Shown piece after piece: positions 1-64,000 of a DNA stretch of 64,000 nt (position 1 is the stretch's first letter; the number at the start of each line of letters is the position of its first letter). Below the pieces are notes generated by a model, which saw nothing but the letters and a program-made list of their open reading frames with translations, made no database searches and was not told the origin of the DNA. Source of the DNA: Herbiconiux moechotypicola (GTDB taxonomy: Bacteria; Actinomycetota; Actinomycetes; Actinomycetales; Microbacteriaceae); NCBI RefSeq assembly GCF_024979255.1, contig NZ_JANLCN010000006.1:239931-303930 (forward strand), in the 5' to 3' direction. Made by a program: the position numbers and the translations under genes.

Positions 1-2
1 GC

Positions 3-827
3 CTGCAGCTCGTGAACGGGGTGTTCGTGGTGGCGTCGCCCGCGATCGGCGCTCAGCTGCTGCAGCTCACCGACTGGCGGGGTCTGTTCTGGGTGCTGGT
101 GGCGTACGGAGCCGTGCTGCTCGCGGCGGCCATCGGTGTGCTGGCGCGGCACGAGACGAATCCGCCCGAGCGGCGGGCGGCGCTGAGGGTCGGGATGCGC
201 GGGGTCGGGATGCGCGGGGCCGGGATGCGCGGCGCCGGAGTGCTGGCGGACTACCGCGTCCTGCTCCGCGACGCCCGCTATCGTGCCGCGCTCGGGGCCG
301 GTGCGCTGCAGTGGGCGGCGATGATGAGCTACATGGCGTCCTCCGCGTTCCTGTTCCAGGGCGTGTTCGGGCTCGACGCCACCCAGTACGCGCTCGTGTT
401 CGGCGGACACGGCGCGCTCATGATCGCCGGAGCACAGCTCAGCGCACGGCTCGCCACCCGCTTCGACGTGCCGAGGCTCGCCCGGAGCGGCTCGGTCGCA
501 CTGTTCGGGGTGGCGATCGTGCTGCTGCTCGGGCAGACGGCGCTTCCGGAGTGGGGGTTGCCCGGGTTCCTCATCCCGCTGTTCGCGTTCACCACCCTCT
601 TCGGGGTGATCTCGCCCACCCTGCAGAGCACCGCGCTGCAGGACCACGGCGGCCGGGCCGGCGCGGCCGCCTCGCTCATCGGCGCCACGAACATGGTCGC
701 GGGTGCCGTCGCCGCCCCTCTGGTCGGGCTCTTCGGCGTGGGCACCACCGTTCCCGCGGTCACCGTCATGGCCGTCTGCAGCGGCGGGTCGGCCCTCGTG
801 CTGCTGATCGGATTCCGCCGTCGCTGA
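3..827 (+). CDS. MFS drug exporter, 5'-truncated by window edge
   Basis: The frame is already open at base 3, so the GTG at 12 is probably internal and the true start lies outside the window. About 275 residues remain. They hold one hydrophobic segment near LFWVLVAYGAVLLAA, a charged cytoplasmic loop, and then about six further membrane segments. This matches the second half of a 12-TM major facilitator, most like Bcr/CflA-type multidrug exporters, which pump small toxic molecules out using the proton gradient. The central loop carries three in-frame copies of a five-residue GMRG(V/A) unit. The stop lies 25 bp from the convergent gene on the minus strand. The substrate cannot be deduced. Confidence 0.75.
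   Translation: MQLVNGVFVVASPAIGAQLLQLTDWRGLFWVLVAYGAVLLAAAIGVLARHETNPPERRAALRVGMRGVGMRGAGMRGAGVLADYRVLLRDARYRAALGAGALQWAAMMSYMASSAFLFQGVFGLDATQYALVFGGHGALMIAGAQLSARLATRFDVPRLARSGSVALFGVAIVLLLGQTALPEWGLPGFLIPLFAFTTLFGVISPTLQSTALQDHGGRAGAAASLIGATNMVAGAVAAPLVGLFGVGTTVPAVTVMAVCSGGSALVLLIGFRRR
189..233 (+). repeat. 15-bp in-frame tandem repeat, three copies
   Basis: Three consecutive copies of a 15-bp unit containing cgggatgcgcgg encode GMRG(V/A) in the central cytoplasmic loop of the transporter, with a partial fourth copy after them. Since 15 is a multiple of three, copy-number change would alter loop length without breaking the frame. Confidence 0.8.
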
Positions 828-852
828 CCCGCCCCGGGTCAGCGACGCCGGT

Positions 853-2289
853 TCACGGGAGCGCGGTTGCGCTCGTCTTGCGCGGCAGAACGCTGGGGGC
901 CGGCTTCGGGACGGCGCTCATGTCGGGGCCCGGTGCGGGCGCGTCGCCCGTGGGCGGGGCGAAGGGCGCCGCGGCCGCGGTGCCGCGGGCGTTCGAGACA
1001 GTTGTGCCTTTCTCGGCCGCGGTCTTGTCCTGCTCCACCACGATGGGGTTCGCGGTGGCGTAGGAGTCCTGCCGGATGCCCGTGACCTGCCACGAGACCT
1101 TGACGCCCGGCTTGTCGGTGCTGATCTCGAACGATCCCTTCGCGATCTCGCGCGAGACGATGGCCTGGGCGAAGACCGCACCGAGCACCGTGAGCTGGTA
1201 GCGGAAGTCGCGGTTGAGGGCTTCGAAGTAGCCGGGGAGGGTGACGGTGGCTTTGCCCTTCGCATCAGTGGTGACGTTGCCGTTGTAGACGTTCATCATG
1301 TCGGGGGACTCGACGAAGGAGTGGGAGAGCCATTTGTTCTGCGGGTCTTGGGGGTGGTCGATCTTGAACGAGCCGGCGCTCTTGGAGAGGGTGCCGTTCA
1401 CGTGCATCCGGCCAGCTGCATAGATCGCATAACCGTCTGGGCTGTTCGACTGACCGAAAACACCGTAGTTCTGCCCGGTCGTGCCCCGGGCGCGCCCGTA
1501 CACCCCCCACTGGGTGCCTTCGCCCCAGACCCCGACGTAGTTCGACTCGCCCCTGACACCGGCCTGGCTCCCGTTGGTGCCGAGCACGGCGTTCTGACCG
1601 CCCTCGCCCTTCACACCGGTGCCGGAGTTCGAGTTCGAGGTGCCCTGCACCCCGATCTGGGCACTCCCGAACAGTCCGATGCTCGACGCATAGGCCAGCA
1701 CCCCGTAGGTGCCGCTGCTGAAGTACCCGGCGTACCCTCCGGAGTCCGCCGTCGCCAGCACGCCGTACGTACCGCCCTCCGCGTGAACACCGGCGAACGA
1801 GCCCTTGCCGTGCACGCCCATGTTGTTGGTCGAGATGCCCTCGACGCCGTACCCTCCGGGGGCCCTGCCCACCACGCCGCGGCCCGAGCCGTCGCTCGCG
1901 CTGCAGGTGCCGAGAACGCCGGTGCTGCTGCTGACAGCGTCGACACGAGCGGCGGGCGCGGTGACGCCGAGGCCCAGGCGGCCCTGTGGGGAGATGCGCA
2001 TCTTCTCGGAGACGGTGGCCGACGAGTTCGCCCGCGTCTTGAAGATGAGTGGCTGCCCCGAGGTCGTGGGGCCGAGGAAGTTGTTCGTGGTGGTGCCCGA
2101 GTTGCCGCCCATGAGCCAGGGCGAGGTGCCGGGGGCCGCCTCTGCAGCCGTGGGCGCTGAGGTCACCGCAACCGCGGTGGCGGCCGCGCCCGCGGCAGCG
2201 GTCGCGAACAGCAGGCGGCGCGGGATGCGGGGCTGGTCGTCGACGGCGGACGGGGCGGCGGGCTGGTGCGGGGTGGGGCGATCGGTCAC
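853..2289 (-). CDS. Secreted repeat protein with Tat-type signal and conserved C-terminal domain
   Basis: This is a protein of about 478 residues. The start is the GTG at 2289, which has a GGAG about seven bases upstream; a longer ATG start at 2370 is less likely. A twin-arginine signal (PRRLLFATAAAGA) is followed by about 17 short glycine-rich repeats of the GVxG type (GVHGKG, GVYGRA, GVWGEG). These look like a beta-solenoid or tail-fibre-like shaft. The C-terminal part contains HSFVESPDMMNVYNG and RYQLTVLGA, a domain I recall from uncharacterised bacterial proteins, then a Pro/Ala-rich tail. No lipobox, LPXTG or membrane anchor is visible. The role is unknown; a surface or extracellular fibre is inference. 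Confidence 0.7.
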   Translation of the reverse strand: MTDRPTPHQPAAPSAVDDQPRIPRRLLFATAAAGAAATAVAVTSAPTAAEAAPGTSPWLMGGNSGTTTNNFLGPTTSGQPLIFKTRANSSATVSEKMRISPQGRLGLGVTAPAARVDAVSSSTGVLGTCSASDGSGRGVVGRAPGGYGVEGISTNNMGVHGKGSFAGVHAEGGTYGVLATADSGGYAGYFSSGTYGVLAYASSIGLFGSAQIGVQGTSNSNSGTGVKGEGGQNAVLGTNGSQAGVRGESNYVGVWGEGTQWGVYGRARGTTGQNYGVFGQSNSPDGYAIYAAGRMHVNGTLSKSAGSFKIDHPQDPQNKWLSHSFVESPDMMNVYNGNVTTDAKGKATVTLPGYFEALNRDFRYQLTVLGAVFAQAIVSREIAKGSFEISTDKPGVKVSWQVTGIRQDSYATANPIVVEQDKTAAEKGTTVSNARGTAAAAPFAPPTGDAPAPGPDMSAVPKPAPSVLPRKTSATALP

Positions 2290-2398
2290 GACGGTCTCCA
2301 GTTCGCTGAGGGATGCGGCGGTGCACGTGCTCTGGCGGAGAGTGTACTGAGCCGAGGCCCCTCGCGTCATCCGTTCGGGAACAGGTGTCGAAGGCGGC

Positions 2399-2995
2399 CT
2401 AGTGCGAGCCGCGGCCGGTAGTGACCGTGATCACCCGGAACGGGCGCCCGTCGGGCGAGCGCCAGCCGTGCGGGGTGCCGGCGGCGAGGGTCATCGAGTC
2501 GCCCGCGGCGAGCGGATGCACGGTGCCGTCGGCGAGGCCCACCTCCAGCAGCCCCGCGAGCACGTAGAGGAACTCGTCCTCGTCGTGCGTGGCGATCTCC
2601 GAGAACTCGGTGTCGGAGCCCGCGAACTCCGTGCCGAAGAGGCTCCCCGGCAGCTGGGCGAGCTGCCAGACCGTGCGCGACCCCGTCTGCACGCGCTCGG
2701 AGTCGGTGTGCACCACCTCGACCCCCGCCGCGGGGTCGGAGAGTCGCTGGGCCGACTCGCGTGCGAGCAACGAGCCCGACGGCACGCCGAGCGCTCGCGC
2801 GATCTTGGCCATCGACGCGAGACTCAGGCGCGCGTGGCCGCGCTCGGCCAGGCTGAGGAAGGGTTGCGACATCCCGGACCCCTTCGCCAGCTGTACCAGC
2901 GTCAAGCCGCGTTCGCGGCGCAGCGAACGGATGCGCGCCCCCATCCAGACCGCTTCGTCGTCGAGCGGCGCGGTCGAGCGGGGCCGATCGTTCAT
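2399..2995 (-). CDS. XRE-family regulator with C-terminal cupin
   Basis: This 198-residue protein has a Cro/C1-type helix-turn-helix at about residues 20-75 (RRERGLTLVQLAKGSGMSQ, then FLSLAERGHARLS). A small cupin barrel follows at about 110-190 (EDEFLYVLAGLLEVGL, then LAAGTPHGW). In this family the cupin senses a small ligand and the HTH represses or activates a neighbouring catabolic gene. It is divergent from the flavin monooxygenase at 3050, and the 54-bp gap contains an AT-rich inverted repeat, so control of that gene is likely. The ligand is unknown. Confidence 0.85.
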   Translation of the reverse strand: MNDRPRSTAPLDDEAVWMGARIRSLRRERGLTLVQLAKGSGMSQPFLSLAERGHARLSLASMAKIARALGVPSGSLLARESAQRLSDPAAGVEVVHTDSERVQTGSRTVWQLAQLPGSLFGTEFAGSDTEFSEIATHDEDEFLYVLAGLLEVGLADGTVHPLAAGDSMTLAAGTPHGWRSPDGRPFRVITVTTGRGSH

Positions 2996-3027
2996 GCTCG
3001 CGAAACCTCCCGAAACCTGCCGGAAAA

Positions 3028-3046
3028 ATATTTATGAGATAAATAT
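3028..3046. promoter_or_regulatory. AT-rich inverted repeat in the XRE/monooxygenase gap
   Basis: A perfect 8-bp inverted repeat (atatttat, gag, ataaatat) lies four bases before the monooxygenase ATG, in otherwise GC-rich DNA. It may be both a -10-like element and the operator of the divergent XRE regulator. Two direct copies of cgaaacct lie beside it at 3001-3008 and 3011-3018. Confidence 0.55.
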
Positions 3047-3049
3047 GCC

Positions 3050-4426
3050 ATGAATCCTCTCCTGTTCGGCATCTTCCAGTACATCGGCCCCAACGGCACG
3101 GTCGGCTCGGCGTGGCAGCACCCCGACGACGAGTCGGCCAACTTCACCAAGCTCAGCCACTGGGTCGCGCTGGCGAAGAAGTTCGACGAGGCCGGACTCG
3201 ACTTCCTGTTCCTGGCCGACAGCTACGGGTTCCCCGCTCTCGACGGCGAACTGCTCGACGCCTCGGTGCGCGAAGGGCGGGGCATCCCGCAGGGCGACCC
3301 GATGCCCGTGGTCTCGGCGCTCGCCGCCGCCACCGAGCGGCTCGGCTTCGTGGTGACCACCTCGACCACCGTCGAACCGCCCGCGGCCAACGCCCGGCGC
3401 TTCACCACACTCGACCACCTCACCGACGGCCGGGTGGGCTGGAACATCGTCACCGGCTCGTCGGGTGCCACCGCGGCCGCCCTCATGGGCAAGGAGCTGA
3501 TCTCGCACGACCTCCGCTACGACATGGCCGACGACTACGTCGACGTGAGCCTCACCCTCTGGGAGGGGTCGTGGGACGACGACGCCCTCGTGCTCGACAA
3601 GGAGGCCGGCGTCTACGCCGAGCCCGGCAAGGTGCGCATCGTGCACCACGACGGGCCCTACTTCAGCACCCACGGCATCATGAACCTGCCCCCGTCGCCT
3701 CAGCGCACGCCGCTGCTCGTGCAGGCGGGCGCCTCCGGCCGCGGTCGCGCCTTCGCCGGCCGCAATGCCGAGGCCGTGTTCGTGGGCGGCGGAGACCCCG
3801 CGGTCGTCGCGGCGAACGTGCGCGGTATCCGCGAGAGCGCTGTGGCGGCCGGACGACCGGCTGATTCGATCAAGGTGCTCGTCGGTGCCCTGTTCCTGAC
3901 GGGCGCCACGAGCGAGGAGGCCTGGGCGACGCACGAGGAGATGCTCGCGATGTCGACGCCGGAGGGTGCCGCCGCGATCTATGCGGGAAACACGGGCGTC
4001 GACCTGCTGGCGCTCGATCCCGAGAAGCCGATCGCGCAGACCTCCACCGAGATGGGGCAGTCCAATCTCGAACGCTATCTGGGCAAGGACGGCAAGCCGG
4101 CGCCGCTCGTGAAGGACATCCTCGAGAACTTCCGCCGCACCGGCATCAACGGCAGCGTGTTCGTCGGAACCGCGGCCGAGGTCGTCGACCAGATCGAGGA
4201 GTTCGTGGCCGCCACGGGAGTCGACGGCTTCCTCATCCAGCCCCACGTGACCCCGGGCACCTACGACGACCTCATCGAGTACGTGCTGCCGGAGCTCCGG
4301 TCCCGTGGCCTCATGCTGCCCGAGCCCCAGGGCGCGACACTCCGCGAGCGGCTCTTCCCCGAGGGGGGACCGCACCTGCCTTCGACGCACCGCGGTGCGG
4401 CCTTCCGCCACGCCGCATCCGAATAG
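3050..4426 (+). CDS. LLM-class flavin-dependent monooxygenase (NtaA/SnaA/DszA type)
   Basis: This 458-residue protein has the length and motifs of the nitrilotriacetate/dibenzothiophene-sulfone monooxygenase branch of the luciferase-like superfamily: an N-terminal FGIFQYIG strand, FLADSYGFP, TVEPPAANARRF, GWNIVTG and LLVQAGASGRG. Such enzymes use FMNH2 from a separate reductase and O2 to oxidise sulfur- or nitrogen-containing small molecules in the cytoplasm. No flavin reductase lies beside it. There is no Shine-Dalgarno before the ATG, and the AT-rich element ends four bases upstream, so the transcript may be leaderless. The divergent XRE-cupin protein is the likely regulator. The substrate is not deducible. 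Confidence 0.85.
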   Translation: MNPLLFGIFQYIGPNGTVGSAWQHPDDESANFTKLSHWVALAKKFDEAGLDFLFLADSYGFPALDGELLDASVREGRGIPQGDPMPVVSALAAATERLGFVVTTSTTVEPPAANARRFTTLDHLTDGRVGWNIVTGSSGATAAALMGKELISHDLRYDMADDYVDVSLTLWEGSWDDDALVLDKEAGVYAEPGKVRIVHHDGPYFSTHGIMNLPPSPQRTPLLVQAGASGRGRAFAGRNAEAVFVGGGDPAVVAANVRGIRESAVAAGRPADSIKVLVGALFLTGATSEEAWATHEEMLAMSTPEGAAAIYAGNTGVDLLALDPEKPIAQTSTEMGQSNLERYLGKDGKPAPLVKDILENFRRTGINGSVFVGTAAEVVDQIEEFVAATGVDGFLIQPHVTPGTYDDLIEYVLPELRSRGLMLPEPQGATLRERLFPEGGPHLPSTHRGAAFRHAASE

Positions 4427-4430
4427 TTAT

Positions 4431-4475
4431 CGATATATCGGAGAGGTTGACAAGGGGAATTTAACGATATATCTT
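4431..4475 (+). promoter_or_regulatory. padR promoter with two operator copies
   Basis: A near-consensus promoter is visible: TTGACA at 4447-4452, a 17-bp spacer, and TATCTT at 4470-4475. The palindromic core cgatatatc occurs twice, at 4431-4439 upstream of the -35 and at 4465-4473 overlapping the -10. This arrangement predicts repression by the PadR product of the gene at 4527. Confidence 0.7.
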
Positions 4476-4526
4476 TGGTGCATCGCGAACGATCGCGAGA
4501 ATTCTTTGACAGAAAGGCAGCGCACC

Positions 4527-5150
4527 ATGCGACGCATCGACAACGACACCCAGCACTCCCACATCCCCTTCCCCCACACCGACCCGCGTGACCGCGTGCG
4601 CGGCTGGGAGCGCGGCCCGCGCGGCCACGGTCACGGCGGCGGCTTCGGCCCGGGCTTCGGCGGCCCCGGCTTCGGCGGCTTCGGCCCCGGTTTCGGCCCC
4701 CGTGGTCCCCAGCGCGCGAGCCGCGGCGACGTACGGGCGGCGATCCTCTCGCTCCTGGCCGAGTCGCGCTCCAACGGCTACGGCCTCATCAAGGCCATCG
4801 CCGAGAAGACCGGCGGTGTGTGGCGCCCGAGCCCCGGCTCGGTCTACCCCACGCTCCAGCAGCTCGTCGACGAGGAGCTCATCTTCGCCGAGGGCGACGG
4901 CCGCCGCACCGAGTTCGACCTCACCGAGTCCGGCCGCGCCTACGTGGCCGAGCACGCCGAGGAGCTCGAGCAGGCCTGGCAGTCCGCCGCCGGCACCTCG
5001 CCGGTCGACGCCGAGTTCCACGCCAGCGTGGCGAAGCTGCTCGGCGTGGTGAAGCAGTTCCGAGTCGCGGCCACCGACGAGCAGCGCACCCAGGCCACCG
5101 CGAAGATCGACGAGGCCCGCCGGGCGCTCTACCTCATCCTCGCCGACTGA
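4527..5150 (+). CDS. PadR-family transcriptional regulator with Gly-rich N-terminus
   Basis: This protein is about 207 residues. The ATG at 4527 is preceded by agaaaggcag as ribosome site; the upstream open frame runs into the monooxygenase gene and is not coding. Residues 20-60 are a His/Gly/Phe/Pro-rich low-complexity stretch with repeated GFGGPGFG-like units. The PadR winged helix follows (ILSLLAESRSNGYGLIKAI, WRPSPGSVYPTLQQL, then TEFDLTESGRAY), with a helical dimerisation tail. PadR proteins often control exporters or detoxification genes and themselves. The two cgatatatc sites in its promoter support autoregulation. The MFS gene downstream is a possible second target. Confidence 0.88.
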   Translation: MRRIDNDTQHSHIPFPHTDPRDRVRGWERGPRGHGHGGGFGPGFGGPGFGGFGPGFGPRGPQRASRGDVRAAILSLLAESRSNGYGLIKAIAEKTGGVWRPSPGSVYPTLQQLVDEELIFAEGDGRRTEFDLTESGRAYVAEHAEELEQAWQSAAGTSPVDAEFHASVAKLLGVVKQFRVAATDEQRTQATAKIDEARRALYLILAD

Positions 5151-5181
5151 TACCGATCGGGTGGTCGCGTACACCACCGCC

Positions 5182-5235
5182 GAACGCCGTCTGAACCCAG
5201 CCCCCAGAACACCGGGCCGAGTTCAGACGGCGTTC
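5182..5235 (+). terminator. Perfect 15-bp inverted repeat, probable terminator
   Basis: Arms gaacgccgtctgaac at 5182-5196 and the exact reverse complement at 5221-5235 are separated by 24 bp. The repeat lies between padR and the MFS gene. There is no T-tract, so it could be an L-shaped terminator, or a regulatory hairpin in the leader of the transporter gene. Confidence 0.55.
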
Positions 5236-5251
5236 ACGTGCGTGCCCCACC

Positions 5252-6769
5252 ATGCGGAGCATGCCCGACACGATCGCGCGCCTCATCGACGACACCCGCT
5301 TCGGCCGCGCGCACCGCCGCGTGTGGCTGCTCTCCTCGCTCGGCATCATGCTCGACGGCTTCGACTTCTTCATCATGGGCGTCGCCATCCCCCTGATCGC
5401 CGCCGAGTGGTCGACCACGCCCCTCGAGACCGGACTCATCAGCTCGGCCGCGATCGTCGGGGCGATCGTGGGCGCCGCGGTGATGGGCCCGCTCTCCGAC
5501 CGCATCGGCCGCAAGCTCGCCTTTCGCATCGACCTCGGCCTCTTCGTGGTGTTCGCGCTCGCCTCGGCGCTCGCGCCCGACGTGTGGTGGCTGATCGTCT
5601 TCCGCTTCCTGCTCGGCATCGGCATCGGTGCCGACTACCCGATCAGCGCGAGCTACGTCTCCGAGATCTCGCCCTCGCGCCTGCGCTCGCGGCTGCTCAT
5701 CGGCGCCTTCAGCTTCCAGGCGGTGGGCCAGCTGCTGGGGGCGCTCGTCGGACTGCTCGTGCTGAGTCTGGATCCGGTTCCCGATGCGTGGCGCTGGATG
5801 CTCGCGGTCGGCGTGGTGCCCGCGATCGTGATCGTCATCCTGCGCCGGGGAGTGCCGGAGAGCCCGCTGTGGCTGGCCTCGACCCGCCGCTACGAGGAGG
5901 CCGCGCTGTCGCTGCAGACCTTCACCGGGCATCCGGTGGAGGTGGCCGAGCTCATCTCGCGCGGCGAGGTGGTCGCCGTGCCGATGCCCGCCCCTGTGGT
6001 GACCGGCGTGGTCAGACCCGCGGATGCGCATCCCGCGATTCCGCGCCTGTCGCTGTTCTCGAGGCGGCTGCGCGGGGCGACGGTGCTCACGAGCGTGCCC
6101 TGGTTCTTCATGGACATCGCCACCTACGGGGTCGGTGTGTTCACGCCGACCATCATCGCCGCCATCGCCCTCACCCCGGCCACGGGCGCCGGATCGAACC
6201 CGCTCTTCATCGCCGACGACATCACCTCGACCGAGGGTGCCGCGGTGCTCGACCTCTTCCTCGTGGCGGGCTTCCTGCTGGCACTGGTGCTCGTGCGCCG
6301 GCTCGGTCTCATCAGGCTGCAGACGATCGGCTTCGTGGTGATGGCCGCCGGGCTCCTCGTGCTCGCTGCGAGCGGAGCCCTCTCCGAAGGCTCGCCCTGG
6401 CAGTTCGCGCTCGTGTTCGCGGGCTTCGCGGCCTTCAACCTGTTCATGAACCTGGGCCCGAACGCCACCACCTTCGCGCTGCCGACGGTCGCCTTCGACA
6501 CTCTCTCGCGCGGCGCGGGTGCCGGGTTCGCCGCGGCCAGCGGCAAGGCGGGGGCGGCGCTCGGCACCTTCCTCTTCCCGCTGCTGCAGGCCGGGCTCGG
6601 CCTCGGCGCGACGCTCACCATCATCGCCGGGGGTTGCCTCGTGGCGGCGACGGTGACGGTCGTGCTCCGCGGTCGCCTGCGTTCATCCGCCGTTCACCCG
6701 ATGGTCTCCGTGCCCGGCGAGACTGCGCGCGAGCCCCGTGGCACGGCGCTCGAGAAGGAGGAGCGATGA
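5252..6769 (+). CDS. MFS transporter (sugar porter/phosphate-symporter like)
   Basis: This 505-residue membrane protein has about 12 hydrophobic segments. Signature motifs are LDGFDFFIMG in TM1, GPLSDRIGRK in the loop 2-3, and GIGIGADYPISASYVSEI in TM4-5. It belongs to the broad group that includes metabolite:H+ and phosphate:H+ symporters; the exact substrate is unclear. The start could be ATG 5252 or ATG 5261, as neither has a clear ribosome site. Its stop codon overlaps the ATG of a small ORF by ATGA, which in turn overlaps ppk2, so transporter and polyphosphate kinase are translationally linked. A phosphate- or polyphosphate-related role is an inference from that linkage. Confidence 0.82.
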   Translation: MRSMPDTIARLIDDTRFGRAHRRVWLLSSLGIMLDGFDFFIMGVAIPLIAAEWSTTPLETGLISSAAIVGAIVGAAVMGPLSDRIGRKLAFRIDLGLFVVFALASALAPDVWWLIVFRFLLGIGIGADYPISASYVSEISPSRLRSRLLIGAFSFQAVGQLLGALVGLLVLSLDPVPDAWRWMLAVGVVPAIVIVILRRGVPESPLWLASTRRYEEAALSLQTFTGHPVEVAELISRGEVVAVPMPAPVVTGVVRPADAHPAIPRLSLFSRRLRGATVLTSVPWFFMDIATYGVGVFTPTIIAAIALTPATGAGSNPLFIADDITSTEGAAVLDLFLVAGFLLALVLVRRLGLIRLQTIGFVVMAAGLLVLAASGALSEGSPWQFALVFAGFAAFNLFMNLGPNATTFALPTVAFDTLSRGAGAGFAAASGKAGAALGTFLFPLLQAGLGLGATLTIIAGGCLVAATVTVVLRGRLRSSAVHPMVSVPGETAREPRGTALEKEER

Positions 6770-6822
6770 GCTACGACCATGTGTCCGCCGTCGGCCTGAA
6801 CGTCATGCAGGAGCAACCATGA
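6766..6822 (+). CDS. Mini-ORF (18 codons), duplicated 5' end of ppk2
   Basis: The ATG overlaps the MFS stop (ATGA at 6766-6769), and the TGA overlaps the ppk2 ATG (6819-6822). The peptide MSYDHVSAVGLNVMQEQP closely resembles the first residues of ppk2, MSYDHTTAVDLNDML: about 40 of 48 bases match at a 53-bp period. The ribosome site for ppk2 (caggag) lies inside it. It is most likely a translational relay left by tandem duplication. Whether the peptide itself does anything is unknown. Confidence 0.55.
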   Translation: MSYDHVSAVGLNVMQEQP

Positions 6823-7754
6823 GCTACGACCACACGACCGCCGTCGACCTGAACGACATGCTCGGCTACGTCGTCGTCGACACCGACGACGACGACCCGG
6901 TGCTGATCGACCGCCACGGCGAGATCGTCGACACCTGGCGCGAGGGTTACCCTTACGACGAACGCCTGGGCCGTGACGAGTACGAGATCACCAAGCGCCT
7001 CCTGCAGATCGAGCTGCTGAAGCTGCAGAACTGGATCAAGGCCGAGGGCCGCCGGCTCGTGATCGTGTTCGAGGGGCGCGACGCCGCGGGCAAGGGCGGC
7101 ACCATCAAGCGCTTCACCGAGCACCTCAACCCGCGCGGTGCCCGGGTGGTGGCGCTCGAGAAGCCCACCGACCGTGAGAGCACCGAGTGGTACTTCCAGC
7201 GTTACGTGACCCACCTGCCGGCGGCGGGGGAGATGGTGCTGTTCGATCGCTCCTGGTACAACCGGTCGGGCGTGGAACGGGTGATGGGCTTCTGCACCGA
7301 TGACCAGTACCAGCGGTTCCTGCTGCAGGCTCCGGCCTTCGAACGGATGCTCGTGCAGGACGGCGTCGACGTGGTGAAGTTCTGGTTCTCGGTCTCCAAG
7401 AGCGAGCAGCTCACCCGCTTCGCCATCCGCCAGGTCGACCCGGTGCGGCAGTGGAAGCTGTCGCCGATGGACATCGCCTCGCTCGACAAGTGGGACTCGT
7501 ACACGGTGGCCAAGGAGGCCATGTTCGCCGCCACCGACACCCCGGAGGCGCCGTGGACCGTGGTGAAGTCCAACGACAAGAAGCGCGCGCGGCTCGAGGC
7601 GATGCGGCACGTGCTGCACCGGTTCCCCTACGCCGAGCGTGACGACGAGGTGGTGGGGCTGCCCGACCCGCTCGTCGTGGGGCCGGCGGAGTCGGTGTAC
7701 GAGCGGGGCGAGAACGCGGCGGCATCCCGTATCGAGGCGGAGAGGCTAGCGTAG
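6819..7754 (+). CDS. ppk2: Polyphosphate kinase 2
   Basis: The protein is about 311 residues. The start is ATG 6819, with caggag five bases upstream; an upstream extension in another frame of the MFS end is rejected. It shows the PPK2 Walker A loop (FEGRDAAGKGGTIKR), HLNPRGARVVAL, the WYFQRYVTHLP segment and the Walker B/lid DRSWYNRSGVERVMGF. Class I PPK2 enzymes transfer phosphate between polyphosphate and nucleoside diphosphates in the cytoplasm, chiefly making GTP or ATP from polyphosphate. It is the distal gene of the MFS-mini-ORF-ppk2 unit. A short gggcg/cgccc hairpin follows the stop at 7756-7769. Confidence 0.93.
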   Translation: MSYDHTTAVDLNDMLGYVVVDTDDDDPVLIDRHGEIVDTWREGYPYDERLGRDEYEITKRLLQIELLKLQNWIKAEGRRLVIVFEGRDAAGKGGTIKRFTEHLNPRGARVVALEKPTDRESTEWYFQRYVTHLPAAGEMVLFDRSWYNRSGVERVMGFCTDDQYQRFLLQAPAFERMLVQDGVDVVKFWFSVSKSEQLTRFAIRQVDPVRQWKLSPMDIASLDKWDSYTVAKEAMFAATDTPEAPWTVVKSNDKKRARLEAMRHVLHRFPYAERDDEVVGLPDPLVVGPAESVYERGENAAASRIEAERLA

Positions 7755-7771
7755 AGGGCGACTTCGCCCCG

Positions 7772-7797
7772 CCTCCTCGAGCGGGACGCCGAGGAGG
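7772..7797 (+). promoter_or_regulatory. Hairpin that would sequester the ribosome site of the next gene
   Basis: cctcctcg at 7772-7779 pairs perfectly with cgaggagg at 7790-7797 across a 10-base loop. The right arm contains the only strong Shine-Dalgarno (gaggagga) before the Pr6Pr gene, and the left arm mimics the anti-Shine-Dalgarno of 16S rRNA. Translation could therefore be occluded unless the hairpin is opened. Confidence 0.5.
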
Positions 7798-7832
7798 AGA
7801 CGATCGTTACCCGCGCGCGCCGTATCGTCGGT

Positions 7833-8471
7833 GTGCTGCGCCTGCTCGTGGCTACCGCGGCCGCGGTGGCGCTGGTGTTCGACTACGACTACGTGCTGGG
7901 GTTCAGCACCTTCTCCACCGAGAACTACTTCAGCTACTTCACCTTCCAGAGCAACCTCCTCAACGTGGTGGTGCTCGGCTCGTCGGGCATCCTCCTGCTC
8001 TCGGGTCACACGGTGGGCCGCATCCTCGTGAGCGTGCGGGCGATGGCCACCTGCTACGTCCTGGTATCCGGGATCGTGTTCGCGCTCATCGTCTCGCAGG
8101 CGGGGAGCCATCACTACCGCATCGAGGTGCCGTGGACGAGTCAGCTGCTGCACTTCTACCTGCCCGTCGTGGTGGTGGCCGACTGGCTGGTGGGCGTGGG
8201 GAGGGTGCCACTGCGCTGGCGGGTCGTGCCTCTCGTGCTCGTGTTCCCCGTGGTCTGGGGCGTCTTCACGCTCATCCGGGGCTCGATCGTGGGATGGTAC
8301 CCCTACTTCTTTCTCGACCCCGCCCAGGTGAGCGGGCCGGGGGAGTTCGCCCTCTACTGCGGAATCGCGCTCGGGCTGTTCGCCTCCATCACGGCTGGAC
8401 TGGTGTGGGCGTCGAGGTGGCGATCAGGGACTCGTCCACGAAGGGTTCGAGCGTCTGCAGCGCGGCGCTGA
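7833..8471 (+). CDS. Pr6Pr-type integral membrane protein
   Basis: A membrane protein of about 212 residues with six predicted hydrophobic segments, FSYFTFQSNLLNVVVL and HFYLPVVVVADWLV among them, resembling the Pr6Pr (FAR-17a/AIG1-like) family of unknown function. The start is uncertain. The strong gaggaggag site at 7791-7799 has no ATG, GTG or TTG at normal spacing. The first in-frame start codon is GTG 7833, about 33 bases away, and a natural-looking N-terminus TRARRIVGVLRLL would require initiation at a rare codon near 7803-7806. The 3' end overlaps the convergent amine oxidase gene by 83 bp. Confidence 0.7.
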   Translation: MLRLLVATAAAVALVFDYDYVLGFSTFSTENYFSYFTFQSNLLNVVVLGSSGILLLSGHTVGRILVSVRAMATCYVLVSGIVFALIVSQAGSHHYRIEVPWTSQLLHFYLPVVVVADWLVGVGRVPLRWRVVPLVLVFPVVWGVFTLIRGSIVGWYPYFFLDPAQVSGPGEFALYCGIALGLFASITAGLVWASRWRSGTRPRRVRASAARR

Positions 8472-9885
8472 CGAACTCCGCGTCGCCCTGGGTCGCGACC
8501 GTGCCCACCGCATCCGCCGCCGTGAGCCCCACGAGCACGGGCTGCCCGGTGGCGGGGAGCAGGTTGACCCACTCGCTCACCACGGAGGTGTCTCCGAGCA
8601 CCGAGAGCACCGTCGCATCGGCCGACCAGAAGGGCGTGTCGAACCGCAGCCAGAGCTGCTCGAGGGTGCCCATGCCGAGCGATTCCAGCGCGCCGGTCGT
8701 CACCTCGGGCAGCGGGGGATCGAACTCGATGGTGCCGGCCTGCAGCACGCCGAGCGGCACCGTCACCACCACGCGGTCGACCGAGAGCGACTCGCCGGTG
8801 CCGAAGCGGAGGCTCACGCCCTCGTCGTCGTAGCCGACGCGCACGACCGTCGCGCCGAGCAGGACGTCGAGGCCGTCGAGCGCGTCCGACACGACGGTGC
8901 CGAGGCCTCCCACCACGAGGCGCTGCTCGGCGGGGTCGATGCCCGGCGCTCCGCGCTCGAGTCCGTAAGCGGCCGAGAGGCGGAAGGCGCCGGCCCCGTA
9001 CGCGGTGGCGACGAAGGTGTCGAGGTAGTGCGTGAGGAGCTCGGCCTGGGTGGGCGCGGTGGGCGCGGTGTCGGATGTCGTCGTCGAGGTCGCGGATGCT
9101 GCGCGCGTGGCGGTCGCCGAGGCCGAGGCGGCACCCGACTCGGCGAGGGCGGCGGCCAGCGAGATGTCGGGCGAGCCGGTGCGCGCCCAGTCGGTGGCCG
9201 CGGTCACGGCGTCGGCCGGAGCATCCGAGCCGGGCACCACCGTGCCCCCCGCGGTGCGGATCTCGCTCGTGGAATCGAGACCGATGCTGTCCACCCCCGA
9301 GCTGCGCAGCGCCGAGAGCGCGTCGAGCCCGACCGTCGCCGCGCCCAGTTCGACCGGGAACGCCCAGCCGTCGGGCTGACGGGTGTCGATCCTTCCGCCG
9401 AGCCGATCGCGGGCTTCGATCACCACCACGTCGAAGCCCGCGTCGGTGAGCGCCCGGGCCGCGGTCGCACCGGCCAGACCCGCCCCCACCACCGCGATGC
9501 GCTCGCCCGGCGCCGCGACGGCCGCCACGCGGTCGGCCGCGCTCTCACCCGACTGTGCGGCACCCCGCAGGGTGCCGGGGAACTCGCTGGAGGTCGCCTC
9601 GCCGGCCAGAAGCACCCGGCCGCCCACCGTCTCCCGCAGCGTCGCCCGGTCGCCGGGGCCGCCTCCCGCCGGGATCATGCTGAACGAGCCCAGCGAGTAC
9701 GGATCCGTCGACCAGGCGCTGCGCACGAACGCCGCCGGTGCGGGCACGCGCCCGGGCACCGTCGTGGGCGTGGGCGTGGGCGTGGGTGCGGGCGGCGTGG
9801 GAACGCACCCCGACAGAGTGCCGAGCGCGGCGAGTGACAGGGCGGAGAGCGCCCCGCTGAGAAAGACGCGTCGCTCGATGTCCAC
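8389..9885 (-). CDS. Lipoprotein flavin amine oxidase with permuted domain order
   Basis: This 498-residue protein has a signal peptide with an arginine pair (ERRVFLSG) and the lipobox LSGC (Cys27), then a PTPTP linker. Residues about 58-120 contain WSTDPYSLGSFSM and LLAGEATSSEFPGTLRGA. In ordinary flavin monoamine oxidases that is the C-terminal FAD-binding block. Only afterwards comes the usual N-terminal Rossmann motif VVGAGLAG (134-139) with EARDRLGGRI. The protein ends just after the substrate-domain segments VTVPLGVLQAGTIEFDPPLP and FWSADATVLS, exactly where the displaced block would normally begin. The order therefore looks circularly permuted. It is probably anchored outside the membrane and oxidises an amine or phenol. 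The central Ala/Thr-rich stretch is low complexity. Confidence 0.82.
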   Translation of the reverse strand: MDIERRVFLSGALSALSLAALGTLSGCVPTPPAPTPTPTPTTVPGRVPAPAAFVRSAWSTDPYSLGSFSMIPAGGGPGDRATLRETVGGRVLLAGEATSSEFPGTLRGAAQSGESAADRVAAVAAPGERIAVVGAGLAGATAARALTDAGFDVVVIEARDRLGGRIDTRQPDGWAFPVELGAATVGLDALSALRSSGVDSIGLDSTSEIRTAGGTVVPGSDAPADAVTAATDWARTGSPDISLAAALAESGAASASATATRAASATSTTTSDTAPTAPTQAELLTHYLDTFVATAYGAGAFRLSAAYGLERGAPGIDPAEQRLVVGGLGTVVSDALDGLDVLLGATVVRVGYDDEGVSLRFGTGESLSVDRVVVTVPLGVLQAGTIEFDPPLPEVTTGALESLGMGTLEQLWLRFDTPFWSADATVLSVLGDTSVVSEWVNLLPATGQPVLVGLTAADAVGTVATQGDAEFVSAALQTLEPFVDESLIATSTPTPVQP

Positions 9886-9943
9886 GTCTCCACGTTAGCG
9901 GGGCTGCCGTGACGTTGCCGGGAAGGGCTGGGATGATGGGCGG

Positions 9944-10390
9944 GTGATCGCGATCGAACTGGCCAGGGCTCTCCGCACCGCGGGGCTGCGCTGGCACCCG
10001 CGCTCGGGCGACGCCTTCGTCGTGGAGACCGCCGACGGGGGAGACGAGGTGTTCACCGTGAGCGAGATGACGGTCGACCTGCACGAGTTCCCCGGCGGCA
10101 CCGTGATCGGCTTCAACGGCACCACCGAGTGGGCGCTCGACTCGGTGGCGTTCGCCGACGCCCTCTGGCTGCCCGCCGAGTCCCAACTGCGCGAGATCCT
10201 CCGCGACGGCTTCCACAGCCTCGTCGTCGAGCGCGCGGCGGGCGAGACCGTCTACCTCGTGACCGCCACGATCCGCGGCGAACGGTGCACCTTCGAGGCG
10301 CAGAGCGCCGAGAACGCCTACGGCGAAGCGGTGCTCGACCTCATCCTGCGCACCATCGTCGACGAGGGAGATGACCGGGGAATAGGCTGA
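9944..10390 (+). CDS. Conserved actinobacterial protein of unknown function
   Basis: This small soluble protein of 148 residues contains LRTAGLRWHPRSGDAFV, FTVSEMTVDLHEFPGG and IGFNGTTEWALDSV. Homologues in actinobacteria are, from memory, often labelled pilus assembly CpaE. However, no P-loop or receiver domain of true CpaE is present, so that name is not supported here. The GTG at 9944 is used; no strong ribosome site is visible. It ends four bases before the aldo/keto reductase and may be cotranscribed with it. Function not known. Confidence 0.7.
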   Translation: MIAIELARALRTAGLRWHPRSGDAFVVETADGGDEVFTVSEMTVDLHEFPGGTVIGFNGTTEWALDSVAFADALWLPAESQLREILRDGFHSLVVERAAGETVYLVTATIRGERCTFEAQSAENAYGEAVLDLILRTIVDEGDDRGIG

Positions 10391-10394
10391 GACG

Positions 10395-11225
10395 ATGACC
10401 GACAGCCCTGTTCCCCTCATCACCCTCAACAACGGCGTCACCATCCCGCAGCTCGGGTTCGGCGTCTTCAAAGTCGATCCCGACAAGACCGGCCGCATCG
10501 TGCGCGACGCCCTCGACGTGGGCTACCGCCACCTCGACACCGCGGCGATCTACCACAACGAAGAGGGTGTCGGCCACGCCATCAAGGAGGCCGGCGTGCC
10601 GCGCGACGAGCTCTTCGTCACCACCAAGCTGTGGAACGACTCGCAGACCGACGCGCTCACGGCCTTCGACAAGTCGCTCGCGCGCCTGCAGCTCGACTAC
10701 GTCGACCTCTACCTCATCCACTGGCCCACCCCCGAGCGCGACACCTACGTCGAGGCGTGGCGGTCGCTCGAGGCCATCCTCGAGTCCGGTCGCGCGAAGG
10801 CGATCGGCGTGTCGAACTTCACCGTCGACCACCTCGAGCGGCTCCTCGCCGAGACCGACGTCGTGCCGGCCGTCAACCAGGTCGAGCTGCACGTCGACTT
10901 CCAGCAGGCGGAGCTGCGCGCCTACGCGGCGGAGCACGGCATCGCCATCGAGGCGTGGGGTCCGCTCGGCCAGGGGCGCATCAACGAGTCGGAGGAGCTC
11001 GCCGCGATCGCGGCGGCGCACGGCAAGACGGTCGCGCAGACGATCCTGCGCTGGCACCTCGACGTGGGCAACATCGTCATCCCGAAGAGCAACAACAAAG
11101 ACCGCATGGCCGAGAACTTCGACCTCTTCGACTTCTCGCTGAGCGCCGCCGAGATCGCCACCATCGCCACGCTCGACCGTGGTGAGGACGGCCGCAACGG
11201 GTCGCACCCGCTCAAGGTCAACTGA
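10395..11225 (+). CDS. Aldo/keto reductase
   Basis: This 276-residue TIM-barrel oxidoreductase carries the full catalytic tetrad: Asp48 and Tyr53 in YRHLDTAAIY, Lys78 in VTTKLWN and His109 in LIHWP. The NADPH-binding end is IVIPKSNNKDRMAEN. It resembles the bacterial 2,5-diketo-D-gluconate reductase/AKR5 group, which reduces aldehydes and ketones, including sugar-derived and toxic carbonyls, in the cytoplasm. It follows the unknown gene by four bases and converges on the DUF1295 gene two bases downstream. Confidence 0.93.
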   Translation: MTDSPVPLITLNNGVTIPQLGFGVFKVDPDKTGRIVRDALDVGYRHLDTAAIYHNEEGVGHAIKEAGVPRDELFVTTKLWNDSQTDALTAFDKSLARLQLDYVDLYLIHWPTPERDTYVEAWRSLEAILESGRAKAIGVSNFTVDHLERLLAETDVVPAVNQVELHVDFQQAELRAYAAEHGIAIEAWGPLGQGRINESEELAAIAAAHGKTVAQTILRWHLDVGNIVIPKSNNKDRMAENFDLFDFSLSAAEIATIATLDRGEDGRNGSHPLKVN

Positions 11226-11227
11226 GC

Positions 11228-12055
11228 TCAGCTCGTCACGACCTCCGCCTTCCGGCGCCGGGGAAACCACGGCACGAGGGCGGAGGTCGTCTTCTTGTAG
11301 TCGGCGTACTCGGGGTACTTCGACAGCGTGATGCTCTCGGTGAACACGGTCGATCCGATGAACAGGGTGGTGAGCAGAACCGCACCCGCCACCGTCCAGC
11401 TCAGCACGGTGCCGGCCGACACCGCGCCGACGAAGAAGAACACCCACCACTGCGCCTGCTCGAAGAAGAAGTTCGGGTGGCGCGCGAACCGGAACAGGCC
11501 CGTGGTGAGGAATCGCGGATGCGGGTCGCGGCCCGCATCCGACTCGGCTCGCTTCCACGCATGGAAGTCCCACTGCTGCTGGTCGGCCACGGTCTCCCCG
11601 ACGAGGAAGGCCAGGAAGAGCAGGAGCAGGACGGCATCGAGCCACCCGAACGGCGTGCTCTGGTTCTGGAACGCCAGGAAGGCCGGCATCGTGATGAGCA
11701 GCAGGATCACGTTCTGGTAGATCGTGATGAAGAAGACGTTGAAGAGCTGGAAGCGGGCGGGCGACATGCGCGCGCGCAGCACCGCCCAGCGGTAGTCCTC
11801 CCCGCCGCGGGCGTAGCCGCCCTTGCGCGAGAAGTTGAAGGTGAGCCGCGCGCCCCAGAGGGTCACCACGACCGCCATGAGGGTGAGCCGTGGATCGTCG
11901 AACCCCGCCGCGCCCGCGAAGATCCAGACGTAGACGACAGGCACCACCGACCAGATGCGGTCGACCCAGGAGTACTCCCGGGTGACGACGGAGAGCACCC
12001 ACACCGCCACGCAGACGGCGGCGAACACCCAGAGACACGCGATCAACGGAGCCAT
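11228..12055 (-). CDS. DUF1295 membrane protein (steroid 5-alpha-reductase-like fold)
   Basis: A membrane protein of 275 residues with about seven hydrophobic segments. The C-terminal signature GLFRFARHPNFFFEQAQWW is the cofactor-binding motif shared by DUF1295, steroid reductase and isoprenylcysteine methyltransferase-like proteins. Those relatives reduce or methylate lipids at the membrane; the substrate of the bacterial DUF1295 group is not established. It is convergent with the aldo/keto reductase and divergent from garA. Confidence 0.85.
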   Translation of the reverse strand: MAPLIACLWVFAAVCVAVWVLSVVTREYSWVDRIWSVVPVVYVWIFAGAAGFDDPRLTLMAVVVTLWGARLTFNFSRKGGYARGGEDYRWAVLRARMSPARFQLFNVFFITIYQNVILLLITMPAFLAFQNQSTPFGWLDAVLLLLFLAFLVGETVADQQQWDFHAWKRAESDAGRDPHPRFLTTGLFRFARHPNFFFEQAQWWVFFFVGAVSAGTVLSWTVAGAVLLTTLFIGSTVFTESITLSKYPEYADYKKTTSALVPWFPRRRKAEVVTS

Positions 12056-12171
12056 GTCGAAAGTGTAGGCGGGTGCGTCGCCCGAGCGCCGGATTGGGGT
12101 GTTTCACGCCGAATTGGGAGTGGGCCTACGGCCGGAATCGACTACGCTGGTCGGAGCAAGGAGGGCAGCTG

Positions 12172-12657
12172 ATGGCGAACGACGCACGCGACGACGATCA
12201 CACGACGATCATCCCCGTCGCCCCCGCGACCGGCGACACGACGCTGTCGCTGACCGGCGAGTTCGCCGCTCAGCTGGCGGCGCTCGAGGCCGGTGTGACG
12301 GGCGAGGAGCTCGAGTCGATCGCGGCCCTCCCGTCCGGCTCCGCACTGCTCATCGTGCGGCGGGGCCCCAACGCCGGTGCCCGGTTCCTCCTCGACACGG
12401 CGGTCTCGACGGTCGGCAGGCACCCCAACGCCGACATCTTCCTCGACGACGTCACGGTCTCCCGCCGTCACGCGGAGTTCGCCCGCCACGGCCACAGCTT
12501 CGTGGTGCGCGACCTCGGCTCGCTCAACGGCACCTATGTGGGTGGCGTCCGAGTCGAGGAGGCCCTCCTCGACGACGGCACCGAGGTGCAGATCGGCAAG
12601 TTCCGTCTCACGTTCTACCCCTCACGCATCGACGTGGCGACTGCCGCGGGCCACTAG
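12172..12657 (+). CDS. garA: GarA/OdhI-type FHA protein, 2-oxoglutarate metabolism switch
   Basis: The protein is 161 residues. ATG 12172 has the strong site aaggaggg. The C-terminal FHA domain (about 60-150) reads GSALLIVRRGPNAGARFLLD, GRHPNADIFLDD, SRRHAEF and GSLNGTYVGG, and follows the mycobacterial and corynebacterial proteins closely. The N-terminus has a Thr-Thr pair (DTTLS, residues 22-26) at the position of the ETT phosphosite. In relatives the unphosphorylated form inhibits 2-oxoglutarate dehydrogenase and adjusts glutamate synthesis; phosphorylation by Ser/Thr kinases relieves this by self-binding of the FHA domain. It overlaps ftsR by one base. Confidence 0.92.
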   Translation: MANDARDDDHTTIIPVAPATGDTTLSLTGEFAAQLAALEAGVTGEELESIAALPSGSALLIVRRGPNAGARFLLDTAVSTVGRHPNADIFLDDVTVSRRHAEFARHGHSFVVRDLGSLNGTYVGGVRVEEALLDDGTEVQIGKFRLTFYPSRIDVATAAGH

Positions 12658-13376
12658 TGGCGGCCGCTCCGAACGCGCGACGCTCCTCCGAACCGATCGT
12701 CGCCGACGCCACCGCGCCGGTGCTGGGCATCGGCCAGGTTCTCGCGAAGCTCAGTACCGAGTTCCCCGAACTCACCCCGTCGAAGCTGCGCTTCCTCGAG
12801 GAGCGCGGGCTCGTGCATCCGGCCCGCACGCCGTCGGGCTACCGCAAGTTCTCGCAGAACGACCTCAGCCGCTTGAAGCTCATCCTGGGTCTTCAGCGAG
12901 ACTGCTACCTGCCGCTCGCGGTCATCAAGGACTACCTCGCCGACGTCGACGCCGGCCTCAACCCGCCGATGCCCGGTGCCGCGCTTCCCGGCGGCCCCTC
13001 GCTGCTGCAGACGGGGCGGCGGCTCAGCCGCGACGAGCTCACCCGCGAGGCCGGTGCCACGCCCATGCTCGTGCAGGACGCCTTCTCGTCTCACGTGCTG
13101 GTGCCCGCCGACTCGTATGGCGAGGAGTCGCTGGTGGTGCTGAAAGCGCTCGTCGAACTGCAGCGCTCGGGCATCGAACCCCGTCATCTCCGGGGCTTCC
13201 GTCAGGCCACCGAGCGCGAGCTCGGGCTCATCGAGAGCGCGCTCATGCCCGTCGCCCGGCGGCGCGACCCGTCGAGCCGTGCGAAGGCCGCCGAGCTGGC
13301 GCGCGAGATCGCCGGGCAGCTCGAGGTCGTGCGGTCGAGCCTCATCCGTTCGGCTCTCGGGCGCATCGCGCCGTGA
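12657..13376 (+). CDS. ftsR: FtsR-type MerR regulator
   Basis: The protein is about 239 residues. The GTG at 12657 shares its first base with the garA stop, so the two are translationally coupled. The MerR helix-turn-helix is at residues 20-90 (LTPSKLRFLEERGLVHPARTP, SGYRKFSQNDLSRLKLIL). The C-terminal half is helical and lacks cysteines of metal sensors. The garA-merR order matches Rv1827-Rv1828 and odhI-ftsR, where FtsR activates ftsZ in Corynebacterium. Here ftsZ is 35 kb downstream in the same window, so the same circuit is plausible. Confidence 0.88.
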   Translation: MAAAPNARRSSEPIVADATAPVLGIGQVLAKLSTEFPELTPSKLRFLEERGLVHPARTPSGYRKFSQNDLSRLKLILGLQRDCYLPLAVIKDYLADVDAGLNPPMPGAALPGGPSLLQTGRRLSRDELTREAGATPMLVQDAFSSHVLVPADSYGEESLVVLKALVELQRSGIEPRHLRGFRQATERELGLIESALMPVARRRDPSSRAKAAELAREIAGQLEVVRSSLIRSALGRIAP

Positions 13377-13448
13377 TCGCGCACCCGCCCGCATCCGGCG
13401 CCGGCGGGGCAATCACCGCGACACGCCGAGCGTGAACACGCGATGTCG

Positions 13449-13477
13449 TTGCTCCGGGCTGCACGCCTCGCTACCGT
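13449..13477 (+). promoter_or_regulatory. Predicted sigma70-type promoter for the second merR gene
   Basis: TTGCTC at 13449-13454, a 17-bp spacer and TACCGT at 13472-13477 lie 55 bp before the ATG at 13532. They sit in the 155-bp gap between the two merR genes, where no other coding signal is seen. Confidence 0.45.
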
Positions 13478-13531
13478 GGGGTGAGCACGCGGTGCGCGAC
13501 GAGCGCCGGGTGAGGAGCATGGAAGGCCCTG

Positions 13532-14080
<549 letters not shown>

Positions 14081-14086
14081 CTGCTC

Positions 14087-14114
14087 AGTTAGCTAGCTGG
14101 CTGGCTGGCCGGCC
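14087..14114. repeat. Short tagc/ggcc-rich repeat between merR and parA
   Basis: The 51-bp convergent gap holds a degenerate 4-bp tandem run (tagctagctggctggctggc) followed by the palindrome ggccggcc. No T-tract follows, so it is not a typical terminator. Confidence 0.45.
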
Positions 14115-14131
14115 AAGCCGTGAGCTGGTAG

Positions 14132-14941
14132 CTACGCCTTGAGTTCGGCGTACTCGCCGACGCGGCCGGTGCGCATGACGCGCTCGAGCAGCAGGTCGAA
14201 GTTGCGCGCCATCTCCTGAGCACCCTCGCCGGGCCACACGTGCAGCGGCTTCGCCGCGCCCTGCGCCTGCTGCAGCGAGGTGCGCTCGGGCAGCTGGGGC
14301 GAGAGCACCAGTGGGCCGAACATGTCGCGCAGCTCCTTGATGCGGAACTGGTGCTCGAGCGACTGCGAGCGCACGCGGTTCACGATGATGCCGAGCGGCT
14401 GCAGCCGGGGCGACAGCCCGCGGCGGATCTCCTCGATCGCCCGCAGCGCGCGGTCGGCGGCGGCCACCGAGAACAACCCCGGCTCGGTCACGACCGAGAC
14501 CCGGTCGGAGGCGGCCCAGGCGGTGCGCGTGAGCGCGTTGAGCGAGGGGGCGCAGTCGATGAGCACGAGGTCGTACTCGCTCTCCACGGTGGCGAGGGCC
14601 TCTTCGAGCTTCCAGATGTCGCGGATGCTCGGGTGCGGGCCGTCGAAGTTGAGGGCCGACGGGCTGCCGATGAGCACGTCGATCTTGCCGCCGCGGTCTT
14701 TCGTCCACCCCGAGGGCGCGATCGCCGCCCGGACGATCTTCTCCTTGGGCGAGGCGAGCACGTCGGCGACGTTGAGGTGACCCGCGGTGCGGATGTCCAT
14801 GCCCGTCGACACGTCGGACTGGGGGTCGAGATCGACGACGAGGGTGCGCAGACCCTTGGCGAACGCGGCCGAGGCGAGCCCGAGCGTCACTGTGGTCTTG
14901 CCCACACCTCCCTTGAGGGACGAGACGCTGAGTACATGCAC
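14132..14941 (-). CDS. ParA/MinD-family ATPase
   Basis: The protein is 269 residues. The GTG at 14941 gives MHVLSVSSLKGGVGKTT, with the deviant Walker A including signature Lys10 and catalytic Lys15. VVDLDPQSD (A') and LVLIDCAPS (Walker B) follow. Such ATPases form ATP-dependent dimers on DNA or membrane and position chromosomes, plasmids or division proteins. No parB lies beside it, so it is an orphan; a role in septum or polar positioning is possible given its relatives, but this is inference. It is divergent from pyc across 75 bp that must hold both promoters. Confidence 0.88.
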   Translation of the reverse strand: MHVLSVSSLKGGVGKTTVTLGLASAAFAKGLRTLVVDLDPQSDVSTGMDIRTAGHLNVADVLASPKEKIVRAAIAPSGWTKDRGGKIDVLIGSPSALNFDGPHPSIRDIWKLEEALATVESEYDLVLIDCAPSLNALTRTAWAASDRVSVVTEPGLFSVAAADRALRAIEEIRRGLSPRLQPLGIIVNRVRSQSLEHQFRIKELRDMFGPLVLSPQLPERTSLQQAQGAAKPLHVWPGEGAQEMARNFDLLLERVMRTGRVGEYAELKA

Positions 14942-15016
14942 AATCGAATACGTTACCTTCACTAGGCTGGGAGAACCTAACCGTTCGCTGTGCGCGGGAC
15001 TGTGTGAAAGGTCTGC

Positions 15017-18000
15017 ATGTTCAAGAAGATCCTTGTGGCCAACCGCGGCGAGATCGCGATCCGGGCGTTCCGGGCCGCCTACGAGCTGGGTGCCCGCACC
15101 GTCGCGGTGTTCCCCTACGAGGACCGCAACTCGATGCACCGGCTGAAGGCCGACGAGGCCTACCAGATCGGTGAGGTCGGGCATCCGGTGCGTGCCTATC
15201 TCGATGTGTCGGAGATCATCCGGGTGGCTCTCGAGTCGGGTGCAGACGCCATCTACCCGGGTTACGGCTTCCTGTCGGAGAACCCCGAGCTCGCACGCGC
15301 CGCCGCCGAGAACGGCATCACCTTTATCGGGCCCGGCGAGCACGTGCTCGAGATGGCGGGCAACAAGGTCACGGCCAAGGAGCACGCGATCGCGGCTGGT
15401 GTGCCTGTGCTGGCGTCGTCGCCGGCCACGACCGACATCGAGGTGCTGCTCGCCGCCGCCGACGAGATCGGGTTCCCGGTGTTCGCGAAGGCGGTCGCGG
15501 GCGGCGGTGGGCGCGGGATGCGCCGGGTCGAGACCCGTGAAGAACTGCGGCCGGCGCTCGAGGCGGCGATGCGAGAGGCCGACAGCGCGTTCGGCGACCC
15601 GACGATGTTCTTGGAGCAAGCGGTGCTGAGGCCCCGGCACATCGAGGTGCAGATCCTCGCCGACGGTGCGGGGGAGACGCTGCACCTGTTCGAGCGCGAC
15701 TGCTCCGTGCAGCGGCGCAACCAGAAGGTGGTGGAGATCGCTCCGGCGCCGAACATCTCCGACGAGCTCCGCGAGGCCCTGCACTCCGACGCGATCAAGT
15801 TCGCGCGCTCGATCTCGTACGTGAACGCGGGCACGGTCGAGTTCCTCGTCGACACAGTGGGGGAGCGGGCAGGCCGGCACGTGTTCATCGAGATGAACCC
15901 GCGCATCCAGGTGGAGCACACGGTCACCGAGGAGGTGACCGACGTCGACCTCGTGCAGTCGCAGATGCTCATCGCCTCGGGGGCGACCTTCGCCGAGCTG
16001 GGGCTCAGTCAGGAGTCGATCGTGCTGCACGGCGCCGCACTGCAGTGCCGCATCACGACGGAGGACCCGACGGCCGGCTTCCGCCCCGACACCGGCAAGA
16101 TCGCCGCGTACCGGTCGCCCGGGGGTGCGGGCGTGCGCCTGGACGGCGGTACGGTCGATGTCGGTGCGCAGATCAGCCCGCACTTCGACAGCATGCTGGC
16201 GAAGATGACCTGCCGCGGCCGCGACTTCCCGGCGGCCGTGCGACGGGCCCGTCGTGCGCTGGCCGAGTTCCGCATCCGCGGTGTCTCGACGAACATCCCG
16301 TTCCTGCAGGGTGTGCTCGACGACCCGGACTTCATCGCGGGCGACCTCTCGACGAGCTTCATCGAGGAGCGGCCGCAGCTGCTCGCGGGGCACCGGTCGA
16401 AAGACCGCGGTACCAAGATCCTCAACTGGCTCGCCGACGTGACGGTGAACCAGCCCAATGGCGCCCGGGTCGGCGCGGCCGACCCGGTGCAGAAGCTGCC
16501 CGCGCTCGACCTCTCGGTGCCGGCTCCGGCGGGGTCGCGTCAGCGGCTGCTCGAGCTCGGCCCGGCGGGATTCGCGGCGGCGCTGCGCACGCAGACCGCT
16601 CTGGCCGTGACCGAGACGACGATGCGCGATGCGCACCAGTCCCTGCTCGCGACCCGCGTGCGCACGCGCGACCTGGTGGCCGTGGCACCGTACGTGGCCC
16701 GGCTCACCCCCGGGCTGCTGAGCGTGGAGGCCTGGGGTGGTGCCACCTACGACGTGGCCCTCCGCTTCCTCGGCGAAGACCCCTGGGAGCGCCTCGCCGC
16801 GCTGCGGGAGGCCCTGCCCAACGTGGCCGTGCAGATGCTGCTGCGTGGCCGCAACACGGTCGGCTACACGCCGTACCCGACCGAGGTGACAGATGCGTTC
16901 GTCGCCGAGGCGGCGGCCACCGGCGTCGACGTGTTCCGCATCTTCGACGCGCTCAACGACGTGTCGCAGATGCGCCCCGCGATCGACGCCGTGCTCGCGA
17001 CGGGCAGCACGGTGGCCGAGGTGGCCGTCTGCTACACGGGCGACCTGCTCAACCCCGCCGAAGACCTCTACACCCTCGACTACTACCTGCGGCTCGCGGA
17101 GCAGATCGTCGAGGCCGGCGCCCACGTGCTCGCCGTGAAGGACATGGCGGGACTGCTGCGCCCCGCCGCCGGTGCGAAGCTCGTGAGCGCGCTGCGGGAG
17201 CGGTTCGACCTGCCGGTGCACGTGCACACGCACGACACCGCGGGCGGGCAGCTCGCGACTCTCCTGGCGGTCTCGGCCGCGGGAGCCGACGCGGTCGACG
17301 TCGCGGCGGCGCCCCTCTCGGGCACCACCTCGCAGCCGTCGCTCTCGGCCCTCGTCGCCGCGCTCGCCCACACCGACCGTGACACCGGGCTCTCGCTGCA
17401 GGCCGTCTCCGACCTGGAGCCCTACTGGGAGGCCGTGCGCCAGCTCTATCGCCCCTTCGAGTCGGGGCTGCCCGGTCCCACGGGCCGCGTCTACAACCAC
17501 GAGATCCCGGGCGGGCAGCTCTCGAACCTGCGCCAACAGGCCATCGCCCTCGGACTCGCCGACGACTTCGAACTCATCGAAGACCTCTACGCGGCCGCGA
17601 ACCGCATCCTGGGCCGCATCCCGAAGGTCACCCCGTCGTCGAAGGTCGTGGGCGACCTCGCCCTGCACCTCGCGGCGGTCAAGGCCGACCCGGCCGACTT
17701 CGAGCAGAACCCGGGTGCCTACGACATCCCCGACAGCGTGATCGGGTTCATGGCCGGCGAGCTCGGCGAACTGCCCGGCGGCTGGCCGGAGCCGTTCCGC
17801 AGCAAGGTGCTCGCGGGCCGCGACGTGAAGGTGGGCATCACCCCGCTCGAGGCAGACGACCGGGATGCGCTGGCCGGCGACCCCGCCACGCGGAAGGCCG
17901 CGCTCAACCGGCTGCTGTTCCCCGCCCCCACCCGCACCTTCGAGCAGCTGCGGGAGCTCTTCGGCGACCTCAGCGTGGTCGACACCGTCGACTACCTCTA

Positions 18001-18421
18001 CGGGCTCACCCCGGGCACCGAGCACGTGGTGCAGATCGCCCCCGGCGTGCGCCTGTTCGTGGGGCTGGAGGCCATCGGCGAGGTCGACGACCAGGGGATG
18101 CGCACGGTGATGACCACGCTCAACGGCCAGTTGCGCCCGGTCAACGTGCGCGACCGCTCGGTGAAGGTGGAGAGCAAGACGGCCGAGAAGGCCGACGCAG
18201 CCCAGCCCGGCCAGGTCGCCGCCCCGTTCTCGGGCGTCGTGACGGTCAAGGTGGCCGTGGGCGACACGGTGGCCGCCGGAGACCCGGTCGCCACGATCGA
18301 GGCCATGAAGATGGAGGCCGCGATCACCACGCCGGTGGGCGGGGTGGTGCAGCGGCTCGCCATCCCGAGCACGCAGCAGGTGGAGGCGGGCGACCTCATC
18401 GTGGTGGTGGCGCCCGCGTGA
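15017..18421 (+). CDS. pyc: Pyruvate carboxylase
   Basis: This 1134-residue single-chain enzyme has the standard domain order. The biotin carboxylase domain comes first (about 1-450: KILVANRGEIAIRAFRAA, GGGGRGMRRV, FIEMNPRIQVEHTVTEE), then the carboxyltransferase domain (about 530-1000: TMRDAHQSLLATR, FDALND, HVHTHDTAGGQ). The biotinyl carrier is at the C-terminus (EAMKMEA, biotinylated Lys about 1098). It makes oxaloacetate from pyruvate, bicarbonate and ATP to refill the TCA cycle. The ATG at 15017 follows gaaaggtct. Its stop overlaps the deformylase start by GTGA. GarA in the same neighbourhood controls a later TCA step. Confidence 0.97.
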   Translation: MFKKILVANRGEIAIRAFRAAYELGARTVAVFPYEDRNSMHRLKADEAYQIGEVGHPVRAYLDVSEIIRVALESGADAIYPGYGFLSENPELARAAAENGITFIGPGEHVLEMAGNKVTAKEHAIAAGVPVLASSPATTDIEVLLAAADEIGFPVFAKAVAGGGGRGMRRVETREELRPALEAAMREADSAFGDPTMFLEQAVLRPRHIEVQILADGAGETLHLFERDCSVQRRNQKVVEIAPAPNISDELREALHSDAIKFARSISYVNAGTVEFLVDTVGERAGRHVFIEMNPRIQVEHTVTEEVTDVDLVQSQMLIASGATFAELGLSQESIVLHGAALQCRITTEDPTAGFRPDTGKIAAYRSPGGAGVRLDGGTVDVGAQISPHFDSMLAKMTCRGRDFPAAVRRARRALAEFRIRGVSTNIPFLQGVLDDPDFIAGDLSTSFIEERPQLLAGHRSKDRGTKILNWLADVTVNQPNGARVGAADPVQKLPALDLSVPAPAGSRQRLLELGPAGFAAALRTQTALAVTETTMRDAHQSLLATRVRTRDLVAVAPYVARLTPGLLSVEAWGGATYDVALRFLGEDPWERLAALREALPNVAVQMLLRGRNTVGYTPYPTEVTDAFVAEAAATGVDVFRIFDALNDVSQMRPAIDAVLATGSTVAEVAVCYTGDLLNPAEDLYTLDYYLRLAEQIVEAGAHVLAVKDMAGLLRPAAGAKLVSALRERFDLPVHVHTHDTAGGQLATLLAVSAAGADAVDVAAAPLSGTTSQPSLSALVAALAHTDRDTGLSLQAVSDLEPYWEAVRQLYRPFESGLPGPTGRVYNHEIPGGQLSNLRQQAIALGLADDFELIEDLYAAANRILGRIPKVTPSSKVVGDLALHLAAVKADPADFEQNPGAYDIPDSVIGFMAGELGELPGGWPEPFRSKVLAGRDVKVGITPLEADDRDALAGDPATRKAALNRLLFPAPTRTFEQLRELFGDLSVVDTVDYLYGLTPGTEHVVQIAPGVRLFVGLEAIGEVDDQGMRTVMTTLNGQLRPVNVRDRSVKVESKTAEKADAAQPGQVAAPFSGVVTVKVAVGDTVAAGDPVATIEAMKMEAAITTPVGGVVQRLAIPSTQQVEAGDLIVVVAPA

Positions 18422-18909
18422 GCGTTCGTGAGATCCGCCTGTTCGGCGACCCCGTGCTGAAGACCGTCTCCGACCCCGTGGTCGAGATCGACGACCGCGT
18501 GCGCGGACTCGTCGAAGACCTGCTCGACAGCGTGAAAGTGCCCGGGCGTGCCGGAGTGGCCGCGTCGCAGATCGGGGTGAACCTCCGGGTGTTCAGCTAC
18601 AACGTCGACGGACAGGTGGGGTACATCATCAACCCCGTGCTCGTCGAGACCTCGGGCGAGCCCGAGCTGGTCGACGAGGGCTGCCTGTCGGTGCCGGAGC
18701 TGTGGTTCAAGACCAGTCGCTACCCGTTCGCACGCGCCACGGGCATCGATCTCGACGGCAACGCGATCGAGGTGTCGGGCACCGGTGTGCTCGCCCAGGC
18801 GCTGCAGCACGAGACCGACCACCTCGACGGGCTGCTGTACCTCGACCGGCTCGACAAGCCCACCCGCCGCGAGGCGATGCGGCGGGTGCGCGAGTCGAGC
18901 TGGTTCTGA
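18418..18909 (+). CDS. def: Peptide deformylase
   Basis: This 163-residue metalloenzyme removes the formyl group from the initiator methionine of new proteins. Motif 1 is GVAASQIGV, motif 2 is EGCLSVPE (metal-binding Cys), and motif 3 is QHETDHLDG (two metal His and catalytic Glu). The GTG at 18418 overlaps the pyc stop, so it is translated as part of that unit. It is slightly shorter than many deformylases but complete. It converges on the acyl-CoA ligase 20 bp downstream. Confidence 0.94.
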   Translation: MSVREIRLFGDPVLKTVSDPVVEIDDRVRGLVEDLLDSVKVPGRAGVAASQIGVNLRVFSYNVDGQVGYIINPVLVETSGEPELVDEGCLSVPELWFKTSRYPFARATGIDLDGNAIEVSGTGVLAQALQHETDHLDGLLYLDRLDKPTRREAMRRVRESSWF

Positions 18910-18929
18910 GCGCCTACGCCGGCGACGAC

Positions 18930-20753
18930 TCAGTGCGCCAGTGACACGCCCTCGGTGGCCGGCGCCGAGGAGTAGATGCCCGCGATGGTGTCGGCGTAGT
19001 CCTTCACGATCACGGCGCGCTTGATCGACAGCTTCGGTGTGAGGTGCCCGCTGGCCTCGGTGAAGTCGTCGGGCAGCACCACGAACTTGCGGATGGACTC
19101 GGCCCGCGACACCAGTGCGTTCGCGGCGTCGACCGCGCGCTGGATCTCGGCGAGCACCGCCGGGTTCAGCGCCGCCTGTGCGAGAGACAGGTCGGCGGGT
19201 TGCCCGTTGTTGCCCAGCCACACCGGCAGCATCTCGCTGTCGAGCGTGATGAGCGCCGAGATGAACGGCTTCTGGTCGCCCACGACCACCACCTGACCCA
19301 CCAGCGGGTTCGACCGGATGGGGTCTTCGAGCGCCGCCGGGGCCACGTTCTTGCCGCCCGCCGTGACGATGATCTCCTTCTTGCGGCCCGTGATGGTGAG
19401 GAACCCGTCGGAGTCGAGGGCACCGATGTCGCCGGTGTGGAACCACTCGCCCTGCATCACCTCGGCCGTGGCCGCCTCGTTCTGCCAGTACCCGGCGAAC
19501 ACGTTGATGCCCTTCACCAGGATCTCCCCGTCGTCGGCGATCTTGAGGCCGACCCCGGGGAGGGCGGGGCCGACGGTACCGATCTTGAACTTGTCGGTGA
19601 GGTTGACCGTGGCCGGCGCGGTGGTCTCGGTGAGGCCGTAACCTTCGAGGATCTTCACGCCGAGGCTGCGGTAGAAGTGACCCAGCCGGTGGCCGAGCGG
19701 CGCCGATCCCGACACCGCGTACTTCACCCGGCCGCCGAGAGCGGCCCGCAGCTTCGAGTAGACCAGCCGGTCGAACAGAGCGAACCGCAGCTTGAGCCCG
19801 AGCGGCACGTGGCCGGCGTCGAGGGCTTCGGAGTGCTCGACCGCCACGGCGGCGGCACTGCGGAAGATCTTGCCCTTGCCGCCGGTCTCGGCCTTCTGCT
19901 CCGAGGAGTTGTAGACCTTCTCGAACACCCGCGGCACCGCGAGCAGGAACGTGGGCTTGAACGACCCCAGCGCCGGCAGCAGCTGCTTCGTGTCGGCCTG
20001 GTGGCCCACCTTCACACCGCCGTGCACGCAGAGGATGGAGATGAAGCGCGCGAACACGTGGGCCGTGGTGATGAACAGCAGGGTGGAGGCGCCCCCGGCC
20101 AGCACATCCTTCATCGCGACCGCGGCGTTGCGGGAGAGCTCGACGAAGTTCGAGTGGGTGAGGATGCAGCCCTTCGGCCGTCCCATCGTGCCGGAGGTGT
20201 AGATGAGGGTCGCGAGGTCGGACCCCTTGGCGAGGCGGCGTCGGCGCTCGATCTCCTCGTCGGGCACGCCGGCCCCCGAGGCCGCGAGCTTGTCGAGATC
20301 GCCCAGATCGACCTGCCACACCGTCGTGACCAGGGGGAGATCGGGGTGCACCTCGTCGAAGCGCGCGAAGTGGTCGGCCGTCTCGACGATCATCGCGATG
20401 GCTCCCGAGTCGCTGAGGTTCCACTGCACCTGCGCGGGGGAGGAGGTCTCGTACACCGGTACGAGCACCGCTCCGGCGAACCAGGTGGCGAAGTCGATGA
20501 GCGACCACTCGTAGCGGGTCTTGCACATGAGGCCGATCTTGTCGCCGGGCTGGATGCCCGCGGCCACGAGGCCCTTCGCGACCGCGCGCACCTGGGTGAG
20601 GAACTCCGCGGCGGTGATGTCGCGCCAGCCCGCGCCGTCCGGCACGGCGAACAGGGCGTCGTCGGGGGTGAGCCTGACGCGCTCGATGAGCAGGTCGGTG
20701 GTGTTCGCCTCTGGGTCGGCGGCCACGACGGGAGGAACGAAATACTGGTCCAC
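18930..20753 (-). CDS. Long-chain acyl-CoA synthetase (AMP-forming)
   Basis: The protein is about 607 residues. The GTG at 20753 has aaggag at good spacing and is preferred over an upstream ATG at 20783. ANL-superfamily motifs are present: LIYTSGTMGRPKGC (P-loop), YGLTETTAP, HTGDIGALDSDGFL and GRKKEIIVTAGGKNVAP. The enzyme activates fatty acids to acyl-CoA through an acyl-adenylate, usually at the inner face of the membrane. It is divergent from the glucokinase-plsC pair. The length and the SYG-type ends fit the FadD15-like group of actinobacteria, though chain-length preference cannot be read. Confidence 0.92.
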   Translation of the reverse strand: MDQYFVPPVVAADPEANTTDLLIERVRLTPDDALFAVPDGAGWRDITAAEFLTQVRAVAKGLVAAGIQPGDKIGLMCKTRYEWSLIDFATWFAGAVLVPVYETSSPAQVQWNLSDSGAIAMIVETADHFARFDEVHPDLPLVTTVWQVDLGDLDKLAASGAGVPDEEIERRRRLAKGSDLATLIYTSGTMGRPKGCILTHSNFVELSRNAAVAMKDVLAGGASTLLFITTAHVFARFISILCVHGGVKVGHQADTKQLLPALGSFKPTFLLAVPRVFEKVYNSSEQKAETGGKGKIFRSAAAVAVEHSEALDAGHVPLGLKLRFALFDRLVYSKLRAALGGRVKYAVSGSAPLGHRLGHFYRSLGVKILEGYGLTETTAPATVNLTDKFKIGTVGPALPGVGLKIADDGEILVKGINVFAGYWQNEAATAEVMQGEWFHTGDIGALDSDGFLTITGRKKEIIVTAGGKNVAPAALEDPIRSNPLVGQVVVVGDQKPFISALITLDSEMLPVWLGNNGQPADLSLAQAALNPAVLAEIQRAVDAANALVSRAESIRKFVVLPDDFTEASGHLTPKLSIKRAVIVKDYADTIAGIYSSAPATEGVSLAH

Positions 20754-20856
20754 GGCAACTCCTTCGGTACCGGTCGAGTGCAACTCATCTACACTCTACT
20801 TGGTGCATCCGGGCCTTCCCTGGACGGCCGCCCCCGCTTCGAAAGGAAACACGATC

Positions 20857-21804
20857 ATGCGTGCCATCGGAATCGACATCGGTGGCACGAAGATCGCCGG
20901 CGCGGTGGTCGACGAGTTCGGCACCATCCTGGCCCACGACCGCCGGCCCACCAGCGCATCCGAGCCCCAGGTCATCGAAGACACCGTCGTCGACATGGTG
21001 CAAGACCTCGCCGTGGGTCACGACATCACGGCCGTGGGCGTGGCCGCCGCCGGGTTCATCGACGCCTCGCAGTCGATCGTCTACTACGCGCCCAACATCA
21101 GCTGGCGCAACGAGCCCTTTCGCGAGAAGCTCGAGAAGCGCTTGGGCCTGCACATCGTGGTGGAGAACGACGCGAACGCGGCCGGATGGGCGGAGTTCCG
21201 TTTCGGAGCCGGGCGGCTGGTGAGCGACATGGTCACGCTCACCATCGGTACAGGTGTGGGCGGGGCCATCGTGAGCCAAGACCGGCTGTTCCGCGGCGGC
21301 TTCGGTGCCGGGGCCGAGCTCGGGCACCTGCGCGTCGTGCCCAACGGGTTGCCCTGCGGATGCGGGGCCCACGGCTGCATCGAGCAGTACGGCTCGGGCC
21401 GGGCGCTGCTGCGGCTGGCCAACGAGCTGGCGGATGCGGGGGGCATCGGCCAGGCGCTCGCCTCGGTGCGCTCGCGCAAGGGTGTGCTCACCGGACAGGA
21501 CGTGAGCGAGCTGGTGCAGATCGGCGACCCTGGAGCGCTCTCCGCGCTGCGCACGCTCGGCACCTCGCTCGGGCAGGCGTGCGCGAGCCTGGCCGCGGTG
21601 CTCGACCCGCAGTTGTTCGTCATCGGCGGTGGCGTGGCCCAGTCGGGCGAACTGCTGCTCGACCCCATCCGCCAGGCCTTCCTCGAGGTGCTCCCGGCCC
21701 GGGGCTACCACCCCGAGCCCGCCTTCGCGATCGCGGAGCTCGTGAACGATGCGGGCGTCGTGGGCGCCGCCGACCTCGCCCGGCGCTACGCGGAGTCGAT
21801 CTGA
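20857..21804 (+). CDS. ROK-family glucokinase
   Basis: The protein is 315 residues. ATG 20857 follows gaaaggaaa. The phosphate loop is IGIDIGGTKIAGAVVD, the catalytic region is VENDANAAGWAEF, and the ROK zinc motif is CGCGAHGCIEQYGSG. No N-terminal HTH is present, so it is a kinase and not a ROK repressor. It phosphorylates glucose, with ATP or perhaps polyphosphate, to glucose 6-phosphate. It overlaps plsC by TGATG, an unusual pairing of sugar and lipid genes that is common in actinobacteria. Confidence 0.93.
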   Translation: MRAIGIDIGGTKIAGAVVDEFGTILAHDRRPTSASEPQVIEDTVVDMVQDLAVGHDITAVGVAAAGFIDASQSIVYYAPNISWRNEPFREKLEKRLGLHIVVENDANAAGWAEFRFGAGRLVSDMVTLTIGTGVGGAIVSQDRLFRGGFGAGAELGHLRVVPNGLPCGCGAHGCIEQYGSGRALLRLANELADAGGIGQALASVRSRKGVLTGQDVSELVQIGDPGALSALRTLGTSLGQACASLAAVLDPQLFVIGGGVAQSGELLLDPIRQAFLEVLPARGYHPEPAFAIAELVNDAGVVGAADLARRYAESI

Positions 21805-22505
21805 TGTTCTACTTCCTCGCCAAGTACCTCCTGGTCGCGCCCGTGCTCAAGACCCTGTTCCGGCCCTGGGTGATCGGGCTCGAGAACATCCCGGCCAAGG
21901 GCGGCGCGATCCTCGCCTCGAACCACCTCTCCTTCAGCGACTCGGTGTTCCTGCCGGTCGTCGTCGACCGGCACGTGTCGTTCCTGGCCAAGAGCGACTA
22001 CTTCACGGCGAAGGGCATCAAGGGCTGGCTGATGAGGCTGTTCTTCACCGCCTCCGGCCAGCTCTCGATCGACCGCACCGGAGGAAAAGCTTCCGAAGCC
22101 TCGCTCAACACCGGGCTCGGCGTGCTCGCCCGGGGCGAGCTGCTCGGCATCTACCCCGAGGGCACCCGCAGCCCCGACGGAAAGATGTACCGGGGGCGCA
22201 CGGGCGTGGCCCGGATGGTGCTCGAAGCGCACGTGCCGATCATCCCGGTCGCCATGATCGACACCGAGAAGGTCATGCCCATCGGGTCGAAGCTGCCGAA
22301 GATCATGAGGATTGGCATCGTCATCGGCGAGCCACTAGATTTCTCTAGGTTCGAAGGCCTCGAGTCCGACCGGTTCATCCTTCGCTCCGTGACCGACGAG
22401 ATCATGTACGAGCTCCACCGGTTGAGCGGGCAGGAATACTCGGACGTGTACGCGACTTCGGTCAAGGAGAAACGCGCGAGAGTCGCGCGCGCCGGCGCCC
22501 GCTAG
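21804..22505 (+). CDS. plsC: 1-acyl-sn-glycerol-3-phosphate acyltransferase
   Basis: This 233-residue protein has ATG 21804 overlapping the glucokinase stop. The PlsC motifs are in order: NHLSFSD (NHxxxxD catalytic motif), QLSIDRTGG, YPEGTRSPDG (EGTR substrate motif) and VPIIPVAM. It transfers an acyl group from acyl-CoA or acyl-ACP to lysophosphatidate at the membrane to make phosphatidate. Homologues (Rv2182c) lie near the class II DAHP synthase and pknL in mycobacteria, the same order as here. A 14-bp palindrome, gcccgctagcgggc, spans its stop codon. Confidence 0.93.
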   Translation: MFYFLAKYLLVAPVLKTLFRPWVIGLENIPAKGGAILASNHLSFSDSVFLPVVVDRHVSFLAKSDYFTAKGIKGWLMRLFFTASGQLSIDRTGGKASEASLNTGLGVLARGELLGIYPEGTRSPDGKMYRGRTGVARMVLEAHVPIIPVAMIDTEKVMPIGSKLPKIMRIGIVIGEPLDFSRFEGLESDRFILRSVTDEIMYELHRLSGQEYSDVYATSVKEKRARVARAGAR

Positions 22506-22542
22506 CGGGCTGCGGCATCAGATAGATACAGGACAACAGTCA

Positions 22543-23928
22543 GTGGTGGATCCAACAGAGCGAATCGTCGAAGCGGATGAATCTGTGATCGCGGGTCTGG
22601 ACTATTGGCGCACCCTGCCGGTGAAGCAGCAGCCGGAGTGGCCAGACACCGCCGCGGTGGAGTCGGTGTCGCGCGAGATCGCGACCCTGCCGCCGCTCGT
22701 GTTCGCGGGCGAGGTCGACGAACTGCGCGACCGTTTGGCGACGGCTGCTCGCGGTGAGGCCTTCCTGCTGCAGGGCGGCGACTGCGCCGAGACCTTCGCC
22801 GGTGCCACGGCCGATCAGATCCGCGACCGGGTGAAGACCGTGCTGCAGATGGCGGTCGTGCTCACCTACGGCGCCTCGATGCCGGTCATCAAGATGGGAC
22901 GCATGGCGGGCCAGTTCGCCAAGCCCCGCTCCAGCGACACCGAGACCCGGGGCGGCGTCACGCTGCCCGCGTACCGCGGCGACATCGTGAACGGTTACGA
23001 CTTCACGCCCGAGTCGCGCACCGCCGACCCGAAGCGGCTGCTCGACGGCTACCACGTGGCCGCGTCGACCCTCAACCTCATCCGGGCCTTCACCCAGGGC
23101 GGCTTCGCCGACCTGCGGCAGGTGCACACCTGGAACAAGGGGTTCACCTCGAACCCCGCCAACGTGCGCTACGAGCAGCTGGCCGGCGAGATCGACCGCG
23201 CGGTGAAGTTCATGGTGGCCTGCGGCGCCGACTTCGAGGCGCTCAAGCGCACCGAGTTCTTCGTGTCGCACGAGGCGCTGCTGTTCGACTACGAGCGGCC
23301 CATGACGCGCATCGACTCGCGCACCGGAACGCCCTACAACACCTCGTCGCACTTCGTGTGGATCGGGGAGCGCACGCGCGACCTCGACGGTGCGCACGTC
23401 GACTTCCTCTCGCGGGTGCGCAACCCGCTGGGGGTGAAGCTCGGGCCCTCGACCACGCCCGACGACATGATGCGGCTCATCGACAAGCTCGACCCGAACC
23501 GCGAGCCCGGCCGTCTCACCTTCATCACGAGGATGGGCGCCGGCAAGATCCGGGATGCGCTGCCGCCGCTGCTCGAGGCCATCAAGGCCTCGGATGCGCT
23601 GCCGCTGTGGGTGACCGACCCGATGCACGGCAACGGGCTCACCACGCCCAACGGCTACAAGACGCGTCGTTTCGACGACGTGGTCGACGAGGTGAAGGGC
23701 TTCTTCGAGGCGCACCGGGCGGCGGGCACGCACCCCGGCGGCATCCACGTCGAGCTCACCGGTGACGACGTCACCGAGTGCCTCGGCGGGTCGGAGCACA
23801 TCGACGAGGAGACCCTGGCCACCCGCTACGAATCGCTCTGCGACCCGCGACTGAACCACATGCAGTCGCTCGAGCTCGCGTTCCTCGTGGCCGAGGAGCT
23901 CGTGGCGTCGGGCACCTCCGGGCGGTAA
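22543..23928 (+). CDS. aroG: Class II 3-deoxy-D-arabino-heptulosonate 7-phosphate synthase
   Basis: This 461-residue enzyme joins phosphoenolpyruvate and erythrose 4-phosphate in the first step of the shikimate pathway. Class II (plant-like) motifs include LLQGGDCAETF, KMGRMAGQFAKPRS, TSSHFVWIGERTR, KLGPSTTP and CLGG near the C-terminus. The length matches the mycobacterial enzyme, which also forms a complex with chorismate mutase. The start is GTG 22543; the preceding sequence (ggacaacagtca) is only a weak ribosome site. It stands between plsC and the CWB2 genes. Confidence 0.95.
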   Translation: MVDPTERIVEADESVIAGLDYWRTLPVKQQPEWPDTAAVESVSREIATLPPLVFAGEVDELRDRLATAARGEAFLLQGGDCAETFAGATADQIRDRVKTVLQMAVVLTYGASMPVIKMGRMAGQFAKPRSSDTETRGGVTLPAYRGDIVNGYDFTPESRTADPKRLLDGYHVAASTLNLIRAFTQGGFADLRQVHTWNKGFTSNPANVRYEQLAGEIDRAVKFMVACGADFEALKRTEFFVSHEALLFDYERPMTRIDSRTGTPYNTSSHFVWIGERTRDLDGAHVDFLSRVRNPLGVKLGPSTTPDDMMRLIDKLDPNREPGRLTFITRMGAGKIRDALPPLLEAIKASDALPLWVTDPMHGNGLTTPNGYKTRRFDDVVDEVKGFFEAHRAAGTHPGGIHVELTGDDVTECLGGSEHIDEETLATRYESLCDPRLNHMQSLELAFLVAEELVASGTSGR

Positions 23929-23946
23929 CTCTTCCTCACGTCCGGG

Positions 23947-23971
23947 CATAGCTGATATATTCTCGGCTATG
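23947..23971 (+). promoter_or_regulatory. Predicted leaderless promoter with inverted repeat
   Basis: A -10-like TATATT at 23956-23961 lies seven bases before the ATG at 23969, so transcription would begin at or next to the start codon. It is bracketed by the inverted repeat catagc/gctatg (23947-23952 and 23966-23971), a possible operator. Confidence 0.45.
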
Positions 23972-26215
23972 TCCAGACGTGGTGTGGTTGTCGTGGCGGC
24001 GGTCGCCGCCCTTGGCGCGGGGTTGCTCGTGGCGCCCGGCGCGGCGCAGAGCGCCGAGTTCGCGGCCACGGCGCCACCGCCGATCGTGGTGGCGAGCACG
24101 GCCCGCGACGGCGCGCACCTCGGTGGCAACGGCGTGTCATCAGAAGTGGACATGACGCCCGACGGTGCGTACCAGGTGTTCACGTCGTCGTCGACCGATC
24201 TCGTGTCGACACCGGTGCCTTCGGGGACGACACAGGTGTACCTGCGTGACACGGCCTTCGGGTCGGTGCGGTTGATCTCTCAGTCTCCTCTCGGCGGCCG
24301 GGGTGGAAACGGCCCGTCGACCAGACCCGCGGTGTCGGACGACGGGCAGACCATCGCATTCCTCTCGTCCGCGAGCGATCTGGTCGACGGCTACTCCGCT
24401 CCCGGGGTGCAGGCGTACGTGTGGAGCCGCGCGACCGGCTTGATTCGACAAGCGTTCTCGAGCGAGTTCCCGCCCAACGCCTGGGTGACGGATCTCGATC
24501 TCTCGGGCGACGGCAAGACCGTGTCCCTGGTCACTTCCGCCACGAATCTCACCTCCATTCCGACCTACAACAAGCCCCAGGTCTATCGCGCCGTAGTGAA
24601 CGGCACCGGTGCAGAACTGATCAGCGTGGGCGACACTGGGACGGCGTCGGTGGGCGGGTCGAGCGAACCATCGATCTCGAAAGACGGCTCGGTGGTGGCG
24701 TTCACGGCGATCGACCTGCAGGTGGACGGATCGGTGCCGCGCGGGCGGCAGGTCGTGCGGTACGCGAGCGGAGAGACGCCTCGGATGAAGGCGGTGAGCC
24801 GGGTCGACGGGCGATTCGCGAACGGGGAGTCGTTCGAACCGGGTATCTCGGCCGACGGGGAGGGCGTCGCGTTCACGAGCACGTCGACCGATCTCACGTC
24901 GGAGGCTCTCGACGGGCGGCGGCAGGTGTTCCACCGCGACATGAGGAGCTCGCGGGTGCGCCTGGTCAGCTCCACTCCGCATCGCGGGGGAGTCGCGTCG
25001 GGCGAGTCGTACAGCCCGTCGATGGGGGCCGATGGGGTGCGCATCGGATTCGTGTCGACCGCGACCGATCTGGTGCCCGGCGCGGACGGGACGCCTCAGG
25101 TGTATGTGGGCGACTCCTACACCGCACGAATCTGGTTGGCGTCGCGGGGAACGACGGGAGTTCTTGCCGATCGCGAACCGGACCATCCGGTGATCGATGC
25201 GCGAGGCATGTCGGTCGCATTCGAGTCGACTGCCACATCTCTCGTGCCCGGTGCCACCGGTCGGCAGGTGTTTCTCGCGAGCGGGTACTCGCGCGGCAAG
25301 GTCGAGCGGATCGGGGGCGCCGACCGCTACGAGGTGTCTGCGGCGATCTCGGCGCGCACCTTCCCGCCAGGAGTACCCGTCGTGTACGTGGCATCGGGAG
25401 AGGGCTATGCCGACGCCTTGTCGGGATCGGCGATGGCTGGAGCGCAGAGTGGGCCGGTGCTGTTGACCCGCAAAGGCGCCGTTCCGGCGAGCATCCTGCG
25501 TGAGCTGCAGCGGCTGAAACCCGCTAGGATCGTCGTTCTCGGAGGCCTCAACACCGTCGACGACGCCGTGTTGAGCATCCTGACCCCGATGGCGGCGAAG
25601 GTCGAACGTGTCGCGGGTGCGGATCGGTACGAGACCTCGGTGCTGGTCTCGGCGTCGTGGAACCGGACCGGACCCACCTACATCGGGCAGCAGGCCTACA
25701 TCGCGTCGGGCGAGAACTTCCCGGATGCGCTCGCGGGCTCGGCTGCGGCGGGTGCCCACAGAGCGCCTGTGCTGCTCACGAGACGCGACACGATCGAGGC
25801 CTCGCTCGTGGGTGAGATCACTCGGATCAAGGCGGAAGATGTGGTGGTGCTCGGGGGCACCAACTCGATTTCGGACTCGTTCGTCGAGGGCTTCGGCGTC
25901 ATCAAGCCCACACGCCGGATAGGCGGCCAGGATCGCTACGCGGTGGCGGCGTCGGTCGTCAACGAGCTCCCCGCCGTCAACACCACGGCCGAGCTCTTCA
26001 TCGCCTCAGGTGAGACCTATCCCGACGCGCTCTCGGCCGGAGCTGCCGCCGTGCAGAGCGGCAGCCCCGTGCTCCTCGTGACGAAGACCACCATCCCCGA
26101 CTCCGTGCGAGCCGCCCTCGCCCGCTACAGCCCCACCTCGATCACCGTTCTCGGCGGCACCAACACCGTCTCCGACGCTGTCCTCGCCGACCTCGAGCAG
26201 TACCTCAAGCGGTGA
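23969..26215 (+). CDS. Secreted cell wall-binding protein: beta-propeller-like domain plus three CWB2 repeats
   Basis: The protein has 748 residues. A signal peptide (VVVVAAVAALGAGLLVAPGAAQS) is followed by about 400 residues of TolB/WD40-like repeats with recurring AFTS-STDL units. Three consecutive cell wall-binding type 2 repeats then start near residue 445, each with a (I/V)xGADRYE(T/V)S-like head and VVLGGxNT(V/I)SD tail. CWB2 repeats attach proteins non-covalently to wall polymers in clostridia and actinobacteria. No enzymatic motif is seen, so a structural or adhesive surface role is inference. A paralogue follows within 8 bp. No Shine-Dalgarno is visible, fitting a leaderless message. 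Confidence 0.87.
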   Translation: MSRRGVVVVAAVAALGAGLLVAPGAAQSAEFAATAPPPIVVASTARDGAHLGGNGVSSEVDMTPDGAYQVFTSSSTDLVSTPVPSGTTQVYLRDTAFGSVRLISQSPLGGRGGNGPSTRPAVSDDGQTIAFLSSASDLVDGYSAPGVQAYVWSRATGLIRQAFSSEFPPNAWVTDLDLSGDGKTVSLVTSATNLTSIPTYNKPQVYRAVVNGTGAELISVGDTGTASVGGSSEPSISKDGSVVAFTAIDLQVDGSVPRGRQVVRYASGETPRMKAVSRVDGRFANGESFEPGISADGEGVAFTSTSTDLTSEALDGRRQVFHRDMRSSRVRLVSSTPHRGGVASGESYSPSMGADGVRIGFVSTATDLVPGADGTPQVYVGDSYTARIWLASRGTTGVLADREPDHPVIDARGMSVAFESTATSLVPGATGRQVFLASGYSRGKVERIGGADRYEVSAAISARTFPPGVPVVYVASGEGYADALSGSAMAGAQSGPVLLTRKGAVPASILRELQRLKPARIVVLGGLNTVDDAVLSILTPMAAKVERVAGADRYETSVLVSASWNRTGPTYIGQQAYIASGENFPDALAGSAAAGAHRAPVLLTRRDTIEASLVGEITRIKAEDVVVLGGTNSISDSFVEGFGVIKPTRRIGGQDRYAVAASVVNELPAVNTTAELFIASGETYPDALSAGAAAVQSGSPVLLVTKTTIPDSVRAALARYSPTSITVLGGTNTVSDAVLADLEQYLKR

Positions 26216-26222
26216 GTGGGAG

Positions 26223-28460
26223 ATGTCTAGACATGATGGAGTCTCAAAGATGAGGAAGCTTGTGTGCGCGATCGTATCGGTCGCGGTTGCTCTCGGCGGA
26301 ATGCTCGCGGCGCCACGCGCGGCGGTCGGCGGCGAGATCCTCGCGTCTGCGCAGCCGATCCAGGTCGTGAGCACGCCCCGCGATGACCCCGGTCGCGGGG
26401 GCGACGGTGACTCCATGCAGGCGGACATCACGCCCGACGGGCGGTTCCAGGTGTTCTCCTCGACCTCGACCAACTTGGTCGCCTCACCGGTGACCCGGGG
26501 AGAGAGTCAGATTTACCTCCGCGACACGGCGACTGGGTCGGTGCGGATGATCTCGACGAGTGCCGACGGCTCAGAGGCGGGGAATGTAGCGTCCACCCTG
26601 CCGACGATCTCCGACGACGGCACGGTCGTCGCCTTCTTGTCGCGAGCGAGCAACCTTGCATCCACCGGCACGCCGTGGGAACGCTCCGTGCTCGTCTGGC
26701 GGCGAGACACGGGCACGATCACCGAGGCCACCAGGGCTCTCACGCCCGACGAACCTGTCATGGAACTCGATCTCTCAGGCGACGGCCGCACGATCGCGTT
26801 CGCGACCGCGGCCACGAACCTCGCGAGTATCCCCACGTACAACAAGTCGCAGGTCTACCGCCTCGAACTCGGAACCGCTACGGCCGAGCTCATCAGCATG
26901 AGCGATACGGGTACTGCGAGTGTGGGCGGAGCGTCTGAGCCGTCGATCTCGCGAGACGGAACGTTCACGGCGTTCACGGCGACCGATCTGGAGGTCGGGG
27001 GGCGGTCGTCCCGTCTGTCCGAAGTGTTCCGGTTCAGTAGTTCCTTCGGGGCGGAGAACGTGAGCGGGTTCGGGAACGGGTCGTCGACCTCCCCGAGCAT
27101 CTCGGCGGACGGCGGCACGATCGCCTTCGTGAGCTCGTCGACCGACATCAGCTGGCGGCCGGTGAACGGCAAGCGGCAGGTCTATGTCCGGGAGATGCGG
27201 GACCCCTTCCCCGATCTCGTGAGCCTGACACCTCACCGCAAGACTGCGGGCGACGGCGAGTCGTACGCCCCCGTCCTGGGTGCCGACGGCTTCCACATCG
27301 CCTTCGTGTCGACCGCCACACAGCTCGTGGCCGGCTCCGACGGGAGCCCGCAGGTGTACGTGGGCGACAGGTGGGCCTTCAGTTTCCGCATCGCTTCGCG
27401 CGGCTCGGCCGGGGTGCTCGCCGACCACGAGCCCGCTGGGCTCTCGGTCGATCGCGACGCGAGCGTCGTCCTCTTCCAGGCCTCCGCCGGGAACCTCGTG
27501 CCCGGGGTGACGGGCCAGCAGATCTACGCCTCCCGCCAGCACTCGGCGCGCACGGTCGAGCGCGTCGGGGGAGCTGATCGATACGAGGTCTCGGCGGCGG
27601 TCTCAGCTCGCGTGTTCCCTCCGCACGTGCCTGTCGTCTACCTGGCGTCGGGCGAGGGATACGCCGATGCGCTCTCCGGCGGGGCGATGGCGGGTGGTCA
27701 GAGCGGCCCCGTCCTGCTCACGCGCAGGAGTTCGATACCCGACCCGGTCATCGCCGAGCTCGCACGGCTCAAGCCGTATCGCATCGTCGTGCTGGGTGGG
27801 GTCAACTCCATCGACGAGGTGGTCGTCACCCGACTGGCGGGTTACGCGACGGAGGTGGTGCGCGCGGCCGGTGCAGACCGGTACGCGACGTCGGTCGAGG
27901 TGTCGAAGTCATGGGATCGAGACGTCACCGTGATCGGGCAGCGGGTGATCTTGACCTCGGGAGAGAACTACCCCGACGCACTGGCGGGAGCGGCTCTCGC
28001 CGGCAACGGAGGAGCGCCCGTGCTGCTGACCCAGCGCGACAGCATCAGCCGAGCGACCCTCGACGAGATCTCGAGACTCGAGGCGAGCGAGATCCTGGTG
28101 CTCGGCGGTGTGAACTCGGTCTCCGAGACGGTGGTGACGAAGCTGGGTGCTGTGGCGCCGACTCGGCGAATCGCGGGAAGCGACCGGTACACCGTCGCGT
28201 CGGCTCTCCTGCCGGAGTTCGGCTCCACCAGTGGGATCGTCTACATCGCGTCGGGCGAGAACTATCCCGATGCTCTCTCCGCGAGTGCTGCCGCGGTGAA
28301 CGAGTACGCCCCGGTGCTGTTGGTGACAAAGAACACCATCCCCGATGCCACCAAGAACGTGCTCCGCACCTTCAAGCCGCTCCGCATAGTCGTGCTCGGC
28401 GGCCCGAACACAGTCGCAGACTCCGTGCTCTCCGAACTGAACGGCTACCTGCGCCCCTGA
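26223..28460 (+). CDS. Paralogous cell wall-binding protein with three CWB2 repeats
   Basis: The protein has 745 residues and the same layout as its upstream neighbour: signal peptide, propeller-like repeats (VFSSTSTNLV, FVSTATQLV) and three CWB2 repeats from about residue 445. The ATG at 26223 aligns with the start of the first copy (both begin Met-Ser-Arg). However, ATG 26250 has a better ribosome site (ggag) and gives a cleaner signal peptide, MRKLVCAIVSVAVALGG. A perfect palindrome, atgtctagacat (26223-26234), overlaps the first ATG. The pair arose by tandem duplication and has diverged well. The two are probably cotranscribed. They converge on the kinase gene. Confidence 0.86.
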   Translation: MSRHDGVSKMRKLVCAIVSVAVALGGMLAAPRAAVGGEILASAQPIQVVSTPRDDPGRGGDGDSMQADITPDGRFQVFSSTSTNLVASPVTRGESQIYLRDTATGSVRMISTSADGSEAGNVASTLPTISDDGTVVAFLSRASNLASTGTPWERSVLVWRRDTGTITEATRALTPDEPVMELDLSGDGRTIAFATAATNLASIPTYNKSQVYRLELGTATAELISMSDTGTASVGGASEPSISRDGTFTAFTATDLEVGGRSSRLSEVFRFSSSFGAENVSGFGNGSSTSPSISADGGTIAFVSSSTDISWRPVNGKRQVYVREMRDPFPDLVSLTPHRKTAGDGESYAPVLGADGFHIAFVSTATQLVAGSDGSPQVYVGDRWAFSFRIASRGSAGVLADHEPAGLSVDRDASVVLFQASAGNLVPGVTGQQIYASRQHSARTVERVGGADRYEVSAAVSARVFPPHVPVVYLASGEGYADALSGGAMAGGQSGPVLLTRRSSIPDPVIAELARLKPYRIVVLGGVNSIDEVVVTRLAGYATEVVRAAGADRYATSVEVSKSWDRDVTVIGQRVILTSGENYPDALAGAALAGNGGAPVLLTQRDSISRATLDEISRLEASEILVLGGVNSVSETVVTKLGAVAPTRRIAGSDRYTVASALLPEFGSTSGIVYIASGENYPDALSASAAAVNEYAPVLLVTKNTIPDATKNVLRTFKPLRIVVLGGPNTVADSVLSELNGYLRP

Positions 28461-28487
28461 ACGCGCGACGTCTCGGTGTGCTGCGGG

Positions 28488-30584
<2,097 letters not shown>

Positions 30585-30686
30585 GCCTACGAGTCTAGAG
30601 AGCGACCCGTGCACTTGGCGGCATCGACACCGCCTCGTTATGCACTCGCCCGTTCATCGGGTCGCTGCCTGTGGCACTCTGGAGGG

Positions 30687-31028
30687 GTGACCGATCTGCC
30701 TGCCATCGAATGGCTGACTGTTCCCGAACTCGCCGAAAGGCTCGACCTCACTCCGAGCCGCGTCCGCCGCCTCATCGAAGACCGGCATCTGGTCGCCGTT
30801 CGGCGCGACGGGGTGCTGAGTGTTCCCGCCTCGTTCCTCCGCGACGGCGAGCCGCTCACCGAGCTTCGCGGCACGGTGATCCTGCTCGCCGACAACCGCT
30901 TCAGCGACGACGAGATCGTGGAGTGGCTGATCGAACCGAACGACACGCTCGACGCCGCCCCCATCGACGCTCTGCGTGCAGGCCGCAAGACCGAGGTGCG
31001 CCGGGTCGCCCAGGCCCTCGCGTTCTGA
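30687..31028 (+). CDS. Rv2175c-like DNA-binding protein
   Basis: A small protein of 113 residues. The GTG at 30687 overlaps a purine-rich ctggagg site; a much longer upstream frame lies antisense to the kinase and is rejected. An N-terminal excisionase/MerR-like winged helix (LTVPELAERLDLTPSRVRRL) is followed by VILLADNRFSDDEIVEWL. In mycobacteria Rv2175c is phosphorylated by the adjacent kinase PknL, which abolishes DNA binding. The two genes are divergent here with a shared promoter gap of about 100 bp, supporting a kinase-regulator pair. Confidence 0.88.
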   Translation: MTDLPAIEWLTVPELAERLDLTPSRVRRLIEDRHLVAVRRDGVLSVPASFLRDGEPLTELRGTVILLADNRFSDDEIVEWLIEPNDTLDAAPIDALRAGRKTEVRRVAQALAF

Positions 31029-31124
31029 GCGACGCCATACGGATGCCCGGGTCACCGGATGAGCGAGTCGCCGGGTGCGCGGGTCACCCGGTGTGAGGGC
31101 CCCGGATGCGAAGGGTAGCGCGGG

Positions 31125-32234
31125 TCACGCCTCGCGCTGGGTGATGCGGCGGGCGAGGCTCGCGAGCTCCGCCTTCGCCGTGTCGCCGAGGGGTGCATCG
31201 GCCAGTTCGCCCAGAGCCTCGCGCATGCGGTCGGCGATCATCCGCTCCACCTCGTCGAGCGCACCCGTCTGCCGGAGCGTCTCCTGCAGCATCCGGATCT
31301 GGCCCTCGTCGAGCTCGGGGTCTCCGAGCAGTTCGTCGAAGAGCCGGCGCGACGACGGATCGAGCCGCGAGCGGGTGAGTGACACCAGCACGGTGCGCTT
31401 GCCCTCACGCAGGTCGTCGCCGCTCGGCTTGCCCGTGCGCGCGGCGTCGCCGAACACGCCAAGCACGTCGTCGCGCAACTGGAAGGCGATGCCGAGCGGC
31501 AGGCCGAAGCGACGGAGCGACGCGAGCTGGTCGTCGGTCGCGCCACGCAACGAGGCGCCGATGACGAGCGGGGCCTCCACGCTGTACTTGGCCGACTTGT
31601 AGACGATCACCCGTTCCGCTCGCGCGAGCGACTCGGCGGGGTCGACCGTGGCCCAGGCGCGCTCCTCGAGCAGGTCGAGGTACTGACCGAGCGTGACCTC
31701 GGTACGCATGGTGTCGATGGCGGCGCGGGCGGCCAGATGGGTGTCGAGCGAGGGGGCGCCGAGGATGGCGTGCGAGAGGATCTCGTCGCTCCACGCCAGC
31801 AGCAGGTCGCCGAGGAGGATCGCGGATCCCTCGCCGAAGCCGCCCGCGTCGCCGCGCCAGCCCTCCTCGCCGTGCAGGGCCTCGAAACGGCGGTGCACCG
31901 CGGGCATGCCGCGGCGGGTGTCGGAGTGGTCGATGATGTCGTCGTGCACGAGGGCGGCGGCGTGGAAGAGCTCGAGCCCGGCGGCGAGGTCGACCAGGTC
32001 GGCGAGCTCGGCGTCACGAGGTGGCGCGGCCTCCGTGGCGGGGGTGCCGACGGCGCGCCAGCCCCAGTAGCAGAACTGCGCGCGGAACCTCTTGCCACCG
32101 CTGAGAAGATCCCGCGAGTACCTCGCGAACGGACCGAGCTCGGGAGCGATGCGACGCACAATGGTGTCGCGCGAAGCGAGGAGATCGGCCAAGCGGGCGT
32201 CGACCAGTTCGACCAGGCGCCGGCTTTCCATCAC
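31125..32234 (-). CDS. Polyprenyl (geranylgeranyl-type) diphosphate synthase
   Basis: This 369-residue enzyme starts at GTG 32234 or the adjoining ATG 32231. The first Asp-rich motif is VHDDIIDHSDTRRG and the second is FQLRDDVLGVFGD. SGGKRFRAQF and TGKPSGDDLREGKRT are also diagnostic. It condenses isopentenyl diphosphate with allylic diphosphates in the cytoplasm to make C15-C20 or longer prenyl chains for carotenoids, menaquinone or carrier lipid. IdsA-type homologues occupy the same place beside pknL in mycobacteria. Product length cannot be fixed without structural modelling. Confidence 0.92.
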   Translation of the reverse strand: MMESRRLVELVDARLADLLASRDTIVRRIAPELGPFARYSRDLLSGGKRFRAQFCYWGWRAVGTPATEAAPPRDAELADLVDLAAGLELFHAAALVHDDIIDHSDTRRGMPAVHRRFEALHGEEGWRGDAGGFGEGSAILLGDLLLAWSDEILSHAILGAPSLDTHLAARAAIDTMRTEVTLGQYLDLLEERAWATVDPAESLARAERVIVYKSAKYSVEAPLVIGASLRGATDDQLASLRRFGLPLGIAFQLRDDVLGVFGDAARTGKPSGDDLREGKRTVLVSLTRSRLDPSSRRLFDELLGDPELDEGQIRMLQETLRQTGALDEVERMIADRMREALGELADAPLGDTAKAELASLARRITQREA

Positions 32235-32262
32235 CCGCCTAGCCTAGCCAGACTCCGCGCAC

Positions 32263-32268
32263 TACAAT
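32263..32268 (+). promoter_or_regulatory. -10 element for the DUF3040 gene
   Basis: TACAAT lies 58 bp before the ATG at 32326, in the divergent gap with the prenyl synthase. The -35 region (around 32241-32246) is weak. Confidence 0.4.
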
Positions 32269-32325
32269 CAGCATTGACCCAGCGCCGGCCTGTAAGGCGC
32301 CGGTCCAGAACCTGAGGTGAAGAAG

Positions 32326-32733
32326 ATGCCGCTCTCGGAGCAAGAACAGCGACTCCTCGATGAGATGGAGCGCAGCCTCTACCACAACGACGCCGACTTC
32401 GTCTCGGCGGTGGGGGGCGGGCGTGGCCGTCTGAACTACGGTGCGCTCGTGCTCGGCATCCTCGTGGGCATCCTGGGTCTCGGGGTCGTCATCACCGGCG
32501 TGGTGCTCCGCCAGCCCGTCGTGGGCATCGTGGGCTTCGTGGCCATGTTCGGCGGCGTGCTGCTGGCCCTCCGGCGCACGCGCGGCCGTGCCGCCTCGAA
32601 CTCCGCGCGAGCGACGGCCGCTCCCGGCGCAGGGCACACCTCGAACGGCTCGTCCAGCGGCAAGGCGTCGAGTGCCGGCTTCATGGATCGCATGAGCGAC
32701 CGGTGGGACCGCCGGGACGACGAGCGCGAGTAG
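32326..32733 (+). CDS. DUF3040 small membrane protein
   Basis: The protein is 135 residues. ATG 32326 gives MPLSEQEQRLLDEMERSLY, the conserved N-terminus of DUF3040, and has gagg nine bases before it; a GTG three codons upstream is less likely. Two membrane segments follow (YGALVLGILVGILGLGVVI and VVGIVGFVAMFGGVLLAL), then a Ser/Arg-rich cytoplasmic tail. Function is not established. It is the last gene before the dcw cluster and is closed by the terminator at 32802. Confidence 0.88.
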   Translation: MPLSEQEQRLLDEMERSLYHNDADFVSAVGGGRGRLNYGALVLGILVGILGLGVVITGVVLRQPVVGIVGFVAMFGGVLLALRRTRGRAASNSARATAAPGAGHTSNGSSSGKASSAGFMDRMSDRWDRRDDERE

Positions 32734-32801
32734 CCGCAGGGAGTAGCCGCCGCCAGTAGTCCCAGACTCCTCCACCGGGCTCCACTCGGAGCCACCAGAT
32801 C

Positions 32802-32830
32802 AAGACCGACCTTCGGGTCGGTCTTTTTTT
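32802..32830 (+). terminator. Rho-independent terminator
   Basis: A perfect 10-bp stem (aagaccgacc / ggtcggtctt) with a UUCG tetraloop at 32812-32815 is followed by a run of seven T (32824-32830). It separates the DUF3040 gene from the mraZ promoter region. Confidence 0.93.
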
Positions 32831-32952
32831 GTGCCCGAAGAACCCCGGCACGCTCCCCGGGCCTCCATTTCCCTCCACCAGCGGGATCCCTGTGATTTCA
32901 ACGATCTCGAGGCATGATTCGACGACTCGGCGTCGAAATTCATTGTCTGGTG

Positions 32953-32989
32953 GTGGGTAGTGGAGTAAAGTGGAGGAAAGTGATCGAGA
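32953..32989 (+). promoter_or_regulatory. MraZ-type operator repeats
   Basis: Just before mraZ, gtggagtaaa (32960-32969), gtggaggaaa (32970-32979) and gtgatcgaga (32980-32989) form a 10-bp-period direct repeat, with gtgggta immediately upstream. MraZ represses its own dcw operon by binding such spaced TGG(G/A) repeats, so this is the likely operator. Confidence 0.75.
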
Positions 32990-32999
32990 GGGGAGGGAG

Positions 33000-33431
33000 A
33001 TGTTCCTTGGCACGTACGCTCCTCGACTCGACGAGAAGGGGCGCATCATCCTCCCGGCCAAGTTCCGCGACGAGCTCGCGGGCGGTGTGGTCATGACCCG
33101 GGGCCAGGAGAACTGCATCTACGTGTTCTCCACCCGCGAGTTCGAAGAGCTGCACGAGAAGATCCGGCAGGCCCCCGTCACGAGCAAGCAGGCTCGTGAC
33201 TACCTGCGCGTATTTCTCTCGGGAGCGAGCATGGAGACCCCCGACAAGCAGCACCGCGTCACCGTTCCGGCGGCGCTCCGCAGCTACGCCAAGCTCGACC
33301 GCGACCTCGTCGTGATCGGCGCGGGCAGCCGTGCCGAGATCTGGGACGCCGAGGCGTGGAACAGCTACCTCGCCGCCCAGGAGGCGGCCTTCTCCGAGAC
33401 CGACGAGGAGGTGATCCCCGGCCTCTTCTGA
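33000..33431 (+). CDS. mraZ: Transcriptional regulator MraZ
   Basis: The protein is 143 residues. ATG 33000 lies behind the purine-rich gggaggg site. It contains two AbrB-like SpoVT repeats ([21 protein letters not shown] and [17 protein letters not shown]), giving the ring-forming DNA-binding fold of MraZ. MraZ is the first gene of the dcw operon in most bacteria and represses it. The direct repeats directly upstream are its probable target. A 148-bp spacer with a tandem duplication separates it from rsmH. Confidence 0.95.
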
Positions 33432-33460
33432 GTCGTCATCCGTGACTCCCAGCCGTTCAC

Positions 33461-33526
33461 CGCCCTGACCGACTTCCCCGCGGCCAGGTCGGGCGCCCTG
33501 ACTCACTTCCCCGGAGCCAGGTCGGA
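33461..33526 (+). repeat. 33-bp tandem duplication in the mraZ-rsmH spacer
   Basis: Two 33-bp copies (33461-33493 and 33494-33526) agree at 28 positions. Each contains a short hairpin ccgac/gtcgg in the first copy and its decayed form in the second. No ORF spans them. Confidence 0.85.
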
Positions 33527-33579
33527 ATGGATGGGGATCAGGGACGACGAACCAGGAACCACCAGCGGCCAGGACCACC

Positions 33580-34566
33580 ATGACCGACGACCTCACGAAC
33601 TCCGACAGCAGCGCTCCCATCTCGGGCATCCACGCCTCGGTGCTGCTCGAACGCACCCTCGAACTGCTCGCCCCCGCGCTCGGTCGCCCCGGCGCCGTGC
33701 TGGTCGACTGCACCCTCGGCCTCGGCGGCCACTCCGAGGCCTTCCTCGAGGCGTTCCCCGAACTCCACCTCGTGGGCCTCGACCGCGACCCCAACGCCCT
33801 CGAACTGGCCGGCCGTCGCCTCGAGCGTTTCTCCGCCCGCACCGACCTCGTGCACTGCGTCTACGACGAGATCGACGACGCACTCGACGGCCTCGGCATC
33901 GACGAGGTCGACGGCGTGCTCTTCGACCTCGGTGTCTCGTCGATGCAGCTCGACCGGGTCGAGCGTGGGTTCTCGTACTCGCAGGATGCGCCACTCGACA
34001 TGCGCATGGACGACACGGCCGAGCTCACCGCGGCCCAGATCATCGCGAGCTACCCCGAGGCAGAGCTCCGCCGCATCTTCCGCGACTACGGCGAGGAGAA
34101 GCTCGCCGACCGCTACGCCCGATTCATCGTGCAGGCCCGTGACGAGACCCCCATCCTGCGCTCGGGCCAGCTGGTCGACATCCTCCAGACGGCCACTCCG
34201 GCGAAGCTCATGAACGCGGGTCACCCCGCCAAGCGGGTGTTCCAGGCGCTGCGCATCGAGGTGAACGCCGAGCTCTCGGTGCTCGAGAGGGCGCTGCCCA
34301 AGGCCATCGACGCTCTTGCCGTGGGCGGCCGGATCGTGGTGCTGTCGTTCCAGTCGCTCGAAGACCGCATCGTCAAGCGCGAACTGCAGCGCCGCTCGGT
34401 GTCGACAGCGCCGGCGGGCCTTCCGGTCGAGCTGCCCGAGCACCGGCCCGAGCTCAAGCTCCTGGTGCGCGGTGCCGAACTCGCCGGAGACGAAGAACGA
34501 GCCCGTAACCCACGGGCCATCCCCGTACGGATGCGCGCCGCCGAACGACTGAGGAGGGTCGCATGA
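33580..34566 (+). CDS. rsmH: 16S rRNA m4C1402 methyltransferase
   Basis: This 328-residue SAM-dependent enzyme methylates N4 of C1402 in the ribosomal decoding site. Characteristic segments are HASVLLERTLELL, DCTLGLGGHSEAFLE (SAM loop), GLDRDPNAL, LFDLGVSSMQLD, RGFSYSQDAPLDMRMD and VLSFQSLEDRIVK. The ATG is 33580 after aaccaccagcggccaggacc, with no strong ribosome site. Its stop overlaps the ATG of a 21-codon mini-ORF created by duplication of the rsmH/ftsL junction. Confidence 0.96.
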   Translation: MTDDLTNSDSSAPISGIHASVLLERTLELLAPALGRPGAVLVDCTLGLGGHSEAFLEAFPELHLVGLDRDPNALELAGRRLERFSARTDLVHCVYDEIDDALDGLGIDEVDGVLFDLGVSSMQLDRVERGFSYSQDAPLDMRMDDTAELTAAQIIASYPEAELRRIFRDYGEEKLADRYARFIVQARDETPILRSGQLVDILQTATPAKLMNAGHPAKRVFQALRIEVNAELSVLERALPKAIDALAVGGRIVVLSFQSLEDRIVKRELQRRSVSTAPAGLPVELPEHRPELKLLVRGAELAGDEERARNPRAIPVRMRAAERLRRVA

Positions 34567-34628
34567 GCAACCTGGCCACCTCGCGAATGCTTGTGCGCAC
34601 CGCCGAACGACTGAGGAGGGTCGCATGA
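34563..34628 (+). CDS. Mini-ORF (21 codons), hybrid of ftsL start and rsmH end
   Basis: ATGA overlaps exist at both ends: with the rsmH stop at 34563-34566 and with the ftsL ATG at 34625-34628. The peptide begins MSNLATSRML like FtsL (MSNLATAHML) and ends RTAERLRRVA like RsmH (RAAERLRRVA). The underlying repeat is about 48 bp at a 62-bp period (34532-34579 and 34594-34641) with two mismatches. Each copy carries its own gaggaggg ribosome site. It most probably acts as a translational relay to ftsL. Confidence 0.55.
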   Translation: MSNLATSRMLVRTAERLRRVA

Positions 34629-35314
34629 GCAACCTCGCCACCGCCCACATGCTGCGCCCGAGTGGTGCGTTCAGCAGCGCGGCACCCGCCATCGACCCCG
34701 AGATCGACTCCGACCTCGAGCTCGATCTCGCGGGAGTCTCCGCCCCCGACGGAAGCCCCGACTCCGATTCGCGCCGCCGCCGCGCCCCGTGGATCCAGAT
34801 CGCGCCCAGCCGCAGCCAGCGCCGGGCCCGCCCGAAGATCGCCTACGCGATCGTGGTGGTGACCGGCGTGCTCGCCATCGTCATCACCCAGCTGCTTCTG
34901 AGCGTCGGTCTCTCCGACGGCGCCTACGAGATCGCCTCGCTGCAGCAGCAGCAGCGCGAGCTCGACCGCACCAACCAGACCCTCACGGAGCGCTTCGACG
35001 CCCTCTCCTCACCGCAGAACCTCGCGACGAGCGCGGAAACGCTCGGCATGGTGGCCGGTGGCACCCCCGCCTACCTCCGTCTCTCCGACGGAGCAGTGCT
35101 CGGCACACCCTCCCCGGCGGCGGGCTCGGCGGTCTCGGGAGGCCAGCTCATCCCGAACTCCCTGCTCACCCCGGCCGCGGCGACCGCGACCGCCGATGGC
35201 GCGAGTACGGCATCCGCCGACCCCGCCGCGGCCACGCCGAGCGCGCCTACCGTCCCCGCGCAGTCGACCGACGTACCGTGGCAGGGTGCACTGCCCTCGC
35301 CCACCACGCACTGA
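34625..35314 (+). CDS. ftsL: FtsL-like division protein
   Basis: This 229-residue bitopic protein starts at ATG 34625. It has a cytoplasmic N-terminus with acidic and basic stretches, one membrane span (YAIVVVTGVLAIVITQLLL) and a short periplasmic coiled coil (IASLQQQQRELDRTNQTLTE). This is the FtsL pattern that pairs with DivIC and activates FtsW-FtsI. The last 100 residues are Ala/Thr/Pro-rich low complexity, longer than in classic FtsL but usual in Micrococcales. It is assigned by position between rsmH and ftsI and by topology; sequence similarity in this family is low. Confidence 0.85.
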   Translation: MSNLATAHMLRPSGAFSSAAPAIDPEIDSDLELDLAGVSAPDGSPDSDSRRRRAPWIQIAPSRSQRRARPKIAYAIVVVTGVLAIVITQLLLSVGLSDGAYEIASLQQQQRELDRTNQTLTERFDALSSPQNLATSAETLGMVAGGTPAYLRLSDGAVLGTPSPAAGSAVSGGQLIPNSLLTPAAATATADGASTASADPAAATPSAPTVPAQSTDVPWQGALPSPTTH

Positions 35315-35326
35315 CCGGTCGTTCCT

Positions 35327-37111
35327 GTGACAGCACCTCAGGGCGCCGCAATCGACCGCCGCATCCGCCGCCGCACCGCCGTGGCCGTTCTCGCGGTGGT
35401 GGCGGTGGTGGCCGTGTTCATCGTGCGGCTGGTCTCCATCCAGGTGGTGCAGGCCGACACGCTCAACGCGGAGTCGTTCGACAAGCTCTCCAACCAGGTG
35501 GCGATCGACGGCCTGCGCGGCGACATCGTCGACAACGACGGCACCGTGCTCGCCACGACCGTGCTGCGCTACGACATCACCGCCTCGCCGAAGTCGGTGA
35601 GCGACATCGAGCGCACGGCGGCCGACGGCACCGAGACGACGGTCACGCCGCAGCAGGCGGCGGCCGAGATCGCCACCATCCTCGGCACGTCCTCCGACGA
35701 GATCTACGGGCTGCTCACGGCCGACCCCACCTCGAACTTCGCCTACGTGGCCCGCAACGTCGACGTCGACACCTTCCGCGCCATCCGCGACCTCGGCATC
35801 TGGTGGCTCTACTACAGCTCGAACCAGCAGCGCAGCTACCCGAACGGTGCGGTCGCCGGCAGCGTGGTGGGCTTCATGGACGACGAGGGCGAGGGCGTCG
35901 CGGGCGTCGAGCAGATCGAGAACACCTGCCTCACCGGCAAGGACGGCGTCGAGACCTCCGAGCTGAGCGGCGACGGCGTCGCGATCCCCGGCACCACCGA
36001 GACCACCGTCGAGGCGGAGCAGGGCGGCACGGTGGTGCTCACGCTCGACAGCGACCTGCAGTGGTTCTCGCAGCAGGCGCTGCTCGCGCGCATCCAGGAG
36101 ACCGGCGCCGACTGGGGCACCGTGGTGGTGCAGGAGGTGAAGACCGGCAAGCTGCTCGCCGTGGCCGACTACCCGAGCGTCGATCCCAACGACGTCGACG
36201 CCACAGCCGATGCCGATCGCGGCTCGATCGCCTTCCAGGCCCCGTTCGAGCCCGGCTCCACCTTCAAGGCCCTCACCGCCGCCTCCGTTCTCGACGCCGG
36301 CGCCGCCACCGTGGCCACCCAGGTCGAGGCGCCCTACATCTACACCGACGCGAACGGCGCCTCCACGCGCGACAGCTCCTACCACGACGGCCCGCTGCGG
36401 CTCACCTTCGCCGGCGTGATGCAGGAGTCGTCGAACACGGGTACCGCGATGCTCGGCGAGCTGCTCAGCTCCGAGCAGCGCTACGACTACATCGAGAAGT
36501 TCCACATGACCAGCCCCAGCGAGGTGGGCTTCCCCGCCGAGTCGGGCGGCATCCTCTCGCCCTGGGACGAGTGGGACGACCAGACGAACATGACCACCAC
36601 CTTCGGTCAGGGCATCTCGACCACGGCCATCCAGATCGCGAGCCTCTACCAGACCCTCGGCAACGGCGGCGTGCGCCTGCCGGTGCAGCTCGTCGAAGGC
36701 TGCCAGGCCGCCGACGGCACGATGACCGAGGTTCCGGATGCGACGGGCGAGCAGATCGTGCCGTCGACCGTGTCGACCGACGTGGTGAACATGCTCGAGA
36801 CCGTCGTCACCGGTGGTTACGCCAAGACCAGCCTCGAGATCCCGGGCTACCGGGTGGCGGCGAAGACCGGTACGGCGCAGATGAGCGACGGCTCCGGCGC
36901 CTACGGTTCGAGCTACATCACCTCGGTGGCCGGGCTCGCCCCCGCGGAGGACCCGCAGTACGTCGTTTCGGTCACCATCGCCAAGCCCGTTACCATTGAG
37001 TCGGCTCTGGCCGCGGCTCCGGTCTTCCAGGAGATCATGTCGCAGGTGCTGAAGGAGAACCGCGTTCTCCCCTCCACGGTTCCGGGGCCCGACCTGCAGA
37101 CGACGTATTGA
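35327..37111 (+). CDS. ftsI: Septal peptidoglycan transpeptidase, class B PBP
   Basis: This 594-residue protein (GTG 35327) has one N-terminal membrane span (VAVLAVVAVVAVFIV), a PBP dimerisation domain (RGDIVDNDGTVLATT) and a transpeptidase domain. The active-site motifs are STFK (nucleophile Ser311, Lys314), SSN in MQESSNTG, and KTGT in VAAKTGTAQ. It cross-links septal peptidoglycan together with FtsW in the division complex. It lies 12 bp after ftsL. No PASTA domains are present. Confidence 0.95.
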   Translation: MTAPQGAAIDRRIRRRTAVAVLAVVAVVAVFIVRLVSIQVVQADTLNAESFDKLSNQVAIDGLRGDIVDNDGTVLATTVLRYDITASPKSVSDIERTAADGTETTVTPQQAAAEIATILGTSSDEIYGLLTADPTSNFAYVARNVDVDTFRAIRDLGIWWLYYSSNQQRSYPNGAVAGSVVGFMDDEGEGVAGVEQIENTCLTGKDGVETSELSGDGVAIPGTTETTVEAEQGGTVVLTLDSDLQWFSQQALLARIQETGADWGTVVVQEVKTGKLLAVADYPSVDPNDVDATADADRGSIAFQAPFEPGSTFKALTAASVLDAGAATVATQVEAPYIYTDANGASTRDSSYHDGPLRLTFAGVMQESSNTGTAMLGELLSSEQRYDYIEKFHMTSPSEVGFPAESGGILSPWDEWDDQTNMTTTFGQGISTTAIQIASLYQTLGNGGVRLPVQLVEGCQAADGTMTEVPDATGEQIVPSTVSTDVVNMLETVVTGGYAKTSLEIPGYRVAAKTGTAQMSDGSGAYGSSYITSVAGLAPAEDPQYVVSVTIAKPVTIESALAAAPVFQEIMSQVLKENRVLPSTVPGPDLQTTY

Positions 37112-37150
37112 TGACCGACCGAGCATCATTCCAGGACACCAAGGAGACCA

Positions 37151-38737
37151 GTGGCTGATCGGGGTTCGACGGCACTGCGACCCGAGCATCCGATCGAACG
37201 ATCGCTGCCGCACCTGGTGGAGGAGTTCGGGTTCGACACCGAGGGCCCCGCCGTCTCCGACGTGGTCTCGGGCATCACCCTCTCGTCGAAAGACGTGCAG
37301 CCGGGCGACCTCTATGCCGCGCTGAAGGGCCGCCGGTTCCACGGCGCGTCGTTCGCGACGGCGGCGGCGGAGTCGGGCGCGGTGGCGGTGCTCACCGACG
37401 AGGAGGGCGTCGAGCTCGCCCTCGAGTCGGGCCTGCCGGTGCTCATCACCCCTGAGCCGCGGCTCGCCCTCGGCGAGGTGGCCGCGTGGATCTACCGCAC
37501 CCGCGAGGAGCCGCCGACCCTGTTCGGCGTCACCGGCACCAACGGCAAGACCAGCGTGGCCTACCTGCTCGAGGCGATCCTCCGCCAGCTCGGCATCGTG
37601 GCCGGCCTCAGCACCACCGCCGAGCGCCGCATCGGCGACGAGACCATCGTGGCCAAGCTCACCACCCCCGAGGCCACCGAGATCCACGCCATGCTGGCCA
37701 GGATGCGCGAGGCCGACGTGCGCTCCGTGGTGCTCGAGGTCTCGGCGCAGGCCATCACGCAGCACCGGGTCGACGGCATCGTCTTCGACGTGGTGGGCTT
37801 CACCAACCTCACCCACGACCACCTCGACGACTACGAGACCATGGAGGTCTACTTCGAGGCCAAGCGCGAGCTGTTCCAGCCCGATCGCGCGCGCCGCGGC
37901 GTGGTGATCGTCGACGGGGAGTGGGGCACCCGCCTGGCCCAGGAGTCGCGCATCCCGCTCACCACCATCTCGGTCGACCCTGAGGGCGACGCCGAGTGGC
38001 TGCTCACCGTCGACGAGGAGCAGCCCGACCGCACCTTCTTCACCCTCCGCGGCCCCGACCACCGCGAGCTCTCCACCAGTGTGCCCCTGCTCGGCGACTA
38101 CATGGCCGCCAACGCCGCGCTCGCCATCGTGATGCTCGTGGAGTCGGGTTTCGACCTCGACGCGATCGCCCACGCCCTCAACCTCGCCCACGACGACGAC
38201 GGCGAGGAGATCGAGGACGACGACTTCGTGGCGGGCATCGACGTCTACATCCCGGGCCGGGCCGAGAAGGTCTCCGGCGACCGCGGCCCCGTGGTCTACA
38301 TCGACTACGGGCACAGCCCCGACGCCTTCATCTCGACCCTGCGCTCGATCCGGCGCGTCACCGACGGCCGCATCATCATGCTCTTCGGCGCCGACGGCGA
38401 CCGCGACCCCTCCAAGCGCGAGGAGATGGGCGCCATCGCGGCGAGAGGGGCGGATGCGGTGGTCATCACCGACTTCCATCCCCGCTACGAAGACCCGGCC
38501 GCGATCCGCGCGGCCCTCCTGCGCGGAGCGCGCGCCGCGGTGCCCGACCGCGAGATCCTCGAGGTGCCCGACCCCAAGGCGGCCTTCCGCGCCGCTCTCG
38601 GCCTGGCCGGCGAGGGCGACGTGATCCTCTACGCGGGCCCTGGCCACGAGGACTATCACGAGGTCGCGGGGGAGCGCATCCCGTACTCCGCCCGCGACGA
38701 CGCGCGAAGCGCCCTGCACGAACACGGATGGCTCTGA
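37151..38737 (+). CDS. murE: UDP-MurNAc-dipeptide ligase adding the third residue
   Basis: The protein is 528 residues. GTG 37151 follows aaggag. ATP loop [14 protein letters not shown], then NLTHDHLDDYETMEVYFEAK, then the ligase C-domain with GHSPDAF and GPGHEDY. MurE adds the diamino acid at position 3 of the stem peptide. The specificity loop, DNPR in DAP enzymes, here reads D441-F-H-P-R445-Y-E-D. Asn is replaced by His and the preceding residue is Phe, while the Arg is kept. Microbacteriaceae walls use Lys, ornithine, diaminobutyrate or homoserine rather than DAP, so altered specificity is plausible but unproven. Confidence 0.93.
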   Translation: MADRGSTALRPEHPIERSLPHLVEEFGFDTEGPAVSDVVSGITLSSKDVQPGDLYAALKGRRFHGASFATAAAESGAVAVLTDEEGVELALESGLPVLITPEPRLALGEVAAWIYRTREEPPTLFGVTGTNGKTSVAYLLEAILRQLGIVAGLSTTAERRIGDETIVAKLTTPEATEIHAMLARMREADVRSVVLEVSAQAITQHRVDGIVFDVVGFTNLTHDHLDDYETMEVYFEAKRELFQPDRARRGVVIVDGEWGTRLAQESRIPLTTISVDPEGDAEWLLTVDEEQPDRTFFTLRGPDHRELSTSVPLLGDYMAANAALAIVMLVESGFDLDAIAHALNLAHDDDGEEIEDDDFVAGIDVYIPGRAEKVSGDRGPVVYIDYGHSPDAFISTLRSIRRVTDGRIIMLFGADGDRDPSKREEMGAIAARGADAVVITDFHPRYEDPAAIRAALLRGARAAVPDREILEVPDPKAAFRAALGLAGEGDVILYAGPGHEDYHEVAGERIPYSARDDARSALHEHGWL

Positions 38738-38741
38738 CGAC

Positions 38742-40184
38742 ATGCTCGACCTCACTCTCGCCGAGATCGCCGAGGCCCTCCAGGGCGAACTCGTACTCAC
38801 CGACGCGGCCGTGGCCGCCGGATTCTCGCCCGACACGATCGTGAACGGCACCGTCGACACCGACTCGCGCCTCATCGGCGTCGGTGACGTGTTCGTGGCC
38901 AAGCGCGGCGAGTTCGACGACGGTCACCGCTTCGTGGAGCCCGCGGTCGCCTCCGGTGCCGTGCTCGTCGTGGTGGAGCACCCCTTCGACGTCGCCGTGG
39001 CCCAGGTGGTCGTGCCCGACTCGGTGCTCGCGCTCGGCTTCTTCGCCACCGAGGTGGTGCGGCGGGTACGCGCGCTCGGCGAGCTGAAGATCGTGGGCAT
39101 CACCGGTTCGAACGGCAAGACGACCACGAAGAACCTGCTGCGCGCCATCCTCGAGCGGCAGGGCGAGACGGTCGCCCCGCGCGACTCGTTCAACAACGAG
39201 GTGGGCGCGCCGCTCACCATGCTCAAGCTCACCGCCAGCAGTCGCTACCTCGTGGCCGAGATGGGCGCGAGCGGCAAGGGCGAGATCACGCGGCTGATCA
39301 GGATGGCCAAGCCCGACATCGGCGTGGTGCTCAAGGTCGGTCTCGCCCACGCGGGCGAGTTCGGCGGCATCGAGACCACGCTCGCCACGAAGACCGAGAT
39401 GGTGCAAGACCTCGAGCCCGGCGACGTGGCCGTGCTCAACCTCGACGACACGCGCGTGGCCGGCATGGCCGAGAAGACCGCCGCGCGGGTGGTGTGGTTC
39501 GGCCTCTCCGACGCCGCGGCGGTCCGCGCCACCGACGTCGACGTCACGGCGCGCGGCACCTCGTTCGTGCTGCATCTGCCCGACGGCTCGTCGCGGCCGG
39601 TGCGCTTCGCGGTGCTCGGCCAGCACCACGTGATGAACGCGCTGGCCGCCGCGGCCGCCGCCTTCGAGCTCGGCGTCGGCATCGACGACATCGTCGAGGC
39701 TCTCGAGACCGTGGTGCGCGCCGAGCGCTGGCGCATGGAGGTGATGGGCGGCGCCGACGGCGTGACCGTCATCAACGACGCCTACAACGCCAGCCCCGAC
39801 TCCATGGCCGCCGCCCTGCAGACGGTCGCCATCATCGCGGCGCCCGGCCAGCGCACCACCGCCGTGCTCGGCGAGATGAGCGAGCTCGGGCCGTACGCCA
39901 CCGAGGAGCACGACCGCATCGGCCGCCTCGTGGTGCGCTACAACATCCACCGCCTGGTGGTGGTGGGGGAGGGCGCGCGCGCCATCCACCTCGCCGCCGA
40001 GCACGAGGGCTCCTGGGGCGGGGAGGCGGTGTTCGTCGAGACGGCCGACGAGGCGTTCGATCTCATCGCCGCCGACACCCTGCCCGGCGAGCTCATCCTG
40101 GTGAAGTCGTCGAACTCGGCCGGCCTGCGCTTCCTGGGCGACCGCATCGCCCAGGCGAATTCCACGACGGAGGTGCTCCCGTGA
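38742..40184 (+). CDS. murF: UDP-MurNAc-tripeptide D-Ala-D-Ala ligase
   Basis: This 480-residue Mur ligase completes the pentapeptide by adding D-Ala-D-Ala. Motifs: [15 protein letters not shown] (N-domain), [15 protein letters not shown] (ATP loop), [12 protein letters not shown], and [17 protein letters not shown], the MurF signature. It starts four bases after murE and overlaps mraY by GTGA, in a tightly coupled run of cytoplasmic precursor genes. Confidence 0.96.
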
Positions 40185-41275
40185 TCACCCTGCTCGCCTC
40201 GGCCTCGCTCTCGCTGGCGTTCTCGCTCTTCCTCACCCCGGTCTTCATCCGCCTGTTCAAGCGGTTCGCCTGGGGGCAGTTCATCAACGTCGACACCCCG
40301 GATGCTCACCACGTCAAGCGGGGCACGCCCACCATGGGCGGCATCGTCATCATCCTGGCCGTGCTCTTCGGCTACTTCGTGTCGGCGCTGCTGACGCAGG
40401 AGCTGCCGTCGATCTCGGGCCTGCTCGTGCTGTTTCTCATGACGGGGCTCGGCGTGGTGGGCTTCATCGATGACTTCCTCAAGGTGCACAAGGAGCGCAG
40501 CCTCGGTCTCACCCCGTGGGCGAAGATCACCGGTCAGGTGATCGTCGGCGTGGTGTTCGCGCTGCTGGCGATCCAGTTCCCGAACGCGCAGGGCGAGACG
40601 CCGGCCTCGACGCAGATCTCGTTCATCCGCGACCTGCCCTTCGACTTCCTCTCCTGGGGCGTGGTGCTCGGCACCATCGCCTTCGTCATCTGGATCTGCT
40701 TCATGGTGATGGCCACCTCGAACGGGGTGAACCTCACCGACGGGCTCGACGGGCTGGCGCCCGGTTCGAGCATCCTGGCCATCGGCTCGTTCGTCATCAT
40801 CGGCTTCTGGCAGTTCAACCAGTCGTGCGCCAACGGCTCGCTCGACCTCGACGTGGCCGACAAGTGCTACGACGTGCGCGACCCGCTCGACCTCGCCGTG
40901 GTCGCGGCCACGGTGGTGGGAGCGCTCATCGGCTTCCTGTGGTGGAACACCAACCCCGCCAAGATCTTCCTCGGCGACACCGGCTCGCTCGCCCTCGGCG
41001 GCGCCCTCGCCGCGCTCGCGATCCTCGCCCGCACCGAGCTGCTGCTCATCCTCATCGGCGGCATCTTCGTGATCGTGGCCGGCCAGGTGGCGGTGCAGCT
41101 GACCTACTTCAAGCTCACCAAGGGCAAACGCATCTGGCGGGCCAGCCCGCTGCACCACCACTTCGAGATGAAGGGCTGGGCCGAGGTCACCATCGTCGTG
41201 CGGTTCTGGATCATCGCGGGACTGTTCGTGGCCGGGGCCGTGGGGTCGTTCTACCTCGAGTGGCTCTCGCGGTGA
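40181..41275 (+). CDS. mraY: Phospho-MurNAc-pentapeptide transferase
   Basis: This 364-residue polytopic membrane enzyme starts at GTG 40181, inside the murF stop. It transfers phospho-MurNAc-pentapeptide to undecaprenyl phosphate, forming lipid I. Diagnostic loops are [29 protein letters not shown] (catalytic Asp pair), [32 protein letters not shown] and the C-terminal [12 protein letters not shown]. About ten membrane spans are predicted. It overlaps murD by GTGA. Confidence 0.97.
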
Positions 41276-42822
41276 GTGAGATGGGCACGATCGGCAGCGA
41301 GGCCTCCAGGCTCGACGGTCTCACCAGCTGGAACGCCGACTGGTCGGGTCTGCGCGTGGCGGTGCTCGGCCTCGGCATGACCGGGTTCTCGGTGGCCGAC
41401 ACGCTCACCGAGCTGCGTGCGGAGGTGCTCGTCGTGGCCGCTGCGGCTTCGAAGGAGTACGCCGACCTCGTGCCGGTCATCGGCGCGCGCCTGGTGCTGG
41501 CCCCCTCCGGTTCGGTGCCCGGCGAGCTGACCGCGTTCGCCCCCGAACTCGTGGTCGCCTCACCCGGTTACCACCCCGACGACGCGCTGCTGGTCTGGGC
41601 CGCCGAGGCGGGCATCCCGGTGTGGGGCGACGTGGAGCTGGCCTGGCGGCTGCGTGACAAGGTGGTGCACCCCGAGACAGGCCTGCCCGCCGACTGGATC
41701 GCCGTGACCGGAACGAACGGCAAGACCACGACCGTGCAGCTCACCGCGCACATGCTGCGTGCCGCGGGGCACCGGGTGGCGCCGTGCGGCAACATCGGCG
41801 TGCCCGTGCTCGACGCGATCCGCGACCCCGAGGGCTTCGACGCGCTCGTGGTGGAGCTCTCCAGCTACCAGTTGCATTCGACCTCGAGCATGTCGCCGTT
41901 CTCGAGCGTCGTGCTCAACGTGGCCGATGACCACCTCGACTGGCACGGCTCGTTCGAGGCCTACGCCGCCGCGAAGGCCCGGGTGTACACGAACACGCGA
42001 CACGCCTGCGTCTACAACATCGGCGACCCCCTCACCATGCGCATGGTCGAGGAGGCCGACGTGGTGGAGGGTGCCCGCGCCATCGGCTTCGGGCTCGGCG
42101 TGCCGGGGCCGAGCGACCTGGGGGTAGTGGAGGGCATCCTCGTCGACCGCGCGTTCCACGACGACCGGCACCACTCCGCGCTCGAGATCGCGACCGTCGA
42201 CGAGCTCGCCGCGCGCGGGCTCGGCGCACCGCACACGGTCGCCGACGTGCTCGCCGCCGCGGCGCTCGCGCGCAGCTACGGTGCCTCGATCGAGGCCGTC
42301 CGTGCCGCGCTGGCCGGGTTCGAGCTCGACCACCACCGCATCGAGCTCGTGGCGGAGGCCGCCGGCGTGGCCTGGGTCGACGACTCCAAGGCCACCAACC
42401 CGCACGCCGCGGCGGCGTCGCTGGCCTCCTATCCGTCGATCGTGTGGGTGGTCGGCGGTCTGCTCAAAGGCGTCGACATCGACCCTCTCGTGCGCGACGC
42501 GGTGGCTGGCGACACCTCGCGGGTGCGCGCCGCCGTCGTGATCGGGGTCGACCGCGCCGAGGTGCTCGACTCCATCCGGCGACACGCGCCCGGGCTGCCG
42601 CTGTTCGAGGTGCTGCACGATGAGACTGAAGACGTGATGGCCGCGGCGGTCGCTCTGGCGGCCGGGGTGGCCGCGCCCGGAGACACCGTGCTGCTGGCAC
42701 CGGCGGCGGCGTCGATGGACCAGTTCCGAGACTACGGCGACCGCGGCGACCGCTTCGCGGCCGCGGTGCGCAGCCACCTGGGAGGCATTGACGGTGACGA
42801 CCCCCTCCCGCACGCTCCCTAG
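41272..42822 (+). CDS. murD: UDP-MurNAc-L-Ala:D-Glu ligase
   Basis: This 516-residue enzyme starts at GTG 41272 overlapping mraY, or at ATG 41281 three codons on. It adds D-glutamate to the UDP-MurNAc-monopeptide. It shows [15 protein letters not shown] (N-domain), [14 protein letters not shown] (ATP loop), [28 protein letters not shown] and [11 protein letters not shown], the latter specific to MurD. In type-B walls typical of this family position 1 is Gly, so its acceptor may be the glycine form; that is inference. Its 3' end overlaps ftsW by about 29 bp. Confidence 0.95.
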
Positions 42823-44011
42823 GTTCGGCGCGGGCTCCACGGCAACCTCCGGCCCCCGCTCGGCCCGCATCTCGCTCGGTCACGTCTTCACGGCCGAGTC
42901 GGGCAACTACTTCCTGCTGCTCGGCACCACCCTGTTCCTGGTGCTGCTCGGGCTCGTCATGGTGCTCTCTTCCTCGTCGATCGACTCCTACCTGGGCCGC
43001 CAGGGCTTCTTCGGCCTGTTCTGGAAGCAGGGGATGTTCGCCCTCATCGGCATCCCGCTCATGCTCGTCATCTCGAGGCTGCCCATCCGGTTCTTCAAGC
43101 GCTGGGCCTGGGTGGCCATCTTCGTGGCCGTGGGCGTGCAGCTGCTCGTGTTCACCCCGCTCGGCATCGAGGTGGGCGGCAACCTCAACTGGATCGGCAT
43201 CGGCAGCTTCAACTTCCAGCCCTCCGAGTTGGTGAAGCTCGCCCTGGTCATCTGGATGGGCTCGATCCTCGCCAAGAAGGAGCAGCTGCTCGGCCGTTTC
43301 GGCCACGTCGTCATCCCGGTGCTTCCGGTGGCCGGCGGCGCGATCGCGCTGGTGCTGCTCGGCGGCGACCTCGGCACGGTGATGATCATGGCGGGCCTGG
43401 TGTTCGGCGCGCTGTTCTACGCAGGCATCAAGCTCAGGATGCTCGTGCTGCCGCTGCTGGCAGGCGCGGTCATCGCGGTGGCGGTGGCGTTCTCGAGCGA
43501 GAGCCGCACCGGGCGCATCCTGAACTTCTTCAACGGCGGCGGAAGCGATTACGAGGGCTCCGACTGGCAGGCTCAGCACGGCGAGTGGGCGCTGGCGGGC
43601 GGCGGCATCTTCGGGGTGGGGCTCGGCAACTCCCGGGCCAAGTGGTCGTGGCTGCCGGCCGCCGACAACGACTACATCTTCGCCATCATCGGTGAGGAGC
43701 TCGGTCTCGTGGGCGCGATCGTGGTGCTGGCGCTGTTCGTGGCGCTGGCGATCGCGTTCGTGCGCATCATCCGCTCGACCGACGACATGTTCTCGAAGGT
43801 CGCGACCGGGGCCGTGATGGTGTGGCTGATCGGGCAGGCGTTCGTGAACATCGCCGTGGTGGTGGGGCTGCTGCCCGTGCTCGGGGTGCCGCTGCCGCTC
43901 ATCTCGTCGGGGGGATCCGCACTGCTCACCACGCTGGCCGCCATCGGCATAGTCCTCGCGATCGCGCGGGAGAACTCGGCGACGCCCAAGGCCTCGGGGG
44001 TGCGATCGTGA
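42794..44011 (+). CDS. ftsW: SEDS septal glycosyltransferase
   Basis: This protein is about 405 residues with roughly ten membrane spans. GTG 42794 has ggagg at proper distance inside the end of murD; a TTG at 42788 is too close. SEDS motifs: NWIGIGSFNFQPSELVKLAL, GGDLGTVMIMAGL, GVGLGNSRAKWSWLPAADND, FAIIGEELGLVGA and PLPLISSGGSALLTTL. It polymerises lipid II at the septum with FtsI. The C-terminal sequence IVLAIARENS is repeated in the following mini-ORF. Confidence 0.95.
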   Translation: MTTPSRTLPRFGAGSTATSGPRSARISLGHVFTAESGNYFLLLGTTLFLVLLGLVMVLSSSSIDSYLGRQGFFGLFWKQGMFALIGIPLMLVISRLPIRFFKRWAWVAIFVAVGVQLLVFTPLGIEVGGNLNWIGIGSFNFQPSELVKLALVIWMGSILAKKEQLLGRFGHVVIPVLPVAGGAIALVLLGGDLGTVMIMAGLVFGALFYAGIKLRMLVLPLLAGAVIAVAVAFSSESRTGRILNFFNGGGSDYEGSDWQAQHGEWALAGGGIFGVGLGNSRAKWSWLPAADNDYIFAIIGEELGLVGAIVVLALFVALAIAFVRIIRSTDDMFSKVATGAVMVWLIGQAFVNIAVVVGLLPVLGVPLPLISSGGSALLTTLAAIGIVLAIARENSATPKASGVRS

Positions 44012-44091
44012 CGGTGCAGATCGTCCTCGCGATCGCGCGGGAGAACTCGGGGCGGCCGACGGGTGCGCTGCGCCGGGAGTCGCGCGCGTGA
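44008..44091 (+). CDS. Mini-ORF (27 codons), hybrid of murG start and ftsW end
   Basis: GTGA overlaps join it to the ftsW stop (44008-44011) and the murG start (44088-44091). The peptide starts Met-Thr like MurG, then reads IVLAIARENS exactly as the FtsW C-terminus, then a diverged Arg-rich tail. A 28-base identical run occurs at 43952-43979 and 44023-44050. Without it, murG would be 76 bp downstream of ftsW with no ribosome access from the upstream ribosome, so a relay role is suggested. Confidence 0.55.
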   Translation: MTVQIVLAIARENSGRPTGALRRESRA

Positions 44092-45179
44092 CCGCCTACC
44101 TGCTCGCCGGCGGTGGCACCGCCGGCCACGTGAACCCGCTCGTCGCGACGGCCGACGAGCTGCGCCGCCGTGACCCCGAGGCCGAGATCGTGGTGCTGGG
44201 CACCGCGGAGGGACTCGAGGCGCGTCTCGTGCCCGAGCGCGGCTACGAGCTCGTCACCATCCCGAAACTGCCGTTCCCGCGTCGCCCGAACGGGGCGGCA
44301 TTGCGCTTCCCGCGGGCCTTCCGTCGCACGGTCGCCGAGGTGGCGGCGCTCATCGCCGACCGCTCGATCGACGTGGTGGTCGGCTTCGGCGGCTACGCTT
44401 CGGCGCCCGGCTACCTCGGTGCCCGGCGGGCGAAGGTACCCTTCGTCATCCACGAGGGCAACGCCAAGCCCGGGCTCGCCAACTGGCTCGGGGCCCGCTA
44501 CTCGCCCTGGGTGGGCGTGACCTTCGCCTCGACCACGCTGCCGCACCAGACCCTGGTGGGCATGCCGTTGCGTTCCGAGGTGACGGAGCTCGCCGACCCC
44601 GCGCGCCGCGCGACGGCGGCCGTGAAGGGGCGCGAGCTGTTCGGGCTCGACCCCGACCGCCCCACCCTGCTCGTGACCGGTGGCTCGCTCGGTGCCCGGC
44701 GAATCAACGCCACCGTGCACGCCCGCGCCCAGGCGCTCGTCGACACCGGCTGGAACGTACTGCACATCGCAGGTGCCCGCGCCGAGGTCGCCGACCCCGG
44801 GCTGCCCGGCTACGTGTTCATGAACTACTGCGACCGCATGGAGCTCGCGCTCGCCGCCGCCGACTTCGCGGTCTCGCGGGCCGGAGGGTCGACCGTGTCG
44901 GAGCTCGCCGTGGTCGGCGTGCCCTCCGTGCTCGTGCCCTACCCGGTCGGCAACGGCGAGCAGCGCTTCAACGCGCTCGACCTCGTGAACGCGGGCGGTG
45001 CGGTGCTCGTGGCCGACGCCGAGTTCGTCCCCGGTTACGTGGACGGCACCCTGCTGCCGCTGCTCGCCGACCGCGATCGCGTGGCCCGCATGGCCGTCGC
45101 CTCGCGCGCCGCCGGCATCCCCGACGCCTCCGCCCGTCTCTCCGACCTCGTGCAGCGCGCACTCCCCGGCGCGCGCTGA
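44088..45179 (+). CDS. murG: Lipid II synthase (GlcNAc transferase)
   Basis: This 363-residue GT28 enzyme adds GlcNAc from UDP-GlcNAc to lipid I on the inner membrane face. Motifs: LLAGGGTAGHVNPLVA (G-loop), VVGFGGYASAPGYL, IHEGNAKPGLANWLG, VTGGSLGARRIN and SRAGGSTVSELA, then PYPVGNGEQRFNA. The GTG 44088 overlaps the mini-ORF stop. It is followed by an 86-bp gap before murC. Confidence 0.96.
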   Translation: MTAYLLAGGGTAGHVNPLVATADELRRRDPEAEIVVLGTAEGLEARLVPERGYELVTIPKLPFPRRPNGAALRFPRAFRRTVAEVAALIADRSIDVVVGFGGYASAPGYLGARRAKVPFVIHEGNAKPGLANWLGARYSPWVGVTFASTTLPHQTLVGMPLRSEVTELADPARRATAAVKGRELFGLDPDRPTLLVTGGSLGARRINATVHARAQALVDTGWNVLHIAGARAEVADPGLPGYVFMNYCDRMELALAAADFAVSRAGGSTVSELAVVGVPSVLVPYPVGNGEQRFNALDLVNAGGAVLVADAEFVPGYVDGTLLPLLADRDRVARMAVASRAAGIPDASARLSDLVQRALPGAR

Positions 45180-45265
45180 GCCGATCGCCAGCCGGGGGAG
45201 CGTAACGTGGTGTCGGATGCGCGGCCGTCGCCGGCATCCTGAGCACCCGAAGAAAGCGTGAGTCC

Positions 45266-46762
45266 GTGATCAAGCCCGACCTCGATCTGACCATCCCCGA
45301 GAACCTCGGTGCGGTGCACTTCGTGGGCATCGGCGGGTCGGGCATGAGCGGCATCGCCCGGCTGTTCCACGCCGCCGGCCTCACCGTCACCGGCTCCGAC
45401 CGCAGCGATTCGAAGACCGCGGGCAAGCTCCGCGCCCTCGGCATCCCCGTCGCGGTCGGCCACGATGCCGCTCACGTCGGCGACGCCGACACCCTGGTGG
45501 TCACGAGCGCGCTCTGGCCCGACAACCCCGAGTACCTCCTCGCGAAGGAGAAGGGGCTCACGGTGCTGCACCGCTCGCAGGCACTCGCCTGGCTCGCCAA
45601 CCGCAAGCGCGTCGTGGCGGTGGCCGGCGCGCACGGCAAGACCACCTCGACAGGCATGGTGGTGACGGCGCTGCTCGAACTCACCGACGAGGCGAGCCGG
45701 CCCAGCTTCGTCAACGGCGGTGTGATCTCCGAGCTCGGCACCAGTTCGGCCTTCGGCGACGGTGAGCTGTTCGTGCTCGAGGCCGACGAGTCCGACGGCT
45801 CCTTCCTGCTCTACGACACCGCGGTCGCGCTCATCACCAACGTCGACCCCGACCACCTCGACCACTACGGCTCGGTGGAAGCGGTGGAAGAGGCGTTCGT
45901 GCGCTTCGCCGACGCCGCGTCGGAGTTCGTGGTGGTCTCCTCCGACGACGCGGGCGCCCTCCGCGTGTCGTCGCGGGTGTCGCACCCGCGCGTGCTCACC
46001 TTCGGCGAGGCCGACGACGCCGACTTCCGCGTGCACTCCATCGAGACCGACGGGCCCGTGCGCTTCGTCGTCTCCTACCAGGGCGTCGACTACACCGGCG
46101 TGCTGCGGGTGCCCGGGCGGCACAACGCCGTCAACGCGGCCGGCGCGATGGCCGTGCTCGTGGGGCTGGGGTTCGCTCCGGATGCGGCGCTCACCGCGGT
46201 GGGTGCGTTCGGGGGCACCGGCCGGCGGTTCGAGCTGCACGGCACCGTCGGCGGCGTGAGCGTCTACGACGACTACGCCCATCACCCCACCGAGGTCGAC
46301 GCCGCGCTCACCGCGGCGCGCACGGTCGTGGGGGAGGGGCGCATCATCGCCGTGCACCAGCCGCACCTGTACAGCCGCACCCAGCTCATGGCCGGTCAGT
46401 TCGCCGAGACGCTCGAGCGCGTGGCCGACTTCACCGTGGTGCTCGAGGTGTGCGGCGCGCGGGAGGACCCGATCGAGGGGGTCACGGGCGCCCTCGTGTC
46501 GGAGCGCTTCGCCGACCCCGCCAAGGTGGCCTATATCGACGACTGGCAGAGCGCCGCCGACTTCACGGCGAGCATCGCCCGGCCCGGCGACTTCGTGGTC
46601 ACCCTCGGGTGCGGCGATGTGAACCTCATCGTGCCCCAGTTGCTCGGCGCCCTCGAGGCGGCCGAGGGTTCCGGTGCCGACGCCGCTGTCACCCCCGAGA
46701 CCGCTGTCACCCCCGAGACCGCCGTCACCGCCGAGGCCGCCGTCACCGCTGAGGCCGAGTGA
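45266..46762 (+). CDS. murC: UDP-MurNAc:L-amino-acid ligase
   Basis: This 498-residue Mur ligase adds the first amino acid to UDP-MurNAc. It contains [16 protein letters not shown] (N-domain), [13 protein letters not shown] (ATP loop), [12 protein letters not shown] and [12 protein letters not shown], then [11 protein letters not shown]. The start is GTG 45266. The final 24 residues are four copies of a six-residue unit, AVT(P/A)E(T/A), outside the conserved domain. In type-B walls the added residue is often Gly, so substrate choice should not be assumed to be Ala. Its stop overlaps ftsQ by GTGA. Confidence 0.95.
46685..46756 (+). repeat. 18-bp tandem repeat, four copies, at the murC 3' end
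   Basis: Units at 46685, 46703, 46721 and 46739: the first two are identical (gctgtcacccccgagacc), and the last two differ from each other by one base. They stay in frame with the murC C-terminus and end one codon before its stop. Confidence 0.9.
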
Positions 46763-47964
46763 GGCGCCCCCCGGGCATCACCCCGCCCGCACCGCCGCCC
46801 GCGGGTGACCCCGAGCCGCGCACACCGGCCGAACCCCGCGTGCGACGCCCGAAGCCTGCGACGCACACTCGTGCCGACTCCGAGGCCACGGTGCCGGTCG
46901 ACCGACTCGACACGGTCGCGTCGCGGGGCCCGCGTGGCGCCGATGCCGATGCCGATGCCACGGTGCCGGTCGACCGAATCGACACGCAGGCCGGCACCCG
47001 TTCCGACGCGGATGCGCGTGGCGCGATGCGAGCGCCGGCGCGAGCGTCCGAGAGCACAGCCGCCCGGCGGGGCACCACGGTGAAAGCGCGCCCGGCCACG
47101 ACCACGGCATCGGCCGAACGCGCCAGGCGTGCCCCCGGTGCGAGCGAGCTCGCCGACGACGGCGAGCCCGACGCACCGCAGGCAGCCCGGTCGAGCGCCG
47201 CAGCCCGGCGTGAGCTGCGCAGGGCCACTCGTCGCCGCCGCCGGTTCGAGCGGCTCGAGGCCCGGCGCTTCACGGTGCGCAGCCGTCGTCGCCGCCTCGC
47301 GTGGGCGGTCTCGGGTGCCGTGCTGGGATCTCTGGTGCTGCTCGTGCTGCTGGTGGCCTATTCGCCCCTGCTCTCGGTGCGCCAGATCGTGATCGAGGGC
47401 ACCTCGCGGCTCGACCCGGGCACCGTGACCTCGGCGCTGGCCGAGCAGCAGGGCCGCCCTCTGGCGCTCGTCGACTACGGAGCGATCGAGCAGGAGCTCG
47501 CAGGGTTCCCGCTCATCGCGTCGTACTCGGTGGAAGCGAGGCCTCCCGACACCCTCGCGGTGCGCTTGGTCGAACGCCGCCCGGTGGCGCAGGTCCAGAC
47601 CGAGCAGGGCTACCAGCTCATCGACGCGGCCGGGGTCACCGTGCAGCAGTCGGCCGAGCGGATCGCGGGCTTCCCCCTCCTCGATCTCAGCGGGACGACC
47701 TTCGGCGGCCCGGGCTTCGAGGCGGCGGCGGCCGTGCTCATGTCCTTGCCCGACGCGCTCCTCACCCAGGTCGACTCCATCAGCGGCACGACTCCCGACA
47801 GTGTGACGATGGTGTTCACCGGAGCGGGCCAGCGTGTCGTCTGGGGGAGCGCGGAGGACTCGGATCTCAAGGCGCTCATCCTGCAGCGCCTCATCGCCAC
47901 CCAGGATCCGGCCGCCGCGGTGGAGTACGACGTGTCGAGCCCGCAGAGCCCCGTCATCCGCTGA
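46759..47964 (+). CDS. ftsQ: Cell division protein FtsQ
   Basis: This 401-residue bitopic protein starts at GTG 46759 within the murC stop. The cytoplasmic N-terminus of about 175 residues is Arg/Pro/Ala-rich and contains a duplicated TVPVDR(L/I)DT segment (72-bp period, 46885 and 46957). One membrane span follows ([19 protein letters not shown]), then the POTRA domain ([18 protein letters not shown]) and the FtsQ domain with [11 protein letters not shown]. FtsQ links early and late division proteins. The N-terminal extension is longer than in most homologues. Confidence 0.92.
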
Positions 47965-48060
47965 GCCCTGTTCATCCCTCCCTGGCCTCCGCGACACGCG
48001 GCGCGTCTCCCGGGTGGCGCGAGGGTTCTCGCCTAACGTCGTCGTAGGAAACATCTACTG

Positions 48061-48099
48061 GGTAGAACTTTAACTCTCTACCTGAACTTGAGACTTGAG
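48061..48099 (+). promoter_or_regulatory. Inverted and direct repeats upstream of ftsZ
   Basis: In the 154-bp ftsQ-ftsZ gap, ggtaga (48061-48066) and tctacc (48077-48082) form an inverted repeat with a 10-bp spacer. The 7-bp tandem acttgag/acttgag follows at 48086-48099. This is the AT-richest part of the gap and the likely control region of ftsZ, possibly the FtsR target. Confidence 0.45.
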
Positions 48100-48118
48100 G
48101 ATCCCGCGGAGGCCGCAC

Positions 48119-49339
48119 GTGACTGCAAACCAGAACTACCTCGCCGTGATCAAGGTCGTCGGCATCGGCGGCGGCGGTGTGAACGCCGTCAACCGCATGA
48201 TCGAGCTCGGCCTCCGCGGAGTCGAGTTCATCGCGATCAACACCGACGCCCAGGCCCTGCTCATGAGCGACGCCGACGTCAAGCTCGACGTGGGCCGCGA
48301 GATCACCCGGGGCCTCGGCGCCGGCGCCGACCCCGAGGTGGGCCGTCGTGCCGCCGAAGACCACGCCGAAGAGATCGAGGAGGCCCTCGCCGGGGCCGAC
48401 ATGGTGTTCGTGACGGCGGGCGAGGGCGGCGGAACCGGCACGGGCGGTGCTCCGGTCGTGGCGCGCATCGCGAAGTCGATCGGAGCGCTCACCATCGGTG
48501 TCGTCACGAAGCCCTTCGGCTTCGAGGGCAAGCGCCGGGCGGCCCAGGCCGAAGACGGTGTCTCCACGCTCAAGAACGAGGTCGACACCCTCATCGTCGT
48601 GCCCAACGACCGCCTGCTCGAGATCAGTGACCGCGGCATCAGCATGCTCGAGGCCTTCTCGACCGCAGACCAGGTGCTGCTCGCCGGCGTGCAGGGCATC
48701 ACCGACCTCATCACCACCCCCGGCCTCATCAACCTCGACTTCGCCGACGTGAAGTCGGTCATGCAGGGCGCGGGTTCGGCGCTCATGGGAATCGGCTCGA
48801 GCCGGGGTGCCGACCGTGCCATCAAGGCGGCCGAGCTGGCGGTCGCGAGCCCGCTGCTCGAGGCCTCGATCGACGGCGCGCACGGTGTGCTGCTCTCGAT
48901 CCAGGGCGGCTCGAACCTCGGCATCTTCGAGATCAACGACGCCGCGAAGCTGGTTCAGGATGCGGTCCACCCCGAGGCGAACATCATCTTCGGTGCCGTG
49001 ATCGACGACACCCTCGGCGACGAGGTGCGCGTGACGGTGATCGCCGCCGGCTTCGACGGCGGCGAGCCGAACCCGGTCGCGGCGCCGGCGGAGTCGCGCC
49101 GGGGCAGCTTCGTGGGCGCCTCCGAGGAGTCGGACCCCTACGGCCGTCACGGCTCGGCCACGGCGACCCTCCGCCGCGACCACCGCGCGGAGCGTCAGCA
49201 GGAGGAGTCGCAGGACAGCCCCGCCACGGCCTCGTGGTCGACCCCGGCGGCCGACCTCGGGCTCACCGGCGCGGTCGCGCTCGACCCCGCCTCCGACGAC
49301 GACGACTCCGACCTCGACGTGCCCGACTTCCTCAAGTGA
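48119..49339 (+). CDS. ftsZ: Cell division GTPase FtsZ
   Basis: The protein is about 406 residues. GTG 48119 has gcggagg at correct spacing; an ATG at 48095 lacks this. It contains [19 protein letters not shown], the tubulin signature [13 protein letters not shown], the T7 loop [11 protein letters not shown], and an acidic linker. The C-terminal tail is DVPDFLK, which binds SepF and FtsW. It polymerises into the Z ring that guides septation. The preceding gap carries its own regulatory repeats. Confidence 0.98.
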
Positions 49340-49387
49340 CCGCCCGGGTCTCCACCGTGGATGCCGGCGCTGCGAGATCGTGGCGGC

Positions 49388-50089
49388 ATGGTCGAGCCTG
49401 AGGGCACACTGGCCGACCGGTTGGCGGCCATGCGGGCCGGGATCGCGGACGCCGCACGCGCATCCGGCCGTGAGCCCGAGGAGCTCACCCTCATCGCGGT
49501 AACGAAGTTCCACCCCGCCTCGCTCGTGCGCGCGCTCCACGCGCTCGGCGTGCGTGATTTCGGGGAGAACCGGCACCAGGAGGCCAGGGAGAAGGCGGCC
49601 GAGCTCGCCGATCTCGATGGCGTGCACTGGCATTTCGTCGGCCAGCTGCAGTCGAAGAAGGCGCGACAGGTGCGCGAGTACGCCAGCGTGGTGCACTCGA
49701 TCGACCGTGAGGCTCTCGTGACCGCACTCGCCCGGCCCGCAGACGGCGAGGCGACGCTGGACGCGTTCCTGCAGGTGAACCTCACCGACGACCCCGCTCG
49801 CGGTGGCGCCCGGCCCGACGACGCGCCGCGACTGGCCGAACTGATCGCCACCGAGGCCGCCACGGGGCTCCGCCTGCGCGGGGTGATGGCCGTCGCACCG
49901 CTCGGGGAGGAACCGCGGCGTGCGTTCGCGCGATTGAAGGCGATCAGCGAGCAGGTCGCCATCGTGGTGCCCACGGCCACCGAGATCTCGGCCGGCATGT
50001 CCCACGACTTCCGCGAGGCGATCGCCGAGGGCGCGACGCACCTCCGCATCGGCACGGCCATCACGGGGCCCCGGCCGTCGCAGGAATAG
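49388..50089 (+). CDS. YggS/PLPBP-type pyridoxal phosphate-binding protein
   Basis: The protein is about 233 residues. It has LTLIAVTKFHP (PLP-binding Lys), FGENRHQEAREKA, HWHFVGQLQSKKAR and RLRGVMAVAP, the alanine-racemase-like barrel without a second domain. These proteins hold or distribute PLP and influence amino-acid balance; no enzyme activity is established. It sits between ftsZ and sepF as in most actinobacteria and firmicutes. ATG 49388 is chosen since the family starts near here; ATG 49361 is possible. The 3' end is duplicated downstream. Confidence 0.9.
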   Translation: MVEPEGTLADRLAAMRAGIADAARASGREPEELTLIAVTKFHPASLVRALHALGVRDFGENRHQEAREKAAELADLDGVHWHFVGQLQSKKARQVREYASVVHSIDREALVTALARPADGEATLDAFLQVNLTDDPARGGARPDDAPRLAELIATEAATGLRLRGVMAVAPLGEEPRRAFARLKAISEQVAIVVPTATEISAGMSHDFREAIAEGATHLRIGTAITGPRPSQE

Positions 50090-50108
50090 CTCGCGCGAAT
50101 TGTCGGCG

Positions 50109-50162
50109 ACACACCTCTGCATCGGCACGGCAATCACCGGAAACCGGCCGCAGCGCGATTAA
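50109..50162 (+). repeat. Diverged copy of the yggS-type gene 3' end
   Basis: Translating from 50112 gives HLCIGTAITGNRPQRD and a stop, against HLRIGTAITGPRPSQE and a stop at the true gene end, a 73-bp period. An in-frame TTG at 50100 is the only candidate start and has no ribosome site. It is probably a non-translated duplication remnant in the 114-bp gap before sepF. Confidence 0.65.
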
Positions 50163-50203
50163 TCTTCTGAGCAGGAAGAACGCAACTGCAACCGGAGGTT
50201 CTG

Positions 50204-50710
50204 ATGGCCAACCCGCTCCGCAAGACCATGGTGTACCTGGGGCTCGCCGACGAAGAGCTCGAGTACGAGACGCCCGCCACCCAGGCCCAGGCGACCACGC
50301 CGGTCGCCCCGGTGCCACATCCGCAGTCCTCCGCGCCCGCCGCGCAGGCGCACACCGGTAACCGCGCCCCGGTGACCCCCCTCCGCAAGCCCGTGCAGCA
50401 CACTCCGAAGAATGTGGCCCCCGCTGAGATGAACGAGATCCTCACCGTCCACCCCAAGCAGTACAAAGACGCTCAGCTGATCGCCGAGAACTTCCGCGAG
50501 GGCATCCCGGTCATCATCAACCTGTCGCAGATGACGGATGCCGACGCGCGCCGCCTCATCGACTTCGCGGGCGGGCTCTCGCAGGGCCTCTACGGCAAGA
50601 TCGAGCGTGTGACGAGCAAGGTCTTCCTGCTCTCGCCCTCGCATGTCTCGGTGTCGGGCGACGCCTCCGGCGACTCCCGTGCGGAGTCGTCGTTCTTCGT
50701 GCAGTCATAA
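50204..50710 (+). CDS. sepF: Z-ring anchoring protein SepF
   Basis: The protein is 168 residues. ATG 50204 follows the strong site ccggagg. An amphipathic N-terminal helix ([16 protein letters not shown]), which binds the membrane, is followed by a Pro/Ala/Gln-rich linker and the SepF domain ([50 protein letters not shown]). SepF tethers FtsZ to the membrane in actinobacteria that lack FtsA; no ftsA is present in this cluster, in agreement. Confidence 0.95.
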
Positions 50711-50717
50711 TTACGGG

Positions 50718-51023
50718 GTGGGTTCCCTCGTCTCGATCGTCGCGACCGTCGTCTATTTCGCGCTGCTGCTGTACTTCTTCCTGATGTGGGGACGCTTCGT
50801 CCTCGACCTCGTGCGCACGGTGCGCCGCGACTGGCGGCCGACGGGCGCGCTGCTCGTGCTGGCCGAGGTGACCTACACGGTCACCGACCCGCCCATCCGC
50901 TTCTTCCGCCGCATCATCCCGCCGCTCCGGCTCGGTGCGGTGGCGCTCGACTTCGGGTGGAGCATCGTCATGCTGATCGTTATCATCGCCATGTCGGTCG
51001 CCGGGTTCTTCCGCGCGGTCTAG
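50718..51023 (+). CDS. YggT-family membrane protein
   Basis: A small membrane protein of about 101 residues. GTG 50718 is just 7 bp after the sepF stop. Two hydrophobic segments (VATVVYFALLLYFFLMWG and VMLIVIIAMSVAGFF) flank the conserved TDPPIRFFRRIIPP. YggT proteins are small membrane proteins linked with osmotic tolerance and division gene clusters; the mechanism is not known. The last codons (FFRAV plus stop) are followed by an 18-bp-period repeat of ttcttccgcgcgg. Confidence 0.88.
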   Translation: MGSLVSIVATVVYFALLLYFFLMWGRFVLDLVRTVRRDWRPTGALLVLAEVTYTVTDPPIRFFRRIIPPLRLGAVALDFGWSIVMLIVIIAMSVAGFFRAV

Positions 51024-51038
51024 TTCTTCCGCGCGGCC
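51006..51038 (+). repeat. 18-bp tandem repeat across the yggT stop codon
   Basis: ttcttccgcgcggtc at 51006-51020 recurs as ttcttccgcgcggcc at 51024-51038, separated by the stop codon tag. It is a short junction duplication. Confidence 0.8.
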
Positions 51039-51161
51039 TCGGCCGCAGCCTCCCGACGGCGCAATCACGCGTCACAGTCCTGTGCTCAAGAGGGTCAGGC
51101 TGTATCCTGGGAGCTACGGCTTCTGGTGAGTCGCCCCGTTCACGGGACGTTCGCCGGGATT

Positions 51162-51179
51162 GTTGCTACGGTTAGCAAC
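51162..51179 (+). promoter_or_regulatory. Perfect inverted repeat upstream of wag31
   Basis: gttgcta/tagcaac with a 4-bp centre lies about 40 bp before the wag31 ATG, in the 195-bp yggT-wag31 gap. It is a candidate operator, or a hairpin in the leader. A -10-like TATCCT is seen further up at 51103-51108. Otherwise the gap shows no gene. Confidence 0.5.
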
Positions 51180-51218
51180 GCGTTATCACTGTCGTCGAAG
51201 TACAAAAGGTGGAAAACC

Positions 51219-51839
51219 ATGGCGTTGACTCCGGAAGATGTCGTCAACAAGAGATTCTCTCAGACCAAGTTCCGTGAAGGGTACGACCAGGACGAGGTCG
51301 ACGACTTCCTCGACGAGGTCGTCGTCGAGCTGCGCCGCCTCACCCAGGAGAACGAGGAGCTGAAGGCCCGCCTCGAGGGTGCTCCCGCGGCCGCTCCGGC
51401 CCCCGCTCCCGTGGCCGTCGTCGAAGAGGTCGTCGAGGAGCCCACGCCGGCTCCCGCGCCCGCACCGGTGGCCGCCCCCGTCGCCGAGGTCGACGACGAG
51501 TCGGTCTCCACCACGAACCTGCTGCAGCTGGCCCGCCGTCTCCACGACGAGCACGTCAAGGAGGGTGCCGACAAGCGCGACGCCCTCATCGCCGAGGGTC
51601 ACGCCACCGCGGCCCGCATCGTGGCCGAGGCCGAGACCAAGCAGCGCAACGAGCTGGCCCGTCTCAACCAGGAGAAGGCCGGCATCGAGCACCGCATCGA
51701 CGAGCTGCGCACCTTCGAGAAGGACTACCGTGCCGGTCTCAAGAGCTACATCGAGGAGCAGCTCGGCGAGCTGACCTCCTCGAGCGTCGACGCCGAGAAG
51801 GCGCCGTCGTCGCCGAGCTTCAGCGGCTTTGGCGGATAG
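51219..51839 (+). CDS. wag31: Polar growth protein Wag31/DivIVA
   Basis: The protein is 206 residues. ATG 51219 follows aggtgg. The N-terminal DivIVA domain (LTPEDVVNKRFSQTKFREGY, DQDEVDDFLDEVVVELRRL) senses curved membrane. An Ala/Pro/Val-rich linker comes next, then a long coiled coil (about 110-185) and a Ser/Phe-rich end. It marks cell poles and recruits wall synthesis for tip growth; in mycobacteria it is phosphorylated by PASTA kinases. Its 3' end overlaps lspA by 11 bp. Confidence 0.95.
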   Translation: MALTPEDVVNKRFSQTKFREGYDQDEVDDFLDEVVVELRRLTQENEELKARLEGAPAAAPAPAPVAVVEEVVEEPTPAPAPAPVAAPVAEVDDESVSTTNLLQLARRLHDEHVKEGADKRDALIAEGHATAARIVAEAETKQRNELARLNQEKAGIEHRIDELRTFEKDYRAGLKSYIEEQLGELTSSSVDAEKAPSSPSFSGFGG

Positions 51840-52449
51840 CACCCCGGCGGAGAACCCCTCGGAAGAGACGAATCCCGCGCTCGGGTCCGGCACCAGCCGG
51901 GCCCGGCCGCGGGTTCTCGTCGTGCTGATCGCCGTCGCGCTGGCCTCGGTCGCGATCGATCAGATCTCGAAGTTCCTCGTCGTGCAGAACCTCGAACTGG
52001 GCGAGGTCGTCCCCGTGCTGGGCGACCTGCTCCAGTTCCATTTCGTGAAGAACCCGGGTGCCGCCTTCTCGATCGGCAACGCCTACACCTGGATCTTCGC
52101 GATCCTCGCCAGTGCGGTGACGGTGGTCATCATCTGGTTCTCGCGCCGCATCCGGTCGTTCGCCTGGGCCTGGGTGTTCGGTCTGCTGCTCGGCGGCACC
52201 GTCGGAAACCTTGCCGACCGGCTGTTCCGCGAGCCGGGCTTCGGTGTGGGGCACGTGATCGACTTCCTCACCATCCCGCTGCTGCCCGCCATCTTCAACC
52301 TCGCCGACGTGTCCATCACCGCGGCGATGGTGCTGTTCCTCATCCTCACCATCCGGGGCATCGGCCTGGACGGCACGAAGGCGGTACCGGCGAAGAAGGC
52401 CGACGGCGCCGACAACGCCGACGCCGCCGTCGCGCGCGACGAGAACTGA
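51829..52449 (+). CDS. lspA: Lipoprotein signal peptidase II
   Basis: This 206-residue membrane protease starts at TTG 51829, overlapping wag31; no ATG or GTG lies nearby before the first span. It shows [33 protein letters not shown] and [12 protein letters not shown]; the Asp in the last two form the catalytic pair. It cleaves lipoprotein signal peptides at the lipobox after lipidation, which would include the amine oxidase and sugar-binding lipoproteins in this window. The C-terminal Ala/Asp-rich tail is cytoplasmic. Confidence 0.94.
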
Positions 52450-52463
52450 CGGTCGGTCGCCTC

Positions 52464-53384
52464 ATGGAATCGCGGACCCTCCCGGTGCCCGACGGACTCG
52501 ACGGAACCCGCGTCGACGCCGGCATCGCCAAGCTGCTCGGCTTCTCGCGCACCTTCGCGGCCGAGGTGGTCGACGCCGGCGGAGTGAGCCTCGACGGCCG
52601 GGTGGTCGGAAAGTCGGATCGCCTGCGCCGTGACGGCTGGCTCTCGGTGGAGTGGTCGCCGCGCGAGGAGCCGCGGATCGTGCCGGTGATCGTTCCCGAG
52701 CTCGGGATCGTCTACGACGACGACAGCATCGTGGTGGTCGACAAGCCCGTGGGGGTTGCCGCGCATCCGTCGGTCGGGTGGGAAGGACCCACGGTGCTCG
52801 GCGCCCTCGCCGGCGCCGGGTTCCGCATCGCCACGAGCGGAGCGGCGGAGCGCGCGGGCATCGTGCACCGGCTCGACGCGGGCACCAGCGGTCTGATGGT
52901 CGTGGCGAAGACCGAGAGCGCGTACACCTGGCTGAAGCGGGCCTTCCACGACCGCGAGGTGAACAAGATCTACCATGCCCTCGTGCAAGGGCACCCCGAT
53001 CCGTTCTCGGGCACGATCGACGCGCCCATCGGCCGTCACCCGAAGTCGGACTGGAAGTTCGCGGTGACCGCGGCCGGCAAGCCGTCGGTCACGCACTACG
53101 AGACGCTCGAGGCTTTCCGGGCCGCCACGCTGCTCGAGATCCACCTCGAGACGGGGCGCACCCACCAGATCCGGGTGCACATGTCGGCCCAGAAGCACCC
53201 GTGCTGCGGCGACACGCTCTACGGAGCCGATCCGGTGCTCTCGGCACGGCTCGGGCTGACCCGCCAGTGGCTGCACGCGATGCGGCTGGGTTTCATCCAC
53301 CCCGAGACGCGGGAGTACGTGGAGTTCACCAGCCACTACCCCGACGACCTGCAGCACGCCCTCGACGTGGTGCGCGAGGGATGA
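52464..53384 (+). CDS. RluA-family pseudouridine synthase (RluD-like)
   Basis: This 306-residue enzyme has an N-terminal S4 RNA-binding domain ([20 protein letters not shown]) and a catalytic domain with [19 protein letters not shown] (catalytic Asp in HRLD), [12 protein letters not shown] and [10 protein letters not shown]. It isomerises uridine to pseudouridine in 23S rRNA. It follows lspA by 14 bp, an association common across bacteria. It ends the + strand dcw run and converges on GH43 12 bp away. Confidence 0.93.
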
Positions 53385-53396
53385 TGCGGGAGGCGA

Positions 53397-55028
53397 TCAG
53401 CCCTCCTCTGCCCTCACGAGCAGCGTGACCCGCTCCACCTCGATCGACTCGTCGGCCCGGCCGACGGCGAACGGCCCGATCCAGGCGCCCACGAACCCGC
53501 TCGCCTGATCGGGCACGAGGGCGGTGAGATCGGCCTCCGCGACGGTGACGCCGTCCACCAGCGCCGCTGCCCGACGGTGACGGATGCGCAGCTCCAGCAC
53601 CGTGAGCGGGTCGTCCACGGTCGTGGCCTCGGCGAGGGCGGTGCGGATGCCGTCGGCGACCAGCGAGCAGATGGCGGTGCCGTGCGAGTCGACCGCCAGC
53701 TCGAGGTGGGCCCGCTCGCTCGTGCGCAGCAGCAGCCCGCCGCGGAGTGCTCCGCCCTCGGTCGGCCGTGACGGAGAACCTAGTCCGGATTCCGGCCCGG
53801 CTCCCGACACCGGACTCCGCAGGGTGACGCTCGCGTCGACCGCTGCGTGGGGAAGGCGCCTCCCCAGGAACGACTGCGGTCCGAGCGAGGCAGGCTCGGC
53901 GCCCCCGGACAGGAGCAGCGGCGTCCCGGGCGACCCCGGCGTCGCGAACTCCGAGGGATGCCGGCCCACTCCGTTCCAGGCGAGGTCGAGCTCGGACGCG
54001 TCGAATCCGTCGTCGAAGACGGTCGGTGCCGGAGCCTGGTCGGGCACACCGTCGGCCTCCATCACGGCGCGCACCCGGGCCTCGCCGGGGGCGAACACGG
54101 GCCGGCCGTCCTCCCACTCCACCGGCACGAGGTGGGTCTGGCGGCCCAGGAGTCCGTCCTCGCCGTCGACCGGGGTGGTGGCCAGCACGGTGGCCCAGGT
54201 GCGCCCGGCGGTGTCGTCGACGAGATCGGCGTGCCCGACCGCGGCGATGGGGGCCAGGCCGCCGAGATCGCGATGGGTGAGCCTGGGGTTGCCGGGGTCG
54301 CCGCGATACGGGCCGGTGATCTCGTCGGCGTACGCCACGCACACCGCGTGCTCGCGGGCCGTGCCGCCCTCGGCGGCCACGAGCATCCAGCCGCCCCCGG
54401 GCCGGGCCAGGATGTGCGGGCCCTCCGCCCAGACGGCGCCGGCCAGGGCGCCCTGCCAGATGACGGTCGGCGCTCCGAGCGCCTGGAACGAAGCGGGATC
54501 GAGCTCGACGACCCACACGTTCGTCTGACCCGGCCACTCCGCGGGCGACGCCGGCTCGGTGCCGCACAACCAGAGCGAGTCGCCGTCGATGGTGAGCGAG
54601 GGATCGAACCCGCCGACCCCGTCGATCCAGACCGGGTCGGACCACGGGCCACGCGCATCCGTCGCGGTGACCGCGAAATGGCCGGTGCGACCGTGCCAGG
54701 TGGTCTCATGCCCCGTGGCGCCGCCGGCGGGCGGGGCCGTCGGATCGGGACCCACCACGGTGCACACGACGAGGAAGCGCTGGCCGTCGTGGCGGATGGT
54801 GGGCGCGTACAGTCCCCGAGAACCGGCGAGCGCGGAGAGGTCGAGCTGATCGGACCGGTCGATGGCGTGGCCGAGAGGCTCCCAGTCGACGAGGTTCGTG
54901 GAACGGTGCACCGGCAGGCCGGGGAGGTACTCGAAGGTCGAGGTGACGAGGAAGAACTCGTCGCCGACACGGCAGAGGCTCGGGTCGGGGTGGCAGCCCG
55001 TCAGGACGGGATTGCGGTAGCGGCCCAT
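53397..55028 (-). CDS. GH43 glycoside hydrolase (beta-xylosidase/arabinofuranosidase type)
   Basis: The protein is 543 residues. ATG 55028 has gaggag at good spacing. The five-bladed propeller carries the catalytic set: Asp15 in HPDPS (base), Asp142 in GGFDPSL (pKa modulator) and Glu202 in WAEGPH (acid). The C-terminal half is a beta-sandwich as in two-domain beta-xylosidases. No signal peptide is present, so it acts in the cytoplasm on imported oligosaccharides. It is probably cotranscribed with the LacI repressor upstream and serves the same pathway as the ABC importer and GH3 enzyme. Xylose versus arabinose specificity is not readable. Confidence 0.92.
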   Translation of the reverse strand: MGRYRNPVLTGCHPDPSLCRVGDEFFLVTSTFEYLPGLPVHRSTNLVDWEPLGHAIDRSDQLDLSALAGSRGLYAPTIRHDGQRFLVVCTVVGPDPTAPPAGGATGHETTWHGRTGHFAVTATDARGPWSDPVWIDGVGGFDPSLTIDGDSLWLCGTEPASPAEWPGQTNVWVVELDPASFQALGAPTVIWQGALAGAVWAEGPHILARPGGGWMLVAAEGGTAREHAVCVAYADEITGPYRGDPGNPRLTHRDLGGLAPIAAVGHADLVDDTAGRTWATVLATTPVDGEDGLLGRQTHLVPVEWEDGRPVFAPGEARVRAVMEADGVPDQAPAPTVFDDGFDASELDLAWNGVGRHPSEFATPGSPGTPLLLSGGAEPASLGPQSFLGRRLPHAAVDASVTLRSPVSGAGPESGLGSPSRPTEGGALRGGLLLRTSERAHLELAVDSHGTAICSLVADGIRTALAEATTVDDPLTVLELRIRHRRAAALVDGVTVAEADLTALVPDQASGFVGAWIGPFAVGRADESIEVERVTLLVRAEEG

Positions 55029-55096
55029 GGAACTCCTCGGGGCTCGGTGATGGATGGTAGGTGGCGGGTAATGCGGATTGCCGGGTGGGTGCCGCG

Positions 55097-56101
55097 CTAT
55101 CCGGAGCGCGGCGGGGCCGTCGTGGCACGGCGGACGAGTTTGGTGGGCAGGAGCACGTGCAGCGTGGAGAGGGTGTCGCCCGCCATGAGCGCCGACAGCA
55201 TCGTGGCGGCGGTCTGCCCGATGCTCTGCATCGGCTGGCGCACGGTGGTGAGGGGGAGTCCCGAGCGCGAGGCCTCCGGCACGTCGTCGAAGCCCACGAC
55301 CGAGAGGTCGGTCGGCACCTCGAGTCCGAGCGCGCGCGCCACCTCGATGATGGCGATGGCCGAGAGGTCGTTGGCCGCGAACACGGCGGTGGGAGGGTCG
55401 GGCTGCGTGAGGAGTTCCTGTGCCGCACGGCGGGCGCTGTCGGCATCGTAGAAACCGACGCGCACGAGGGCCGGGTCGTGTCCGAGGCCCGCGGCGGCGA
55501 GGGCGTCGCGGTAGCCGGCGTCGCGGAGCCGAGAGGAGCGGAGGTCGGGCCGGCCGGCGACGAAGCCGATGCGCCGGTGGCCGAGCGAGACGAGGTAGTC
55601 GACGGCCTCGCGCGCGCCGCCGCGGCTGTCGGCCTCGACGGTGGGGAGGTCGGCGCGTCCGGTGTGCGGGTCGACGGCCACCACCGGTACCTCGGCGGCG
55701 GCGTTCACCACCGTGGGGGTGACCATGATCGCGCCGTCGATCAGCGTGCCGCTGAGACGGCTGAGCGATCGGCGCTCCCAACCCTCGCCGTCGCCCTGCC
55801 TCGAGCCGCTGTAGGCGAGCAGGTCGTAGCGCGAGCCGTGGAGGGCGACGCCCACACCCTTGAGGATCTCGGCGCTGAACGGCTCGAAGTCGGCGACCAG
55901 CACCCCGATCACCCCCGTGCGCCTCGCGCGCATGCTGCTCGCGACGAGGCTCGACTCGTAGCCGAGCGCCTCGACCGCCTCGAGCACACGCACCGCGGTG
56001 TCGGGGGAGACGCCGTAGCGGCCGTTCACGGCCTTCGAGACCGTCGCCACCGACACCCCGGCCGCCGCCGCCACGTCGTGGATCGTCGCGCGGGCCATCA
56101 T
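55097..56101 (-). CDS. LacI-family repressor of the sugar island
   Basis: The protein is about 334 residues from ATG 56101, or the next ATG at 56098. The HTH is at the start (TIHDVAAAAGVSVATVSKAV, hinge ALGYESSLVASSMR), followed by a periplasmic-binding-like sugar-sensing domain (GVIGVLVADFEPF, AVFAANDLSAI, VGFDDVPEAS). Members repress sugar genes until an inducer sugar binds. A perfect palindrome lies between it and the binding-protein gene, placing the whole island under its control. Confidence 0.93.
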   Translation of the reverse strand: MMARATIHDVAAAAGVSVATVSKAVNGRYGVSPDTAVRVLEAVEALGYESSLVASSMRARRTGVIGVLVADFEPFSAEILKGVGVALHGSRYDLLAYSGSRQGDGEGWERRSLSRLSGTLIDGAIMVTPTVVNAAAEVPVVAVDPHTGRADLPTVEADSRGGAREAVDYLVSLGHRRIGFVAGRPDLRSSRLRDAGYRDALAAAGLGHDPALVRVGFYDADSARRAAQELLTQPDPPTAVFAANDLSAIAIIEVARALGLEVPTDLSVVGFDDVPEASRSGLPLTTVRQPMQSIGQTAATMLSALMAGDTLSTLHVLLPTKLVRRATTAPPRSG

Positions 56102-56229
56102 GCAGCCCACCCCGGGCCGCGCCCGCGAGCAGCCCGTACCGCGCATCCCGTCGCCCGCGCCATCACGCCGAGCGCTCCGCCGACATCACCGTCGCTGTCA
56201 TGAACGCCGAGTGTAGACCCGTGGAAAAG

Positions 56230-56241
56230 GTTTTCGAAAAC
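56230..56241. promoter_or_regulatory. LacI operator palindrome
   Basis: gttttcgaaaac is a perfect 12-bp palindrome followed at once by a second, overlapping one, aaacgttt (56238-56245). It is centred between the divergent LacI gene and the importer operon, with LacI-type central CG. Confidence 0.75.
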
Positions 56242-56322
56242 GTTTGACGAGTCACCACCCGGTTGCGACACTCGACCCATTCCCACCAGCGCGACTCAAT
56301 GAAGAGAGCAGGTTCACAGCAG

Positions 56323-57609
56323 ATGAGACACACCAGGTTCCTGGCCGGCACGGCAGCCGTCGTGCTCGGCGCCCTCGCCCTCAGCGGATGTTCGGCCGGA
56401 GGCGGCGACAGCGCATCCGGTGACGGCGTCACCCTCACCTTCTGGCACAACTCCACCACCGGTGCCGGCAAACAGTACTGGGTCGACACGGCCGCGGCCT
56501 TCGAGGCCGCCAACCCCGGGGTGACGGTCGAGATCCAGGCCGTGCAGAACGAGGAGATGGACGGCAAGCTGCAGACCGCCCTCAACTCGGGCGACGCACC
56601 CGACGTGTTCATGGCCCGCGGCGGCGGCAAGCTCGCCGACGTGGTGAAGGCCGGTCAGGTGATGGACCTCACCGACGGCATCTCCGACGAGGCCAAGGCC
56701 GCGGTCGGCAATTCGCTCTCGGCCTTCGAGGTCGACGGCAAGAACTACGGGATGCCCGTATCGGTGCTGCCCTCCGGCATCTTCTACTCCTCCGACCTGT
56801 TCACCGAGGCGGGCGTCACCGAGACCCCCGGCACCATCGACGAGCTCGAAGGCGTCGACGAGCAGCTGAAGTCGGCCGGCATCGACCCGATCGCGGTGGG
56901 TGCGAAAGACGCCTGGCCCGCCGCCCACTGGTACTACAACTTCGCCCTGCGGGCCTGCTCGAAAGACGCGCTCGACGCCGCGGCCGAGAGCCGCACCTTC
57001 GACGACGAGTGCTGGCTCACCGCGGGCGAGAACCTGCAGTCGTTCCTCGACACCGAGCCCTTCAACGACGGGTTCCTCACCACGGCCGCGCAGCAGGGCG
57101 CCGGTTCGTCGGCGGGTCTGCTCGCCAACCACCAGGCCGGCATGGAGCTGATGGGCGCGTGGGATCCCGGCGTGATCGCCTCGCTCACCCCCGACGAGCA
57201 GCCGCTCGCCGACCTCAAGTGGTTCGCGTTCCCCGAGGTTCCGGGCGGCGACGGCGAGCCGGGCGCGATGATGGGCGGCGTCGACGGGTTCTCGTGCTGG
57301 GTGAACGCACCGAAGGAGTGCGTCGACTTCCTCAACTTCATCGTGGAGAAGGACAACCAGGAGGGTTACGCCGAGGCGTTCCAGACCCTGCCGGCCTCGC
57401 AGGAGGCGCAGGGCGTGGTCACCGACCCGGCGCTGCAGGACGTGCTGGCCGCCTACAGTGAGGCACCCTACGTCGTGCTGTGGCTCGACACCCTCTACGG
57501 CCAGAACGTGGGTAACGCGCTCAACGTGGCCGTCGTCGACATGTTCGCGGGCAAGGGAGACGCCCAGGGGATCGTCGACGCGGTGAACGCCGCGGCGGCC
57601 AAGTCGTAG
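56323..57609 (+). CDS. Sugar ABC importer, substrate-binding lipoprotein (CUT1)
   Basis: The protein is about 428 residues from ATG 56323, which gives a compact signal MRHTRFLAGTAAVVLGALAL with lipobox LSGC (Cys23); ATG 56299 is the other option. The family 1 solute-binding fold is evident in VTLTFWHNSTTGAGKQYW, PDVFMARGGGKLADVV and GMPVSVLPSGIFY. It captures oligosaccharides outside the membrane and delivers them to the two permeases. Four cysteines in the mature part (in RACSKDAL, DECWL, SCWVNA and KECVD) could form disulfides. Confidence 0.92.
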   Translation: MRHTRFLAGTAAVVLGALALSGCSAGGGDSASGDGVTLTFWHNSTTGAGKQYWVDTAAAFEAANPGVTVEIQAVQNEEMDGKLQTALNSGDAPDVFMARGGGKLADVVKAGQVMDLTDGISDEAKAAVGNSLSAFEVDGKNYGMPVSVLPSGIFYSSDLFTEAGVTETPGTIDELEGVDEQLKSAGIDPIAVGAKDAWPAAHWYYNFALRACSKDALDAAAESRTFDDECWLTAGENLQSFLDTEPFNDGFLTTAAQQGAGSSAGLLANHQAGMELMGAWDPGVIASLTPDEQPLADLKWFAFPEVPGGDGEPGAMMGGVDGFSCWVNAPKECVDFLNFIVEKDNQEGYAEAFQTLPASQEAQGVVTDPALQDVLAAYSEAPYVVLWLDTLYGQNVGNALNVAVVDMFAGKGDAQGIVDAVNAAAAKS

Positions 57610-57618
57610 GGCACATCC

Positions 57619-58686
57619 ATGACGACGCTCCACGACGATCGGCTCCCGGCTCGGGCTTCCGCGGGATCCGCGACGGCGGCGCCGGCTACGACGGCGGGGG
57701 ACGGTGCACTCCAGGCACCGCCCCCCGCCGGGGTCTCCGGCTCAGGAACCGGCACGGCACCCAGTCGGCCCCGAAAGCACCAGGGCCGCTGGCCGCAGCG
57801 GGCCGAACTGCTGCTGCTCATCGGCCCGGCTCTGGTGGTGTTCGTCGCCTTCGTCATCTTCCCGGTGGCGATGGCGGCCTACTACGGCTTCTTCAGCTGG
57901 TCGGGCTACGGCCCCGCCACCGACTTCGTGGGGCTGCGCAACTACATCACCATCCTCACCGACCCCGCGTTCCACGAGGCGCTCGGCCACAACGCCTTCA
58001 TCGTGGTGATGTCGCTCGTGCTGCAGGGCCCGCTCGCACTCGGGCTCGCCCTGCTGCTCAACCGCAAGCTGAGGTTCCAGTCGCTCATCCGGGTGCTCAT
58101 CTTCGTGCCCTACGTCATCTCCGAGGTGGTGGTGGGGCTCGGCTGGAGCCTGATGCTCCAGTCGACCGGCGCGCTCAACGGCCTGCTCGACAAGGTGGGA
58201 CTCGGCGCCCTCGCCACCGACTGGCTCTCCGACCCGTCGATCGCGATCTGGACGCTGCTCGTCATCATCACGTGGAAGTACGTCGGGTTCGCGGTCATCC
58301 TCTTCCTCGCCGGCCTGCAGGGCATCCCCGAGGAGCTCAGCGAGGCGGCGGCGATCGACGGAGCGAGCTACTGGCAGATCCAGCGACACATCGTGCTGCC
58401 GCTCATGGGGCCGACCATCCGCATCTGGGCCTTCCTGTCGATCATCGGCTCGCTGCAGCTGTTCGACCTGGTCTGGATCATCTGGGGCCAGTACGTGGCC
58501 TCGACCGCGGGCACGTCGACCATGGCCACCTACATGGTGGCGAACGGCCGCAACGCGGGCAGCTACGGCTACGGGAGCGCGGTGGCGCTGGTGATCTTCC
58601 TCATCTCGCTCGTGATCGCCCTGCTGTATCAACGATTCGTGCTGCGCCGCGACACCGCGGGCGCGATCACGGGAGGGACGCACTGA
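57619..58686 (+). CDS. Sugar ABC importer permease 1
   Basis: A membrane protein of 355 residues (ATG 57619) with an Ala/Pro-rich cytoplasmic lead of about 60 residues and six membrane segments. The binding-protein-dependent transport loop EAAAIDGAS, which docks the ATPase, is in the last third. It resembles the MalF/UgpA class. It overlaps permease 2 by TGATG. No ATPase gene lies in the island. Confidence 0.93.
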   Translation: MTTLHDDRLPARASAGSATAAPATTAGDGALQAPPPAGVSGSGTGTAPSRPRKHQGRWPQRAELLLLIGPALVVFVAFVIFPVAMAAYYGFFSWSGYGPATDFVGLRNYITILTDPAFHEALGHNAFIVVMSLVLQGPLALGLALLLNRKLRFQSLIRVLIFVPYVISEVVVGLGWSLMLQSTGALNGLLDKVGLGALATDWLSDPSIAIWTLLVIITWKYVGFAVILFLAGLQGIPEELSEAAAIDGASYWQIQRHIVLPLMGPTIRIWAFLSIIGSLQLFDLVWIIWGQYVASTAGTSTMATYMVANGRNAGSYGYGSAVALVIFLISLVIALLYQRFVLRRDTAGAITGGTH

Positions 58687-59576
58687 TGGCGCAGACACTG
58701 ACTCTCGCTCCGCGGCGGCGACCCGCATCCCGACCCCCCACCCGCCCGCGCACCGTGCCACATTCGCGCTCGACGTTCATCGTCTACTTCGTCGCCCTCG
58801 TGCTCGTGGGGCTCATGCTCGCCCCCGTGGCGTACATCATCCTCGGCGGCTTCCGGTCGAACTCCGAGATCACGGTCGACCCGTCGGGTCTGCCCGTGGT
58901 GTGGCAGTGGTCGAACTACGCCGACGTGCTCACCAGCGGGGTGTTCTGGGGGCAGGTGGCCAACTCCGCCGTCGCCGCGGTCGCGACGACCGTGTTCGTG
59001 GTGGCGCTGGGGCTCATGGCCGCGTTCGCGCTCTCGCGGTATTCGTTCCGCGGTCGTGGGGCGGTGTACGCGCTGTTCACGGCAGGGCTGATGTTCCCCA
59101 TGACCGTCGCGATCACCCCGCTGTACATCCTCGTGCGCAACCTCGGTCTCATGAACTCGCTCGCGGGTGTGATCGTGCCGCAGATCGCGTTCGCGCTGCC
59201 GATGACGATCATCATCCTGGTGCCGTTCCTCGCCGCGATCCCGAACGAGATCCAGGAGGCGGCGGCGATCGACGGATGCAGCCGGCTCGGCTTCTTCTGG
59301 CGGATGGTGATCAGGCTCGCCGTGCCCGGGGTCATCACCGTGAGCATCCTGGCCTTCATCGGCAGCTGGAACTCCTACATGCTGCCCCTGTTCATCCTCA
59401 ACGACGAGGCGGCGTACACCCTGCCGCTCGGCACCCAGGCGTTCGCCTCGCAGTACGCGGTCGACACCGCGAAGGTGCTGGCGTTCACCTCGCTCTCCAT
59501 GATCCCCGCCCTCCTGTTCTTCAGCCTGTTCGAACGCCGCATCGTCGGCGGACTGACCGGCGCCGTCAAGGGATAA
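58686..59576 (+). CDS. Sugar ABC importer permease 2
   Basis: A 296-residue MalG/UgpE-class membrane protein starting at ATG 58686 within the permease 1 stop. Six membrane segments are visible, with the EAAAIDGCS ATPase-docking loop. It pairs with permease 1 to form the channel. The GH3 gene begins three bases after its stop, so import and hydrolysis are one transcript. Confidence 0.93.
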   Translation: MAQTLTLAPRRRPASRPPTRPRTVPHSRSTFIVYFVALVLVGLMLAPVAYIILGGFRSNSEITVDPSGLPVVWQWSNYADVLTSGVFWGQVANSAVAAVATTVFVVALGLMAAFALSRYSFRGRGAVYALFTAGLMFPMTVAITPLYILVRNLGLMNSLAGVIVPQIAFALPMTIIILVPFLAAIPNEIQEAAAIDGCSRLGFFWRMVIRLAVPGVITVSILAFIGSWNSYMLPLFILNDEAAYTLPLGTQAFASQYAVDTAKVLAFTSLSMIPALLFFSLFERRIVGGLTGAVKG

Positions 59577-59579
59577 CGC

Positions 59580-61979
59580 GTGACACTCGAACACGACCTC
59601 GCCCCCTCGGGCCTGCCCCCCGCATCCGATCGGGTACTCGACCTGCTCTCGCGCATGACCCTCGACGAGAAGCTCGCGCAACTCGTGGGCTACTGGGTCG
59701 ACCAGGGCGGCGAGGTGGTGGCGCCGATGGCGGGCGAGATGGCCTCGTCGACGCGCTACGACGAGGCGACCGCGCACGGCATCGGGCACCTGACCCGGGT
59801 GTACGGCACCCGGCCGGTCGACCCGGCCGACCGTGCCGCGTGGCTGTGGCGGGAGCAGCGAAGGCTCCGCCGGGAGACCCGTCTCGGGATTCCGGCGCTG
59901 GTGCACGAGGAGGTGCTCACGGGGCTCGCCGCGTGGAAGGCCGCCACGTTCCCGACGCCGCTGGCCTGGGGGGCGGCGTTCGATCCGGCCCTGGTCGAGC
60001 GGATGGGCGCGGCGATCGGGCGGTCGATGCGCGAGTTGGGGGTGCACCAGGGGCTCGCACCCGTGCTCGACGTCATCCGCGACCCGCGGTGGGGGCGGGT
60101 CGACGAGTGCATCGGGGAGGACCCGTATCTCGTGGGGACCGTGGGTACGGCATACGTGCGGGGTCTGCAGTCGGCCGGCGTGCACGCGACGCTCAAGCAC
60201 TTCGTGGGCTACTCGGCCTCGCAGGGAGGTCGGAATCACGCGCCCGTGCACGCCGGGCGGCGCGAGCTCGAAGACGTGCTGCTGCCGCCGTTCGAGATGG
60301 CCGTGAGACTCGGTGGGGTGCGGTCGGTGATGAACTCGTACGCCGAGATCGACGGGATGCCCGTGGGTGCGACGGCGGAGTACCTCACCGGCGTGCTCAG
60401 GGATCGCTGGGGGTTCGACGGCGTGGTGGTGTCGGACTACTTCGCGGTCGCCTTCCTGCAGACGATGCACGGGGTGGCGGCGGATCGGGGGGAGGCCGCG
60501 GGGCTCGCTCTCGCCGCAGGGATCGACGTGGAGCTCCCGAGCGGGGACGCGTACCTCGGGCCGCTCGCTTCGCGGGTGCGGAGCGGGGGTGTTCCGGAGG
60601 CGTTGGTGGACCTCGCGGTCGTGCGGGCCCTCACGCAGAAGGAGGAACTGGGGCTGCTCGACGACGACTACGACGAGGTGCTGGGGGAGGCGCCCGCCGT
60701 GGTCGACGTCGACGACGCCGAGCACCGGGCGCTGGCGAGGCAGCTCGCGGAGGAGTCGCTGGTGCTGGTGTCTAACGACGGGGTGCTGCCGCTCCCCGCC
60801 GGGGTGCGGGTGGCGCTGATCGGACCCAACGCCGACAGCGCGGAGGCGTTGATGGGGTGCTACTCATTCGCGAACCATGTGCTGGCGCATCATCCTGGCA
60901 CGCCGTACGGGTTCGAGATACCGACCGTGCGGGAGGCCTTCGTGCGGAGGTTCGGGGCGGGGGCAGTGGAATATGCAGAGGGGTGCGGGTTCGAGGGGGC
61001 TGCTGAGGGCGTCGAGGCTTTCGGCGTCGAGGCCTCTGGTGCGGGAGCTGCAGCTGCGGTGGAGGCGGCCGTGGCGGCGGCGCTCGCCGCGGACGTGGCG
61101 GTCGTCGTGGTGGGAGACCGTGCCGGGCTGTTCGGCCGGGGCACCGTCGGCGAGGGGAACGACGTGGAGTCGCTCGAGCTGCCCGGGCGGCAGCGTGCGC
61201 TCGTGGAGGCGGTCGCCGCGACGGGGACGCCCGTGGTGCTCGTGGTGCTGTCGGGTCGTCCGTATGCGATCGGGTGGGCCGTGGACGGGGTCGGTGGTCG
61301 GCACGCGGGAGAACCCACGGGAGCCGTGTCGGCGGTCGTGCAGGCTTTCTTCCCGGGCGAGGAGGGTGCGACGGCGCTCGCCGCGGTGCTGGCGGGCGAC
61401 GTGGAGCCGTCCGGCCGGTTGCCGGTGTCGTTGCCGAGGGCGGCGGGAGCGCAGCCGTACAGCTATCTGCATCCGATTCTCGGGGGGCCGACCGAGATCA
61501 CCAGTGCGGACAGCACACCCGTGCGGCCCTTCGGATTCGGGCTCGGGTACACGAGCTTCGAGCGGTCGGGGCTTCGGGTCGCCTCGCCCACCGTGGTCGC
61601 GGGCGAGCCTGTCGCGGCGACCGTGCGGGTGCGCAACTCGGGAGCTCGGCGGGGTGTCGACCTCGTGCAGCTGTATGGCCGCGACGTGCTCGGGAGCGTG
61701 ACGCGACCCGTGGCGCAGCTTCTCGGGTATCTGCGTGTGGCGCTCGAACCCGGCGAGGAGGTCGAGGTGCGGTTCGAGGTGCCTGCGGTGCGGCTGGCGT
61801 TCACGGATGCGCGATACGAGCGCGTGGTGGAGCCGGGAGTCCTCGAGCTGTGGGTCGGTGGGTCGTCGGCCGAGCGCGAGACGGAGACGTCGGTGCTGAT
61901 CGAGGGCGAGGTGTGGCACGTCGGGGACGCACTGCCGGCCGTGACGCTCGCGGAGGTCGTGTCGAGGAGTCGAGGTTGA
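59580..61979 (+). CDS. GH3 glycoside hydrolase (beta-glucosidase/beta-xylosidase)
   Basis: This 799-residue enzyme starts at GTG 59580. Domain order: (beta/alpha)8 barrel (1-300: PVLDVIRDPRWGRVDE, LKHFVGYSASQGG), then an alpha/beta sandwich (about 380-590) and a fibronectin III-like end (about 670-770). The nucleophile is Asp286 in VVSDYFAV. No signal peptide: it is cytoplasmic and removes terminal sugars from imported oligosaccharides. In the sandwich, an Ala/Glu-rich stretch near 480-510 is low complexity. Glucose versus xylose specificity cannot be fixed by sequence alone; the neighbouring GH43 favours xylo-oligosaccharides. Confidence 0.92.
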   Translation: MTLEHDLAPSGLPPASDRVLDLLSRMTLDEKLAQLVGYWVDQGGEVVAPMAGEMASSTRYDEATAHGIGHLTRVYGTRPVDPADRAAWLWREQRRLRRETRLGIPALVHEEVLTGLAAWKAATFPTPLAWGAAFDPALVERMGAAIGRSMRELGVHQGLAPVLDVIRDPRWGRVDECIGEDPYLVGTVGTAYVRGLQSAGVHATLKHFVGYSASQGGRNHAPVHAGRRELEDVLLPPFEMAVRLGGVRSVMNSYAEIDGMPVGATAEYLTGVLRDRWGFDGVVVSDYFAVAFLQTMHGVAADRGEAAGLALAAGIDVELPSGDAYLGPLASRVRSGGVPEALVDLAVVRALTQKEELGLLDDDYDEVLGEAPAVVDVDDAEHRALARQLAEESLVLVSNDGVLPLPAGVRVALIGPNADSAEALMGCYSFANHVLAHHPGTPYGFEIPTVREAFVRRFGAGAVEYAEGCGFEGAAEGVEAFGVEASGAGAAAAVEAAVAAALAADVAVVVVGDRAGLFGRGTVGEGNDVESLELPGRQRALVEAVAATGTPVVLVVLSGRPYAIGWAVDGVGGRHAGEPTGAVSAVVQAFFPGEEGATALAAVLAGDVEPSGRLPVSLPRAAGAQPYSYLHPILGGPTEITSADSTPVRPFGFGLGYTSFERSGLRVASPTVVAGEPVAATVRVRNSGARRGVDLVQLYGRDVLGSVTRPVAQLLGYLRVALEPGEEVEVRFEVPAVRLAFTDARYERVVEPGVLELWVGGSSAERETETSVLIEGEVWHVGDALPAVTLAEVVSRSRG

Positions 61980-62040
61980 CCCGGTAGGCGGGCACCCCGC
62001 ATCGTCGCCAGTAGCACGCAGAGACACTCGCGGCGGCACC

Positions 62041-62205
62041 GAGAAGTGGGCGCCGAGAAGTGGGCGCCGAGATGTGGGCGCCGAGAAGTGGACGCCGACA
62101 AGTGGACGCCGAGAAGTGGACGCCGATACCGGGCGCACAGCGGTGGGCGCCGAGACGTGGGCACCGAGTGGTGTGCGCTGGGAAGTGAGCACCGAAAGGT
62201 GCCGG
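62041..62205. repeat. 14-bp minisatellite
   Basis: Six near-perfect copies of the 14-bp unit gagaagtgggcgcc run from 62041 to 62124, with one or two changes in later ones. About five degenerate units follow to 62205. The array fills the gap between the GH3 stop and the HNH gene. As 14 is not a multiple of three, it is not coding. Confidence 0.88.
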
Positions 62206-62208
62206 CTT

Positions 62209-63756
62209 TCAGAACGGTGGCGGTTCATCGCGTGTCGTGCGGGTGCTTCGGCTCGGTGTGTTGGCGGTGTCGTGGGTAGGCGCGGTGTGATGGCGCAGCA
62301 CTGCAGGGGTTTCCGGTGGTGCGGCCGAATCGGGCGGTGGAGGTGCTGCTGAGCCGTCGGATGGAGGGGCGCCAGAAGGCGCCGGGTGACGCGCGAGACC
62401 CATCGGATGGGTGGTGTAGTGGCGGCCGCGCGGGCTGGTCCAGGTGAGTTTACGGGAGGCGCTCGGGTCGGCGGCGACCCGCCAGCCGCCTTCGTGTTTG
62501 AGGTGGTGATGCCGGGAGCAGAGGTGCGCGAGATTGCCGGCTACGGTGGTTCCGCCCTCTGACCAGGCATGGGTGTGGTCGAGTTCGCACCGGCCGGCGC
62601 GACGGCTGCAGCCGGGGAAGCGGCAGGTCTCGTCTGCGGCCATGAGCACGGTGCGCAGAGCCGTCGACGCGCTGTATCGCTCGCGGCCGGCGGGGCCGCC
62701 CGACACAGGAGCCGCAGGATGCCGGTGGCGCGTGACCACGAGCGGCTCGCCCGTGCCCGGACCGGTGAGCACGCGGAGGAACGTCGGCGCCGCTGCGGCG
62801 ATGGAGCGCGCGGTGTCGGCATCGATCGGGCCGTAGCCGTGGAGTTCGCCCGGGGCAGCATCCGCTCCCGCCACGGTCGTCGCGGGTACGGTGACGAGCA
62901 CGGTGGGCGCGAACGTGGGGCGTTCTCCTCGGCCGAGGACGATGTCGGCCAGCGCATCGCTCCGGCGCTGGGCATGGGTGCGCGGGTCGTCGTCGGCACG
63001 ATGGGAGCGGGCGATTCGATCGACGAGGTCGTCGATGGCGAGCGCATCGACCGCGGGCAGGAGATGGCGAAGCGTGGCCATGCCGTCGAGCTCGGGGAGC
63101 AGGACCACGTTCCGCTCCTCGCGGGCGGCGGCCGAGCGCGTGACGATCGACTCCGGATGTGCGACCTCTCTGAGGCGGCGGGCCCGGTCGTCGAAGCGAT
63201 GGGAGGGCAGCGCCATCGCGAGAGGCAGCGCCTGGGCTTCGAAGTCGCTCCTCGCCGACTCGGGCAGCGTGACGGCATGAGCGACGAGAGCGCGCGCGTG
63301 GGCCCAGGAGATGCTGCCCGCTCGGAGAGCCGCAAGCGTGGACGGGAGTTCGCGGACGAGATGCTCGCTGTCATCGACGAGTCGAGCGGTCGCTCGCTCC
63401 GATCTGCGGGTGGCGCACGCGATCTCGGTGACGAGACGGCGGCGCGCCCACTCGAGCGACGACCCGGATCGACGTGGTGCGTCGACTCGCGCCTCGAGTT
63501 CGGCCCATCGGACGGCTTCGGCGACGTGCTGGGCACGGGCGGCCTCGAGCGCCGCGATCTCGGCATCGCACGCCGCGATCATCGCGACCTCACGATCGAA
63601 CCGCGCCCCGATCGACTCCGTAGTGGGCTGATCGGGCCGATCGACATTCCTCATGCCGCGGTCGGCGAGCCCGTGGCGAGAGAGATCGGCGCCACCACCG
63701 CGCGGCGCGGCTGTGAGTGCCGGCTCTGCGCGGAAGGCGACGGTCGAGTTCTTCAT
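62209..63756 (-). CDS. DUF222/HNH endonuclease-like protein (13E12 family)
   Basis: The protein is 515 residues from ATG 63756; ATG 63654 (MRNVDRPDQPTTES) is an alternative. The N-terminal helical DUF222 domain spans about 50-330. A C-terminal HNH motif reads CRFPGCSRRAGRCELDH, then NLAHLCSRHHHLKH, with zinc-type Cys and the His pair. The Pro/Thr-rich tail (about 450-515) is disordered. These proteins are numerous in actinobacterial genomes, resemble the mycobacterial 13E12 REP family, and are thought to be DNA-cleaving and possibly mobile. Activity is unproven. Tandem repeats lie at both flanks. Confidence 0.88.
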   Translation of the reverse strand: MKNSTVAFRAEPALTAAPRGGGADLSRHGLADRGMRNVDRPDQPTTESIGARFDREVAMIAACDAEIAALEAARAQHVAEAVRWAELEARVDAPRRSGSSLEWARRRLVTEIACATRRSERATARLVDDSEHLVRELPSTLAALRAGSISWAHARALVAHAVTLPESARSDFEAQALPLAMALPSHRFDDRARRLREVAHPESIVTRSAAAREERNVVLLPELDGMATLRHLLPAVDALAIDDLVDRIARSHRADDDPRTHAQRRSDALADIVLGRGERPTFAPTVLVTVPATTVAGADAAPGELHGYGPIDADTARSIAAAAPTFLRVLTGPGTGEPLVVTRHRHPAAPVSGGPAGRERYSASTALRTVLMAADETCRFPGCSRRAGRCELDHTHAWSEGGTTVAGNLAHLCSRHHHLKHEGGWRVAADPSASRKLTWTSPRGRHYTTHPMGLARHPAPSGAPPSDGSAAPPPPDSAAPPETPAVLRHHTAPTHDTANTPSRSTRTTRDEPPPF

Positions 63757-63879
63757 GAGTACAACTCAACACCATGCCACCGACATCGGGACCGGTTGTG
63801 GTGCGACGGGTGATGGAGCATGCGAGAGGTGCCGGGATGCACGAACCGCGAGCTCCGCAGTGCGGTGGGATGGCGGTAG

Positions 63880-64000
63880 TTGGGGATGTGGGGGCCGGGG
63901 TGCTCGGGTGCGGGGGTGCGGGGTGCTCGGGTGCAGGGTGCTCGGGTGCGGGGGTCGGGGGTGTGCGGGGTGCAGGGTGCTCGGGTGCGGGGGTCGGGGG
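63880..64000. repeat. G-rich degenerate tandem repeat at window end
   Basis: Repeated gggtgctcgggtgc(g/a)ggg units and runs of four to five G continue to the window edge. No gene is visible in the 244 bp after 63757. Such G runs could fold as quadruplexes on the + strand. Confidence 0.75.

Follow-up and report, generated by a model that had tools for sequence, protein, structure and literature searches.

Local duplications with a step of 2 modulo 3 at gene boundaries of Herbiconiux moechotypicola, and the mini-ORFs through which they may hand on ribosomes

Short relay mini-ORFs at several gene boundaries of H. moechotypicola are, in the reading we favour and hold with fair confidence, local duplications with a step of 2 modulo 3 that likely hand ribosomes on from one gene to the next, and that are probably tolerated rather than favoured by selection. 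The window, i.e. the whole stretch of DNA that was analysed (64,000 nucleotides, C41:239931-303930), belongs to a draft genome of 4.28 Mb in 51 contigs, and gene starts were taken from a codon-bias gene caller. Relay mini-ORFs were confirmed at three junctions in the window (6766-6822, 34563-34628, and 44008-44091), each sharing an ATGA or GTGA with the stop of the gene before it and with the start of the gene after it. A first-pass annotation of the same DNA had reported three mini-ORFs with this double overlap, and they are present at exactly the coordinates it gave. The start-to-start steps at sites 1, 2, and 3 are 53, 62, and 80 bp, each equal to 2 modulo 3 (hereafter class 2, with classes 0 and 1 named likewise).

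The duplicated pieces at the mini-ORFs measure 31-60 nt and lie beside the stop/start boundary. We propose that a short local duplication of this kind would create the mini-ORF, that a step of 2 modulo 3 would open its hybrid frame by arithmetic, and that ribosomes finishing the upstream gene would likely restart first on the mini-ORF and then on the gene behind it. Class-2 duplications at coupled boundaries would then be tolerated because ribosomes likely reinitiate through the relay. With class-0 periods the downstream protein would gain a new N-terminus, class-1 periods would mostly send ribosomes beyond the start and into the wrong frame, and selection presumably removes both at a higher rate. 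That the mini-ORFs are translated, that ribosomes are handed over, and that a frame filter operates is in each case what we infer from the DNA sequence.

Duplicated gene boundaries on contig C41

The three window sites consist of the following features.

Site 1 (MFS / ppk2)
5252..6769, + strand: MFS/sugar transporter gene, upstream partner (Pfam Sugar_tr 3.6e-49, MFS_1 9.5e-29)
6756..6808, + strand: copy 1 of the 53-nt unit, 83% identity to copy 2
6766..6822, + strand: relay mini-ORF 1, 18 aa, MSYDHVSAVGLNVMQEQP, ATGA overlap at both ends
6809..6861, + strand: copy 2 of the 53-nt unit, 83% identity to copy 1
6819..7754, + strand: ppk2, downstream partner (Pfam PPK2 3.4e-103)

Site 2 (rsmH / ftsL)
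33580..34566, + strand: rsmH (mraW), upstream partner (Pfam Methyltransf_5 5.6e-106)
34532..34591, + strand: copy 1 of the unit of 62-nt period (60 nt alike), 90% identity
34563..34628, + strand: relay mini-ORF 2, 21 aa, MSNLATSRMLVRTAERLRRVA, ATGA overlap at both ends
34594..34653, + strand: copy 2 of the unit of 62-nt period, 90% identity
34625..35314, + strand: ftsL, downstream partner, named from its position and from the homologous genes behind rsmH in relatives (no Pfam match)

Site 3 (ftsW / murG)
42788..44011, + strand: ftsW, upstream partner (Pfam FTSW_RODA_SPOVE 1e-81), with a TTG start at 42788, or at 42794 according to the gene caller
43949..43979, + strand: copy 1 of the 31-nt ftsW-tail repeat, 97% identity, lag 71
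44008..44091, + strand: relay mini-ORF 3, 27 aa, VTVQIVLAIARENSGRPTGALRRESRA, GTGA overlap at both ends
44020..44050, + strand: copy 2 of the 31-nt ftsW-tail repeat, inside mini-ORF 3, 97% identity, lag 71
44088..45179, + strand: murG, downstream partner (Pfam Glyco_transf_28 1.5e-30, Glyco_tran_28_C 5.1e-28)

The duplications at sites 1 and 2 are clean and in tandem, with copies 83% identical over 53 nt and 90% identical over 60 nt at a lag of 62, respectively. Their self-match scores were 30.5 and 45, compared with a best score of 16 in one dinucleotide-preserving shuffle of C41. The first-pass annotation had ascribed one common structure to all three junctions; this description fits sites 1 and 2 exactly but site 3 only approximately, because there the repeat is the ftsW tail and the surroundings of the GTGA overlaps are unlike, so that the boundary itself is not copied. 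The site-3 repeat comprises 31 nt of the ftsW tail ('IVLAIARENS') at 97% identity, and the sequences around the two GTGA stop/start overlaps were not alike in local alignment (p = 0.2). The period of 80 given for this site holds as the step of the mini-ORF and not as the lag of the clear repeat, which is 71; the step thus includes a 9-nt difference. Mini-ORF 3 had also been described as beginning like MurG and ending like FtsW. Only 'VT' is common to the MurG start, and the FtsW match sits in the middle of the peptide instead of at its end. For the 40 nt between the site-3 repeats no source was convincingly found, the best match covering 33 nt at E 0.08.

Same-strand neighbour pairs were scanned for duplications, blind to period class, in a 1.36 Mb sample of this genome (824 pairs) and in 2.37 Mb from relatives (1,346 pairs, with slight double counting from overlapping records); the counts exclude six short contigs (4.2 kb) and locus L035 (3.6 kb). 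Such a scan across stop/start junctions had been proposed in the first-pass annotation, and it added two sites outside the window with steps of 56, 53, and 62, all 2 modulo 3.

C41:164398/164453: site 4, junction of a zinc-type alcohol dehydrogenase and a carbon-nitrogen hydrolase, period 56
C41:206370/206258, - strand: site 5, a chain of two mini-ORFs (steps 53 + 62) between two putative transporter permeases

Boundary duplications with a period of at least 40 were found at sites 1, 2, 4, and 5 among the 824 own pairs and at none of the 1,346 pairs of the relatives. Another 1.05 Mb of the own genome beyond C41 gave no boundary duplication of this period, and all five sites lie on that single contig. 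Site 3 was missed by the boundary scan and was detected as a gene-edge duplication. The copies at site 4 are 98% identical over 48 nt, with an 8-nt filler, and the genes at site 5 presumably encode DppB/DppC-like permeases. Divergence between the copies of a site amounts to 2 to 19% of positions. The NTGA overlap falls within the copied piece at sites 1, 2, 4, and 5, while site 3 copies only the ftsW tail, and at the three window sites as at the two further ones the mini-ORFs and both flanking genes are co-directional.

An independent anchored comparison, which covered 108 gapped junctions bounded by NTGA on either side, likewise picked out sites 1, 2, 4, and 5 (p < 0.01). This comparison did not pick out site 3, and it gave one weak extra match of class 0 (C34:103543, p = 0.0025). 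A test based on 13 nt of context yielded 8 matches at 329 junctions of the own genome, against 1.35 expected and a maximum of 4 in 40 shuffles, and 3 matches at 418 junctions of the relatives, against 1.4 expected. The own matches were distributed over classes 0, 1, and 2 as 2, 2, and 4, one of the class-1 matches being the two steps of site 5 summed.

Thirteen short-period matches from looser scans, all with a period of at most 36, were rejected as junction copies, the downstream gene start not being copied as read by eye. Three lie in the own genome (C41:68694 lag 21, C41:182204 lag 30, and C34:200922 lag 30), and the others in relatives (L042 lag 30, L055 lag 26, L091 lag 33, G011 lag 36, G015 lag 24, G003 lags 36, 24, and 36, and G012 lags 32 and 30). 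Eleven belong to class 0; L055 and the lag of 32 in G012 are class 2. In L055, however, the ATGA of the stop is part of what the AT-rich repeat copies, and one of the G003 repeats sits within an open relay mini-ORF with a step of 116.

Open mini-ORF chains overlapping both neighbouring genes, counted without CTG starts, occurred at 6 of 90 gapped junctions on C41, at 17 of 282 in the other own-genome sample, and at 6 of 220 in four relatives. Five of the six chains on C41 are the duplication sites, and relay geometry without duplication was seen at 24 of the 587 remaining junctions. The sites are unusual through their duplication and not through their relay geometry.

The junctions in related genomes

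In all 15 genus relatives the rsmH stop takes the form NTGA and ftsW and murG overlap directly, with murG aligning from its called start in every case. FtsL aligns from residue 1 at an offset of -1 in 10 of the 15; in the other five the alignment begins at residue 54 or 56, and the start there is an inferred one. No mini-ORF was found at rsmH/ftsL or at ftsW/murG in any of the 15. Given the direct overlap at the rsmH and ftsW stops in these relatives, the duplications of sites 2 and 3 are, as the alignments indicate, private to this genome among those searched. FtsL identity to the other genomes is at most 76%, and the 16 genus genomes include no second strain of the species. At sites 4 and 5 the upstream stop is NTGA in 11/11 and 13/13 relatives' loci, respectively. 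At site 1 the MFS gene was absent upstream of ppk2 in 14/14 relatives' loci, within a flank of about 1.5 kb or less where a contig ended.

As read from the alignments, both copies at sites 2 and 3 carry bases that are absent in the relatives. Such shared bases indicate that the two copies are sisters that originated within this lineage, and on this ground homeologous recombination, in which the copies would stem from the alleles of two strains, was rejected for these sites.

Reading frame, chance, and selection

To quantify what each period class does to a coupled junction, random units of 40-90 nt were duplicated in silico across 186 direct NTGA junctions. Class-2 duplications gave a relay in 98.9% of cases, class-0 duplications an N-terminal extension in 96.4%, and with class-1 duplications the second start was passed in a different frame in 83%. 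Since a class-2 unit that spans an NTGA overlap connects two native frames, the hybrid frame is open at birth in nearly all simulated cases. With substitution numbers counted from the copy alignments (the first link of site 5 not counted), the probability that a frame stays open under random substitution is 0.75 to 0.98. The first-pass annotation had taken the open frames of the drifted copies as a sign of selection. Because class-2 frames are open automatically, openness is no evidence of selection, and as a sign of it was ruled out by the simulation and by shuffles. Taken alone, a mini-ORF that is open and overlaps both neighbours does not count as evidence of function either.

In the compared parts of sites 1 and 2, nonsynonymous and synonymous codon differences stood at 4:1, 2:2, and 2:0 (total 8:3), and judged by these codons the mini-ORF peptides look unconstrained. 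The Shine-Dalgarno motif has been duplicated too at sites 1 and 2, and only 4-nt motifs are present at sites 3 to 5. With a motif of its own, the downstream gene of sites 1 and 2 might do without the relay, and coupling may matter little there.

The six boundary steps (53, 62, 80, 56, 53, and 62) are all of class 2. Three of them shaped the hypothesis, and three were found later at two sites, for which the chance expectation is 1/27 by steps and 1/9 by sites. The rule of 2 modulo 3 put forward in the first-pass annotation was thus obeyed at two sites that a period-blind scan delivered. At other places duplications do not favour class 2: those inside own genes were of class 0 in 39/39, the own intergenic ones were distributed over classes 0, 1, and 2 as 7, 2, and 3, and the own gene-edge ones, except sites 3 and 5, as 3, 3, and 1. 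The relatives' 20 non-genic duplications with a period of at least 40 were distributed as 10, 7, and 3. By gene coordinates none of the 20 spans a same-strand stop/start boundary, and three adjoin same-strand neighbours (G011 lag 45, G015 lag 48, and L062 lag 103, of classes 0, 0, and 1).

Gap lengths between neighbouring genes were analysed after de-duplication, for gaps between 15 and 150 nt long (486 of 989 pairs). Gaps bounded by NTGA at both ends were of class 2 rather than class 1 in a ratio of 32:10 (p = 0.0009), and the other three junction kinds were without this skew (71:62, 55:53, and 14:17). When the four duplication sites were removed the ratio was 28:10 (p = 0.005; Fisher test against the other cells, p = 0.014). 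Of the class-2 NTGA gaps 24/32 were open, compared with 23.3 expected from shuffles, so closed frames share in the excess. We treat the 32:10 skew as a hint, because it is one of four cells examined and because the excess extends beyond open frames. Support for the frame filter is modest.

A rather unlikely explanation, to which we still give real weight, is that the duplications are pure mutational scars, frequent on this contig and harmless at gene ends, with a relay that has no effect and a pattern of 2 modulo 3 that is partly chance. Relay geometry arises by itself whenever the period is 2 modulo 3, drift alone would leave the frames open with the probabilities given above, the peptides appear unconstrained, and duplications of similar size without a relay lie nearby (lag 73 at the end of gene 49388-50089, lag 72 near 46872, and lag 73 at C41:53706), all of which fits this explanation. 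It does not account well for six out of six class-2 steps at boundaries as against 7, 2, and 3 in the own intergenic duplications, nor for a class-2 to class-1 ratio among NTGA-bounded gaps that stays at 28:10 even without the four duplication sites.

We regard it as improbable that the relays were positively selected for regulation or coupling, as a means to raise or tune expression of the downstream gene. The class-2 excess among the de-duplicated NTGA-bounded gaps would agree with such selection, as would locus L271 of a relative (genome G013), which has a mini-ORF chain of its own, with steps 14 + 20, at the site-4 junction; this chain was spotted by eye, and its steps are shorter than the smallest period that the main scan accepted. 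Against it, the excess is also found in non-open frames, mini-ORFs are absent from rsmH/ftsL and ftsW/murG in 15/15 relatives, and the peptides appear to be without constraint.

Insertion of a dispersed mobile repeat of the MIRU type is a very improbable origin of the sites. MIRU geometry, lengths modulo 3, and gene direction are all shared, and the site-3 query returned eight weak matches elsewhere at E <= 0.1, several of them over its last 45 nt. When the units of sites 1, 2, and 3 were searched as DNA against the whole genome, no convincing interspersed copies of the MIRU kind emerged; the best match elsewhere had E 1e-3 over 28 nt among the first-look candidates scored (40 of 65, 40 of 42, and 40 of 135, respectively). 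The units of sites 4 and 5 had no convincing second copy in the 1.36 Mb own sample, the five sites are unlike each other (no mutual match beyond 18 nt, E 0.06), and the units copy local genes. Least credible of all, to the point of being negligible, is an assembly artefact or a set of miscalled starts, for although the genome is a draft of 51 contigs and the starts come from our own gene caller, a false join would not give copies that differ at 2 to 19% of positions, and the downstream proteins align from the called start in 15/15 relatives for murG and in 10/15 for ftsL.

Comparison with known systems

Each step of a relay chain is an overlap of the kind used in termination-reinitiation at ATGA or GTGA (translational coupling). 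Plain examples are the ftsW/murG and rsmH/ftsL boundaries of the relatives, whereas in this genome a mini-ORF is interposed. The bicistronic design leaders of synthetic biology are similar in that ribosomes reach the main gene by way of a short leader ORF; they differ in being engineered expression cassettes and not born by duplication in an operon.

MIRU copy number varies between strains. According to a 2025 review (PMC12548453), MIRUs appear to be mobile; their insertion takes place at start codons and supplies an ORF with a coupling of -4 nt, which likely limits the impact of insertion. A second source (PMC4213456) describes units of 77 and 53 bp between senX3 and regX3, which can stand in a row and are confined there to M. 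leprae and the M. tuberculosis complex. All five sites resemble MIRUs, in geometry only, by a short ORF with a -4 nt stop/start overlap, and they too lie between co-directional genes and run in the same direction as these. Unit lengths of 77 and 53 bp, as given in that source, are also 2 modulo 3, as are the steps here, and the row of units between two genes has its counterpart in the two-mini-ORF chain of site 5. The first-pass annotation had known of no description of these structures as a class; this cannot be upheld, as mycobacterial MIRUs share the coupled mini-ORF design. An earlier report of tandem duplication with ATGA intergenic translational coupling was not found in the open-licence literature.

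The difference lies in origin. MIRUs as portrayed in those sources are repetitive and apparently mobile, whereas the units here are copies of local gene ends. With MIRU geometry present and dispersal absent, the relay works like a MIRU and is not one: the relays are a MIRU-like variant made by local duplication. They likely pass ribosomes between genes, much as MIRUs are thought to. We suggest, as a speculation that is more doubtful than the reading favoured above, that MIRU-like relay ORFs are born afresh by local duplication of a coupled boundary, that the lineage keeps seeding its operons with them while a frame filter for steps of 2 modulo 3 retains only those that pass ribosomes, and that dispersed MIRUs possibly originated in this way. 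If the filter is real, short duplications at gene boundaries would be tolerated mainly in one reading class, selection on translational coupling could be read from DNA alone, and MIRU-like coupled ORFs would have a simple route of birth outside mycobacteria.

Gap classes at sampled junctions

A relay is a mini-ORF that overlaps both the upstream stop and the downstream start by ATGA or GTGA (NTGA). Over all sampled junctions, even with four of the duplication sites left out, gaps that carry NTGA at each end fell into the relay class (step equal to 2 modulo 3) more often than into class 1 (28:10); in simulated duplications, class 1 mostly reads past the downstream start. Open frames showed no enrichment among the NTGA-bounded gaps of these junctions.

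Short-lag duplications on the source contig

Non-genic duplications with lags of 50 to 75 appear to cluster on contig C41, from which the window was taken. The lags were 53, 56, 62, 62, 71, 72, 73, and 73 in its 304 kb, and 56 and 69 in 1.05 Mb of the same genome outside C41, where a second cut of the duplication list added lags 54 and 64. Part of this clustering is due to the choice of window.

Other repeats in the window

46872-46986: 43-nt repeat, lag 72, close to the start of gene 46891-47964
50033-50150: 45-nt end piece of gene 49388-50089, repeated in the spacer behind it (lag 73, 84%)
62035-62195: 14-bp unit GGCGCCGAGAAGTG, repeated about 11.6 times in an array; flanking genes convergent

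The lag-72 repeat would be an in-frame N-terminal duplication; a longer frame of its gene runs from 46759 and overlaps the stop of the preceding gene. The lag-73 repeat is a duplication of the gene tail, with a period outside the relay class, and leaves no relay.

A small relay in a relative

At the zinc-type alcohol dehydrogenase/carbon-nitrogen hydrolase junction of a relative (locus L271 of G013, 2532-2570), a tiny chain, VSVRL / VSEGAAR, was observed with steps of 14 and 20. Stop and start overlap at every link, and the chain is an independent small relay.
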